Shown: positions 1 through 64,000 of the stretch, piece after piece | How positions within the stretch are numbered: the stretch's first letter is position 1 | Layout of the letters: each line of letters opens with the position of its first letter | From: Apostichopus japonicus | Lineage: Eukaryota > Echinodermata > Holothuroidea > Aspidochirotida > Stichopodidae | NCBI RefSeq assembly: GCF_037975245.1 | Contig: NC_092576.1 | Span: forward strand, 4,294,001 to 4,358,000 | DNA length: 64,000 nt | Direction of reading: 5' to 3' | Notes under the pieces: generated by a model | Databases searched by the model: none | What the model was told of the DNA's origin: nothing | Seen by the model: the letters and a program-made list of their open reading frames with translations, nothing else | Program-made: the position numbers and the translations under genes

Positions 1-98
1 TTAGAACAGAGTGAACTTTTAAAAAACCTCTCGAGATGAACGTTGTTATGTGTAATGGTTTCTTCAATCTTTTCACTACTTTTGTTTTATTATTTCAG

Positions 99-220
99 CC
101 TGTCCTAAAGGAAAATGGGGAGCTAATTGTCTGCAAAACTGTCCCAGCTCTGAAACTGACTGCAACCGCTTTTACGGGCCATCAAATAATTTGATCTCGA
201 ATGGATGTCTCCTTCGTTAA
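99..220 (+). CDS. Terminal EGF exon of an upstream Tie-like gene (partial gene)
   Basis: The exon follows a tatttcag acceptor and opens in phase 1, where one base from the previous exon plus CC makes an Ala codon. It encodes a Cys-rich stretch beginning CPKGKWGANC and ending at TAA (218-220). It is almost identical to the terminal exons at 40346 and 45474, but its last residues read NGCLLR rather than NGCVPS. All other exons of this gene lie upstream of the window. It shows that at least two Tie-like genes sit head to tail here. The homology is to the third EGF of Tie receptors (family knowledge). That this exon is expressed is inferred. Confidence 0.75.
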
Positions 221-312
221 AGGTCTAGAGGATGGATACTGATAACATAAGTGTTGTATTTTGTGTATACCTACAAAAGACAGGATTTCAATTCGCTTCA
301 CATATGCCATCA

Positions 313-318
313 ATTAAA
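313..318 (+). promoter_or_regulatory. Candidate poly(A) signal ATTAAA
   Basis: ATTAAA lies ~93 bases after the stop codon of the upstream terminal exon. The two paralogous cassettes carry AATAAA at the equivalent place, so the position is conserved while the hexamer has drifted to a common weaker variant. Confidence 0.5.
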
Positions 319-1737
319 CTAAAATACTATTAAATTTAGAACACAAAATAAGGTTAAGAAGTGGTCGCAGATTCAACATGTGCCTAGTACTCTGCGATGA
401 AAACTTATTAATGCGACACCATCAAAAATTTAATTTCAGCAAATGTGTATGCTCTTCACCCGCAAGGATTATTGCAAATGTATTTTGTGATCTACACACA
501 ATCTCACAATTGAAACCATTGTTTTTGGATGAAATGGAAAATATTAAATGTCCTTATTCTTAATCCTCTGTTGTATTAATAATCATGTGGAAGTATGTTT
601 ATATATCTATATTATATACGTGGTACATAACGAAGATGTGTCATTTCATAAACAATCTTTAAAGACAGGACATGCTGTGTTAGTCCTGTTCGTCGTTGTC
701 ACATGATGTTATAGTGCACTGTTTGATCATTAAATTAGAAAATTAATGAACTGTTATCTTAGTAGTTATAGAATTAGGCTAAATATCTCCTACTTCTCTT
801 ACCATTACTGTATTTTGTATTTTCTTGGTATTTTGGTTTATATTATATTTGGTTTTACTATTTCATACATGGAGTTATTGGTCAAACTAACTAACTTGCT
901 AACTTCTGAATAATCAATCTAACTAAATCGTCGATGGAGTTGTTTGTTCAAAATAAATTATCAACTTTTGCGTTGGTGTCTGAAAGGCTACCCCAAGAAG
1001 GGTTGATTAATTTCTTTCTTTCGGATGAAGCGCTGGAGAGAACATGTGCTTACAGATTCAAATTTACCCAGCCGACCAGAAGATTATTACACGAGATATA
1101 TGAAGTGCTCAATTCAAAACAGGAATACCGCCCCCCCTCCCCCTCCCCCCTCCCCGCTCACTCACAAAATAATTGATATGATGATAAAGCATATTATTTT
1201 TAACTTAAACAATTGCGTAGTTGTCTGAAAGGCTATTCAGACAAAGGTTAGTTTATTTTTCCCAAATGAAAATCTCGAGGGAAAACGCACTGACACGATT
1301 CAAAATTACTCGGGAGCGCGATAACGTGTTGTAAATTGTATTGATTGCAGCTGTGTTTAATTGTGTTTAATTATGTGGAAGTCTGTTTATATATCTATAC
1401 TATATACGTGGTACATAAAGAAGATGTGTCATTTCATAAACAATCTTTAAAGACAGGACATGCTGTGTTAGTCCTGTTCGTCGTTGCCACAGGACATTAT
1501 AATATATAGTGCACTGCTTGATCATTCAATTAGAAAATTAAGGAACTGTTATCTTAGTAGTTATAGAATTAGGCTAAATATCTTCTATTTATCTTAACAT
1601 TAATGTCATTTGTATGTGTTGATATTTTGGTTAAGTATTTATTTATACAGTGAGTTATTTATCAAACTAACACATGGTTGTTCACCCAAGCCGAAAAGGT
1701 GTGAGCTTATATTTGTTCTTAACGTGTAGCATATTAT

Positions 1738-1998
1738 GCATTTATATGCCAGGGTGTTATAACACACTAACACGTGTTATGTTTTGGGAGCATGCGAGAG
1801 CTAGATATGTTAAAGATACAATACAGTAAATCGTAGTGGTATTATATATATTTTTTTTTTTTTTTTTTTATATAATATAAAATACTTTTTTATTTTTTAT
1901 ATTTTTTATATTTTTATATTTTTTAACACAGGCCGCAATAAAATGTGCCTCTAGCATAACACGTGTTATCATGTTATAACACAGATGCATATAAATGC
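1738..1998. mobile_element. Small inverted-repeat (MITE-like) element
   Basis: The ends are inverted copies of about 44 bases. The left end starts GCATTTATATGCCAGGGTG and the right end finishes ACAGATGCATATAAATGC. Both contain the palindromic pieces GTGTTATAACA and AACACGTGTTAT. The interior is T- and A-rich without an open frame. The element is absent from the equivalent positions of units 1 and 2, so it is probably a later insertion. No clear target duplication was found. Confidence 0.5.
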
Positions 1999-3195
1999 GC
2001 AATATATTCAAGTCGAAAACGCTATTATAAGCAACTGTACAATTCGGTTCGGGTGGGTTGTTAGATCACTTTCATTTCCATTGTTTTCATCCATCCTCTA
2101 TAACACCAAATTTACTTTGTATTGTACATACGCTCGTTATTCCCATAGGTCTGTTTTAGTCCAATAAATCAACAAAATGATTCAATATGTAAATCAGTCA
2201 GAACATTCATGATAATCAATGACAATCCTTAGACAATGAAGAACATAGGATGAAAGTGAACAGTTTAATCTCGTGAGAAATATAGTCCAAACGAGCAACG
2301 TGTTCAGACCAGTATGAATACCACTCGCCAAAGTGTAACTCTGTGTTCAAAAGAATCAAACCCTGGTAGCTATCTCTGAATCAGAGTGATTTTATGCTCA
2401 GTGCAACCATGGGCAGTAGTCCGCTGATTTATGAATGTCATTTAATATAAAGCATTTGTGGAATAGATTATAACAAGTCCGTTCAACACTGCTAATTGTC
2501 TTCCGTTATCTAAAGAACGTCTAAGCATGTGTTAGTTTGATTAAATCATCTTGAGTATTAATTGGCAGATTTTGTTTAACGGCAGATTAAACGTAACAAG
2601 ATGCTTCAAGCGACGTCTGTGTAGAGTAGAGCAAAGTATGGGTAAATTCCTATTCAAAATCTTGAATCTCTTATTTTGTCGGTGGATCGAGTGACCTTTT
2701 TTCTTTTCAACAATAAATTACAAAACACGGGGTCTGCACTCTACAATAAAAGATACAATACAGCATAAAATAATTAATTAAAAAAAAAATTGCGTTGGTG
2801 TCTGAAAGGCTCTTTTAACGAGGGTTGGTTGATTTCTTTCTTTCGGATGAAGCGCTCGAGGGAACATGTACGCTCGAGAGAACACCATTCAAACGTGATC
2901 CTTTCACGCCAGCTACGACAATATTATTATTATTGTCCCACATATGGTTAGTGCTCAATAAAAATCACGGAGTCTGACCCTACAATTAAATAAATAATAA
3001 AATAATAGTTAAGTTAAAAAGATTGCGTTGGTGTGAATAGCTATTTGGTTTCCTTCTCTCGGATAAAACCCCTGAGGGAACACGCACTGACACGATTCAG
3101 ATTTACTTAGGAGAGTGATAATAAGTTGTTGAAAAATTGTTTTGATTACAGCTGTTTAGCAACTGTGATGGAATTTGTTTGTCAACAAGTTCAAA

Positions 3196-3312
3196 ATGGT
3201 TAATTGGAAACAAAATGAAAAATTGGTGATTTCAAGCGGCAACGATAGCAAAGTAGATGTATTGTTAGCAAAAGTCACGGACTGTGATTTGTTGCGGTTT
3301 ATATCATGGTAG
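3196..3312 (+). pseudogene. Decayed open frame conserved in the three Tie cassettes (copy 0)
   Basis: From an ATG near 3196 the frame starts like the intact 73-residue frame at 46778 (both include NEKLVISSGNDS). It is broken by one extra G in the TTGCGG stretch and then stops. I do not recognise the protein. Its relation to the Tie gene is unknown. It could be an old lost exon or chance conservation of recent duplicates. Confidence 0.3.
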
Positions 3313-4934
3313 ATGCAGCGGAAACTTCTTAAACATTCACAGGGGTCCAAACCAAACGACATTTCTTCCTCTGAGACTACGCAACATTCACGACAAATAC
3401 AAAGAGTTGTTGCTGTAAAACAACTGTCCATAAATGTCAATATCCTGTAACAACAATATTTGTTCCCAAACTGTCGGAAAGTTCACAAAAAGTCCTTTTA
3501 CATACCACCAACTATAACCTTTTGAAATTGTCATAAACTCCTATTTTCAAGATATTGAATATTCACTTCATAAAGTTTTCCCACTTCGTTTCAAAATTAA
3601 AACGAGCTGTGAAGTGTGGAAGCATATCCTGTCATCTGGAAGTAATGAACTAACCAAGTACTGTTCCAACCCAATTACAATGCAATGTAAAACGCCAATG
3701 AGCAATACGTAAATATCACTTCATGTACGGGAAATGTAGCAACGAAAGCGATCCGGATGAAATCGGAAATGATATTATCCAATTTAAGAACAGATAATAC
3801 AAGTTCAAAGTATTGACTGACATCGATGCCAACGTAGCCAGAGGCCGCTGCACAACTTTTGGGTTTACCACGGCGATAGACCAACCAGGAATTCAATATA
3901 GAATCCAAAATGAGATATAAAAAATGTTGATCTGGATCTTAGTAGCTTGTTTCGTTCTTAGTGATCTGAAATAAAACAAATTCAAAAGATTTCACTGGGG
4001 GCTAAAGTCAACTGGTGTGCTGCAAGAAATCGGTAAACTGAATACGTTAACAAAGAAAGGGTGACCTTCACTGCTATGCATCTATGTACGCGTCATGGCA
4101 CCATTGTAATGGCACTGAGGATGTGATACACATCCAACATTACAGCTAGCATATATACAATGCATCAATTAACGCCACCTAATTTGGCCGGTAGCTGAAT
4201 TGTTTGCGTAACTGACCTGATATCTCAAATCAAACCCCCAAAATTTACCTACCGACAAATTCACACACGATCCAAGTATTCTTATCTATGAGATACATCC
4301 TAACACACAACTATTAATGTATTTAGGTCTTGCGTATCAAAATAAAATGCTTGACCAGAAACGTTCCCAGCGTTTTGCACGTTTAGAAAATTGGTCTACA
4401 TAAAGAACAATTCCAAAAAAATCTTCCCTGCAAAAGTTATAACAAGTTATAACAAACTGCTGTATATTTCTACAGTCGATCTTCATAAGTGGTGTGCTTT
4501 TATATTCCTGGAACTGTTATTGCATGTCATGATGTATTTGAGTTAACAGTTAGACATCTAACTTCACCTAATGTGAGTTTTAGCAAGTTGGACAATAAAA
4601 TGCACAGGTAACGTGACTTCCGTAAGTCACACTGTTTTACAAATCTTACAAGTTTAGCAAAACTGACATATATTGCCCGATTACTCGCGATATATTTGTT
4701 GAGTGTTCACCGATCCACCATACAATGTACCTGTGCCACTTCCATGGTTCCAATTTTGTTGTGCATGTTTGTGCAGGAAATTATGAAGTTTCGAATATAA
4801 GATGCAAATGTTTTTTTTTTTTCAATTCCAACTTCCATGGACATGTGTTGGCTCAATTGATATACCAATGACTTAATAATAAGGTTACAGTCTTGTTGTA
4901 ATAGGTATGTGTGGTATATGTGTGGTATATGTGT

Positions 4935-5114
<180 letters not shown>

Positions 5115-5325
5115 AATTCACCAAACTAGAAGTCAGATAATGACATTGTTGTTAAATTCGTCTTAATGCATTTACAGCATTATCTTTTCTATTTGTAGAA
5201 TAGTTGGTGCAATCAAGCCTATGATATCTTGAACTTGTAAAGTACAATCAACCTTTATGCAAATGTCCCAGTTACGTATGCGTCGATATGAACGGATGAC
5301 TTTGCATGAATGACTACCTTCAATT

Positions 5326-5332
5326 TATATAG
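5326..5332 (+). promoter_or_regulatory. TATA box of the Tie-like gene
   Basis: TATATAG lies 53 bases before the ATG at 5379. A TCACTAC initiator-like motif with its A at 5354 sits 28 bases downstream of the TATA start, the normal spacing. This predicts a very short 5' UTR of about 25 bases. Confidence 0.5.
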
Positions 5333-5378
5333 TTATTCGATCTCTGGTTTCTCACTACTACAGAGAGAACCAATCAGA

Positions 5379-5436
5379 ATGGATGTCGCACAGAAACTAG
5401 CCTTTTACGGAGTATTTGCAGTCATACTGTTTGGCG
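5379..5436 (+). CDS. Tie-like gene exon 1 (signal peptide)
   Basis: The ATG at 5379 opens a typical signal peptide: MDVAQKL, then the hydrophobic core AFYGVFAVILFG. The exon ends GGCG before gtaatt, in phase 1. It joins in frame to the phase-1 acceptor at 36576, giving an Ala at the splice. I see no other phase-1 acceptor with a convincing exon between them. The link across 31 kb rests on phase, orientation and the otherwise missing signal peptide. Confidence 0.65.
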
Positions 5437-8400
5437 GTAATTATGAATTATATAGTTAATTTAAAGTAATAATTAGTAAAATACTAGTCCCGTAGCACTG
5501 GCCATTGTTTTCTTTTACTATTCCAACAAAGACGACAAGCATCAGTCGCGTTAACATTTGCTTCGCCCAATTTTAAAAGAGTAGTTAATTTAAATTAATT
5601 CCACGGTAAGTAAGAACGAGTTCTGTTCATATTTAAGAAAAGATTTTTTTTTTCAGTAATTCAACGGAATAAGATTTCTCTCCAAAAGAAATTAATATGA
5701 AGTAAATAAGAGTAGCTTATTTCACTGTTTCGAAAGTACTTACTTATAAATTAGTTTAAAGTAACCATTACAAAGCGACTTCCTGATGATATTTAACTTT
5801 TTCATTGAACTATATAGTGCAAAAGAACTGGACACGGCATAAACATACAATTTCGATTCATTAGGTATCGCTAGATTCAGATTTACCTCTTCGGATAGTG
5901 TTGAGAACTGTAAAACAGAGAATATGTTGCCTCAGGGCATTCTATAAGAAATTTTATTGGATTGGCCATTGCCAAAGAGAAACCATCATGACACTATCTA
6001 AGCGAAGCGCCACCTTCAGTTGCCAAAAATTGCCCCAGCTTACTGTAAATGTTACAAGAGACTAGGAAACATTTGGGTAATTAAGGAAATATGACTTTTC
6101 ACTTTTTCTCCAAGTAAAAGCTGAAAAATGAAAGATGTACGAGTGAATTCAACCCTTTTACGTTGAAATGTGGTCTGTTAACCAAGGCCTGGTTTTTGCA
6201 TTGTATAAGTACATGAAAAATATGACATTTGAAATATGTTGCGTATTTTCTCATTTATTTGCATGTAACATTTCTTATTTGTAAAATTCTGTAAATATAC
6301 ATTTATTCAGAAATGCAGGATACATAGCCATTTACATGGAATAATTTAACACAACAGTGTTACCTTGTTAATTCATAGTAAAACGAGCAGACATAAACAT
6401 TTTATCTCTATTCTGGTGGATTAGATGTCTTAAAAGAGTTTGCTGTTACAGATACTAACAAATTAAGCAATTTAGCCATAACATTCACTGAATTTTGAAT
6501 AAACCATCACTTACTAACAAAAGCAAAGATTTTTATCAATCAAGTTGACAAAACATAGCAAAAATTTAATATATGATTATTTTTGGTATGATTTTCCCAA
6601 AGCGAACATAAAATACAAGTATTTTTTGATAAATAGTCATTTTGGGGCAAAATGGATATATTGTACAATTTTTTTTGTATCTTTGGGGCGTTCCAATACA
6701 CCCCAACCAGTTAAGTGTAGCAATACACCTCTACTTGTAATAAGTTTTATCTTTGGGGCGTACCAATACGCCCCAACCAGTTAAGTGTAGCAATACACCA
6801 CTATGATAAATTGTATATATCTTTGGGCGTACCAGTACGCCCCAACCAGTTAAGTATAGAAATGCACCTCTATGATAAATTGTATTTATCTTTGGGGCGT
6901 ACCAGTACGCCCCAACCAGTTAAGGGTAGCAATAGACCACTATGATAAATTGTATATATCTTTGGGGCGTACCAGTACGCCCCAACCAGTTAAGTGTAGC
7001 AATACACCACTATGATTAATTATATACATATCTTTGGGGCGTACCAGTACGCCCCAACCAGTTAAGTGTTGAAATATACCACTATGATAAATTGTATATA
7101 TCTTTGGGGCGTACCAGTATGCCCCAACCAGTTAAGTGTAGCAATATACCACTATGATAAATTGTATATATCTTTGGGGCGTACCAGTACGCCCCAACCA
7201 GTTAAGTGTAGCAATACACCACTATGATTAATTGTATATATCTTTGGGGCGTACCAGTACGCCCCAACCAGTTTAGAGTAGAAATACACCCCTATGATAA
7301 ATTGTATATATCTTTGGGGCGTACCAGTACGCCCCAACCAGTTAAGTGTAGCAATAGACCACTATGATAAATTGTATATATCTTTGGGGCGTACCAGTAC
7401 GCCCCAACCAGTTAAGTGTAGCAATAGACCACTATGATAAATTGTATATATCTTTGGGGCGTACCAGTGCGCCCCAACCAGTTAAGTGTTGAAATATACC
7501 CCTATGATAGATTGTATATATCTTTGGGGCGTACCAGTACGCCCCAACCAGTTAAGTGTAGCAATACACCAACAAAATTGTGTGTGTTTCTCAAAACTAC
7601 ATATCTTCTTTTACACAAGTTGTTGCAAGAAAATAAGAGTACACACTGCCCAATCAATAGTATGTGTAAAACATAAGGTTTCCTAGTTATTCAGCTCAAA
7701 TTCTTTATCTATAGCTGCATATCTTTCTTTCAAGTCACAGACTTCCCTCTTTGGAAGGCGATTTTTATGGGTTAAATTAAAGTCCCAGAACATTAAGGAA
7801 TGGAAAGAAACTGATGGTGTGTATGGCTGCTTATTTCTTCCTTGGCCACAGTCTAGCAGTTTCCAGTCTCCAGTCCAGGATCCCTTCATCCAATGTAAAA
7901 TAACCTCATCCTTTTAAATTTTAGTGACTTCTCCAAAGTATGGTCGTGTGCTTGAATCAATGAGGTTTACGGCTGCTATATTCCCAACTTGAATATAGTC
8001 AGATACTTCAATAACTTCTTTAGCAAAGTTATAACATTTATATATATCACCACTCTGAAGATCTTCAACTCTAAAAGCAAGGAGCAGAAGGGCAGAAGGA
8101 CAGAAGATAGCGGTTCTTATTCTCCCTGTAACAATTATCCATTTGCAAAAACAGATCCTTCCCAAGAGTATCCTTGTGCTTCACTAGTGTCCACAAATTG
8201 CATGTAATGGTCATGTTTGAATCATGTTGGATATGCTTCAGATCAGTCATAACATATATGCAAACTTGTCACATGGACCTTTAGTGTGAATTAGGACACC
8301 TGAAAAGAAAGAGAAGAATGAATATATACTACTTCATTGACATGTATGATAAAGAGGTTGTTATTACTTGTTTTCTGCTATTAAATAAAGTTTGATAATT

Positions 8401-11400
8401 AACCTACTATGTGCTTTAACAAACAAAACAAAACAGTCACATAATATTTGATGGATACTAAGGCCATAATCTTTATCAGAACAACAAAATAAAGAACAGA
8501 ATTGATTTGACCTCAACCAAAACAATAGGAACACTAGACTTCTTGTAACCTTAGGTGTCCATCCTTATACTATTTATGAAGATAATCAAGCTTCCCCTCT
8601 TGAGACATTGTGTTGTAAAACAAGGCATCATACAAACAAACACCCTGTATAAACACCCACACACACATACTGCTCACGCACATACATACTGTACTATACA
8701 CCAACATGACATTACAATTTCATACTGTAGGATTACAATTTCTCGGAAACCAGAAAACGTGATGTTTACACTTATAATGACATAAACACTTTCCGTCTTG
8801 TGCACTCTTAGGTCACTTCACAATACCATGGAGGTAAAACAGACCTCCATGATAATATAGTACTGACCTGTTATGTGGATGTGGATGTTTTACATCCTTT
8901 TCACTCTTGACAAAATGTGGCAGATCAGTCTTTGATTGGTCCATTCCATCGACTATAAGGGTATTCAGTTCCAAAGAAACCTGGCACGCCTTAGTGCGGG
9001 CAAGATGTTACTGCTCTCCTTTTGACCTAGTAAAAATAGAACATATTATGATACAAAATAAACTCTTAACTGATACAGGGTTTACGATATCAGATAAGAA
9101 ATATTGATTTGAGTTTTGATCCAATATCATTTGAGAAATAATGTAAATGATATATGGGTCAATCCATGCCAAATCAACAGATTTTTGGGTCGATTCCACG
9201 TCGACCCTCTTAGAATCGCCTGGAACTGATATGGTGTCCTGCCATATGTCTCAAAGGATGAAATTGGGCAAAAAAAATTGAAACTTTTTCGTTGCTAGGT
9301 TACGACCCCGCCTAGCAACCAAATTAAAGTGGCTCATGAGAGTTACATCAGCCCTACAGAAACATGCTTGCGAGGGCAAACAGTGGTAACATTGTATCTT
9401 CATTCAAGGAGACCATGTAAAACAACATTAGAAACTATTGAAATGTTATTTATTAAAAGGGTTCTGTCTAGTACTCTTTGACTCCCTCTCACCCCCCCCC
9501 AGCACCCTCCCCATAGTGCACTATGCAGATTTGTATGCATATGTGACTGAATTTTAATACTGCAAAGAGACTGCATAAACATGCATTCAAGGTATACTGA
9601 ATTACTGTATTTGGTAAGGTAATCTTCTGCTTCAAATTGTCTGTATGCATGTAACTCACCCCCTCCCACCCACATCCTCTACCCAACCCTATATCAGATT
9701 AGAATATGAATGTGAACCAGTGCATACATACAGTGTGCACTATATATGTGTGTAAATGTTCAGTACAGTGTTATTTTTACACCAAGCACTAAATAAATAC
9801 ACACTGTCCACAATCATGTACAGTACACACTGTGTACTGGTCATTCCATTCAATACTGTGCATATTTCAATATCATTTTAAATATTTGCAATTTAGTGTA
9901 TGCTTTTGCTAATTCAATAATTAAAAGACTTTCAATAATTTAAAAAGAATGTTTAACCAGTACATAAATGTGCAGTGTGTACTGTACATGTTTTTGGACA
10001 GTGTTTATTTAATAGTAATTGGTGTAGAACAACACTGTACTGAACATGTACACACATATACAGTATAGTGCATAGTGCATATTTCAATGTCTTTTTAAAT
10101 ATTTGCAATGTAGTGTATAATTCTTTTGCTAATTCAATAAATTAAAAGACTTTCAATAATTTAAAAGGAATGTTTAACCAGTAAATACATGTACAGTGTG
10201 TATACTGTTCATTATTTTGGACAGTGTGTATTTAATAGTACTTGGTGTAAAATAACACTGTACTGAACATGTACACACATATATAGTGCACACTGTGGAC
10301 CATACCAATAATTCAGTATACCTTGAATGCATGTTTATGCAGTCTCTTTGCAGTAGAAGTCAGTCACATACTGTATGCATGTATACAAATATGCATAGTG
10401 CACTATGGGGAGGGTGTTAGGGGGGGGGTGGGAGCCAAAGAGTATTAGACAGAACCCTTTTAATACATTTCAATAGTTTTTAATGTTGTTAGCATGATCT
10501 CCTTGAATGAAGATATAATGTTACCACTGTTTGCCCTCGCAAGCATGTTTCTGTAGGGCTGATATAACTCTCATATATGCCACTTTAAGCTGCCCTCCAG
10601 AGCATTAATAACTTATATAAAATATGTTTTAGCACATTCTTTGCATCATAACTATACATATCTTACTAGTTTGTATTGAAAACCAAAAATAAAACTTTTA
10701 ATTGTGACCAAATTTGACCTTGAAATGCCCAAAATAGCCCAAAATATTTGTAAAATGTGATGTTTGAGGGTGCTGTTCACAGACATCGTTCGGCATATGA
10801 CCCTGGAAATGCAGTTTATTGGTAGCCCTTATGCTAGTGGACCACCTTCTTAATTGATAAGCACCTGTATGCTAATGCTAAGAAGTTGTTGTCATTTGAA
10901 TTACTCAAATCAGCTTGTGCAAGCATTTTCATACATATGAACGAGGTGATTTTCGCAATTTTCGAGTCATAAATTTGAGTAGATAACACAAAATACACAA
11001 CGTTTTTACTTGAGTTTCTAAAAATAGGAACAATACGCTCCTGAAAAAATGGTATTAAAAAAAATTGAAATATACCCACAGGCCCAAAATGGACCCCCAA
11101 TTAGGGCCAGAAGTGAGATTTCTTAAGTTTGAGGGCGCTGTTCATAAAACGTACCACCCGCTTGACTTTTTTTTTGCACTTTTCCCGTACAACTACTACT
11201 GGGCAAGGATCCTATGGAAAGTAAAACTCAAACATGCCTTTGCTTGTGAATATAGAGCACACTCAAAGTAGGGCCAGAAAAGACCCAGGCTATCTCATTT
11301 TCTGCCATTTTAGTTACTTGTTACGAAAAATTGAGACCAATCCAATGACCTTTCTCTGAACTTTAGGGTTTATCATCTTAGTTAGGGCTACTATATCCAA

Positions 11401-14400
11401 TTTGTAGTTCAAGAAAGTTTTTGAAAGAGATAAGTGTTAACTAGGAGCATCACTGACACACCCACACATATAGAGGACTTGAAGGAATAGATAGTCTTTC
11501 TATTGCTTTTGACTTCTGCAAGGATTCAAAAAGGAAAGCAGACATCAACTTTTAACTCTAAATTAGTAAAATATTTTGACTCACTTAAGATGATTAAGAT
11601 GAACTTCTTGCAATTGTCGGCATTCTTCATTTTTCTTTCCACTCCTCGTTCTTTCCGCTACCTCTTTCAAGTACCACCCACAGTAAACTCAGTCGTCTAG
11701 AAAAATATAATGTTGAAATACTTTAATTAAGCATTTAAAGTATAAGTTTTACTTCACACAATGGTGTAAAATTGAACTGCTTAACCTAATCAAGAAAAAG
11801 TTATGTAGTGATTAGTGATAGAGTTTTATTGTGTCAATTTGAACCATGTTGTTTTTATGAATACCCATAGAATAATGCAATGAGCATGTTGAATTTTGTT
11901 ACTAATTATAACTGAAGTTAAGCATTCTTTTAGGTACTTTAGAGAATTCCTTTAAAGGAGTATAGGGTGTTAAGAGTTGCTATTGAGAAAAGAACAAGTA
12001 AAGCTGTACAACATCTTCTCATGTTATTTATTAGACCAATTGATAGGGATGTTTGGAAATAAGACCCTAATCATTTTCCCGGACAGTTGAGGTAAATGTC
12101 CTCAAAGGTGGAAATTAAAACAATTAAAGAAGTTTGACCAAAGGTAAGCATATTTTAATTTCTGGCATATTTGGGGGAACTTTCTGAAAATGTCACTATC
12201 TAAGGGAGTTGTTCATTGACATTTCAGCAGAAAGCACTTTTACTCCTGATTTGAGTGGAGGTTGCAATCAAACTTATGTAACATGTTCTTTAGAACTTCT
12301 TTAAATCAAAATTTTTGACAATAATTCTAATGTTTTTTAAGGAATGATAATGCAGCTTTAGTGGCACACTAGCTGTGAGGTGTATTCTCTCCAGTATGTA
12401 CAGTACAGTCTTTGTGCTTGCTGAAGCTGAAGCTAACAATAGAGACACATGAATTTTTCTGAAGAAATGTTTAATGGACTGCACATGTAGTTAACTAAAC
12501 AGATTAAATGTCACTGGATTGTATGAAGTTAAAGCCTCCATAGTCAGCAAAGATAAAAGGATGCAATGCCTGTGGTTTTGACACCCCAGGCTAAAACCCA
12601 CCAATTGTGATTGATCAGCAGACCATGTACAGTACTTGAAAGTTATCATTTGTAATGTACACAGCTATTGCTTGTGTGAAATTGAATTTTGGCAAAACAG
12701 TCTTACAACAGCACTTTCGACCTCACAAGTTTCAGTATACTTTATCAATGTCTTCATGCTAGTTAATCAATTTAAAGCTACTAGCTATGAGGAATTTGAA
12801 ATTTTATTCCCCTTTTCCCATGCAATGTATGCAACAATAACTGTCATAAATCCATGCACATTCACAAGATAAAATAATTAGGAATCTTGAACTCTTCTAA
12901 AGATTTCCATAAAGTATTCCTTGGAAATGATGCTTTGTTCACCAATGCCAATTTCTATCATTTCCTTATTCATGCGTGCATGGAGAGAAGTCTTTGTGTA
13001 TGACACTGGAAGGTGCACTTCTGTTTTGTGGGGCATGTAATCTCCAATATGTTCAAATAAACACCTCATCCAAGCTAGTGCAAATGAAGTTTTTGTTCTC
13101 ATCCTTTTCTTGCCTTTATTGCCATGAATTGCATTTTTCTTGCCAACTTGAAATTATTTCAGACAATCTTTGAATAACTTGCTACTAATACCAAAGAACA
13201 TACAAAATGCTTTCTCACATACAATCTTCCCACAAATTACATAAATAGAACAAGATTTGTCTCAGGTGTGACATGATCTTTCCTGATGAATCCAAATCTT
13301 GTCCAGAGTGAATTGCTTTAGCTCAGTTTCCCTCACTTCACTAACCTCTAGAAAAGACTGTTCTAGGTCATCGTAAGAAAGCGATTTGATACAGCTACCA
13401 TTACAGCAATCAGATTGGAACATAGGCAGTGGATCAAATGCTTGATTGCGTCTCCTTCGTTTTTTCTCACTCCTGGTGAATAAAAAAGGTTTTGATCACA
13501 TGAAGAAATTGATGCAGAAAAATCTCTGGCAATACCAAAGCTACTGCTACTACTTCCATTTGAACTTATGTCAAGGTACAACTGCAGTGAATCATTTGTT
13601 GTATCTGGAGAAATAGTACTGATGTTGTGACTCACAGTGACTGCCCCATTCAAACGACAGTGAAAGTTTTGTTTTAGTATGATTATTTAAAGTTGGTTCC
13701 TCTTCCAAATTTTCCATTTCATTATCCATGCTCACGTTCCTTTTAAGTGTATTAGGTAGGGATGTATTTCCCTTGCTTTTGTGTGGAGATGAGAAAAGAG
13801 TTGGCTCAATGTCCAATTTGTCAGGATCATCCTCTTTACATTCTGACAGAAAACTGGTAATTTGTTAAAATTTGTTAGGTTTCCTTCACACATTTTGTTT
13901 CCCATTAAAGTGGAGCACAATGACAAATGAGCACAACTAAATCTTCATTTACTCAGCTGCACACCACAATAACATGAGCCAGGGAGCTGCTACTAGCAGC
14001 TCCCTGGTGAAACAGTATCCAAAGCCTGCATTGAAAGAGTAAGTCCTCAGAGCATGACCACTGCTCAACAGTTTTACTCCCTTTCTGTGGTTAACCCTGC
14101 TTTTGAAGACTGTATATATTCACTGTTGGTTGCTGCAGTATAGACTGCCTTACACTGTGATATGAACTGGCTAGGTGTCATATGATCCTTTATTGACACA
14201 CTGTTTGACCACAACCAAAGGGACAAAGTTTTCAGGTTTTATTTCCACAATGGAGTTGCAATCAGGCAAGACAATATTGTTGTGATTGATTGCTTCTGAG
14301 GTTAGTACTTTATGCAGACTGTGTAGCCCTGTTAAGAAATCTTGCACATCTGAGAGGTACTGTATGTGGATGTATGGAGGGAAAGGACTTCTCCAATGTC

Positions 14401-17400
14401 AGTATCAATGCTGCAATGTTGAAAAGTGAATTTTTAGTTGACAATATTTTGTCAAAATGGTACTGTTCTACCAAACTTCAGTACAACTTGTAAAAAAGGA
14501 CAAAACTCATTAACTTCAATAAAATAGCCTGACCTTCAATAATTTTCCTAGCCATTGGGACACAGTCCCTAGTTCCCACAATCACACATAGTGAGAGCAA
14601 CAAATGTGAGTAAAAATCTGCACACTGGACCATGCAGGGACATATATATGCCAAAACTGTTATTTGTTTTGTTATTTTTTCTTGGGGGGGGGGAGGGGGA
14701 TGTTTGTAACTGGAAAAGCCTGAAATAAATTATAGCAATATGCACCATGTACAGTATGCAATAATGAAGTATATAAGCATATTTGCTGCTATAAAGATTA
14801 AATTTGAAAATTAGCACTTACCTAAGTTCTTAAATCTGTTCTTGGACTTGTGCTTTTATACAAGATCCAGATCAGGTCCTCTGATTTTATCAGACGATCA
14901 TCTCTCCACGGGGTAAACTGATGCATTGATCCAGTCGCATTTGCACTCGAGCCGTACTATGGATCTGATCCTTGCCCGGGCCGGTAAAAAATTCGGATTG
15001 GAAATGTGTCATTCGCAGCCGGAAATCGCGTACTAGTAGTACATTTGGTCCAAAACTTTCGTTTTCAAAGTTCATAGCCTAGAGTGACAATGCTACGTTA
15101 GATTCATAGGTCAGTTATGATTATTATATTGTATTGTATCGACGATGGTCAGGAATTCAGGATGCATGCTTTTTACGAAAAACACCCGATTTCGAAGAAG
15201 AGTTGACGATAAAAATCGTGTCAGTATGGACGCTAGCAACAAGTGTAGAATTTAAAACGATGGGCTCAATATTCGGAGTTGCCCTGGGACAGGGAGTACA
15301 ACGTATGTGACATGTGTCATAACACACGATGTTTTTGTGCGATTACACTACAGTATCTACTGTACTACCAGGGAGTTGTAATGGGTTGCGGCACAGCTGA
15401 TCTGTCAATCACTAAAAACTAGTACGGGGTGGCCAAAGGTCATTTACGGTTAGCATAATAATAATCAGGGTTACCAGCGACAAGTAACAATAAAACGTTA
15501 GATTTGCCAAAATAAAACCCCAGAAAACGCTAGATAATCAGTTTCACTCACTTGTTATGTGTTGTTTTCAATAATTCGTTGACTGCTCGTTGCACTGATT
15601 CATATCATAGGCAGTCTAGTGATTATTTTAACAAGTTAAAACGGTTAATAACAATCAGGAAATAATACAAGAAAATTAACTGTGGATTTTACAAAAATGC
15701 TGATTCAGTCCTAATGAAAAATCCAAGTATGAAAAACCCATTAATATTAAAACAGTTCACGCGGTATTATAGTGTAAAAGCCACGGAAGCCTATAAATAT
15801 ATTTTATTGGGTTGCCAAGTGGTAATTTGGTCTCAAAGTTTCAGAAAACAAAGTAATTATTTTGTGAATTACCGATTTGGTGCGATTTTTGATAAAACGT
15901 ATGCTGGAATCCTAGAAAGGTGAAAAAATACGCTAGATCTATTGTGTGAATAGGCTAACGCTGGTAACTTTTATAATAGTACTGTAGTAGACTTGTTTAG
16001 TTGTACTGTGTAAAAATATGCACTATGCGGAGTTCTCATCAGTATTACTTGTCAAACACACATGCATGCCTATAGTCTTATTTGTGTTAGGTTAGCCTTT
16101 CTGTAGAAGTATTCATTTGTGGTTTACATGGATACATTTGGAAAATTTCGCTTTCACTTGTTTGTAAACAGTAGCACGGTGGGATATGGGGGCAGGGGCA
16201 TGGAGATCTGCCCCACATCGATGCTAACCCCAGCTCCCAACGACTTTGCTGATCCTATATAAACAACGGTCGACCTGACCACCCCCCCCCCCCAACCAAA
16301 GAAAATAGCTGCATGCTTGTAAGATATATTATGGTATATTTTTTTCAGCCAGCTTGTGATCATAACATTAAAATCACTTGCTATAAAGAATATCATTATA
16401 TCCCCACCCCCCCCCCCGCCTCACCCATACACAAACACATACACATTTCTGTTGCGACAAGTCCATTACAATATAGTCCTAGCCTACGGCGCTCAACCCT
16501 CCGATTTTCTACAGCCATAGCTATTTTCACTTAATTAATCGCACTAACATTGACAATACATTTAAAGCCTCCTAATGTGGCAAAATACATCAAACTTCCA
16601 TGATAATTTTGGAAAACAGTAAAATGCTTGTGTCTAATTGATAGGGTTATTTCAATTTTGTTTGGAATATAATTATACAAATTTACCAATTTACTCTGTG
16701 CATTGTGATCAACTCCTAGCTGAATCATGTTACAATATAAAGGAAAATACCTAGTCTCCAACAAAAGAGGGAAAAAACACATTTTAGCAACAAGATGGAA
16801 TAGAGGGCGTACTTTTTGCGACGTGGAAAACACACATATCTCTGGATCTAAAGGTGTTACAAAATCCTCCTTTACATATGTCATTGTCATTAACACAATT
16901 AAAAAGATGGGTAAAATTCAAGGTCATATGTATCAATTTGAGAAAAATATCATGTATACATTTTACAACCAAAATTGTTTATTCGCCGACTCTATATACT
17001 CTCATTTAGGATTTGTTCACATTCAGCACTTCTGATTGATTAAAATTTTCGGAAATAAGATTGGAAACTGATATGCAGAAGTTATACACAAAATCTATCA
17101 CATTTAGGGTTGAGGATCTCGCCACCACCTATAGTTAGTGATGTATTGAATTCGTATAGATTATGCCCGCACGTCATTGGGGTTTAAATTTTGTAATTTT
17201 TGTGAAATAATATGTGATACGGAAAAACAGATGTACTTCGGGTTCTTCATCCATCATTACTGTCCAATTTCCTGTAGTACAGGGGGGGGGGGACATCACT
17301 TACTTATGGAGGCACAATGTGTATTGTTAAATGCCGTCCTGTGGGAGGGGTGATAGGGGAAAGTTCTCCCTTCCACTTTGTGAATTTTGGATCAATTTTA

Positions 17401-18867
17401 AGGGTCCTCAGATGCAATCTGGTGCTATATTTAGCAACTTGAAGTAATTCTCGGGCTTGCATCTGTCCAATATTGATGTTTTTAATTTATTTAGGCAAAT
17501 AAAGTTTTTTGTCTGAGTATTTTTTTTAACACTACAACCGCATCTGAAGGGGAAGGGCACCTGGGGGCACGATTTTTTCAGGCCCCAGCCCCCCCCCCCT
17601 TGGCGACGCCACTGATGGGTACGTCAATGGTACTTAATGGTAACGGGTTTCTTACTATCATAGGAGGCACCCCATACTATAGCCCATCTATCAACACGGG
17701 AAAAAGACATTACGATTAACATATTTACATAGACAAAATATGTACTGCACGCAGCCGCGTACACTACACATATACATATTGGTTAACATGCATGTGTGAC
17801 AGTAACTTTATTGTGCCCACGCTTAGGCATTGTGCCCACGCTTGAGAAAGTATGACTGAAATATAGTAGTCTTCACAGAAACTGTTTGAAAATTAAGCGA
17901 TTCAGAAGGCATTAAAACCCAATACAAACGAGTAGACCCTTTAGGAACTGCACTATTTAAGAAGCCTATATATTACAAACTTTCTTGAATCCTCTTTCCG
18001 ACCCCCCCCCCCCCGCGCCTCTTTATTTTTCAAAGGTGTTGCATACGGGGAAGTTTTGGTCTCCAGTTAGGTTCAAACCTTGTTATATGCAACTACAATA
18101 GGTTATTTCGAAGGCTTAAAGTTATGATGTATTGGCCCCATATATGCTCCATATTAAAATATGGTCACCTTTGGGTAAAATTCTTAAACCGTTTGATTAC
18201 CATCTAGGAGGAATTTTACCTCACTGGGAAATTCAGTCATCTAGGTGCCTATGACATACCGATCTTGAGAGACATTTACATATTGGTATACGTTGTCGTA
18301 TGTATCCGTGTCGGTTTCTTGAAAAATATACGAACTCAGAAGTTCAATGGTAATGCAGGACACTGCGAGTTTCGCCCGTGTATTATTCGACGTGCCGTGT
18401 GTATACGTACACTCAGGGACGTCGCTAGAGGGGTGGGGGTGTCTCACACCCCACCCCTAATCTTTGTAAAACTGATGATAGTTGGAAAATTTGAGTGCGA
18501 CAGTCCGAATTTCCGACTGTCTCACTCTAATTTTCCGACTGTCGCACTCTAATTTCATATATTCTTGTAATTTGTGAGTGACCTACAATTTTTGGTCAAA
18601 ATTGACCTTTAATCAGTCATATTTACCACGTTTTCCTTGTCAAATTTAGAAATTGCATCTCGCGATCTTTATACTCCACCATACAAAACTTCGTGTGATT
18701 TTGAATACTGTAAAAAAACGCCTAATAAAACTACTGTACAACGTATACGATAAAAACGCTCAATGCTTATCTACGGAAGCTTTAAAGTGCCATCAACATG
18801 AGAAAAACTTTGCCCCATAGGGTGAAATTTTTCAGTAAATTGTTTAGATAACAAGATAAAATCTTAC

Positions 18868-18898
<31 letters not shown>

Positions 18899-20091
18899 GA
18901 TTGCTTAGTTGCTTTAACTGAGCAATTGAACAATTTTCTACAAAATGTTTAATTGACAACTTATCATATCTCGTGAATTGGACATTTTGCTGCAAAATGT
19001 TCAGTTGTTCACTTCATTCCATCTGAGCAATTGAAAAATTTTCTGCAAAATGTTTAATTGACAACATATCTTATCTCGTCAATTGGACATTTTTTGGCAA
19101 AATGTTCAATTGTTCACTTCATTCCAATGGAGCAATTGAAAAATTTCTGCAAAATGTTTAATTGATAACTTATCGTATCAGTCGTCAACTCAACATTTTT
19201 CTGCAAAATGTTTAAGTATTCATTTCATTCCCAATGCTCAGTTGGAATGAAGTGAACAATTTAAAAAAAAAATCATGTGAGTGATAAATAGCCCCCCCCC
19301 CCCCCCGCCAAGAAAATAATATTAAGCGCGCTAGGAAAAAGCACTGTATTTTGGGGTAATTCACTATGTCGTCGAATATAATTTGTTGAAAAAAAGGTTT
19401 TCCCCATTGTTACATTAACATAGCTTTTGTAGTTAGTAGTCTATGTAGCCTATCAAGCAGATAACTCAACTCAGTTGCTTACCCGCTTTACCAGAGTGAA
19501 TAATAAGTTTGTGAAGTGAGGGCCAGTGCTACAAATGTACCGCAAAAAATTCGGAACAAAATTGCAGTCGCGAAAGATGGGATGTCTGACTAACACTGAC
19601 CGTATCGTTCACGAGTAGTGCGGGTGGGGGTACAAGGCAGCAGTCGGAATTTTCTGGCTCCAAAACCCATCAAGTTGGAATTTCAGCCACTGCATTCCCC
19701 CCCCCCCCCCAACTTCAGGCTCGCTACTGAACGTAAACGTAAAGAAATCGATTGGATCTTTCGTATTAAGTCACCGGCCTCGACAAAGACTTGGGACCCC
19801 TTAAGTGCCTTAACAACTATCAGTTCTACAAACATGTTATCCGTTCTTTGCTCATTCATCCGCTTCCTGTATAGTCATGGTTTATTTGGTTTTAATTCCA
19901 TCAATGCAACTTACACTTATCTAGCGTCATACTTTCATTGTGTTAGTATATTTTCATTTCATTTTCATTCGACTGCCAAGTATTGCTAACGAAGGCCCCA
20001 AGGTGACCGAAATTCTAATATATTTTCTAAAACTTTACTCCTTATTTTTCAATTATGAGTCATATCTTATTTCTCTGGTTTTCTATAATAC

Positions 20092-20150
<59 letters not shown>

Positions 20151-20173
20151 TATATATATATATTTATATATAA

Positions 20174-20220
<47 letters not shown>

Positions 20221-20234
20221 AATATATATTTATG

Positions 20235-20269
<35 letters not shown>

Positions 20270-23200
20270 CTGCAGCCTTATTTTCAATGAAATGCATCAT
20301 ATATTATTAATGCAGCTTATTTGTTATTCCCACCCATCCATACCTATACACGTACATGCATTGCATACATACATACACTCACGCATGCACACATGCATAC
20401 ACCATGGAGGGAAAACTGTTTTTACCTCCATGGAGGTTAAACTGTTTTTTACCTCCATTTTACCTGTTTTTTTTTTTACCTGTTTTTGACCTCCATGCAT
20501 ACACATACTGGTAGGTATATAAATGATCCTATTCGCCAAACACACTGTTTTCTTTATTTACAACTATAGTTCTAATTAAAGGCTAAGGCCATGGCATGTC
20601 GTCAACTTAAAAAAACGTTAACCTTCATTTCCTGTGTGAGAGAACGCAACGTGATAGGAATGATTACGTAATATCATCTTTCATCGGCCCTCTCGATGTT
20701 GACCGCAAACGTGGAGATGTTCAACCAGACTTCAAACAGGTGCGGACATCGAGCCCAGCCCAACTATTTTGTGTTAGGGGTTAAATATTTCTTTTGGGTA
20801 AAGTGTGAAAACAGATTTTTTTCCAGAGTTGTTGGAACAATTGTACGCACACAAAGTCGGCATATCTGCTAGATATAATTGATATGATTATATTTAGGTT
20901 TTCCATTTTATTTTATTTTCATTTTGGAAACTATGAGAGATTTGTTTTACTTAACCCCCGCGAAAAGTCGTACCACTCATTGCACTCAAAATATTGCGCT
21001 TCAGATAGGAACAATGATTTCCCTGCCAGTGCATTGACTTTTTCAAAGATAGTAAACGTTGGCCGTATCGGGTAAGCCCCGGTAGAAAATAGCGTGTGTG
21101 CGCTGCTTGGATGATATATACCCCCCACGAAAAGACTCACTGCATAGCTGTCGATCGCTGTTCATATTCTCTATTGCAATAACCAGGTTCGGACGTTTTC
21201 CAAGGTTTTCCAAGCCTGCCGCTATGCCCGGAGTTAACTCGTTGAAACACGGGTTCAAATTGCAGGGCTTATCTGCGGTTACAGTTTTTGCTCCACCTAT
21301 CCTTGCTTGAAGCAAGACCGCGTTCGTGGGACCGGGGTATTTGTTGTCTTTTTTCTACCACAAACATCCGCACTATTATTTGATATCGTAAATTTTCACT
21401 GTCGTAGTTGCATACACATACGTATAAGTTTGTTAGACCAGGGAGTTGTTCAGACCACCAACGTATTTATACCCTGACAAGGTTAGACTGCTCATGTACG
21501 GATGCACCAAACGCAAAATCGTAGAGCCGAAGTTGCGAAAAAGTTCGAAACGCCTAAATAATAATTTTATAAAATGACGAGACCAAGAAATTGGTGTGTG
21601 GCAGAGGAAGACTCAAGATTTTTCTTTTTTCGGACTTGTCCGAAGTCTACTTTTGGAACCAAAGAGCCCTTGTCAACAATTACATGAAGATTCGAAATAT
21701 ACCGCCGATCCCAAACAGCATTAAGGTGAGGAAAATTTTTGGACTTATTTCCGTATAATGAAATATATTTTGTGTTAAGAATAACCAAGTGGAGTTTTTG
21801 GTTCTTGCATGTATATGGGTATGCTTTTAAAATAAATTGAAAGTGCATAGCCAATCGCCCCAAATCATAGCACGCTAAAATTGCTAGGCGTTTTCAAAAA
21901 GCAGTGGCGTAGGAAGGTACTTTTGAGTGGGGGGGGGGGGGGGCTGAAGACTGATGGCCGGCCTGGGGTAGGGGTCTAAGGAGAGGGGGTGTCCCCCTCC
22001 CCTTTGGAATTTTTTGCATTTCCAGGTAGCCTCAGATGCAATTTGGTGCAATATAGCACACTTCAACACCTACTCCATTTTGTAAACTTAATTTTGTATT
22101 TTCACCAGGCCTTAGATGCAATTTGGTGCTCCAAATGAGATTTTTTTCTCATTTGGAAATGAAAAAGGGGTTTTCTGACTTGCGAAGCGGGGGGGGGGGG
22201 GCGGAATGATACTTCCGCCCCTCCACATTTTTCACTGGGGGAGCTGAGCCCCCCCCCCAGCCCCACGGTTCCTACGCCCTTGCGGAAATGAACAAGCGCT
22301 TCTCCACAGAAAACTGCCAGATCATGAGAGGGATCCAATCACTGAATCCAGAGAGTATATAAGGATTTCCTCTCGATGGAAAGCGTCGAACAGTTTGGCC
22401 AAGTTTTCGATGCGAGCATGGAAGACCTCAAACACGAGGTTCCGCAAGCACAGAGACTCCTCCAGCGCTAGTTCGCTAACACGGGAGAGACGCCACCACC
22501 CAACCTTCTGTCGCTGACATCGTTTCTGGAGCCATATAATGATGTCTTTGCAGAGCTGTTACGCCTTTGTAAAATTGCCATTGCGATTCCGGTATTGAGT
22601 GCTGGATGCGAGCGCAGCTTCTCAACATTGAAGCTCGTCAAAACCTATCTGCGGAACACAATGTCAGACACTCGCCTTAGTGATCTCGGAGTTTTACATA
22701 TCGAAAGGGAACTGTCCGAGGGGATCAATTTGGAAGAATTCGTCGCAGACAGTCATCAGAATAGGCGAATTAACCTTCGCTAAACTGTTTGAGTGAGCCC
22801 TAGACAGTGCAAAAGAAGGGCCCGAAGGGGGAATGATAACATCTTTTGTTGATTGGGGAGGGGGGGGGATGGTTACACTCCCAGGCCAGTCAGATATCAT
22901 GCTGATCATCTTTGAATACTGACAGAAAGAGCATATAGTCTATTCAGATTTTTAAAGAGAACTATCGATGACTTTTTCAGTGATCTGTTTTATCGTTAAT
23001 AATACCTATGTGGAAATAACATAAAACGTCAGCTAACTAGAGTGACCATCTGTGCCCTACATTGCTGACACAATACCCGATTTGCCACAGTTTGTCATGC
23101 AAACTGTTTGGTATGTCTTTTGTACTAGCTTAGTCTGCCCCACCAATCAGACCCTTCGCCCCCTCCCTTTGCCCCCCCCCCCCCAGATGAAAAAGTCTGG

Positions 23201-26200
23201 CTACGCCACTGAAGCACGCACAGCGTAAGTAAATTAATGATTATGTTAATTCATGAAAATACGATAAATCTTTCAATAGTGCAATCGTTAACTTGTCTGT
23301 GCTTGTTGATTAGTCATTATGGCTTATATACATTCTCGTTAAAGTTTGAAATGCAATGCAGATACGGTCATAAGCAATGTATTTCATATATTTTCCGAAC
23401 ACATTTGACAGTTCATGAAATGTCATTAAAAGTTGCACATCGTGCAATTTTTAAACATTGTTATAGTTTTATAAACCTTTTTACACTTTCCTTATTTATC
23501 CAAGTGAACCAAAAACGGATACTGGCTATTAAATTTATTTATATTATATTAATATCATTATAATTGCTTTTATGAAGAACACTGATTTGTGTACCATTCC
23601 GCTTTGAGGAAATACAGACAATTTTCAGATACATTTCTTTAGAGCAATCATTTGCATGTTTATGTGTTTATGTTAGAAAGCAAGGCACATCCTGTTGTGA
23701 ATTCATCTCATAGTTTACCTTTCTTGAATTGTCAAATATTTGGCTGCATTCCTTGTAAGCCGGATACAGCTTTGCAATTCTCACATATCTATTTATTATT
23801 ACATATCAAATATAAGGAAGTATTACTCATTTCCGTGACGTGATTCAATTCGCAATCCCGTTGCTAGAAGCTAATGTTATTTTACTCAGTCGCAGAACGG
23901 TCCAACATACCAAAGCATAAAGTTACCTCAAACAAAGTAATTCATTTTGTGCGTTCATACTGCGAAATCCTGTATTTGAATGTTTGTCAACAAAAGGTCA
24001 CTCATAGATTTAGACATTTTTTTTAACAACAATAATATTTAATTTTTCAACAAATGGAGTCTTTTTTACAATAAGGGTGCACTTTTGAGGGTAACGTGCT
24101 CCTTGTGCACCCCCTCCCCTCCTCGCTTCTACCGCCTCTGTATGTGTCTTAACAAAACCGGTGGGTGTGTTAAGAACAACTCCTAGATCATATATAGAAT
24201 GCCAAATCAAAGGTGCACAGTCAATCGCTTCAAATGGAGTAATAACATGTTTGAGGTCGCTTTACGTTTGCATTACAGATATAAATAATTTGCTTTCTCT
24301 TTCTTTGTTGCAGGCGATTGGACCACAACCAACTCCAGTCACTTTCTTCCAACATCTTCGAAAACTTAACAAACTTGAAATACTTGTAAGTACATTCCAT
24401 CAGCATAATATGTAGTTGATGTTACCATAGCTCTCAGTGGCGTAGGAAGGTACTTTTGAGTGGGGGGGGGGGGGCTGAAGACTGATGGCCGGCCTGGGGG
24501 AGGGGTCTAAGGGGAGAGGGTGTCCCCCTCCCCTTTGGATTTTTTTTGCATTTCCAGGTGGCCTCAGATGCAATTTGGTGCAATATAGCACACTTCAACT
24601 CCCACTCCTTTTTGTAAAGAATTTTGCATTTTCACCTGGCCTTAAATGCAATTTGGTGTTCCAAATGAGATTTTTTTCTCATTTGGAAATGAAAAAGGGG
24701 TTTTCTGACTTGCGGAGCGGGGGGCGGAATGATACTTCCGCCCCCCATATTTTTCACTGGGGGGGCTGGCGCCCCCAGCCCCCCGGTTCCTACGCCCTTG
24801 TCAAAAAGTACTTTCCTGGAAGCATTCACTCTCCATTTGTTCTCAAATATTCTAAGTGAACACCCAAAGCCATTCTTACCAAGGAAGTGATACTTCCCAT
24901 GTTCGTACACTACAGTACTTGCAAGTACAACTTTCTCAGACAAATTATTCCATAACCCTCTGAGAATAAAAAGGAGTTTTGACAAATATATGGTACTTAT
25001 AACTTCTGTAGTTTAAGACATTGATCTCTGGTAATTCTGCTTGGCAAACCTGAAAACAAGGTCAGTGAAGGATAAAATGTCTAAACCATACCATTCTTGA
25101 AAACCCGAATCAAGTCACCGCGTAATTAACCGACCTATAACCTCCATTGTGGTGGGTTAACTGTCAGAATGCACATTATCAGTGTTTTTATCTTCATGCA
25201 GAACTGACATCAACAGTGAATACTATTGTTCTCTGACTCGAGTCAAAGGACGCTTGAACCGCAGTGTGCTAATGTAACTGCCAAGCGTAACTTATTTGTG
25301 ATTGCAGGTGTCCAACCGCAGTGTAGACAAGCATTTAACGTTATACATTGAATTCGAACTTCTTCATGATCTGTCGTCATATTTTGTGTATTACTATTTT
25401 TAAGTTGTTCATGCAAACACATAATGAACACCCTATACATTGCTCTAGATTGACTTTCAAGAAAAAACCGTCGGTGTCATGTAGTGTGGCTTGTCTACAA
25501 CCCAAACTGATTAGAAAAGATATTTCAATCAATTCTGACTTGATTGTGAGTGAAAAAATGCTACTTGAAGCAAGTGCAATAACAAGCAACGCTGACAGCC
25601 ATTTAACAAGTCAACGAGTGACACTCCTGACGGTTTCTACTACTACAATCTGTTTCTGTGATATTTTCCGACGAACAAGAAAACGGCGACCACAGTCGCG
25701 TAGTAACATACAAGTGCTACCTCCTTAAGCTTATATTATGTACGTACGTGAATTTGACAGAAAACTTGAGGGTCAAAGGTGAAAAAGTGAAGTACACTAC
25801 ATGATGCGAGTTAGTATTAAACGTTAGGCCTACTTCAAGTTGATTCAATGACTAGGATATACCGGCATTTTAAATTTATTATTCCTCTCGACAATTTACG
25901 GTACAATTAAAGGCAGGAGCCCAGGAAGTTATTGACCAAGCGATTTTGCCAATTTTTTGACAAGTTCGGTTCGTTGTAATACGCCTCAAATAGAACTTAG
26001 AAGAAAAGGGGCCTCTACGGGCTCTAACTTAGGCCCTAGGTAGCGTACACACTATTTCTAGACTGAAGTCTGTGTAGGCTAGGTCACAACATCAAAGGTG
26101 AGACCTAATTTCGTGCAGCTATTTGATTAATTCGATTGATGCTTCACGTTCCTTAACCTTCAGCTTTCATTTAAAAAAAAAACGTGTGTCTTTGTTGTTT

Positions 26201-29200
26201 GCACCTACAAATCTGTTAAAATTTCGTAGAAAATAACATTGTCACGTCCAACTCCCAACTTAGCAAGAGCTAGGCCGTAAGCCTATTTAATCAGTGAAGC
26301 CAGGATAGTGTTAACATATCAACATTGTTAAAACGTGAAGTGCTCCTAAATCCTAATTTCGTTCCTGTTGTCGGCTACTCCAAAATCCTAAAATTTTATG
26401 GCAACTATATAATTAGTTTTGAATCAATATAATATAGTAACAAGGAATATTATTGCTTCAGAGACTGACATGCACCAGTGCAGTGAAATGCTTACAGTCT
26501 TCAATTTCATGGGGGTGAAAGCCTCATGTGTACCCCTTCTCCCCTCTGGGTCAGACATTGGGCCAAGATTGGGGTTGATATATTGGAGTCCAAGGAGTCA
26601 AAGGACACTAGCATATTATCATATTCAGGTTTACTAACTGCTCTTTTCCACTTTAAAACAGACCTTCAACATCAGGAAGTAAAGAGAAAAGAAAGGCTCA
26701 GCACAAGTTACCTGTGCTTCACAAAAAGAGGAAGAGTAATAAGGATCAGCCAGTTGTCAGCCCTTTAGAATTCATCAAGAAGGAAGTCAATGCAGCATTC
26801 TTAGGTGAGAACCCTTAGAAGCTGTCAGGTACGGTAGCAGTACAATATACTGCCTCAGGAATTGGAACTGTTGTGGTTTTAGAACAGGGGGCCCCTACTA
26901 GCCAGATTGAGCATGCCAGACAATCTAATCTGGCCCACCAAAAAACAAAGGGAAAAAAAACCCAAACTTTTTGGTTCACCAATTTACTGAACAAAAAAAA
27001 AAATTGAAGAGAATTTGAATAAGCGTTAATTTTCAACACGAAAAAACATTGATCAAAGTTTGTCATAGATGCTAAAACAATCATCTTCCATTTTCAGCAA
27101 TCTATTTTTGGCCTTTTGTTAGTCAAAATTTCTTCCTGTGGCTTCCATGGTGGGCCCGCATACTGTATGAGTAATATTCAGCAGCCCACAACTAAACGGA
27201 CAGTAGGCAGCTGTTAAATTCATTTTACACCAGTTCCTGTGCAGTGTCCTTCATACTGAGCCATCTGTATGCCTCCAGCTACTGCATGCCCATTAAGAAC
27301 TGCCTCAACTGTTGACTTTTCACCAGAAATTTACAACATCAATAGAAGTATCAGTTTTTATTTGAGTGTTATCGGGGAGGGGTCAGAACCCCATTAATAA
27401 TGTGTTCATTAATTGAACATTGCTTCTCAACATACTTTAACAATCATTATAGTCACTGTGTACATTTGGTTTGAATAGTATTTTTAGCTTTACAAAGTTT
27501 ACGGAAAACCTTTTGCATACCTACAGTGTGGCATTTCCCTGTCAGTTGATGTTAGCTTTGCAGAAATTTACTTACCATTGTTTTTACTTCTCCACAGGTG
27601 TTGCAAATATTGACATAGAAAATCTAGAAGTTGGTTGGAAGTTGAGAGAAGTGAATGTGTAATTTCTCACCAAACTAAAAGAGGCTATGTTAGATTTTAA
27701 CAACCACAATATCAACCACTGACTGTTATAGCAACAACTTTGGAAAACTTGGAGAATTTTTCAGAACCCACGGTGAGTAATCAGCACTTGATTATAAAGT
27801 GATTTTTATAATGGAGTGCTTCATAATTGTTTATCAAAAACCATGCAGCAGTTACTGCTTGTGTGTGCATATGTGAGAGAGAGATGCCTTAGCTCAAATT
27901 TTGAAAACTTTGATAATTCAACAAGTGCAATATGCATGAAGTTCATACTTGGTAGAAAGCTACCCCTTAGCAAATTCTCAGCTGCAATTGTTATTTAATT
28001 GCCAGTGGTCAACCGTAAAAAACCCTATAAATGACCTTACTGAAGTAAAGGTTAAGTGAAATTAGTATGCTTATCCCTCAACCGAGTTCTTACCACTTGC
28101 TGTTACTTAGTACGTCAAAAATTGTTTGAGGTCCACACCACCTAAAAATCTGAAACTTTGTTAACAGGTTATCTCACCATGTACAGCTTACATAAAGTTC
28201 ACACTTTGAACAATTAGAAGAATGTATTCGGTATCTACCACCTTAGTAAATTCTTCACTGTTATTGCTTTGGGAGGGGCCAAAGGTCATATGAGATAACC
28301 AATGGTCTAAACCTGAAAACTTTGTGAATGAGCTAACCCAAAGAATAAAGCTACATAGAATGTCAAATTTGTTCCTCTGATTGAATACTTGCCATCTATA
28401 ATGTTAACTTTTTTTTAGGTCAAATGTCATTTGAGGTCAATTTTAGTTAAATTCTGAAGACATATCTCACTAAGTACAGCTTGCATGAAGTTAATGCTCA
28501 GTATGAAGACACTCTTAGTAAATACTCAGCTGATAGTGTGTTGGGAGAAGTCAAGGTCATTTGAAGTCACTAGCAGGGTTTTCGTTAGTAGCCGGGACCC
28601 GGGGCAAATGACTCGCTTACTGCACGTACAGGACCCGGCTACTTTGCAACGCTCAGTAAAAAAAAAAAAAAAATTTAAATTAAAAAAAAAAATTAGACGA
28701 AAAAAATCGAGAGAAATAAATACTATATAAATACTAAATTCTATCACAGACCTAGTTGGGTATTTTTTGGCAGTAAAATCCTACTCACTTTGTAGGTACC
28801 GTAGACCTATTATCATTTTGTTATGATGGCACTTCATTTAATGCAGCAAGTGCGTCACACCCTTGCTAAGTTCGGTTCAGTGGCATAGCTACCTCCCTAG
28901 GCTCCATGACCCGAGTGTTAATAAAAAAATTCAGGAGAAAAAAAGAAAAATAGGACAGAAGAAAGGGGTGATTGGGAGGGGGCAATATCATTGACCAAAC
29001 AACTGTATATTGCACCATTTTGCATCTAGAGACTTTTTAAATTGCAATTTTCCGGCAAAGGGGAGGGGGAGGGTTAGACCCCTCCCCCATGTCCGCGTAC
29101 AGACAGTCCCGCCTACTTTTCAACTTGACCCATCTACTTCATTTCTCAACAAAAACCCTGTTTTAGTGGTCAACAACTGACAACTTTTCTAGCTGAAGAA

Positions 29201-32200
29201 GTGAAGTTTTGGTAAATTTCAAATTTGATAGGAATTAAGCATTTGTCTTCTATTTTTTTGGCTGTTTCGGTCAAGGTCACTCAAGGTCAGTTAATTTCAG
29301 TCTGAAAAACTTCTTAAACATGGTACCTCACCATGCACATGGCAATATTAGCCCTAGACAAGAAGAACAACATGAACAGATCTTTTACTTGACATGTGGA
29401 TTCCTACACACATCATAATATTAAAAACCTTTGAAAACATGATAACTCAGGGTTGTCCACACCATATCTTTGAGTACACATTTAGTTCTCCTTTGCTAAT
29501 AGTTGCAAGAGATTTTTTTTTCATTTCACTGTGGATCCCATGTACTCAGTAGAACTCTCCCCTCCAATGCCCTACAATAACAATAGGCAAAGGAATCACT
29601 AAGCCCTGTGGCTTTCTGTTTGCATGTCAATTACACCTGATCTTTGAGGACAAAAGTCTGACATTACGCTACTTTGACTTAAGTTACTGATATATTCATT
29701 TTCACATTTTGTAACAAATTTTTCTTTCAGGCAAATGGATACCATTATGAAGTTATTGGTGGCATCCACAATCCAGACAAGAATGTAAAGATACAAAACT
29801 TTGGTTAGCAAACAAGCACATCAAAATAGGGGAAACCAGGCATCAGATGAGCATTGAGGTAAAGGTGACTACTATGAATGTTGTTTTTGGTTCCTTGCTT
29901 TAGCAAAAGGAACCTATGCAGTCAGGTTGGCGTGTGTGTGTGGGTGCGTGTGTCTGTGTGTGTGTGCATCTGTGACGCTTGCTTGGGTACGCTCTATCTC
30001 AATAAGGGAAAGTTGGATTGATGCCAAACTTGGACTATAGATCCGCCATATGGAGAAGGTGTGCCCTATTGTTTTTGGTGCCCACAAAGGTCACCAAAGG
30101 TCAGTTATGGTCAAAAAACCGAAAATATTAAACCTGCAATAACTCCCAGTGCCAATGTGTGACAAGATTGATATTGTGGGACAAGTTGTGAACTGGTTAG
30201 GGGAGCATTTCAAACTTAACGGTCATGTGATCCGAGGTCACCAAAGGTCAATTAATGATAAAAAACTAGTATTTTTGTGATAACTTGAAAACAAAATGTC
30301 CGTTAGGGTTGGGAGTTGCTTCAATGTTATCCTTTTGTTGACCCGCATCTGGGTGACCCTTGACCTCAATTTGACCTCTGGTGACCTTTACATGTTTTTG
30401 GGGATTTTTACAGTTTTGATGCTATTTTCAGATGTCAAAGGTACCTTCTGATCATAAATGTCATCAGGTTGACCCCGTGTGACCTTTATATGCGAGGTTA
30501 TATGGGGTCAAAGTTTTTCGGTCGGAGTTAGGATGGTTGTACAGACTTGTCGTTTTGTTTTTTGGAATCAGGAGATTAAACTACACCTGAAACCAAGGTC
30601 AAAAGGTCAAAGGTCACATTAGAAAAAATGTGCTTATTTTGGGAGGAAACGAGCAAAAAAGAAAATGTTTGGTTTTGATGCTAGATTTGGATCTCAAAGG
30701 TACCTTCCGATCAAAAATGTCAATTGGTTGACACCCGTGTGACCTTCGTGTGCGAAGTTATACGAGGTCAAAGTTAATTTTCAGACATTTAATGCAATAA
30801 CTCCCAGTTCCAAGGTGTGACATGGTTGATATTTTTGGACAAGTTGCAAATGGTATAGGGGAATATTTTCAAACTTAACGGTCATGTGATACGAGGTCAC
30901 CAAAGGTCAATTAATGTTAAAAAACTAGTATTTTGGGGATAGCAAATGGGCAAAGAAAAAAATGTTTGAATTTGTATAGTTTGATGCTCTAATTTAGGTC
31001 TCATCAATCAAAAATGTCAATAAGTTGACCCAAGGTGACCTTTGTATGTTAAGTTATATGAGGTCAAAGTTAATTTTCAGACATTTAGTGTAATAACTCC
31101 CAGTACCAAGGTGTTACACAGTTGATATTTTGAGACAAGTTGCAAATGGTATAGGGGAATATTTTCAAACTTAATGGTCATGTGATCCGAGGTCACCAAA
31201 GGTCAATTAATGATAAAAAAGTAGTATTTTTGCGATAACTTGAAAACAAATTGTCCGTTAGGGTTGGGAGTTGCTTCAATGTAATCCAATTGTCGACCCG
31301 CATCTGGGTGACCCTTGACCTCAATTTGACCTCTGGTGACCTTTTCGTGTTTTGTGGATTTTTACAGTTTCGATGCTATTTTCAGATGTTAAAGGTACCT
31401 TCTGATCATAAATGTCAATGGGTTGACCCCCGTGTGACCTTCGTGTGCGAAGTTATATGAGGTCAAAGTTAATTTTCAGACATTTAATGCAATAACTCCC
31501 AGTGCCAAGGTGTTACAAGGTTGATTTTTTTGGACAAGTTGCAAATGGTATAGGGGAATATTTTCAAACTTAATGGTCATGTGATCCAACGTCACCAAAG
31601 GTCAGCTAATGTTAAAAAACTAGTATTTTTGGGGGGGGGGGAGAAAATGGGCAAAGAAAAAATGTTTGAATTTTTACAGTCATGCTCTATTTAGGTCTCA
31701 CCGATCAAAAATGTCAATTGGTTGACCTCCGGGTGACCTTTGTGTGTGAAGTTATGTATACAAGTTCAAAGTTAATTTTTTGACATTTAATGCAATTAAA
31801 TCTCAATGCCAAGGTGTGAAATGGTTGATATTTTGGGACAAGTTGTGAATGGGGTGGTGGAACATTTTAAAACTTAAAGGTCATGTCATCTGAGGTCACC
31901 AATGTTATCATATCTGTTGACACGCTTGTAGGTCTCTTATATTTGTTACATTTCCGACGCCATATTTAGATCTCAAAAGTGTCTTTTGATCAAAAATCTG
32001 ATCACATTTTGTGATCACAAAAGTGTTGTCTATAGTGTTGGTTACTTTATGGGAACATGTAGGACCACAATTACTTGGACTATTTGAGCTCAATCTTGCT
32101 TGATAATATTATGTGTATTGTCATATACCCCAAGCAAGGAACCACAGTGCCCTTGGGCTCTTGTTATAGAAGAATTTCTGCCGAGCAGTTATTCATCTCA

Positions 32201-35200
32201 TTCCTCCATATTGTATATTCAGGTTGCAATGACCTATGCATTAAGACATTGAAAGTGTGTATGAAAAGTCCTTGTCTACACATAACACATAACTTTGTGT
32301 TGTGCACACAGAATCGCTCTCTTACAGTATGTGAATTTTCAAATAATTGTTATCTAATCACTCTCATAGGGAGGATTAGGTACAATATTGTAGTTCCTTT
32401 GCCAGTTGGACCATTAACAGTATTACGCAACAGTTGTTAGTTTTCCCAATAGGGGTCATTCATTGTGGGGTATTGCATGGTCACCGGAAGTGTTTGACTG
32501 AGGGAGGGGTAAAAGTTGTCTGTGTGGGGTGTCCAATTTTATGTCAAACAGACCTCTTAAATGGCTGTGTTGATTTTCTTAAAACTTGGTATGAAGGTGT
32601 TTTAGGGTTAAAGTCTATGTCTAGCAGACCCCCCAGAAACATAGGTCACATGTCACATCAAATTAAATTCAATGTTTTAATTCAATATTACTCCAAGGGG
32701 ACACATTACATTCAAATGGAATCTTCACTTGTATAATGGGAACAACATGTAGGCTACTAATACAGGCAGACATGTGACCTCTGTCATAGTATTAATCAGA
32801 TTGTAGAGGACAGCAGAGTGATAGCACTGCAATCATATGACAGTATAGTCCTGCTAACTTATCATATCAAAAAAAAACATTTGCAGTCTTTGTTCATTTG
32901 TTTTTTTACTATCAATGCAACAGATAAAAAATAAATAAAATGGTTAGACTGTCAGTGTAGAATAAAGTTTTATTTCTCTCTTTTTTTCTGAAGATGACAC
33001 AGAAATGCTCACACTGAGTCTGTTTGGTCTGGCCATTGCGTTCAAGAGGAAAACCATTGCAAGGAAACTTTGATGGGATGATGGCACAGAACTTACTGTG
33101 CCTATTGTTGCTAGGGATGATCCTAGATCACAGAGGATGAAAAAAATGTGTATAGCACTGATTAAAAGAAGCGTATTGAGTTTGGTGAAGGTCAAAGGTC
33201 ATTTGGGGACAACAGGGAGGTTAATTGTCTTGTAGGGTATATGTGTTCATCTTTAGGAAGTGGCAACACTGGAACAGCCACATGGTCTTCTACTCTGCAA
33301 ATCCTAAAATGCTTGTTTTAAGTGTAATGGAAATAAAAAGGGGGGGGGGGTGGGAGGGTTGGGTAAGGTTACAGTGACTTCTCTTATTATTGTACTTTTT
33401 TGGTATAAAATTATTAGTAGGGGTATCAGTATGCCCATTAGAGCAATCTGAGGGTCTGAATAGTACATCCTTCAGAACTGCATTGTAAGCCACTTATTGT
33501 TGTTATTAATGATGTAATTTCTTATTGCTAAATGACACTCCGAGCAGTAGGGGGTGTATCGGTACGGACTTCAGAACTGCATTCTTAGCCACCTAATGGT
33601 GTTATTATGTTATTTCAGAACTAATGGTGTAACTTCTTGGTGCTAAATGACACTCCAACCATTAGCGGGGCGTTTTGGTACACCTCTCAGAACTGTTTTG
33701 CAAGCCACTAAATTTTGTCACTTCTTGGTGCTAAATGACACTCCAACCAGTAGCGGGGCGTATTGGTACGCCCCTCAGAACTGTATTGTAAGCCACTAAA
33801 TGTTGTTACTTCTTGGTGCTAAATGACACTCCAATCAGTAGCGGGGCGTATTGGTACGCCCCTTAGAACTGTATTGCAAGCCACTTAATTTTGTTACTTC
33901 TTGGTGCTAAATGACACTCCAACCAGTATCGGGGCGTATTGGTACGCCCCTTAGAACAACTGTATTGCAAGCCACTAAATTTTGTAACTTCTTGTTGCTA
34001 AATGACACTCCAACCAATAGTGGGGCGTATTGATACGCCCCTCAGAACTGTATTGTAAGCCACTAAATTTTGTAACTTCTTGTTGCTAAATGACACTCCA
34101 ACCAATAGTGGGGCGTATTGATACGCCCCTCAGAACTGTATTGTAAGCCACTAAATGTTGTTACTTCTTGGTGCTAAATGACACTCCAATCAGTAGCGGG
34201 GCGTATTGGTACGCCCCTTAGAACTGTATTGTAAGCCACTACAGTAAATGTTGGTACTTCTTGGAACTAAATGACACTCCAACCATTAGCGGGGCGTATT
34301 GGTACGCCCCTTAGAACTGTATTGCAAGCCACTAAATTTTGTTACTTCTTTGTGCTAAATGACACTCCAACCAGAAGCAGGGCGTATTGGTAGGCCCCTT
34401 AATGGTGTTACTTCTTTGTGCTAAATGACACTCCAACCAGTAGCGGGGCGTATTGGTACGCCCCTCAGAACTGTATTGCAAGCCACTAAATGTTGTTACT
34501 TCTTGGTGCTAAATGACACTCCAACCAGTAGCGGGGCGTATTGGTACGCCCCTCAGAACTGTATTGTAAGCCACTAAATTTTGTCACTTCTTGGTGCTAA
34601 ATGACACTCCAACCAGTAGCGGGGCGTATTGGTACGCCCCTCAGAACTGTATTGTAAGCCATTAAATGTTGTTACTTCTTGGTGCTAAATGACACTCCAA
34701 TCAGTAGCGGGGCGTATTGGTACGCCCCTTAGAACTGTATTGTAAGCCACTAAATGTTGGTACTTCTTTGTGCTAAATGACACTCCAACCATTAGCGGGG
34801 CGTATTGGTACGCCCCTTAGAACTGTATTGCAAGCCACTTAATTTTGTTACTTCTTGGTGCTAAATGACACTCCAACCAGAAGCGGGGCGTATTGGTACG
34901 CCCCTTAATGGTGTTACTTCTTTGTGCTAAATGACACTCCAACCAGTAGCGGGGCGTATTGGTACGCCCCTTAGAACAACTGTATTGCAAGCCACTAAAT
35001 TTTGTAACTTCTTGTTGCTAAATGACACTCCAACCAATAGTGGGGCGTATTGATACGCCCCTCAGAACTGTATTGTAAGCCACTAAATGTTGTTACTTCT
35101 TGGTGCTAAATGACACTCCAATCAGTAGCGGGGCGTTTTGGTACGCCCCTTAGAACTGTATTGTAAGCCACTAAATGTTGGTACTTCTTGGAACTAAATG

Positions 35201-37918
35201 ACACTCCAACCATTAGCGGGGCGTATTGGTACGCCCCTTAGAACTGTATTGCAAGCCACTAAATTTTGTTACTTCTTTGTGCTAAATGACACTCCAACCA
35301 GAAGCGGGGCGTATTGGTACGCCCCTTAATAGTGTTACTTCTTTGTGCTAAATGACACTCCAACCAGTAGCGGGGCGTATTGGTACGCCCCTTAGAACTG
35401 TATTGCAAGCCACTAAATTTTGTAACTTCTTGTTGCTAAATGACACTCCAACCAGTAGCGGGGCGTATTGGTACGCCCCTCAGAACTGTATTGTAAGCCA
35501 TTAATGGTGTTTCTTCTTGGTGCTAAATGACACTCCCTTGCAGTTGTGGGGTGTATTTGTTTCACTGATTCACTTTTGTACAGGGACAAGAGGTATTTTT
35601 CTTCCTTTTAATTCATGTAAGAAATTAACGTACTAAATTTCAGTTTATGGTCATGTAGATAAAATATAACATGAAATACATAAGTTGGTACAAACAAAGA
35701 ATAATTTTCTCTTTGTGTTATTTTTTGTCTCAAATTTATGTATCTGCAGTATGATTACAATGCATTTGCCTTTTTAACTCACATTTTGAAGGTTTAAAGA
35801 CAATGACAGTCATAGCGTAGATGTTTCCCTTGTATATACCATATTTTTATACCCGGATGCAAACGTCATTAAAAGCAATATCATTTCTGGTAAATTTATC
35901 AATGTTGAACAGAAAGTTTTTTTTTTCTTGGATAAAAGTCAGGTTTAAATAGTTCCTAGAAACCCTAAATGTTTCCTAGCCTCTTTTACTTACCCAGGCC
36001 TTGTAAGTTGCATATAAACATGTCTTTGTATTGAGATCTCATTTTTTAGAAACTTACTCTTCCAAAAGAATGGGGTATATTAGAAAAATTGTGTTCAGTA
36101 AAATCATTTTGTAGGGGAAAAATAGGACTTAATGTTACTTTATAAGCTCTGGTTTATTAATTTTTTAACACTAGTAATTGAATGTATAAAAGCACGTTAC
36201 GGCATTCTGATGGTAGCCGTAGCCTTTATATACTGATGGGAATCCATATGGGGAATTAAGTGTATATTAATTGTTAGGTATGTGCTATCATTAGTTGTTT
36301 TTCATGTCACCTTCTGGGACATAATATGGTGTGGGATGGGGAAATGAACTCAGTAAACGGGCCGTTAAGGGGACTGGGGAGGCCGCGGCGCCCTCTAGTT
36401 ATTATATTAACAACGCCCTGTATTGCCCTGCACATTAATCATACATGCGGCGTTCCCTCTTTCGTAAGATAGCCTCGAAGTTCGCTAATCATTTAGTTAG
36501 TCAGTTCTTCCTTTACTAGCAGAAAACTACATTTATATTTAAATCAACAACAACAATTCCTACTTTTCGTTTCAGCAAAATCTCAAGAGTTTTTACCATT
36601 AGTTTACACCATCTCTCATTACCCGGAAGGCGATCGTTCTTCGACCGGTTACATTTACGCCATCGATAGGTTAGACTTCGGTGGTGAATTACAAGTCACA
36701 AAAGACGACAAAGATCTATCCAGTGTTGCCGTTGAGACTGGTCAAATTATTGCTGATGGAGTCAACTTTGGAGTTTATTTCCGTTTACGTGCACAAGAGC
36801 GATATGGTGCATACAAAGGAACATATACTTATGAAGATTTTGTTTTCATCACTCACACATTTTTGAAACCAAAATCAGGTTAGTTAAAAGAAACCCATAC
36901 CGTTTCAAGAGTGTTATCTTGAATTTATACATTAATCGTAAGGAAATGTATTCCATTGATCGATTAATCTTCCTTTTTTGTCTGTTAATGATTTAAGCCA
37001 TGTTTAACTCTTATAACAATTGAACCGAAATACGTATGGTCGTTTACGCAGAGAAAATAACTTTTTTCTTTTTTTTTAAACAAAACAGATATTCTGAACA
37101 CAAGGGGTGTATATACAGTCCATATTTATCCTGAATCACTGACTTCTGACAAATTAAAGGAGGAAATACAGATTGGCGTTGGATGGTCTCCAGGTTGTAG
37201 TAGGATTATTTGGTGGAAAGGAAAGAAGCGAAATATTAACACCGGACCTAAACTTACCCTGAAATCTGTCCAGGATGCTGGTCTCTATACCATAGGGAGA
37301 CCAAAACGAGTGAAAAGAGGATGGTTTGTCCAAATCCTGGTAACTGCTTCACGTAAGTTCATCTACGCTTCACATGTTCAGGTATAACAATGAATACAAC
37401 TTTGTTATAAACAACGAACAGACCGTCTGTGGATCTAATGTGTTAGAATTGTAGGATGACAGAAAGATAAAGATTGAAACTGGTTAACATAGCACTTGAT
37501 TTGACTCCATTTGATTTAACTATATGATATAAATATGATATATATAATTTATATATATATATATATATTCACATGTTTGCAACAACAATATAAATTAACT
37601 AATTGTGCTACAATAACTTAAAATATATAAACGAAGTTTAAGATAATCAAGTACACAAAAGTGAACACAAAAATGTAAGAAATGTAAATAATTACAACGA
37701 CAAAAGTGTGTTAAAAAACGAAACTAATAAAACGGTTATTATTTCATTGTAATACATTTTGCCCAATCATAGAAGTTTGCTGTGGTTTTAAGTGGCGCAA
37801 GCTACCATAAATTTCGATTGATCATGTAATTGTCAAGACCTTCAGAGTTACAACAAGTGAGGAAAAGTTGCCTTTAAAATTAACTTGAATATATTAATAC
37901 ATAATTCTAGACAAATGG

Positions 37919-37956
<38 letters not shown>

Positions 37957-38089
37957 CCTCTCGACATAAAATCAGTGTCCATGGCCTAGTTGGTTAGGGT
38001 GTCCGCGTACAAAGCGGAAGGCCCCGGTTCGAATCCCGGTGGAGGCTGGACGTTTTATCACTGTTCTTGATTTTTAAACTCATTACGAT

Positions 38090-38157
<68 letters not shown>

Positions 38158-40053
38158 TTGTTGGTTCTATATTCATCATCGTTTACTTAAATTACCTCCT
38201 ATGTCATAAAAGCCTTAATTACAATCGCCGATAATGGAATTTCTTAAATTAAAAATTGCACAAATGATGCACACCCCACGAGGTAAGTAATGCCGTCAAG
38301 TTATAACGAAGCACGAATTACGTAATATGCAATATGAAATATATAGTGATCTCATAAACACTTCAAATATATCATACGTCGCATTGCTAACCAAACTAAT
38401 TGTACACCAAATGCCACATCAAATATTCCCCTCTGTGAAAACAATCAGTAAATGCATTTTAAGGCTTGCACGTTACATGTGCAAATCATTTGTCAAACCG
38501 CCGGAACCGCCTATTGCCTCCGGAATATGTTCTCAGGTGAACTAGGTTGCGGAAAATTGTATTAATTTCTTTGCAGATTGTCCAGAAAATTACTTTTATG
38601 ATATTCTCGACACCGAAGCCTGCAGGAAAAGTACCAACGTATGCCAGAACGGTGGTGTCCAGCATGGCACTTTAAATGCATGCAATTGTCCTCCTTTCTT
38701 TGTTGGTTTGTTTTGCGAATGTGGTGAGTTAAATCTTCATCTTAACAAATTTTGAAAACATTCAATACAAAGTAAGAACTTGTTATTATATTCTTCTTTA
38801 TGATCAGTATCATAGAGATCCGGTTACATGCATGGTTTAAGAATATATATACACACGATACATAAAATAACAAATTTTAGAAAAAAAGAAAAATCATTGA
38901 TGTTACGGTCAGCTTCAACGTTAAAAAATGACATATATAACTTTCTTTTTGAAATAATATATTTTTTATCTATGTTTGATATATGCAGTTAAATTGTCGC
39001 TGACAATTATCAAACACAACGGTTAATCTATCTACTGATGAATGATCTTATATTAAGTATCTTTTTTTCAGACATTCTCATTTTTCGATCTCGCATGACA
39101 TTCGACCTCACTAAACTAAGATTCGTATTTGATATAGGGCGTCTACATGCTGTATAAGAAATAACCATTTGACTCTTTCAGACATTGAGCTTCGGTGATG
39201 ACCTTTGACCTCCAATACAAATAACTACAATTTTCCTTTTAATATGTAGCGTTTATATATTAATTAATATGAGCTAACGCTTGAACTGATTCATCCTCCT
39301 TACAATTTTCAGCCTTTGACTTTTGATGGCATCTATTGATATTTTACTTTGAACAAACCAAAACATATCGTTTATTCCATACTAAACATCCGCAAACAAC
39401 TGCGAGGTATATATATATTATTCCTTCTTGTTTACCATCAAGGTGTTACACACAAACCACCAGATTCACAAACACAAATACATTTACGACCGACTATACG
39501 TTTTCTGTTGGCTTTGAAACAAAGGCGAGGAAAACTAAAGTAACGTATTACCGAATAATAAGTTCTGACGTTTGCTGTGTGCTCTTTATATTATGATAAT
39601 TCATAATGGTATCCTTTATAACTTTATTTGGGACATATTCTGAGTATTAAATATCAGGTGTAAGATATGTGATGCAGTTTTGTTATATTTGTGTGGTCCA
39701 GTATGCTGTCTACATAACATTGTAGATTGGACCTTTCCTCCGTAACGGTGAATAATATGTAAGATATGAAATCTAAAAGCAAAAAATCACAAACCGCATT
39801 TCTTTAGTTTATGACATGTTTTGTTTTTTTTTCATTTTCTAATACAAATTATATTTTTGTCACCTTTCTAGCTGTCTCTGATATTAATGAACAGTTTTTT
39901 TTGGGAATTTCTCTCGGACGGATTGTGACATGTGGAGATCTACCAGGTGGTAATCCAAAATGCAAAGGATATTTGATATGCGGTGAAGACAGCTATGGCT
40001 GCCGTTGTGCACCTGGTTGGCGGGGCAATGCATGTGACAGAGGTTTGTAACAG

Positions 40054-40115
<62 letters not shown>

Positions 40116-40467
40116 TTAATATATATATATACATACGCACTAAAACTTCATTCTCTCCAGAAGAAAAAAATATTCGCAAGAAAAAATCTTGGAAGTAGAC
40201 CCAATGTTTAATGTTGATTTAGTACTATAAAGTTTCGAACTACATTGATTAAAACAGGGTGAACTTTAAAAAACCTCTCGAGATGAACCTTGTTATGTGT
40301 AATGGTTTCTTCAATCTTTTCACTACTTTTGTTTTATTATTTCAGCCTGTCCTAAAGGGAAATGGGGAGCTAATTGTCTGCAAAACTGTCCCAGCTCTGA
40401 AACTGACTGCAACCGCTTTTACGGGCCATCAACTAATTTGATCTCGAATGGATGTGTCCCGTCTTAA
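5379..40467 (+). CDS. Tie-like secreted Ig/EGF protein, whole gene model
   Basis: Join 5379-5436, 36576-36878, 37089-37352, 38577-38723, 39872-40042 and 40346-40467. Every internal boundary is phase 1 and the sum is 1065 bases, giving about 354 residues and a stop. Residues 1-20 form a signal peptide, ~20-208 two Ig-like modules, and ~209-353 EGF-like modules. The tract CKGYLIC...[18 protein letters not shown] followed by CPKGKWGANC closely parallels the EGF block of vertebrate Tie1/Tie2. In those receptors the Ig2-EGF region forms the angiopoietin-binding head (family knowledge). The frame stops inside the third EGF, so there are no FN3, transmembrane or kinase parts. I infer a soluble extracellular binding protein or decoy. 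The first intron is ~31 kb and packed with repeats. Alternative terminal exons exist at 44923 and 45474. The exon chain is read by eye and needs transcript support. Confidence 0.72.
5437..6681. other. Intron 1, first part, no feature seen
   Basis: AT-rich intronic sequence. I found no exon with paired splice sites, no tandem array and no transposon ends. Confidence 0.5.
6682..7575 (+). repeat. Tandem array A: ~70-bp monomer with palindromic core
   Basis: About 13 copies start at 6682, 6752, 6822, 6891, 6961, 7033, 7103, 7173, 7243, 7313, 7383, 7453 and 7523. The period is 70 bases (69 and 72 once each). Each holds the core GGGGCGTACCAGTACGCCCC, a 9-bp perfect inverted repeat around CA, followed by AACCAGTTAAGTGTAGCAAT and an AT-rich spacer ending in TATATC. 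Variants at 6682 and 6752 carry CCAA in place of CCAG. The core is the most conserved part and the spacer drifts more. Open frames through it are by-products of the period. Confidence 0.95.
7683..8205 (-). pseudogene. Decayed unrecognised coding remnant
   Basis: Read on the - strand, an open stretch runs from ~8165 to 7914 and continues in the same frame from 7889 to 7683, interrupted by one TAA. The first part includes EDLQSGDIYKCYNFAKEV and ends YFGEVTKI. The second includes VILHWMKGSWTGDWKLLDCG. A better upstream frame (FVDTSEAQGYSWEGS, near 8200-8140) lies in another frame, so there is also a frameshift. Composition and the two lesions suggest an old protein fragment, perhaps from a mobile element. 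I do not recognise the family. Confidence 0.45.
8206..9323. other. Intron 1 sequence, mostly featureless
   Basis: No exon seen. It contains the short hairpin at 8827-8851 and, just before the fold-back element, a hairpin at 9292-9320 (GTTGCTAGG / CCTAGCAAC around an 11-base loop). Confidence 0.4.
8827..8851. repeat. Short hairpin CATGGAGGT...ACCTCCATG
   Basis: A perfect 9-bp inverted repeat with the 7-base loop AAAACAG. A closely related, longer arrangement occurs at 20403-20458. Confidence 0.6.
9324..10588. mobile_element. Fold-back element with TTAA ends
   Basis: The left end TTAAAGTGGC and the right end GCCACTTTAA begin long inverted arms (~9324-9610 against ~10310-10588). They share, inverted, the motifs TGCTTGCGAGGGCAAACAG, AGGGTTCTGTCTA and GGTATACTGAATT. 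Similarity stops outside the TTAA on both sides. The interior contains a ~225-bp direct duplication (from ~9858 and from ~10080) rich in TACAGTGTG/CACACTGTA. No transposase frame is present. TTAA at both edges would fit a piggyBac-type target site, but the class is inferred. Confidence 0.7.
10589..12877. other. Intron 1 sequence, no supported feature
   Basis: Short open frames only (for example near 11503-11700 on +), without splice context or recognisable motifs. The 10.6-11.4 kb stretch has an interspersed-repeat feel but no ends were found. Confidence 0.4.
12878..13855 (-). pseudogene. Decayed protein gene, probably from a mobile-element family
   Basis: On the - strand a coding-like stretch starts near 13855 (FLSECKEDDPDKLDIEP) and runs to about 13650. 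It shifts frame there (NGAVTVSHNISTISPDTTND), shifts again near 13460 (FDPLPMFQSDCC), then continues through YDDLEQSFLEVSEVRETEL and a TGA near 13270. It continues past a TAA near 13160 to the tail WMRCLFEHIGDYMPHKTEVH and ISKEYFMEIF, ending at 12878. The tail layout (GD-MPHK-hHLP ... SK-hF--hh) resembles uncharacterised repeat-associated proteins of marine invertebrates. That assignment is from memory of the pattern only. Two frameshifts and two stops make it non-functional. Confidence 0.55.
13979..14007. repeat. 29-bp near-perfect palindrome
   Basis: CCAGGGAGCTGCTA, a single C, then TAGCAGCTCCCTGG: a 14-bp perfect inverted repeat with a one-base centre. It lies just upstream (on the - strand) of the decayed gene at 12878-13855. 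Confidence 0.85.
14008..17250. other. Intron 1 sequence, no supported gene
   Basis: The - strand frame at 14890-15075 and the overlapping frames at 16531-17035 lack splice or domain support. Poly-C/G runs at 16278-16294 and 16405-16418 resemble the G-rich interiors of the hAT elements elsewhere, but no ends are visible. Confidence 0.35.
17602..17614 (-). mobile_element. hAT-type element end (GGCGACGCCACTG)
   Basis: The inverse reads CAGTGGCGTCGCC, a typical hAT terminal motif. The sequence to its left is G/C-tract rich and contains CTCAGATGCAATCTGGTGCT near 17410, also found in the elements at 21902 and 24435. It is probably an old non-autonomous copy. Its left end was not found. Confidence 0.4.
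18867..19260. repeat. Poly(A) tract and ~108-bp tandem repeat
   Basis: A run of ~27 A is followed by about three copies of a ~108-bp unit (GAGCAATTGA recurs at ~19023 and ~19131). Each unit contains two half-units with TTCTGCAAAATGTTTAATTG or a close variant, so the repeat is dimeric in origin. Confidence 0.75.
20090..20270. repeat. Compound (AAT)n-(TA)n microsatellite
   Basis: About twenty AAT/ATA units pass into a TA tract. Open frames of Asn or Ile-Tyr across it are artefacts. Confidence 0.95.
20403..20458. repeat. CATGGAGG / CCTCCATG hairpin cluster
   Basis: CATGGAGG occurs twice and its inverse CCTCCATG or CCTCCAT twice, separated by AAAACTG/TTTTTA spacers, so alternative hairpins can form. 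The same motif and spacer occur in the hairpin at 8827. Confidence 0.6.
21043..21315 (-). other. Unrecognised open frame in a less AT-rich island
   Basis: A 90-residue - strand frame (includes NLNPCFNELTPGIAAGLENL) overlaps a 70-residue + strand frame (includes FGRFPRFSKPAAMPG). Both strands are open, base composition differs from the surroundings, and there are no splice signals I trust. It may be a fragment of a mobile element. No function is claimed. Confidence 0.2.
21902..22283. mobile_element. Non-autonomous hAT-type copy, left
   Basis: CAGTGGCGTAGGAAGG at the left and CCTACGCCCTTG at the right. Internal G and C tracts, two AGATGCAATTTGGTGC motifs and a TTTCTCATTTGGAAATGAAAA stretch are shared, in the same order and orientation, with 24435-24800. 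Non-coding. Confidence 0.75.
22285..22783 (+). pseudogene. hAT transposase C-terminal (dimerisation) remnant
   Basis: The frame ending at 22783 contains SAGCERSFSTLKLVKTYLRN and LSDLGVLHIERELS, the signature of the hAT C-terminal dimerisation region as found in ZMYM1-like/DUF4371 transposases. An upstream part (MESVEQFGQVFDASMEDL, from 22376) is in the same frame but is followed by an in-frame TAG. The segment before that (KRFSTENCQIMRG, from ~22288) is one frame off and ends in TAA. The N-terminal and catalytic parts are absent, replaced by the non-autonomous copy at 21902-22283. A canonical hAT right end follows at ~23199-23211. Confidence 0.8.
24314..24385 (+). CDS. Orphan leucine-rich-repeat exon
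   Basis: A 72-base exon between ttctttgttgcag and gtaagt, phase 2 at both ends. It encodes one LRR: RLDHNQLQSLSSNIF, then ENLTNLKYL, matching LxLxxNxLxxLxxxxFxxLxxLxxL. Symmetrical 72-base LRR exons are usual in tandem-LRR genes. Its reading phase does not fit the phase-1 introns of the surrounding Tie-like gene. Joined to exon 1 there it would meet a stop (TAA) after ~18 codons. No other clear LRR exon is near, although weak LRR-like text can be read near 24830-25000. It is probably a stranded or captured exon. Confidence 0.65.
24435..24800. mobile_element. Non-autonomous hAT-type copy, right
   Basis: Same structure and orientation as 21902-22283, slightly shorter because of differing G tracts. 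Its right end is immediately followed by TCAAAAAG. Confidence 0.75.
24809..26661. other. Intron 1 sequence, no supported gene
   Basis: The 126-residue frame at 25348-25728 has no recognisable motif and an overlapping frame on the other strand. A degenerate LRR-like reading around 24830-25000 is too weak to call. Confidence 0.3.
26662..26804 (+). CDS. Possible exon of an unrecognised gene (first of two)
   Basis: After an aaaacag acceptor, the stretch reads PSTSGSKEKRKAQHKLPVLH, then a basic stretch and EFIKKEVNAAFL, ending before gtgaga in phase 1. The basic, Ser-rich composition is protein-like but low in complexity. It joins in frame with 27598-27662. No start exon was found. It may be part of a decayed element. 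Confidence 0.3.
27598..27662 (+). CDS. Possible terminal exon of the same unrecognised gene
   Basis: A cttctccacag acceptor in phase 1 continues the previous exon as GVANIDIENLEVGWKLREVN and reaches TAA at 27660-27662. The good splice signals and matching phase are the only support. Chance cannot be excluded. Confidence 0.3.
27990..29480. repeat. Diverged tandem repeat with AGGTCA/TGACCT motifs, interrupted
   Basis: Loose copies of a ~200-bp unit with phrases like TCACCATGTACAGCTTACAT and AAGGTCATTTGAGGTCA, split by the element at 28574-29160. It merges in style into the more regular repeat at 29888-32146. Confidence 0.45.
28574..29160. mobile_element. hAT-like element with CAGGGTTTTYGTT termini, nested
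   Basis: The left end CAGGGTTTTCGTTAG and the right end CAACAAAAACCCTG are inverted matches. A second hAT-like end (CAGTGGCATAGCTACC) at 28878, followed by an inverted AGATGCAAAATGGTGCAATA motif near 29015, suggests another non-autonomous copy inserted inside. No 8-bp duplication is evident. Confidence 0.5.
29888..32146. repeat. 2.2-kb repeat element with tandem AGGTCA direct repeats
   Basis: Bounded by GGTTCCTTGCTTTAGC at ~29889 and the inverse AAGCAAGGAACC at ~32133, a 12-bp inverted end pair. Inside, ~300- and ~400-bp units recur (ATAACTCCCAGT near 30138, 30797, 31092 and 31490). Each carries a 'GGTCATGTGAT..GAGGTCACC' block. Perfect AGGTCA-CCAA-AGGTCA occurs at 30088-30103, 30235-30250, 30894-30909 and 31190-31205. 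A short (TG)n run lies at ~29925-29962. No coding capacity is seen. Class unknown. Confidence 0.7.
32147..33499. other. Intron 1 sequence, no supported feature
   Basis: Short frames only (32075-32440 and 32434-32736 on +), with no domain or splice support. A G tract at 33340-33349. Confidence 0.35.
33500..35545 (+). repeat. Tandem array B: ~88-bp monomer with palindromic core
   Basis: About 24 copies, the first and last degenerate. The usual period is 88 bases, with 66- to 68-base short forms that skip the AGAACTGTATTGYAAGCCAC part. Each holds GCTAAATGACACTCCAACCA, then the core GGGGCGTATTGGTACGCCCC, then YTAGAACTGTATTG. Variant cores with TTGA instead of TTGG make the inverted repeat perfect to 9 bp. 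Strings of variant monomers recur: 33951-34450 resembles 34971-35380, with a partial third at 34620-34930. This indicates higher-order amplification at ~1.02 kb. Confidence 0.95.
35546..36575. other. End of intron 1, no feature seen
   Basis: AT-rich, with a short GC-rich patch near 36350-36402 (GGCCGCGGCGCC). The acceptor tacttttcgtttcag closes the intron. Confidence 0.5.
36576..36878 (+). CDS. Tie-like gene exon 2 (N-terminal Ig-like module)
   Basis: A 303-base phase 1-1 exon, open throughout, with good acceptor and donor (ggttag). It encodes AKSQEFLPLVYTISHYPEGD at the start and FVFITHTFLKPKS at the end, with a tandem of beta-strand-like segments. The position equals the first Ig module of Tie receptors. 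It has no Cys pair, so the Ig call rests on position and length. Confidence 0.75.
37089..37352 (+). CDS. Tie-like gene exon 3 (second Ig-like module)
   Basis: A 264-base phase 1-1 exon. It contains IGVGWSPGCSRIIWWKGKK and LTLKSVQDAGLYTI, the latter matching the Ig strand-F motif DxGxY. Only one Cys (in PGCSR) is seen, so the classical disulfide is missing. The donor is gtaagt. It corresponds to Tie Ig2, the main ligand-contact module in vertebrates (family knowledge). Confidence 0.78.
37918..38150. repeat. (TA)n tracts flanking the tRNA-like sequence
   Basis: TA tracts at ~37919-37952 and ~38094-38150, with ATAGAACC and GGTTCTAT as an inverted pair at their outer or inner edges. Confidence 0.7.
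37975..38047 (+). tRNA. tRNA-like sequence, anticodon ACA (Cys-type), probably pseudogene or SINE head
   Basis: A box TGGCCTAGTTGG (37982-37993) and B box GGTTCGAATCC (38026-38036) match RNA polymerase III consensus exactly. The anticodon stem TCCGC/GCGGA is perfect around loop GTACAAA, giving anticodon ACA. The T stem CCCGG/CCCGG has a central C-C mismatch. The acceptor stem GTGTCCA/TGGAGGC has one mismatch and one wobble. ACA is very rare for tRNA-Cys. It sits between two (TA)n tracts, with TAGAACC to the left and GGTTCTA to the right, so a tRNA-derived mobile copy is likely. Confidence 0.55.
38577..38723 (+). CDS. Tie-like gene exon 4 (EGF-like)
   Basis: A 147-base phase 1-1 exon after tttctttgcag. 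It encodes CPENYFYD and a CxNGG-type EGF: VCQNGGVQHGTLNACNCPPF and VGLFCEC, six or more Cys in EGF spacing. Donor gtgagt. It matches the first EGF of the Tie block. Confidence 0.82.
38724..39871. other. Intron 4 of the Tie-like gene
   Basis: AT-rich, no exon seen. The duplicated cassette begins at about 39338. Confidence 0.5.
39872..40042 (+). CDS. Tie-like gene exon 5a (EGF-like)
   Basis: A 171-base phase 1-1 exon from cacctttctag. It encodes VSDINEQFFLGISLGRIVTC and [20 protein letters not shown], then RGNACDR. The C-x-G-x-x-x-C, YGC-C-x-GW-G-x-x-C pattern is the Tie signature. The donor gtttgt is weak and a long (TA)n tract begins about 13 bases beyond it. Confidence 0.82.
40054..40132. 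repeat. (TA)n tract beside the exon 5a donor
   Basis: A TA tract starting within ~13 bases of the splice donor. The paralogous donor at 45093 has the same arrangement with a longer tract. Confidence 0.9.
40346..40467 (+). CDS. Tie-like gene exon 6a (terminal EGF, stop)
   Basis: After tattatttcag, phase 1: CPKGKWGANCLQNCPSSETD through NGCVPS and TAA at 40465-40467. It aligns with the third EGF of Tie (C-x-x-G-x-x-G-x-x-C ... CDRF) but ends where vertebrate receptors continue. The protein therefore terminates extracellularly. Confidence 0.82.
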
Positions 40468-40560
40468 AGGTTTAGAGGATGGATACTGATCACATTAGTG
40501 TTGTTCTCTGGGTATACCTAAAAAAAATATATGTTTTCAATTCGCTTCACATATGCCATC

Positions 40561-40566
40561 AATAAA
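40561..40566 (+). promoter_or_regulatory. Poly(A) signal AATAAA, cassette 1
   Basis: AATAAA 94 bases after the stop of exon 6a, at the conserved position. Confidence 0.6.
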
Positions 40567-41629
40567 TGTTAAAAGATATTAAAACTAGAACAAAAACTAA
40601 GGTTAAGAAAGTGGTCGAAGATTCAACATGTGCCTAGTACTCTGCGATGAAAACATATTAATGCGACACATTCAAAAGGTCAATTTCAGCAAATGTGTTT
40701 GCTCTTCATGCGCAGGAATTATTGCAAATGTATTTTGTGATCGACAAACAAATTCACAAATGGAAATAATTGTTCTTGGATGAAATGGAAAAATTAAATG
40801 TCCTTATTTTGAATCCTTTGTTGTGTTAATAATCATGTGGAAGTATGTTTATATATCTATATTATATACGTGGTACATAACGAAGATGTGTCATTTCATA
40901 AACAATCTTTAAAGACAGGACATGCTGTGTTAGTCCTGTTCGTCGTTGCCACAGGACATTATAAAATATAGTGCACTGTTTGATCGTTCAATTGGAAAAT
41001 TAATGAACTGTTATCTTAGTAGTTAAAGAATTAGGCTAAATATCTCCTACTTCTCTTACCATTACTGTATTTTGTATTTTCTTGGTATTTTGGTTTTTAT
41101 TATATTTGGTTTTACTGCTTCATACAGGGAGTTATTGGTCAAACTAACTCACTTGCTAACTTCTGAATAATTTCACTAACTAAATCGTCGATGGAGTTGT
41201 TTGTTCAAAATAAATCATCAACTTTTGGGTTGGTGTCTGAAAGGCTCTTCAAGGGTTGGTTGATTTCTTTCTTTCGGATGAAGCGCTCGAGGGAACATGT
41301 ACGCTCGAGAGAACACCATTCAAATGTAATCTTTTCACGCCAGCTACGAGAATATTATGATTATTGTCCCACATATTGTAAGTGCTCAATAAAAATCACA
41401 GGTCTGCCCCCTACAATTAAATATATAATAAAGCATCAAATAGTTAATTTATAAAAAAAAAATTGCGTTGGAATAGCTATTCTAACAAGCGGTTGTTGGT
41501 TTCCTTCTCTCGGATGAAACCCCTGAGGGAACACGCACTGACACGATTCAGATTTACTCAGGAGAGTGATAATGAGTTGTTTAAAAATTGTATTGATTAC
41601 AGCTGTTAAGCAACTGTGATGGAATTTGT

Positions 41630-41872
41630 TTGTCAACAAGTTCAAAATGGTTAGTTAATTGGAAACAAAATGAAAAAATGGTGATTTCAAGCGGCAACGA
41701 TAGCAAAGTAGATGTATTGTTAGCAAAAGTCATTGGCTGTGATTTGTTGCGTTTATATCATGGTAGATGCAGCGGAAAGTTCTTAAACATTCACATGGGT
41801 CCAGACCAAACGACATTTCTTCCTCTGAGACTACGCAACTTTCACGACAAATACAAAGAGTTGTTGCTATAA
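41630..41872 (+). pseudogene. Conserved open frame in the Tie cassette (copy 1)
   Basis: An 80-residue frame containing NEKMVISSGNDSKVDVLLAK and LRLYHGRCSGKFLNI, ending NFHDKYKELLL and a stop. In this copy the frame can be extended upstream to a gattacag acceptor (SNCDGICLSTSSKWL), owing to a 4-base difference from the other copies. Function unknown. It could be the remains of a former exon. Confidence 0.3.
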
Positions 41873-42554
41873 AACAACTGTCCATAAATGTCAATATCAT
41901 GTAACAACAATATTTGTTCTCAAACTGTCGGAAAGTTCACAAAAAGTCCTTTTAAATACCACCAACTATAACCTTTTGAAATTGTAATATATTAAAACGA
42001 GCTGTGAAGTGTAGAAGCATATCCTGTCATCTGGAAGTAAGGAACTAACCAAGTATTGTTCCAACCCAATTACAATGCAATGTAAAGCGCCAATGAGCAA
42101 TACGTAAATATCACTTCATGTACGGGAAATGTAGCAGCGAAAGCGATCCGGATGAAATCGGAAATGATATTATCCAATTTAAGAACAGATAATACAAGTT
42201 CAAAGTATTGACTGACATCCATGCCAACGTAGCCAGAGGCCGCTGCACAACTTTTGGGTTTACCACGGCGATAGACCAACCAGGAATTCAATATAGAATC
42301 CCAAAAGAGATAAACAAATGTTGATCTGGATCTTAGTAGCGTGTTTCGTTCTTAGTGATCTGAAATAAAACATATTCAAAAGATTTCATTGGGGGCTAAA
42401 GTAAACTGGTGTGCTGCAAGAAATCGGTATAATATATACGTTAACAAAGGAAGGGTGACCTCGACTGCTATTCATCTATGTACGCGTCATGGCTCCATTG
42501 TAATTGAACTGAGGATGTGATACATATCCAACATTACAGCTTGCATATATACTG

Positions 42555-43260
42555 TCACAACTTCCGTGGGATAAACAAAATGGCACCTTCTAGCGCCCCC
42601 TCTGTTGCGACCCCGGGTTTTCCCTTGGGCTTCAAAGCCGATAAAATACAATTTTAGATAGATTCAGGGAAGTAAACTCAAAGGACCAAAATACTACTGA
42701 GAGGTTTCTTAAAGTTAACAAAACGATACATTAACAATGATACGATCTCTACTGATTTGTACAAGGATTATTGGTTCTAGAAATTTGGAATATCACAGAC
42801 AGATTTTACAATATTATACGGCCGTTAAATTCTTCAAAGATTACTTAACTTATCTTACGCGGCGCGTGCCGGCTCTCGGTTCCTTTCGTAACTGTGCTGA
42901 CCTCCTTGCGTCACCAACAACGATGTCGGGAGTATCCCTCGTTGGCTGGTATCCCCTGACTTGGTCAGGAGCAAAACCGTTCACCGCTGGTCCAATTCGA
43001 CTCAACGTTTGTATCCCAAGGACGGCTTCCTCCTGGGTGAACTCCGAAAAACTCTGCCGAAGTCACGCCTGTCCCGGTTAAACGACGCACCAATCTGATA
43101 ACAAACAGTCCACCGGTTCCTCCGTCCGTCCCCTCGATAATTAATCTTTTATCTCAGATGAATTTCTTCTCACAATTCTCCTCCGTAGGTTTATTGAGAA
43201 AACATGTTAATTCTAACTCGACTGGATAATAAGATCGATAAAAACCAAAATCACCGCTCA
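42555..43260. mobile_element. Possible LTR or other insertion between the Tie cassettes
   Basis: Starts TGTCACAACTTCCGTGGG and reads AAAATGGCACCTTCTAGCGC, which has the feel of a retroelement LTR edge. It is absent from units 0 and 2. A 114-residue frame (42737-43081) has no recognisable domain. The right boundary is uncertain. Confidence 0.3.
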
Positions 43261-43279
43261 CGAAGTTGCTGCCGGAGCC

Positions 43280-44382
43280 TGAAAAACTCCACTGGCGGTC
43301 ATGCGATGGCTTAAGATGCCCTCACGAATGGCCCGATGTTTTTACGATCAGAGCCGAATTTGAACATTTTCTTTATCGTGTGTCCATCTGGTGTCAACTT
43401 CGGGACAGTGTGACGCCAGCATGAGCGGTGGCAAAATCTTTGGCATGCCAAAAAATTACCGGAAGACTTTGCGAAGGTTCATTTTCGTGTTGAATTCGTG
43501 TGTCCATTTTTTCCCTTCGTAAGGCCATCGTGAGGGCATCTTATCAAATCGTGTCATCTTCGTTTTTACTTCGTATGATCATCGGTGCCATCGGGCATTT
43601 TCGCCTCACGAAGACAATACGAAGGAAACAAGAAGCTGCCCGATTGTCTTATGAATGCAACACGACTACGTGAAGCCCTCGCATTGCCGTCGAGTAACCA
43701 TCGTATTATAGTACGATGACATCGAGATGGGACCACGGTGTCGGCGAAGACAGCCGAATTTGAGAACCTCAAGCGTTTCCCAGGTGTCATGTTAACGTGG
43801 ACATATAAAGGCCAGCCTCAGAGCATCTTCCTCGGTCATTCCTAAGCAACTTTACTGAGTAGAGGCGTGTGTAACTCCCAAAGCTACAATCACAATCACA
43901 ATTAACCACTATTCAGTTCCTGCAGAATGGCCTACTTTGGTGATGAGACAATCAGGAAAAAGAAAGCAGCAGCATTGCTTGTTTTGATGTACCTCAGAGA
44001 ACATGATGAGCAACTTTTACAGGCCCAGCACCTCCTCTTACAATAAGAAAGCATTGTTTTATTTCACTTTGTCATTTCTTGCTATTTGCCTTTCTAGCAT
44101 TCGACAATGTACTTATCAATACGTCGTCGTGTATAGCCATCGTGTGGCCTTCGTGTGGCATTCGTGTGTCCTGCGGGTAAACTACTTATATAGAAATGCA
44201 TATCTCCTTGTTGCCTTCGTGTGTGGTTCGGGTGCCATCGTGTGACCTTCTGTAGGCATCGTACTTGCTTCGGCTGTTGATTGGCTGTTGACCAAGTTCG
44301 GGGCCATCTTCGTGCGAAATTCAAAATTCCATATTCGTATGGCCATCTGGTGTCAACTTCGCGACAGTGTGACGCCTGCATT
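43280..44382. mobile_element. Inserted element rich in CATCGTG / TTCGTGTG motifs
   Basis: A ~40-bp direct repeat (CCATCTGGTGTCAACTTCG, then GACAGTGTGACGCC) at ~43382 and ~44343, 960 bases apart, brackets most of the segment. Short motifs such as CATCGTG, TTCGTGTG and the inverse CACGAAG recur many times between. The segment also holds a TATA-like ACATATAAAGG at 43800 and a short frame at 43927. GC content is higher than in the host DNA. Class not recognised. Confidence 0.45.
43927..44046 (+). CDS. Small 39-residue open frame in the inserted element
   Basis: The ATG lies ~125 bases after a TATAAAGG motif and opens MAYFGDETIRKKKAAALLVL, then a Gln/Leu-rich end (LLQAQHLLLQ) and TAA. It resembles the start of a longer basic or helical protein cut short, perhaps the truncated N-terminus of an element-encoded protein. 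No family assigned. Confidence 0.25.
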   Translation: MAYFGDETIRKKKAAALLVLMYLREHDEQLLQAQHLLLQ

Positions 44383-44922
44383 AAGGTTTTAACTTGCACA
44401 AACCAAAACGTGTCGTTTTACTCAATACTATAAACATCCACAAACTAGCCACAAACTAGCTATATTATTCCTTCTTGTTTACCATCAAGGTGTCACACAC
44501 AAACCACCAGATTCACAAACACACATACATTTACGACCACCTACGTTTTATGTTGGCTTTGAAAAACAAAGGTGATGAAAACAAAAGTAACGTTTTACCG
44601 AATAATAAGTTCTTGTACGTTTACTGTATGTTCTTTATATTATGATGATTCATAATGAAAGTTTATCCTTTGTAACTTAATTTTAGACACATTATGAGTG
44701 TTAAATATCAGGTAAAGGACATTCGGTGAAGTCTTGTTATATTTGAGTGGGACATTATGCTGTCTACATAACATTGAAGATTGGACCTTCCTCCGTAACG
44801 GTGAATTATATATCAGATATGAAATCTAAAAAAAAATCACATTAGGCATTTCTTTAAAGTATGACTTGTCTTAGTCTTTTCCCCAATTTCTAATACATAT
44901 TAATCTTTTGTCACCTTTCCAG

Positions 44923-45093
44923 CTGCGATTGAAAATTACGATCAGTTTTTCTTGGGATTTGCTGGCAGAGGGGTTTTGACATGTGGAGATCTACCAGGTG
45001 GTCATCCAAAATGCAAAGGATATTTAATATGCGGTGGGGACAGCTATGGCTGCCGTTGTGCACCTGGTTGGTGGGGCAATGCATGTGACAGAG
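44923..45093 (+). CDS. Alternative Tie-like exon 5b (EGF-like)
   Basis: A 171-base phase 1-1 exon, open, after cacctttccag. The first residues differ from 5a ([20 protein letters not shown] versus VSDINEQFFLGISLGRIVTC), while [20 protein letters not shown] and GNACDR are nearly unchanged. The N-terminal half thus carries most changes. The donor gttggt is weak and is followed within ~13 bases by ~140 bases of (TA)n. Confidence 0.78.
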
Positions 45094-45104
45094 GTTGGTA
45101 ACAG

Positions 45105-45252
<148 letters not shown>

Positions 45253-45473
45253 ATATACGCACTCAAGTTCATTCTCTCCAGAAGAAAAGAAAAATTAGAA
45301 ACCCTTGAGGCAATATTCGCAAGAAAGAATTTTGGAAGTAAGCCTAATGTTTAAAGTTGATATAGTACTGCATTGCTTAAAACAGAGTGAACTTTTTAAG
45401 AACCTCTCGAGAGGAGAAGTGTTACGTGTAATGGCTTATTCAATCTCTTCATTACATTTTTTTATTATTTCAG

Positions 45474-45595
45474 CCTGTCCTAAAGGAAAATGGGGAGCTA
45501 ATTGTCTGCAAAACTGTCCCAGCTCTGAAACTGACTGCAACCGCTTTTACGGGCCATCAACTAATTTGATCTCGAATGGATGTGTCCCGTCTTAA
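45474..45595 (+). CDS. Alternative Tie-like exon 6b (terminal EGF, stop)
   Basis: Encodes the same residues as exon 6a by my reading, with at least one synonymous difference, and ends NGCVPS plus TAA (45593-45595). Because 6a already ends in a stop, use of 5b/6b requires skipping 5a/6a or a separate transcript. Confidence 0.78.
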
Positions 45596-45686
45596 AGGTT
45601 TAGAGGATGGATACTGATCACATTAGTGTTGTTCTCTGGGTATACCTACAAAAGATAGGTTTTCAATTCGCTTCACATATGCCATC

Positions 45687-45692
45687 AATAAA
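45687..45692 (+). promoter_or_regulatory. Poly(A) signal AATAAA, cassette 2
   Basis: AATAAA 92 bases after the stop of exon 6b, equivalent to 40561. Confidence 0.6.
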
Positions 45693-46777
45693 CGTAAAAA
45701 GCTATTAAATCTAGAACAAACACAAAGGTTAAGAAAGTGGTCGCAGATTTAACAAGTGCCTAGTACTCTGCGATGAAAACTTATTAATGCGACACATTCA
45801 AAAGGTCAATTTCAGCAAATGTGTTTGCTCTTCACGCGCAGGGATTATTGCAAATGTATTTTGTGATCGACAAAACAAATTCACAAATGGAAACCATTGA
45901 TCTTGGATGAAATGGAAAATATTAAATGTTCTTATTCTGAATCCTCTGTTGTATTAATAATCATGTGGAAGTATGTTTATATATCTATATTATATACGTG
46001 GTACATAACAAAGATGTGTCATTTCATAAACAATCTTTAAAGACAGGACATGCTGTGTTATTCCTGTTCGTCGTTGCCACAGGACTTTATAATAAATAGT
46101 GCACTGTTTGATCATTCAATTAGAAAATTCAGGAACTGTTATCTTAGTAGTTATAGAATTAGGCTAAATATCTCCTACTTATATTACCATTACTGTATTT
46201 TGCATTTTCTTGGTATTTTGGTTTATATTATATTTGGTTTTGCTGCTTCATACAGGGAGTTATTGGTCAAACTAACTAATTTGATAACTTCTGAATAATC
46301 AAACTAACTAAATCGCCTATGGAGTTGTTTGTTCAAAATAAATCATCAACTTTTGGGTTGGTGTCTGAAAGGCTCTTTTAACGAGGGTTGGTTGATTTCT
46401 TTCTTTCGGATGAAGCGCTCGAGGGAACATGTACGCTCGAGAGAACACCATTCAAATGTAATCTTTTCACGCCAGCTACGAGAATATTATTATTATTGTC
46501 ACACATATTGTAAGTGCTCAATAAAAATCACGGGGTCTGCCCCTATAATTAAATAAATAATAAAGCATCAAATAGTTAATTTAAAAAGATTGCGTTGGTG
46601 TGAATAGCTATTATGACAAGCGGTTGTTGGTTTCCTTCTCTCGGATAAAACCCTGGAGGGAACACGCACTGACACGATTCAGATTTACTCAGGAGAGTGA
46701 TAATTAGTTGTTGACAAATTGTTTTGTTTACAGCTGTTTAGCAACTGTGATGGAATTGTTTTGTCAACAAGTTCAAA

Positions 46778-46999
46778 ATGGTTGTTTGGAAAAGAAATGA
46801 AAAATTGGTGATTTCAAGCGGCAACGATAGCAGAGTATATGTATTGTTAGCAGAAGTCACTGACTGTAGTTTATTGCGTTTATATCATGGTAGATGCAGC
46901 GGAAACTTCTTAAACATTCACAGGGGTCCAAACCAAACGACATTTCTTCCTCTGAGACTACGCAACATTCACGACAAATACAAAGAGTTGTTGCTGTAA
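46778..46999 (+). pseudogene. Conserved open frame in the Tie cassette (copy 2)
   Basis: A 73-residue frame, MVVWKRNEKLVISSGNDSRV to NIHDKYKELLL, colinear with 41630-41872. The two share frame and stop while nucleotides differ. Upstream of the ATG a weak acceptor (tttacag) is out of frame with it. Function unknown. Confidence 0.3.
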
Positions 47000-48540
47000 A
47001 ACAACTGTCCATAAATGTCAATATCATGTAACAACAATATTTGTTCTCAAACTGTCGGAAAGTTCACAAAAAGTCCTTTTACATACCACCAACTATAACC
47101 TTTTGAAATTGTCATGTACTCCTATTTTCAAGACATTGAATATTCACTTCATAAAGTTTTCCCACTTCGTTTAAAAATTAGAACGACCTGTGAAGTGTGG
47201 AAGCATATCCTGTCATCTGGAAGTAATGAACTAACCAAGTACTGTTCCAACCCAATTACAATGCAATGTAAAACGCCAATGAGCAATACGTAAATATCAC
47301 TTTTTGTACGGGAATGGTAATAGTTTGGGTTTTTGTACGTCACACATTCGCACCTGCGTCATGTTCTATTCTTCTTTTTCAATAGCAAATTATACTGTAA
47401 CCATCATTGTCATACATTCTTCAAAGCATGTTACAAATACTAAATGTAGCAACGAAAGCGATCCGGATGAAATCGGAAATGATATTATCCAATTTAAGAA
47501 ACAGATAATACAAGTTCAAAGTATTGACTGACATCCATACCAACGTAGCCAGAGGCCGCTGCACAACCTTTGGGTTTACCACGGCGACAGACCAACCAGG
47601 AATTCAATATAGAATCCCAAAAGAGATAAACAAATGTTGATGTGGATCTTAGTAGCTTGTTTCGATGTTAGTGATCTGAAATAAAACAAATTCAAAAGAT
47701 TTCATTGGGGGCTAAAGTAAATTGGTGTGCTGCAAGAAATAGGAATAATATATACGTTAACAAAGAAAGGGTAACCTCGACTGCTATTCATCTATGAACG
47801 CGTCATGGCATTTTGTAATTGAACTGAGGATGTGATACACATCCAACATTACAGCTTGCATATATACAATGCATCAATTAATGCCCCCACTTTGGCCGGT
47901 AGCTAAATTATTTGCGTAACTGACCTGTTATCTCAAATCAAACGCCCAACACTTGGTTTAATGTAGTTAATTTACCTACCGACAAATTTACCCACGATCC
48001 ATGTTTTCTTATCTCTGAGATACATCCTGACAAACAACTATTAATGTATTTAGGTCTTGCATATCAATATAAAATGCTTGACCAGAAACGTTCCCAGCGT
48101 TTTGCACGTTTAGAAAATTGGTCTACATAAAGAACAATTCCAAAAAATCTTCCCTGCAAATGTTATAACAAGTTATAAAAAACTGCTGTATATTTCTACA
48201 GTCGATCTTCATAAGTGGTGTGCTTTTATATTCCTGGAACTGTTATTGCATGTCATGATGTATTTGAGTTAACAGTTAGACATCTAACTTCACCGAATGT
48301 AGGTATTAGCAAGTTGGACAATAAAATGCATAGGTAACGTGACTTCGATAAGTCATACTGTTTTACAAATCTTACAATTTTAGCAACACTGACATATATG
48401 GTCCGGTTACTCGCGTTACAATTGTTGAGTGCTCACCGATCCACCATACAATGTACTTGTGAAACTTCCATGGTTCCAATTGTGTGGTACATGCTTGTGC
48501 AGGAAATTATGAAGTTTCGAATATAAGAAGCAAATGTATC

Positions 48541-48855
48541 AGGAGGGAGGACAAATTCGGTTACCAGTGTCACATTAGCTAAGTGGTACATGTTCTTGGA
48601 GGTCAACATTGAATATCATAATAATGTTTACCAAAATTCCATTTTGGATTATTTATACCAAATAGGTAAATCAGATAGGTATTGCTAAGAGGTATTTTGT
48701 CACATATCTTTGTTAGCATACCAAAGAGCATTCATTTAAAAAAAAAATTTTTTAGAAAATAGGACGTTATGTTCAATATGTGATATTTTTTGGGAAACTA
48801 TGGCAATTTTAGTTTGCCCCTATATATATATATATATATATATATAGATATATAT

Positions 48856-48899
<44 letters not shown>

Positions 48900-49050
48900 A
48901 GCTGTTGTTCATCAAAAAACGTTAACAAGTATAAGTAAATTCCTTTCACATTTTTAGCATTTGTCCACATTGTTTCGGGATGACCCTAATAGGCAGTATC
49001 GTCATTGCATAATGCCACACAAACCAAATAAGTACACTCAGCTTGCCACA
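48541..49050. other. Spacer between Tie cassettes and hAT remnant
   Basis: No gene. Contains a (TA)n tract at 48822-48897 with two GATA interruptions. Confidence 0.6.
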
Positions 49051-49568
49051 TTAGGGAATTACCAACCATGGTAACAGCACCCGTGGTAACAGCAACATGA
49101 TTGATATCGCCGTCATAACAACGCTGACGGTTACGCGATGGAGGTCTGCCAACGGACCGATAGACATTGCAGCTTGTATAAACCTAGCAGAATGCCGAAA
49201 TCGGACCGACAGAGTATCGCCGTCGTGAAAATGATGACGATCAAATCTCAGCAAATATCTATGCAGCTCTTCAATAGTTCCCGATGGCACTAGACCAAAG
49301 TTCCTTGGGCGAAGAAGTGTAAGATTAGCATAGAATGTTGATGTTGCTGTTGCTGATCTGTCAAATCGTCGCTCAATGCTGCTCACAATAGTGTCCACTA
49401 TCGGGTTACACACTTCCATGCGATACCTGTTCACTGGGTCCGTTTTACCGGAAGGGACTCTTCCATAACAAGATCTTCTTCCATTTCTTCCAGTTGGTCA
49501 TTAGCCAATTGAACAAACTTTGCAGCTGCATAATGAGTAGCATGGAAGTCATCCCGTAGCTTCCGCAT
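49051..49568 (-). pseudogene. hAT/ZMYM-like transposase remnant with frameshift
   Basis: On the - strand, MRKLRDDFHATHYAAAKFVQ starts at 49568 and runs to a TGA at 49431-49433. The next frame overlaps it and carries YRMEVCNPIVDTIVSSIERR, then LRPRNFGLVPS. The 'hD-I---h--RF' pattern is typical of the DUF4371/ZMYM1-like hAT central region. The single frameshift and missing C-terminus make it inactive. The part from ~49387 upward is included in the 11-kb duplication. Confidence 0.65.
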
Positions 49569-50550
49569 ATTCTTCAGCAATTAGTCCACCATACACAGCC
49601 CGTCTGGATTCTATTAACTACTGGGAATATGGGCTGTAACTTTTACCAAGCTCCCCAGCCCACCGGCCCACTGGGCATTGCCCAAATGCCCGTGTGGCCA
49701 GTCCGCCACTGCTGCTCAGTATCGCATTTAGCTATGATCAAATACTGTCAACGTCTCCTACGGACAAAGAGATCATTTAACATAGTTTGGATTACTGCAG
49801 GTTTGGCAGATAACCTTTGGTGGCTACTGTCAATGGGCACCAAGATTAAGGATATTCCGAGGTCGATGAGCCTCCAGAAAATCCGCCAATCAACTTTCCA
49901 TTTCAAGTTCTTTCAACCAGATTTATCGCGGGTCCCAAATAATGTTCATCCCATACTGCATGAAATATCTTATTTGAAGTCTTTCATGCTAATTAATTGC
50001 CCAAAATGACAATTTAAAGGAAATGTAGCCAATTGAACTCTACTAGTGTCGGTATCAAAATTTCGTGACAGGATTTTTACTGGCAATGTAACAAAATTTA
50101 CAATTACAAACTGTTATCACAAATGATGTTCACACCAATAAAATGTATGCATATGTTTTTCAGAGATGAAAATATTTAACACATATGAAAATATGTCATA
50201 ATATTTATTCTGTAAGAGTATCTACTTAATAATGAATGAAACTACAGAACAAAGAGGCAGACATTATTCGAGTAACTGGAATTTTCTTCCTTGTTGTTTT
50301 AGATTTATTATATATTTGTGCCATCGTAGCGCACTATGGGAAGTTCCTCTTTCGATTCGTTTATCTATCTTCGGATGGAATAGTACGATTAAAATTTTAT
50401 GACGATAGTAAGTTTCGGTAAACGCAATAAAAGTATCCAGTTATCTTTGTTCCTTATTGTGAAGAGCATGAAAATAGCATCGATATTAAACTTGTTCCAC
50501 TCTCACGCAAGCGTTTGTGTTCTATACTATCGATCTGCTTCTATACCAAG

Positions 50551-50668
50551 ATGATTCGTTGTAATGCTGCTGTGTGGCGTCTGAATCTTGTCCTGCTGAT
50601 GACTGCCAGTGTGGCCTTCATGTTTCGAATAAGTGGGCCCGATGATCCATGTGAAGTTAACATTACAG
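50551..50668 (+). CDS. ML gene copy 1, exon 1
   Basis: ATG at 50551. Signal peptide, then SGPDDPCEVNIT. Donor gtcagt, phase 1. Confidence 0.78.
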
Positions 50669-53600
50669 GTCAGTAAAACCAAAGTATCTTATTCCCCGTG
50701 GCGTGAGCAAGGGTGTGTGTGGGTGGGGGGGGGGGGGAGGGAGGTATGAACCGACTCTATCGTCAGGCTGAAACAAACCGTTCATGCCGGGGAATTTGTG
50801 CTTCACAAATGAATTAAAGCACTTCCTCGGAGTATATGATAAAGGGGTTTGTCGTTACCTAATTTTTTTGTTTTTGGAGAACTTTAGACTCCCACCTCCC
50901 CCCCCCCTCACCTCTTCCTTATATTTGAAATAATTTTCACGTGCCTGTTTAATTTAAATTTGTCTTTTGAGAGTGTGATCTATATTAATTAAATTCATTT
51001 AAATTATTACTTTATACTTTTATCGGCTATCAGCGTCAATAAGTCAACTTTCAAAGATTTGTTTGTGAATAATAATATTGTAGATTTTATCGTTTACTAC
51101 ATTGAATAGGTATTATAAAACATGCATCTTAGTCCATGGTTAATATTGGCCTATTCAAATAGTGATATAGTTAATCCATCAAAATGTTGACTGGAGTCAA
51201 AATCGAGTGTCTACCCAGTTTCTCTGTTTGTTTATTGTTGGCCAGAAATGTATTAAATAGCTAAATAAAAGGGTTCTTTTTTTTTTGGATCGCACTTTAA
51301 TTCCTCCCACTATTAACTAAAAGAATTCCAAAATTACCTCGAATGTTACAGAATGACTCCATATCACTACATGGTATGTAATTGAATCCTTTTGAATTTT
51401 TCTTTAAGGGACTTTCTTTCCTGCACTGTTGGCTTCAAATTGTGTTTAAAATTATCCATACCCGCATCTTCGTCAATGCACCATTTTTGATGACGTTACA
51501 TGATATAGATATAAACTGAAGTTATACTCATGACTTCTATAGTCGAAGAGGAGCTTAAGAAAAGTCGAATAAGTATTGCTTAACTCCATTCTTCCTTTAT
51601 AACTGCCTTCGCGACACTTTTGTAAGTCCAACTTTTTTGAAATTATACTCTATAAAGACATGTTACTATTATTCTATATATTTTTTCTTATACTCAAATT
51701 CATGTGATCAAATGAAGTCAACTTATAACCTTTCATATTAGGGGAGAGGTCGAATCTTATCTTCGGTGAACAATTATTAATTACGATTATTCGTACGTAA
51801 TTTCGAATCATTGAACATAATTATGTGAATATATATTGTGCAAATAGTATTGTGCAAAGGCGGCAAAATAGGGTTGATTGATTACAAATCCTGGACGTGG
51901 GACGGAAGGGGGTGGGGGTTAGTTCATACTTCGATGGTTAATATGATAAGATATATTTTTGAAGGGACGCCAAACAAAGATAACTAACTAAAAGCTTTTC
52001 GACAAATAGATGGTCTATGCAAATATAACACTTGTCACATATAAAATTCAAGGTTTACCTTGGGAAAGAGGCACTTGGTATTAATAAAGAAAAGGAGGGA
52101 GCACCTTTTGAGGTTTTTCCACAAAGCACTTTCCCCTGTATCCCCCGGCTGTTCCAACCCTGGTATTGAACTTTTTTTATTAAGATTAAGCGTTGATGTG
52201 TTACAGCTAATTGTAACGAAATATAATCAAATGAAAAGATTAAAAGGTAAATGTTATAGTTTTACAGACATACTATATTACGTTCCAACTTTTTATTTCA
52301 AAAATCTGGACTACAGACTGATCTTTTGATGCATTTAAACAGGGTTGAGAACAGCGGAAAGTATTAAGGCGTATACAGTTCACAAATGTTGGGCCTTTTC
52401 GATCACCGTGTGTGGTAATTCAGATTGCTGTAAAATACATTCATAAGTTGAGATAGGTTTTACGTTTCTTCTTCTGGTGGTTTTGACTTTATCACAAACA
52501 TCTAGAATTAGAAACTGCCTTTCGATGCAGACTACATCTAGAAGTTGCCTGATATATTGGGAAGCAACAATATTTAGTATTTTAGTCGAGAATCATCTTA
52601 ATCATCCGACGATGATTAGTACATTCATCAGCTGAAGTATGATACTAAAAGTTGTTTACATTTTGATTAAAAACGAAGTCACCTATTTTAATAAGCGAGA
52701 CGCAATATATACAAAATCAAGATGTTGCTTTCCAATTCTGATAACAGGACTTTGGGCGGATGGCTTAAAGCTTTCTGTCGATCCAAACCCACCAAGGCTT
52801 GACGTCCAGGAAACCTTAAATATGTCTCTTTACGTGTGTAAGTATTAAACTACATGTGTGCAACAATTGAGTGCCTATTGTTCTCATATCCCCTTGAGCT
52901 CATCGGCGATAACCTCTTAATTTCACCGATTAAACCAATGCAATATATTCCAATCATCATTTTTGATCAAATATTTTAGAAAAAAAACATCTTCAATGAA
53001 CAGTTGTATGTATTGATGCAGTTGTTAAGAAGTCCAACTTAAATGCGATCATACTTGAAGCAGTTCTTTAGTCCAAATTACATCATTATCTATTGATGTT
53101 AATAGTGATTAGGTCAGTTCATACTTCCGCGACTGGACGGCTGAAAACCTAGTAGCGTCTAACAGAGCTAGTAATATACTTAATTAGTATCGGTTTATTA
53201 ATTATTAACTTCCTGTACTATAGTTTGTAAATAAACAAATGAAATAAGCCCACTATGAGCGGAAAACATATATAAAAAAATGAGGTATGATAACCTTTAG
53301 TAGTTTGATAGAAAATTAATCTCTATTCTCGTAAATTTCAAACGGAAATATCTGGAACAGAAACAATATGGTAACTTTCTGTTTTCCGTTTTTCGATTTC
53401 TTTTTCATTATCCATTATAAAGAGTATTACGCCGAAAGGTTATTGGGTGGGTTTCACTCTGTTTCAATCACGTTATGGATATATTATTGTTAAATACATC
53501 GATTTTACTCACTAAAAAGGCACTGACACACACACACAAATTAATTAAAAGAAAACCCTTGTAATTTCCCGATTTTGTAATCCTTCTTCCTAGATGAAGA

Positions 53601-56600
53601 CTTGTGGTTTGGTACTTTTACCGTCCATTTGGAAAACAAACTAAGTGGTGAGACATACGAAAATGTTGGATCTCTCTGTGGTAAACATGAAAGCCCGCTC
53701 TGCCCATTAAAGAAAGGAGGTAAGTCTTCAAGCATGGATTTTAAATTAATTTTAGTCTTCATTGCAACAAATTGCAACCACTGTGTTTTTCTTTATATTA
53801 TATTCATGGTTACACGACATTAAGTTTAGAACTTTGTAACACTAAACTTTTTTTTAACGCTAAACTAATGATAATTTAAATATAAACATTTATCCATTAA
53901 TTATGCTAATGAATTGTCCACACTGCATACTTATAAATTTGTGAAACTACATGACATCGTTTAGTTGACACTGAACACCATGTAAATGTTTTGTACAAGC
54001 AATGCGTGCGTTGTTCAATTGTTGCTTGAAGTCGCTGCAAGTTTTCCTATGGAATTTTGCGGAGTATCTGAGTAACTGACACAGTCCTGTAAAGGCTCAT
54101 TTCGAACAAAACTATAGATGTAGAAATACCCCTGGACTGGCGGTATACAATATATATTACTTCATGGTGCCATCCTTTAACTGCTAAGAATCTCAGTTAG
54201 CTCTAAAAATGTCTTTGCTTTGGTGCAAAATGAGACTGAATATGTTCAATGTATTATTCATTATTCATTAAGATTAGGTAATTTGTGGTACCTATTATTA
54301 TATTAAAAACAATTTAAGAAGCGACGTTCACGTCTCCCAAACTAATAATCTTCTAGAAAAAAAAATGCATTGTATTACTCGGAGAACAATAACTCCGATC
54401 TGTCAGCCCATGCCAGGCCTTATTAAATACGTTTAATCAATATAATAAAGTTGTATTCCATTGTCTTTCAAAGTATTAACGTCGTACCAGAGATTTAATT
54501 TATCGGGTTCGAATATGTACATTTGTCTTGTTGCTTCCTAAATTTTTATTATCTCGTAAAATTCGACTTATCAAGTATTGCTGTAAATCTATAGGCCCAA
54601 TGAGAGGATTATCCCATGCTTAGTTGACATGGAAGTGCTAACGTTTGGAGCGACAATGTTATCAAGAAAAGCTTTAACAGCCAAATAGATTACAAAGGTA
54701 TTCTGTAACCTGCTATTTTTTAAGGTGCATTGTAATTCAACGCAGATATAAAGTAAGCAGAAAATATAAGGTGGTCGTGTTGCATCTATAACATATAAGA
54801 CAAATTTAAGGGGGAAAAAAAGATAATTAAAATTGGCAAACCTATCATATTTACTTTGTCCATTTGAGTTGTAACAAAGCAAGGGAAATCTAATGCGAAT
54901 AAGTAATAAATTATTATACATGCTAATTTTTTTTTTCTATTTGTGAGACGATCGAGCAACGACGTTGAGTTGTATGATCGGCTGTTATCAGCTGCAGTGT
55001 AAACCTTTTATAAATCTGAGAAAATCCTATATCTCACTATATCTTATTGGAATTGGAAACGCAAAAATACTAGCAGTATACTAAAGCTTAAACGTACTGT
55101 TTTAAATTTGATAGCTTTTATTAAGGGCTTACTTTTACATCTAAACTTATATTTATTTCGTGTTTATATGGCAACTCTATCATTAAGGGCTTAGCTTATG
55201 TCTTAATTTAAACTTATTTCGTTTGATAGAAACTCTATCCTTTGATAGCTTTTGTTAAGGGCTTACTTTATATCTTTACTTATATTTATTTTGTTTTATA
55301 GAAACTCTCTCATTTCACGAGACAGCGGTGATTCCATCGACTTTTGTGGACAAGGTGTGTTCAAATTTACGTATTTGTTTTCTAAACGTATAGACAAATT
55401 CTTCATTTCGAATATTGATTATAAGAAACACCTGTGAATTCTAAGCACACTGACGTTTGCCATTTTGTGAACCTTATGTCATGTATGCCAATTGCTTAGT
55501 TCATCTACGAAGTTAAACGCATTTTGAGTTTTACATTGTTGCATTTTTAATGTTATATATTTAAAAACAATTTGGTTAGGTAGTTACTGAAAGACGTTGC
55601 GATGTTATGAAATGATCGAGGACTTTTGCGTATTGTGTTCAACAAATGTTATATTTACAGAAGAAACTGTTAATCTTATCTGGTGGTCTGTGAAGGAAAT
55701 AGTGTTTCAATCATGCCAGCAATGACAAGAACTGCGAATACGTATAATGATATGCACATATTATTACTTGGATGTGCAGACTATATATTAGGAAGGGTTA
55801 TATACCGGTAATAGATAATTGAAGTATAGTCTCTTTGCGATAAGTTATCAATTCCGGGGGCCTAAATACCATTACAGAATGTGTTAGAAAACGACCAAGA
55901 TTCAAATAGTTTTAAGCCTTGTAACGAGACACCCGATACTCATAGCTAGTACAATAACTACTGTTCATGTTCCACAACCGTGCATCAGTAACTACTGCGC
56001 TGTGTTCGCAACACGGTAACATGTGTTACAGTTGGCACAGTAATTACTGGAAAGCTGTTACACGTTGAACTACGAGTCCGACAGGTGAAAAATTTGCAGT
56101 AATTTTAAAAAAATCATAATTTTTTAAAATTTTTAAATATTTTAAAATTTTAAATTTTAAACTTTAAAAATTAAATTTTAAATTTTCAAAATTTGCAGTA
56201 AAAAAACACTTGCAGTAATTACTGTGCCACCTGGAACACATGTTACCGTGTTACGAACACAGCGCAGTAGTTACTGATGCACGGTTGTGGAACATGAACA
56301 GTAGTTACTGTACTAGCTATGAGCATTGGCTGAACGAGAGCAGAGCTAACAGATTATGTAGCTTTTATACAATTAAACATATATGTTATTAATGTTCCAA
56401 GGTACGATTTCATATCAATCTTTTATAATCTTTTATATCATATATGATACAAATGCATAGGACTATCCGCAAAGGTCACCCCCTGTTCATTATAACTTTT
56501 ATTTGTTATATTTTGTATTTCAGGGAATCTATTCTGGCAACATCAAAGCCTTCAATGAAGATGACGTTGTTATCCTTGGGCTGTACATTTCCAACTGCAG

Positions 56601-56610
56601 TGTATCTTAG
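50551..56610 (+). CDS. Secreted ML-domain lipid-binding protein (GM2A/NPC2/MD-2-like), copy 1
   Basis: Join 50551-50668, 52748-52837, 53594-53719, 55302-55354 and 56524-56610: 474 bases, 157 residues. Phases are 1,1,1,0 and all sites are GT-AG. Residues 1-25 form a signal peptide (VWRLNLVLLMTASVAFMF). The mature part has GLWADGLKLSVDPNPPRLDV, WFGTFTVHLENKLSG and SLCGKHESPLCPLKKGETLS. It ends KGIYSGNIKAFNEDDVVILG, then LYISNCSVS. The 'CPLKKGE' turn followed by a 'G-Y-----h------hh-h---C' end is the ML fold layout. It has fewer Cys than vertebrate GM2 activator. NxS/T sites occur at NIT, NMS and NCS. Expected role: binding lipid or glycolipid in the lysosome or outside the cell; the ligand is unknown. 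Confidence 0.75.
52748..52837 (+). CDS. ML gene copy 1, exon 2
   Basis: 90 bases, from ctgataacag to gtaagt, phase 1-1. Begins GLWADGLKLS and ends LNMSLYV. Confidence 0.78.
53594..53719 (+). CDS. ML gene copy 1, exon 3
   Basis: 126 bases, from cttcttcctag to gtaagt, phase 1-1. Encodes YEDLWFGTFTVHLENK and CGKHESPLCPLKKG, the core of the ML domain. Confidence 0.8.
55302..55354 (+). CDS. ML gene copy 1, exon 4
   Basis: 53 bases, from gttttatag to gtgtgt, phase 1 in and 0 out. Encodes ETLSFHETAVIPSTFVDK. The small size makes it easy to miss. It is supported by frame continuity on both sides. Confidence 0.7.
55939..56323. mobile_element. Fold-back element in intron 4 of the ML gene
   Basis: Arms of ~115 bases (55939-56055 and ~56205-56323) are inverted copies differing at only a few bases. 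They share CTCATAGCTAGTACA, ACTACTGTTCATGTTCCACA and ACACGGTAACATGTGTT. The ~150-base centre is almost pure A/T with TTTAAA-type runs. Non-coding. Confidence 0.8.
56524..56610 (+). CDS. ML gene copy 1, exon 5 (terminal)
   Basis: 87 bases after tatttcag. Encodes GIYSGNIKAFNEDDVVILGL and YISNCSVS, with TAG at 56608-56610. Confidence 0.78.
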   Translation, partial: GIYSGNIKAFNEDDVVILGLYISNCSVS

Positions 56611-57156
56611 ACAATTTATCGGCGCGCTACCTTTTGCACTACATGCTAAGTACATTAAAAGTGAGCGTAGCTTCCAAAGGTAGATACCGATCAATTTCAG
56701 CCTACTTTTTTTACAAAGTAGCTTTTACACTTGTCGTATGTTATAGAATATAATTAATTACATGCCTTTGGTTTTAAAATGTTAATGGTTTGGACGATTT
56801 TTATTTCACCATTAGGTGAAAGGAAATTAAAAGGACACAGAGTTCTGAATATATACAAGGAAAGCTACAAGAGGTGTTAATATTATGCTACTTAAATCGC
56901 ATATTAACATGTTATCATACACAAGGAATGTATCAGTTGCGATCCTCTTCTGTGAATTTCGTAAGGAATTGTAAACGGCCAGCAGAAAAAGTTATTATTT
57001 CTCAGTGAGAACTGACTTCCGTGTTAATAAGCACAGTGTTACTATGAACAGCGTTAATATGAACATGTTAATATAAACAAGTCTTATAATATGGCCAAAA
57101 ACTGTTATATTGTTTAAGTAACATTGTTATACTATTGAGCTATAACTTGATATACA

Positions 57157-57196
<40 letters not shown>

Positions 57197-59563
57197 GCTG
57201 CTAAGGACTTCCAAGTTACTCGAAGTTTACTAACGACATTGTTTACTCTTTCTTAATTAATCATTTATCAAGGGGACTTTCCAGCGTTTGATGAGAGATC
57301 GTTGTCATATCGGTGCTAATGTAGGCTATGTGATATCTTTGCAGATCTCTAAACTAAGGTAACAAGATTGCGTGAAATCGCGTATCAGTAGGCCCTATAC
57401 GATCACGCTTGGTGAGCTAGCTTATACAGACGCGCTTGGTGATTGACTAATTCAAACTTCAAGGTTCTACAAAAGTGCTTTAGAAACACAATTTATGATG
57501 CTTAAAACTAATAGTCTGAGCCGAAGTTCACAACACTGTTTCAAAATATATAGCCCTTCAATAAGTTCGAAGAGCATTGTATATACTACTAGTGATTAAC
57601 TCACCGTACCGTTATGATATGCATTCAGAGACTGCAACTTGCTAAGTTAGGACAAATATGACATCAGCACGGCCCTCTGTTCATTTTGGGCGTGGCTGGA
57701 GAGAGCTATTGGTAATGATTTGAACATATCGTAAGATATAATATTACGTTAGTGTTTGAGCCTTGTAATAATAGTTTTCCAGCCGATGCCCTGATACTTA
57801 ACCTGTGAGGGTATTTTAATTATTTCAGTTTAATTTACAATTTAGTATCCAATACAAATAACCAGAGATAAAATTGGTAAAATTTTAATTGGTTCTCGAA
57901 GTAGTTATGTAGCATTCATTAACGTTAACTATTTTTTTTTTTTGGTCTTAAATAACCTTTGTACAATAATTGGCTCAAGTACAAGTGTTTTTGTAGAACT
58001 CTTCAGCAAACATCGAAATTTCTCATTTCACATTTCGTATTAGTTTGCAAAGTAGGAAGCAAAACTTAAATATTAGAAAGATCAACAAAGATTACTAACA
58101 TTGCAAGCACTGATCATATCTTATCGTAAACGGAAATAAAAAATACTTGTCATTATAAGCAATAGTAATTGAATCGACACTGCTTTTAGGTTACCTATAG
58201 AGAAAAAAAATTTGAGTTTTGCTGTATTCCCAAAAAAATATCAAATGCAAACAATTAAATCTTTTTGTTATTTCTCGTTGTCTCCTACTCTTTAAAATCA
58301 TTGTTCACGTATCACAACATGAAAAGTAACAGTCCTGATTTTTTTTTTTTTAATTCAGAAAGAAAAACATGAATCAGAAAAAAAATTCAACACTTTCTTA
58401 ATTCTGATGACTTTCGGTTAACAGGTCACGAGGTATACGTCAAAATGATACCGAAAGTTTCCACCCAGTTTGACCGGAAGCGAGTAATTCTCTTGGTAAA
58501 AACTATATTAGATACTTTCTTTTCCGTTCTTGGATAAAGTGGTACCATTTCAACATCTAATTGAAAGCTAATGACATCCATTGTTATGAAAGGGGGTTAA
58601 TGGGACATAAAGCTTGTTTGGTGCAACAGGTCAAAGGTCGACAAGTTCATGACACACATTTTTACTAGAAAATGCACTTTGCGAGAATGCACTTTGCGAG
58701 AATACTTATACCAACGGATCAAAACAGTACAGAGGCAGTCTCGGTGAACGTACTGCTTATAAATATATGTGTTCGTTTGATATTATATATTTATAGAGAA
58801 TATAAGAGTATACACTTAGGGCATGTATTCTCCACGGGATAATGTTATTTTATATGAATTGGCCAAAACAAATGTTGTTTTTCTTCATATGTAATTTTAA
58901 TACGTTACGTAATCCACTTATTGCAAATTGTCCCATGGAAAACAAAAATGTCCCTTTGAACACCGTTGCTTATTACTTGGACGAATATGTGGAGAAAAGA
59001 CTTTCAAATAGGCCTACTGTTTCAATCTTCGAAATTGAGTTAGTATTAGGCCTACAATGAGCCCTAAAGAGAAAAAATTGGGGTTGACACGAGGACAAGC
59101 CTAAAGGTATGGCAAGACATAGCGAAGCGTATCATGGTAAAACCTTGTTTAAAACCTATTTGACACAATTTTCTTTGTATTTCCTGCTTTTTTGGTTTTG
59201 TCCCACTAAGTAACACTGTGCTTTATAAAGGTCAACGGAAACGCTCTTGTTTGTACAGACAAACGAAATCTTCGTACTAACAGTGATAGCTGGAACCGGA
59301 CCAACCCAGTATACATGGTCAAATATTAAATGACATGTAGCTAGCTAACTTCCACCATGTACCAATACAAAACTAATCAATACAAACTAATCAATAAGAG
59401 AGTGTGTATCTAGATTTCCTTTAGCCCTGCAGCGCGATCATCAACCTCGAAGTACGCCATTTGAGAACGTTAATTCTACCGGTAGCGTTGACAGCATGAT
59501 AATCTATAGCATGATAATCAATAGCACGATAATCGTAAACGTAGTAATATATAGATAGCATGT
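56611..59563. other. 3' flank and intergenic DNA, no supported gene
   Basis: A (TA)n tract at 57161-57192. A short frame near 58424-58540 (GHEVYVKMIPKVSTQFDRKR) follows an AG and is open, but has no partner exon. The frame at 58842-59060 has no recognisable motif. Confidence 0.4.
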
Positions 59564-59877
59564 CCACTTATCAGTCGCGTAGCCAGGAATTTGCCAAGGG
59601 AGGGGCGAAACTGTAGATTCGGCATTGCAAACTATCTCAGCGTAGCGCCACCATGATTGGTGCGAAGCGCACAAGAAAATTTTGGCTGAAAATGCCTCCC
59701 AGATCGCTGGAAATGGCACTTCCCAGGCCTTGTAAGTTGCATCTTAGCATTTTCTCTTTTGTAAATACTAGTGATATCATACAAACATTAAAAAAAAAAA
59801 TTAAAAAAATATGCTCAAGGGGGCGGGGGCAGCTGCCCCCTTCGGCCCCCCCCCCTGGCTACGCGCCTGCCACTTAT
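59564..59877. mobile_element. Non-autonomous hAT element with 8-bp target duplication
   Basis: CCACTTAT at 59564-59571 and 59870-59877 flanks a 298-base element beginning CAGTCGCGTAGCCAGG and ending CCTGGCTACGCGCCTG, inverted hAT-type termini. The interior has a poly-A/T stretch and a C tract and no transposase. Confidence 0.85.
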
Positions 59878-60273
59878 ATCATAAAGGCATATATCCCCGC
59901 AGTACCCGCAGTTCCCTACGTACGTCATATATAGTGACGAATACTACTGGTAATCATGATAACATGATCATCGATATCGTAAACATAGAAAGCCAGTTTC
60001 ATTGATTGTATGTCACAAATTACATGATCACCGATAGCATATATGCAACAGCAGCATCCGCCATCAACAGTGCAACACGATGGTCAAGCGAGTAAAATAT
60101 GGAACGCCTTGTCAACGATAGCATGTCCACTAGTAGCACAGCCACTTATGGCCTGGCCCACCGATAACGAGCATGACCATAGGTTTTTACCCGAATCTCC
60201 CGGCCTCCTGGTTTCATATTCTATTCTCCCGGTTTTTTAATCTTTCATCACTTGCGACATTTCTGACAATAGC

Positions 60274-60352
60274 CAACAGTTAGTCCTATGCTTAGTAATT
60301 CCCCACAGTAACGCTGAACAGGAAAGGCTATTCAGTGTAGTTCGCAAGAATA
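60274..60352 (+). pseudogene. hAT dimerisation-domain remnant at the duplication junction
   Basis: The + frame reads QQLVLCLVIPHSNAEQERLF, then SVVRKN, the conserved SNA-x-x-ER-FS-V-RK-x motif of hAT transposases. It is cut at ~60352, where the second duplication unit begins. Confidence 0.75.
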
Positions 60353-60530
60353 GTGTCCACTATCGGGTTACACACTTCCATGCGATACCTGTTCACTGGG
60401 TCCGTTTTACCGGAAGGGACTCTTCCATAACAAGATCTTCTTTCATTTCTTCCAGTTGGTCATTAGCCAATTGAACAAACTTTGCAGCTGCATAATGAGT
60501 AGCATGGAAGTCATCCCGTAGCTTCCGCAT
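60353..60530 (-). pseudogene. hAT/ZMYM-like remnant, truncated second copy
   Basis: The duplicate of 49391-49568 starts at the same MRKLRDDFHATHYAAAK and is cut just after the MEVCNPIVDT part. It marks the left edge of duplication unit 2. Confidence 0.65.
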
Positions 60531-61574
60531 ATTCTTCAGCAATTAGTCCACCATACACAGCCCGTCTGGATTCTATTAACTACTGTGAATATGGGCTGTA
60601 AATTTTACCAAGCTCCCCAGCCCACCGGCCCACCAGGCCACCGGCCCACTGGCCCACCAGGCCACCGGCCCACTGGCCCACCGGGCATTGCCCAAATGCC
60701 GGTGTGGCCAGTCCGCCACTGCTGCTCAGTATCGCATTTAGCTATGATCAAATACTGTCAACGTCTCCTACGGACAAAGAGATCATTTAACATAGTTTGG
60801 ATTACTGCAGGTTTGGCCGATAACCTTTAGTGGCTACTGTCAATGGGCACCAAGATTAAGGATATTCCGAGGTCGAGGAGCCTCCAGAAAATCCGCCAAT
60901 CAACTTTCCATTTCAAGTTCTTTCAACCAGATTTATCGCGGGTCCCAAATAATGTTCATCCCATACTGCATGAAATATCTTATTTGAAGTCTTTCATGCT
61001 AATAAATTGCCCAAAATGACAATTTAAAGGAAATGTAGCCAATTGAACTCTACTAGTGTCGGTATCAAAATTTCGTGACAGGATTTTTACTGGCAATGTA
61101 ACAAAATTTACAATTACAAACTGTTATCACAAATGATGTTCACACCAATAAAATGTATGCATATGTTTTTCAGAGATGGAAATATTTAACTCTGTTAATG
61201 GCATCATATGAAAATATGTCATAATATTTATTCTTTAAGAGTATCTACTTAATAATGAATGAAACTACAGAACAAAGAGGCAGACATTATTCGAGTAACT
61301 GGAATTTTCTTCCTTGTTGTTTTAGATTTATTATATATTTGTGTCATCGTAGCGCACTATGGGAAGTTCCTCTTTCGATTCGTTTATCTATCTTCGGATG
61401 GAATAGAAACGATTAAAATTTTATGACGATAGTAAGTTTCGGCAAACGCAATAAAAGAATCCAGTTATCTTTGTTCCTTATTGTGAAGAGCTTGAAAATA
61501 GCATCGATATTAAACTTGTTCCACTCCCACGCAAGCGTTTGTGTTCTATACTATCGATCTGCTTCTATACCAAG

Positions 61575-61692
61575 ATGATTTGTTGTAATGCTGCTGTGTG
61601 GCGTCTGAATCTTGTCCTGCTGATGACTGCCAGTGTGGCCTTCATGTTTCGAATAAGTGGGCCGGATGATCCATGTGAAGTTAAAATTACAG
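61575..61692 (+). CDS. ML gene copy 2, exon 1
   Basis: 118 bases, same structure as 50551-50668. Begins MICCNAAVWRLNLVLLMTAS (Arg3 to Cys3) and carries EVKIT instead of EVNIT, losing one N-glycosylation site. Donor gtcagt. Intact as far as visible. Confidence 0.75.
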
Positions 61693-63758
61693 GTCAGTAA
61701 AACCAAAGTATCTTATTCCCCGTGGCGTGAGCAAGGGTGTGTGTGGGTGGGGGGGGGGGGTATGAACCGACTCTATCGTCAGGCTGAAACAAACCGTTCA
61801 TGCCGGGGAATTTGTGCTTCACATTTCAGTAGGAAATGAATTAAAGCACTTCCTCGGAGTATATGATAAAGGGGTTTGTCGTTACCTAAATTTTTTGGAG
61901 AACTTTAGACTCCCACCTCCCCTCACCTCTTCTTTATATTTGAAATAATTTTCACGTGCCTGTTTAATTTACATTTGTCTTTTGAGAGTGTGATCTCTAT
62001 TAATTCGATTCATTTAAATTATTACTTTATACTTTTATCGGCTATCAGCGTCAATAAGTCAACTTTCAAAGATTTTTTTGTGAATAATAATATTGTAGAT
62101 TTTATCGTTTACTACATTGCATAGGTATTATAAAACATGCATCTTAGTCCATGGTTAATGTTGGCCTATTCAAATAGTGATATAGTTAATCCATCAAAAT
62201 GTTGACTGGAGTCAAAATCGAGTGTCTACCCAGTTTCTCTGTTTGTTTATTGTTGGCCAGAAATGTATTAAATAGCTAAATAAAAGGGTTCTTTTTTTTG
62301 GATCGCACTTTAATTCCTCCCACTATTAACTAAAAGAATTCCAAAATTACCTCGAATGTTACAGAATGACTCCATATCACTACATGGTATGTAATTGAAT
62401 CCTTTTGAATTTTTCTTTAAGGGACTTTCTTTCCTGCACTGTTGGCTTCAAATTGTGTTTAAAATTATCCATACCCGCATCTTCGTCAATGCACCATTTT
62501 TGATGACGTTACATGATATAGATATAAACTGAAGTTATACTCATGACTTCTATAGTCGAAGAGGAGCTTAAGAAAAGTCGAATAAGTATTGCTTAACTCC
62601 ATTCTTCCTTTATAACTGCCTTCGCGACACTTTTGTAAGTCCAACTTTTTTGAAATTATACTCTATAAAGACATGTTACTATTATTCTATATATTTTTTC
62701 TTATACTCAAATTCATGTGATCAAATGAAGTCAACTTATAACCTTTCATGTTAGGGGAGAGGTTGAATCTTATCTTCGGTGAACAAAAGGTTATTCACGA
62801 TTATTCGAACGTAATTTCGAATCATTGAACATAATTATGTGAATATATATTGTGCAAATAGTATTGCGCAAAGGCGGCAAAATAGGGTTGATTGATTACA
62901 AATCCTGGACGTGGGACGGAAGGGGGTGGGGGTTAGTTCATACTTCGATGGTTAATATGATAAGATATATTTTTGAAGGGACGCCAAACAAAGATAACTA
63001 AAAGCTTTTCGACAAATAGATGGTCTATGCAAATATAACACTTGTCACATATAAAATTCATGGTTTACCTTTGGGAAAGAGGCACTTGGCATTAATAAAG
63101 AAAAGGAGGGAGCACCTTTTGAGGTTTTTCCACAAAGCACTTTCCCCTGTATCCCCCGGCTGTTCCAACCCTGGTATTGAACTTTTTTTATTAAGATTAA
63201 GCGTTGATGTGTTACAGCTAATTGTAACGAAATATAATCAAATGAAAAGATTAAAAGGTAAATGTTATAGTTTTACAGACATACTATATTACGTTCCAAC
63301 TTTTTATTTCAAAAATCTGGACTACAGACTGATCTTTTGATGCATTTAAACAGGGTTGAGAACAGCGGAAAGTATTAAGGCGTATACAGTTCACAAATGT
63401 TGGGCCTTTTCGATCACCGTGTGTGGTAATTCAGATTGCTGTAAAATACATTCATAAGTTGAGATAGGTTTTACGTTTCTTCTTCTGGTGGTTTTGACTT
63501 TATCACAAACATCTAGAATTAGAAACTGCCTTTCGATGCAGACTACATCTAGAAGTTGCCTGATATATTGGGAAGCAACAATATTTTAGTATTTTAGTCG
63601 AGAATCATCTTAATCATCCGACGATGATTAGTACATTCATCAGCTGAACTATGATACTAAAAGTTGTTTACATTTTGATTAAAAACGAAGTCACCTATTT
63701 TAATAAGCGAGACGCAATATATACAAATCAAGATGTTGCTTTCCAATTCTGATAACAG

Positions 63759-63848
63759 GACTTTGGGCGGATGGCTTAAAGCTTTCTTTCGATCCAAACC
63801 CACTAAGGCTTGACGTCCAGGAAACCATAGATATTTCTCTTTACGTGT
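63759..63848 (+). CDS. ML gene copy 2, exon 2
   Basis: 90 bases, phase 1-1, GLWADGLKLSFDPNPLRLDV, then QETIDISLYV. Compared with copy 1, most of its changes alter amino acids (V to F, P to L, LNM to IDI), and the NMS site is lost. Exons 3-5 lie beyond the window. Confidence 0.75.
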
Positions 63849-64000
63849 GTAAGTATTAAACTGTGTGCAACAATTGAGTGCCTATTGTTCTCATATCCCC
63901 ATGAGCTCATCAGCAATAACCTCTTAATTTCACCGATTAAACCAATGCAATATATTCCAATCATCATTTTTGATCAAATATTTTAGAAAAAAAACATCCT

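Follow-up and report, generated by a model that had tools for sequence, protein, structure and literature searches.

Two satellite arrays with a common palindromic core are mirrored subterminal arrays of a giant DNA transposon in Apostichopus japonicus

Introduction

The window analysed here, a 64,000-bp stretch of the Apostichopus japonicus genome, contains two tandem arrays, A and B, that carry the same 20-bp palindrome within different monomers. The initial annotation treated them as two unrelated satellites, and suggested that their common core could be a dimeric protein site, a hairpin used in amplification or the footprint of a small element. The locus hence raises the question of why two such arrays should share one palindrome, and what that palindrome might do.

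Results

The palindromic core in the two arrays

With up to three mismatches allowed, the core, GGGGCGTAYYRRTACGCCCC, was matched 35 times in the window; 13 of these matches fall in array A (6685-7545) and the other 22 in array B (33667-35479), and 100 dinucleotide shuffles gave none. The annotated periods were recovered by TRF.

6678..7571, + strand: array A, left subterminal; TRF period 70 bp x 12.8; 13 cores
33628..35536, + strand: array B, right subterminal; TRF period 88 bp, with 66-bp variants too; 22 cores

The consensus arms of A and B agree at 16 of 16 bases. The core centre is CCAR in array A, read inward from the left end, and YCAA in array B, read inward from the right end (on the + strand mostly TTGG, with three TTGA); the copy at 6755 has a CCAA centre and is, as annotated, the exact inverse of the B core. 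Decayed B units lie to the left of array B at ~33418 and ~33551.

The remainder of the monomers had been described as unalignable. This holds for single monomers, with the A and B spacers aligning no better than shuffles (P 0.34 direct, 0.06 inverted), but not for the whole arrays, which do align, in the inverted sense only (best E 3e-6, owed mostly to cores that are similarly spaced). Furthermore, a second A-type monomer found in other copies, A2 (core-TAACCAGTAGC...), has AACCAGTAGC in common with B. This intermediate makes an old common origin of the A and B monomers likely, and goes part of the way towards deriving one monomer from the other. Array A also shows a decayed second core (P 0.002); the same search in B gave no support (P 0.23).

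The shared A2 segment, the exclusively inverted alignment and the second core in A but not B would all be consistent with a core that is simply an inherited leftover of one ancestral inverted end repeat, kept by chance or homogenisation and bound by no protein. We consider this unlikely, since homogenisation should preserve the spacers too, yet these align no better than shuffles while every arm base of the two consensuses agrees, and since the core contains CpGs yet diverges less than the average sequence outside it.

The arrays lie inside the ends of one giant transposon

Homology to two copies on C1 ends at 6056 and 35985 (BLAST edges within 3-5 bases, followed by exact ends), and these positions enclose both arrays.

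6056..35985, + strand: giant terminal inverted repeat (TIR) transposon, window copy (29,930 bp; 29.9 kb), left end on the array A side
6052..6055: left target-site duplication (TSD), TTAC
35986..35989: right TSD, TTAC
6056..6119, + strand: left TIR, AAGAGACTAGGAAACATTTGGG..., 72% over 68 bp against the right end
35922..35985, - strand: right TIR (AAGAGGCTAGGAAACATTTAGGG... on the minus strand)
20733..21339: stretch of ~608 bp, a probable nested insertion, missing from both C1 copies (n=2) and from the C16:36.59-Mb copy
22472..22783, + strand: hAT dimerisation-domain remnant (PF05699, E 2.3e-10)

The termini read AAGAG...CTCTT. Imperfect TIRs at sharp ends (6056 and 35985) together with a TSD fixed at 4 bp are features of a TIR DNA transposon of the cut-and-paste type. 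The hAT remnant is probably a passenger, as its stretch is common to the two C1 copies but missing from the C16:36.59-Mb copy.

Across the genome we scored 40 of 45 candidate left ends and 40 of 56 candidate right ends. Thirty-four of the 40 left ends pair with a scored right end in the correct order and orientation, and six are without a partner. Thirty-two of the paired copies are 22-45 kb long, one is 16.6 kb, and one reaches 124.5 kb owing to a nested 94-kb insert. (The edges of this insertion overlap by 16 bp, which is a CA repeat, and show no clear duplication.) Of the 32 copies tested, 27 have an exact 4-bp TSD and five lack one; a script found 23 among 29 copies, reading by eye added one more of these 29, and the remaining three copies all had it. 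Because one flank is common to three C16 copies, the count per insertion is 25 of 30. The duplicated sequences vary (TTAC, GTAT, TAAC, TATT, CAAT, GAGT and others).

The core itself occurs exactly 922 times in the genome, and its reversed control not once. An A- or B-type continuation follows in 888 cases, AACC in 419 and TNA in 469; the other 34 were not located. By hand comparison, all 100 AACC places listed are no more than 2 kb from a left end; of the 100 TNA places listed, 87 are no more than 4 kb from a scored right end, 11 are 24-25 kb from the C6 left end and two fall in a left array. At one diverged end on C19, A-type monomers are directly joined to B-type monomers; recombination between cores was rejected as the source of this joint, which falls outside the core.

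That A and B are unrelated satellites, their core common through copying or convergence, would accord with the differing periods and spacers. It is, however, scarcely credible for arrays that are paired in order and mirror-oriented within TIRs and 4-bp TSDs. The two annotated satellites are instead the mirrored ends of one ~30-kb transposon bounded by TIRs and TSDs, and an element of this length likewise displaces the proposed footprint of a small element. Satellite DNA independent of mobile elements is rejected likewise, since the arrays are bounded by the element and occur as ordered pairs with TSDs, and so is a Helitron-type 3' hairpin, since TIRs and TSDs are present and the palindromes are internal. 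A core that serves as a motif of the genome at large or as a host site found no support, given the share of exact cores with an A- or B-type continuation.

The core diverges less than the average spacer

Per-site divergence in array A was 0.021 in the arms versus 0.106 outside (115 monomers, 9 left ends), and in array B 0.043 versus 0.127 (143 monomers, 10 right ends), values that are biased downwards for the core because monomers were picked by core likeness (five or fewer mismatches). The ends of copies are mostly 89-100% alike and the arrays homogenise, so there are few independent mutations. The B-array consensus of the C8 copy differs beside the core and is unchanged within it. The core is hence better kept than the average spacer, but not than every part of it: the B block CTAAATGACACTCCAA, with a divergence of 0.045, is as conserved, and the core is therefore not the sole constrained part of B.

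A sister element alters the palindrome

A sister family (C17:24.71 and C16:42.32 Mb) has an array of its own, 93 bp x 15.7, after a related DUF7869 gene. The monomer of this array aligns to A, with 3 of 1000 shuffles doing equally well. The sister monomer has a different, imperfect palindrome at the same ACC|AG centre (11/16; P 0.001 with the centre fixed, not significant at P 0.10 with any centre allowed). The dyads read GGGGCGTA-CCAG-TACGCCCC in the window family and GGGTTTA-CCAG-CGAACC in the sister.

Both cores of the window family fold strongly as single strands (A -11.2 kcal/mol, z -6.6; B -9.5 kcal/mol, z -3.6), as would suit a DNA or RNA hairpin that serves array amplification or end processing rather than a duplex protein site. 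The sister dyad, however, folds poorly (-1.5 kcal/mol, z 0.5, for a slightly offset stretch; -4.0 kcal/mol for the full 32 nt) although its array is regular, and the cores sit ~0.5-4 kb inside the element ends, away from the cleavage site. We regard a hairpin role as quite improbable.

Genes carried by the element

There are 53 DUF7869 matches genome-wide; 43 of them are no more than 8 kb from a scored left end, and 37 of the 40 such ends have one nearby. The window copy holds remnants of this gene and of a second one.

7686..8159, - strand: C-terminal exon remnant of the DUF7869 gene, interrupted, abutting array A (tblastn with exon L128:7704-8201, E 4e-65)
8074..8268, - strand: DUF7869 exon remnant of 65 aa, LFLQMDNCYRENKNRYLLSF (Pfam PF25273, E 2.4e-17, 63.6 bits, cut-off 26)
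8816..9007, - strand: exon remnant with LIVDGMDQSKTDLPHF, a motif also in the C22 copy; no Pfam match of its own
12881..13864, - strand: probable N-terminal exons of the DUF7869 gene, by position and strand; no Pfam match
27546..27799, + strand: second-gene remnant, homologous to L126:5103-5360
29704..29882, + strand: second-gene remnant by homology, the exon ParB-like by eye only
32966..33124, + strand: remnant of the last exon found of the second gene, by homology, adjoining array B

The stretch at 12881..13864 we take to resemble the N-terminal part of the DUF7869 gene. Only one of three DUF7869 exon matches is left in the window copy, which is hence not autonomous. The fuller gene of the C22 copy has the D/D/E-D-like motifs LIVDGMDQSKTD, LQLDNCYRENKN and GHTHEDVDQ, the latter two of which were also seen in the C8 copy; the DUF7869 protein is a candidate transposase. 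Searched against the PDB, the C-terminal exon matched NIPBL weakly (E 1e-4).

For the second gene, the ParB-like exon matched nothing in Pfam or PDB, and the last exon found in the C8 copy (L127:2374-2670) gave a weak methyltransferase-like PHROG match (E 0.08) and no Pfam match. Ten frames guessed to be coding also had no Pfam match. The domain scan covered 63 of 120 frames of at least 60 aa in the window copy and 10 of 51 frames of at least 75 aa in the C8 and C22 pieces; in these frames no polymerase B, integrase, capsid, protease, herpesvirus or piggyBac domain exceeded its cut-off, and Pfam and PHROG matches below threshold (Fer4, cytochrome b, a coronavirus spike domain, virion protein and others) were treated as chance. 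An RNA-family search returned one tRNA only.

Both genes run outward into the arrays, DUF7869 into A and the second gene into B, a layout that would fit a core bound by a host insulator, silencer or transcription factor controlling the two genes. Yet the cores with an A- or B-type continuation, and the 200 places listed, which lie inside this family, leave no host use visible, and the sister family retains the array position while altering the site. Control by a host factor thus appears improbable.

Discussion

Collectively our data show that A and B form a mirrored pair of subterminal arrays in a giant transposon. Their core is probably the repeated binding site of a dimeric protein encoded by the element, perhaps most plausibly its transposase. 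Of what had been annotated, the shared palindrome and its better conservation than the average spacer stand, the independent satellites and the small element do not, and a dimeric protein site, one of the functions then proposed, is the predicted role that best fits the core. Most likely the palindrome is a putative grip site for an element protein that joins both ends. One protein would have to load on both ends in order to pair them over 20-45 kb, which would account for the mirror orientation of the core at the two ends. The sequence around the site would have been amplified separately at each end, so that the spacers came to differ while the site stayed.

More tentatively, the element could represent a so far unnamed superfamily of giant DNA transposons in animals, with a DUF7869 transposase, family-specific dyads in the end arrays that co-evolve with the protein, and a second gene that assists. 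The second gene, ParB-like by eye and weakly methyltransferase-like, may help with loading or marking the CpG-containing sites, or with spreading along them.

What looked like two puzzling satellites thereby becomes a pair of handles on a giant transposon; a satellite catalogue that ignored element ends would enter A and B as two unrelated families. DUF7869, a domain so far without an assigned function, gains a possible role. The dozens of copies and the sister family offer a test case for the way in which DNA transposons of such length locate and pair their ends, and for the joint change of a binding site and its protein.

Text searches of the literature with both core half-sites gave, among the matches listed, none recognisably about this element, and searches with DUF7869 and motif strings of its gene found no paper in the collection searched. 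In IMG/VR the exact core pattern occurs in 25 stretches, with one palindromic place each.

Oyster Helentron-type elements carry dispersed short satellite-like arrays, according to the passages cited (PMC7492417); the window element differs in its TIRs, its TSDs and its two mirror-oriented arrays, one per end. Polinton/Maverick and Teratorn are described, in the part of the source cited, as giant TIR elements of animal genomes (PMC6431247). The frames scanned in the window, C8 and C22 copies contain no PolB, retroviral-like integrase, protease or ATPase. Polintons have a 6-bp TSD, and the target site of piggyBac and Teratorn is TTAA, unlike the varying 4-bp TSDs here. hAT elements have an 8-bp TSD against 4 bp in the window element, whose hAT remnant (22472-22783) lies in a stretch missing from the C16:36.59-Mb copy. 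Ginger elements end in 5'-TG...CA-3' rather than AAGAG...CTCTT and have a Gypsy-like integrase, and there was no integrase domain in the frames scanned. Sola elements, in the descriptions consulted, have 4-bp TSDs (AT-rich in the Sola2 cases), variable TIRs, in some cases more than 15 kb of length, and a DDD transposase (PMC10741241, PMC3627910). By these descriptions the 4-bp TSD is shared, but the passages cited mention no subterminal palindromic arrays for Sola (PMC10741241, PMC3627910).

CACTA elements (En/Spm, Tam1, soybean Tgmt*) are, in the passages cited, large TIR transposons that repeat, many times over, a short subterminal motif, which is recognised by the element-encoded TNPA, is a cis-determinant of transposition and differs among families (PMC2613891). 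The window element differs in ending with AAGAG rather than CACTA, in a TSD of 4 bp rather than 3 bp, in having a DUF7869 gene rather than tnp2/TNP1, and in head-to-tail 70/88-bp arrays built on a 20-bp palindrome. It is like them in bearing subterminal motif repeats at both ends (arrays A and B), and on this analogy the best reading is that the repeated core, as a putative binding site, resembles the subterminal repeats of En/Spm.

Distribution of the palindromic core

The initial annotation described two satellites built on a common 20-bp palindrome, and its cores are borne out: GGGGCGTAYYRRTACGCCCC (up to 3 mismatches) occurs 35 times in the window, 13 times in array A (the left array, 6678-7571) and 22 times in array B (the right array, 33628-35536), with 0 matches in 100 shuffles. 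The periods are likewise as described, 70 bp in one array and 88 bp, with 66-bp variants, in the other. The spacers indeed do not align at the level of single monomers, scoring no better than shuffles; arrays A and B align with each other in inverted sense.

C16:4294001-4358000, the window, part of the 671.6-Mb assembly

The exact core GGGGCGTANNNNTACGCCCC was found 922 times in the assembly and its reversed control 0 times. It continues with AACC (A type) in 419 cases and with TNA (B type or A2, a second A-type monomer) in 469, together 888/922, with 34 others outside both counts. Comparison of coordinates by hand covered 200 of these 888. Every one of the 100 AACC matches listed is at most 2 kb from a left end of the transposon described below. 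Among the 100 TNA matches listed, 87 are no further than 4 kb from a scored right end, 11 sit 24-25 kb from the left end of a C6 copy with no partner among the 40 scored right ends, and the other 2 are A2 units inside a left array. The core is a property of the element to which it belongs.

A giant TIR element

The first-listed core places on C1 show A and B arrays in ordered pairs. Homology of the window to two C1 copies starts sharply at 6056 and stops sharply at 35985 (BLAST edges to within a few bases; exact ends were read). At the two ends, AAGAGACTAGGAAACATTTGGG and AAGAGGCTAGGAAACATTTAGGG form an imperfect inverted repeat, and all three copies are flanked by 4-bp duplications (TTAC, GTAT and TAAC). 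By the tests made, the element is a TIR transposon. Its backbone is entire in the three copies, mostly at 96-100% identity outside the arrays, and each carries its own nested insertions.

Genome-wide, 40 of 45 candidate left ends (94-100%) and 40 of 56 candidate right ends (89-100%) were scored, and 34/40 left ends have a right-end partner in correct order and orientation. Paired copies span 16.6-45.2 kb (11 of them 23.3-25.0 kb), plus one of 124.5 kb, which owes its length to a single 94-kb insertion. Both junctions were read in 32/34 pairs, leaving out C8:11.10 and C17:23.30 Mb. An exact 4-bp duplication was seen in 27/32 (23/29 by script, a further one of those 29 on visual reading, and the 3/3 already described) and was absent from C17:36.32, C20:18.64, C4:5.08, C16:42.86 and C4:2.53 Mb. 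One flank is common to three C16 copies, which therefore stem from a single insertion; collapsing them gives 25/30.

The 23.3-kb copy at C16:36.59 Mb lacks window 21901-24798 (which holds a hAT remnant), ~28573-29164 and ~29888-32160, and these three segments explain most of its size difference.

Several further arrangements were observed. C16, the contig of the window (46.0 of 671.6 Mb), holds 13/40 scored left ends against 2.7 expected (P 1.5e-6; 3e-5 with the same-flank copies collapsed), an excess that could come from local hopping, from segmental duplication or from something special about the chromosome. The 94-kb insertion (C1:3189780-3283969) sits in a CA repeat with inverted TACCTTATGGGG / CCCCATAAGGTA at its edges and may be a giant element in its own right; none of the individual pieces of it examined contains a frame reaching 200 aa. 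At C22:17151022-17182695 left and right ends lie 31 kb apart in inconsistent orientations, either an inversion or two partial copies. A short derivative at C19:16.536-16.539 Mb has left subterminal sequence starting from window 6292, and its A-type monomers run straight into array B and the right end, adjoining TA repeats. Inside the window copy, 9324-10588 is a nested palindromic element with 86% inverted arms flanking two 223-bp repeats, and 30135-31902 holds degenerate 300-400-bp tandem-like repeats, found in both C1 copies and not at C16:36.59 Mb.

Genes of the element

A broken minus-strand gene ends beside array A in the window copy, and Pfam DUF7869 is matched by one of its exons (E 2.4e-17; 63.6 bits against a cut-off of 26). 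Of 53 such matches in the genome, 43 are no more than 8 kb from a left end and between them cover 37/40 left ends; 6 belong to a related sister family, one (C17:18.72 Mb) is separated from a right end by 21.6 kb, and the last 3 fall at other places. Fuller copies (C22:19.56, C8:11.10 and C12:24.98 Mb) match across three exons. Motifs were read in two of these; the C22 translation contains LIVDGMDQSKTDLPHF, LFLQLDNCYRENKNRY and FLPVGHTHEDVDQMF, and that of C8 the latter two. These strings resemble, and may represent, a D, D, E/D triad.

A second, plus-strand gene heads toward array B. On visual inspection alone, one of its exons is ParB-like; the matches of another, to methyltransferases, are all weak (PHROG E 0.08). 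Its remnants in the window are:

27546-27799, plus strand, second-gene remnant
29704-29882, plus strand, second-gene remnant
32966-33124, plus strand, second-gene remnant

Conservation of the core

The earlier proposal that the core itself is conserved holds against the average of the sequence outside it. Per-site divergence from consensus is 0.021 in the core arms vs 0.106 outside in array A (115 monomers, 9 left ends) and 0.043 vs 0.127 in array B (143 monomers, 10 right ends), the core values being biased low because monomers were selected for having at most 5 mismatches to the core. It does not hold against the B block CTAAATGACACTCCAA, which is just as well kept (0.045, and 0.004 among the first three copies) and so counts against a core-only reading. 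The B consensus of the C8 copy has 2 changes in CTAAATGACACTCCAA and 0 in the core. Array A likewise shows good conservation of its flanks TATCTTT and AACCAGTT.

The sister family

The sister family includes two DUF7869 genes (C17:24.71 and C16:42.32 Mb), 99% alike over the stretch compared, which are followed by an array of 93-bp period (15.7 units on C17). Its monomer aligns with that of array A over much of its length (3/1000 shuffles equally good) and contains an imperfect dyad, GGGTTTACCAGCGAACC, with the array A centre ACC|AG and 11/16 pairs (P 0.001 with the centre fixed there; 0.10 with any centre allowed). An inverted counterpart of the sister end AACGTGGTTGCAAATACTT, differing at one position, lies at a distance of 26.4 kb on C17 and 27.4 kb on C16; at up to 2 mismatches this end gives 24 matches vs 16 for a control. 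Inverted sister ends also pair 0.9 kb apart at C16:12452826-12453746, possibly a MITE of this family.

Remainder of the window

Outside the element, 49387-52991 and 60349-63998 form a direct 3.6-kb duplication (95.8% identity). Weakly EGF-like exons lie near repeated blocks (~83-95% identity) at 1-4811, 40249-42552 and 45312-48537, where parts of a receptor-like host gene may have duplicated in tandem. A tRNA match lies at 37975-38047 (Rfam 43 bits, gathering 29).

Discussion

The most economical model is one where an element-encoded protein would bind the dyads of both arrays in dimeric form and pull the distant ends together, by analogy with TNPA, which recognises En/Spm subterminal repeats (PMC2613891). 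Each array may have amplified its own surroundings of the site, which would give unlike spacers around one palindrome. Recognition of a hairpin is less favoured: the palindromes of A and B both fold well, but that of the sister family folds poorly (-4.0 kcal/mol), which favours recognition of the duplex.

CACTA, Ginger, hAT, piggyBac and Polinton were ruled out by the duplication, ends or genes found. The literature searched yielded no paper naming DUF7869 and none with the protein strings tried. Given these mismatches and negatives, there is a fair chance that DUF7869 elements form an unnamed superfamily. Sola (PMC10741241, PMC3627910) has the 4-bp duplication in common with the element. Among giant TIR elements of animals, Polinton/Maverick and Teratorn, as presented in PMC6431247, serve as the comparison.
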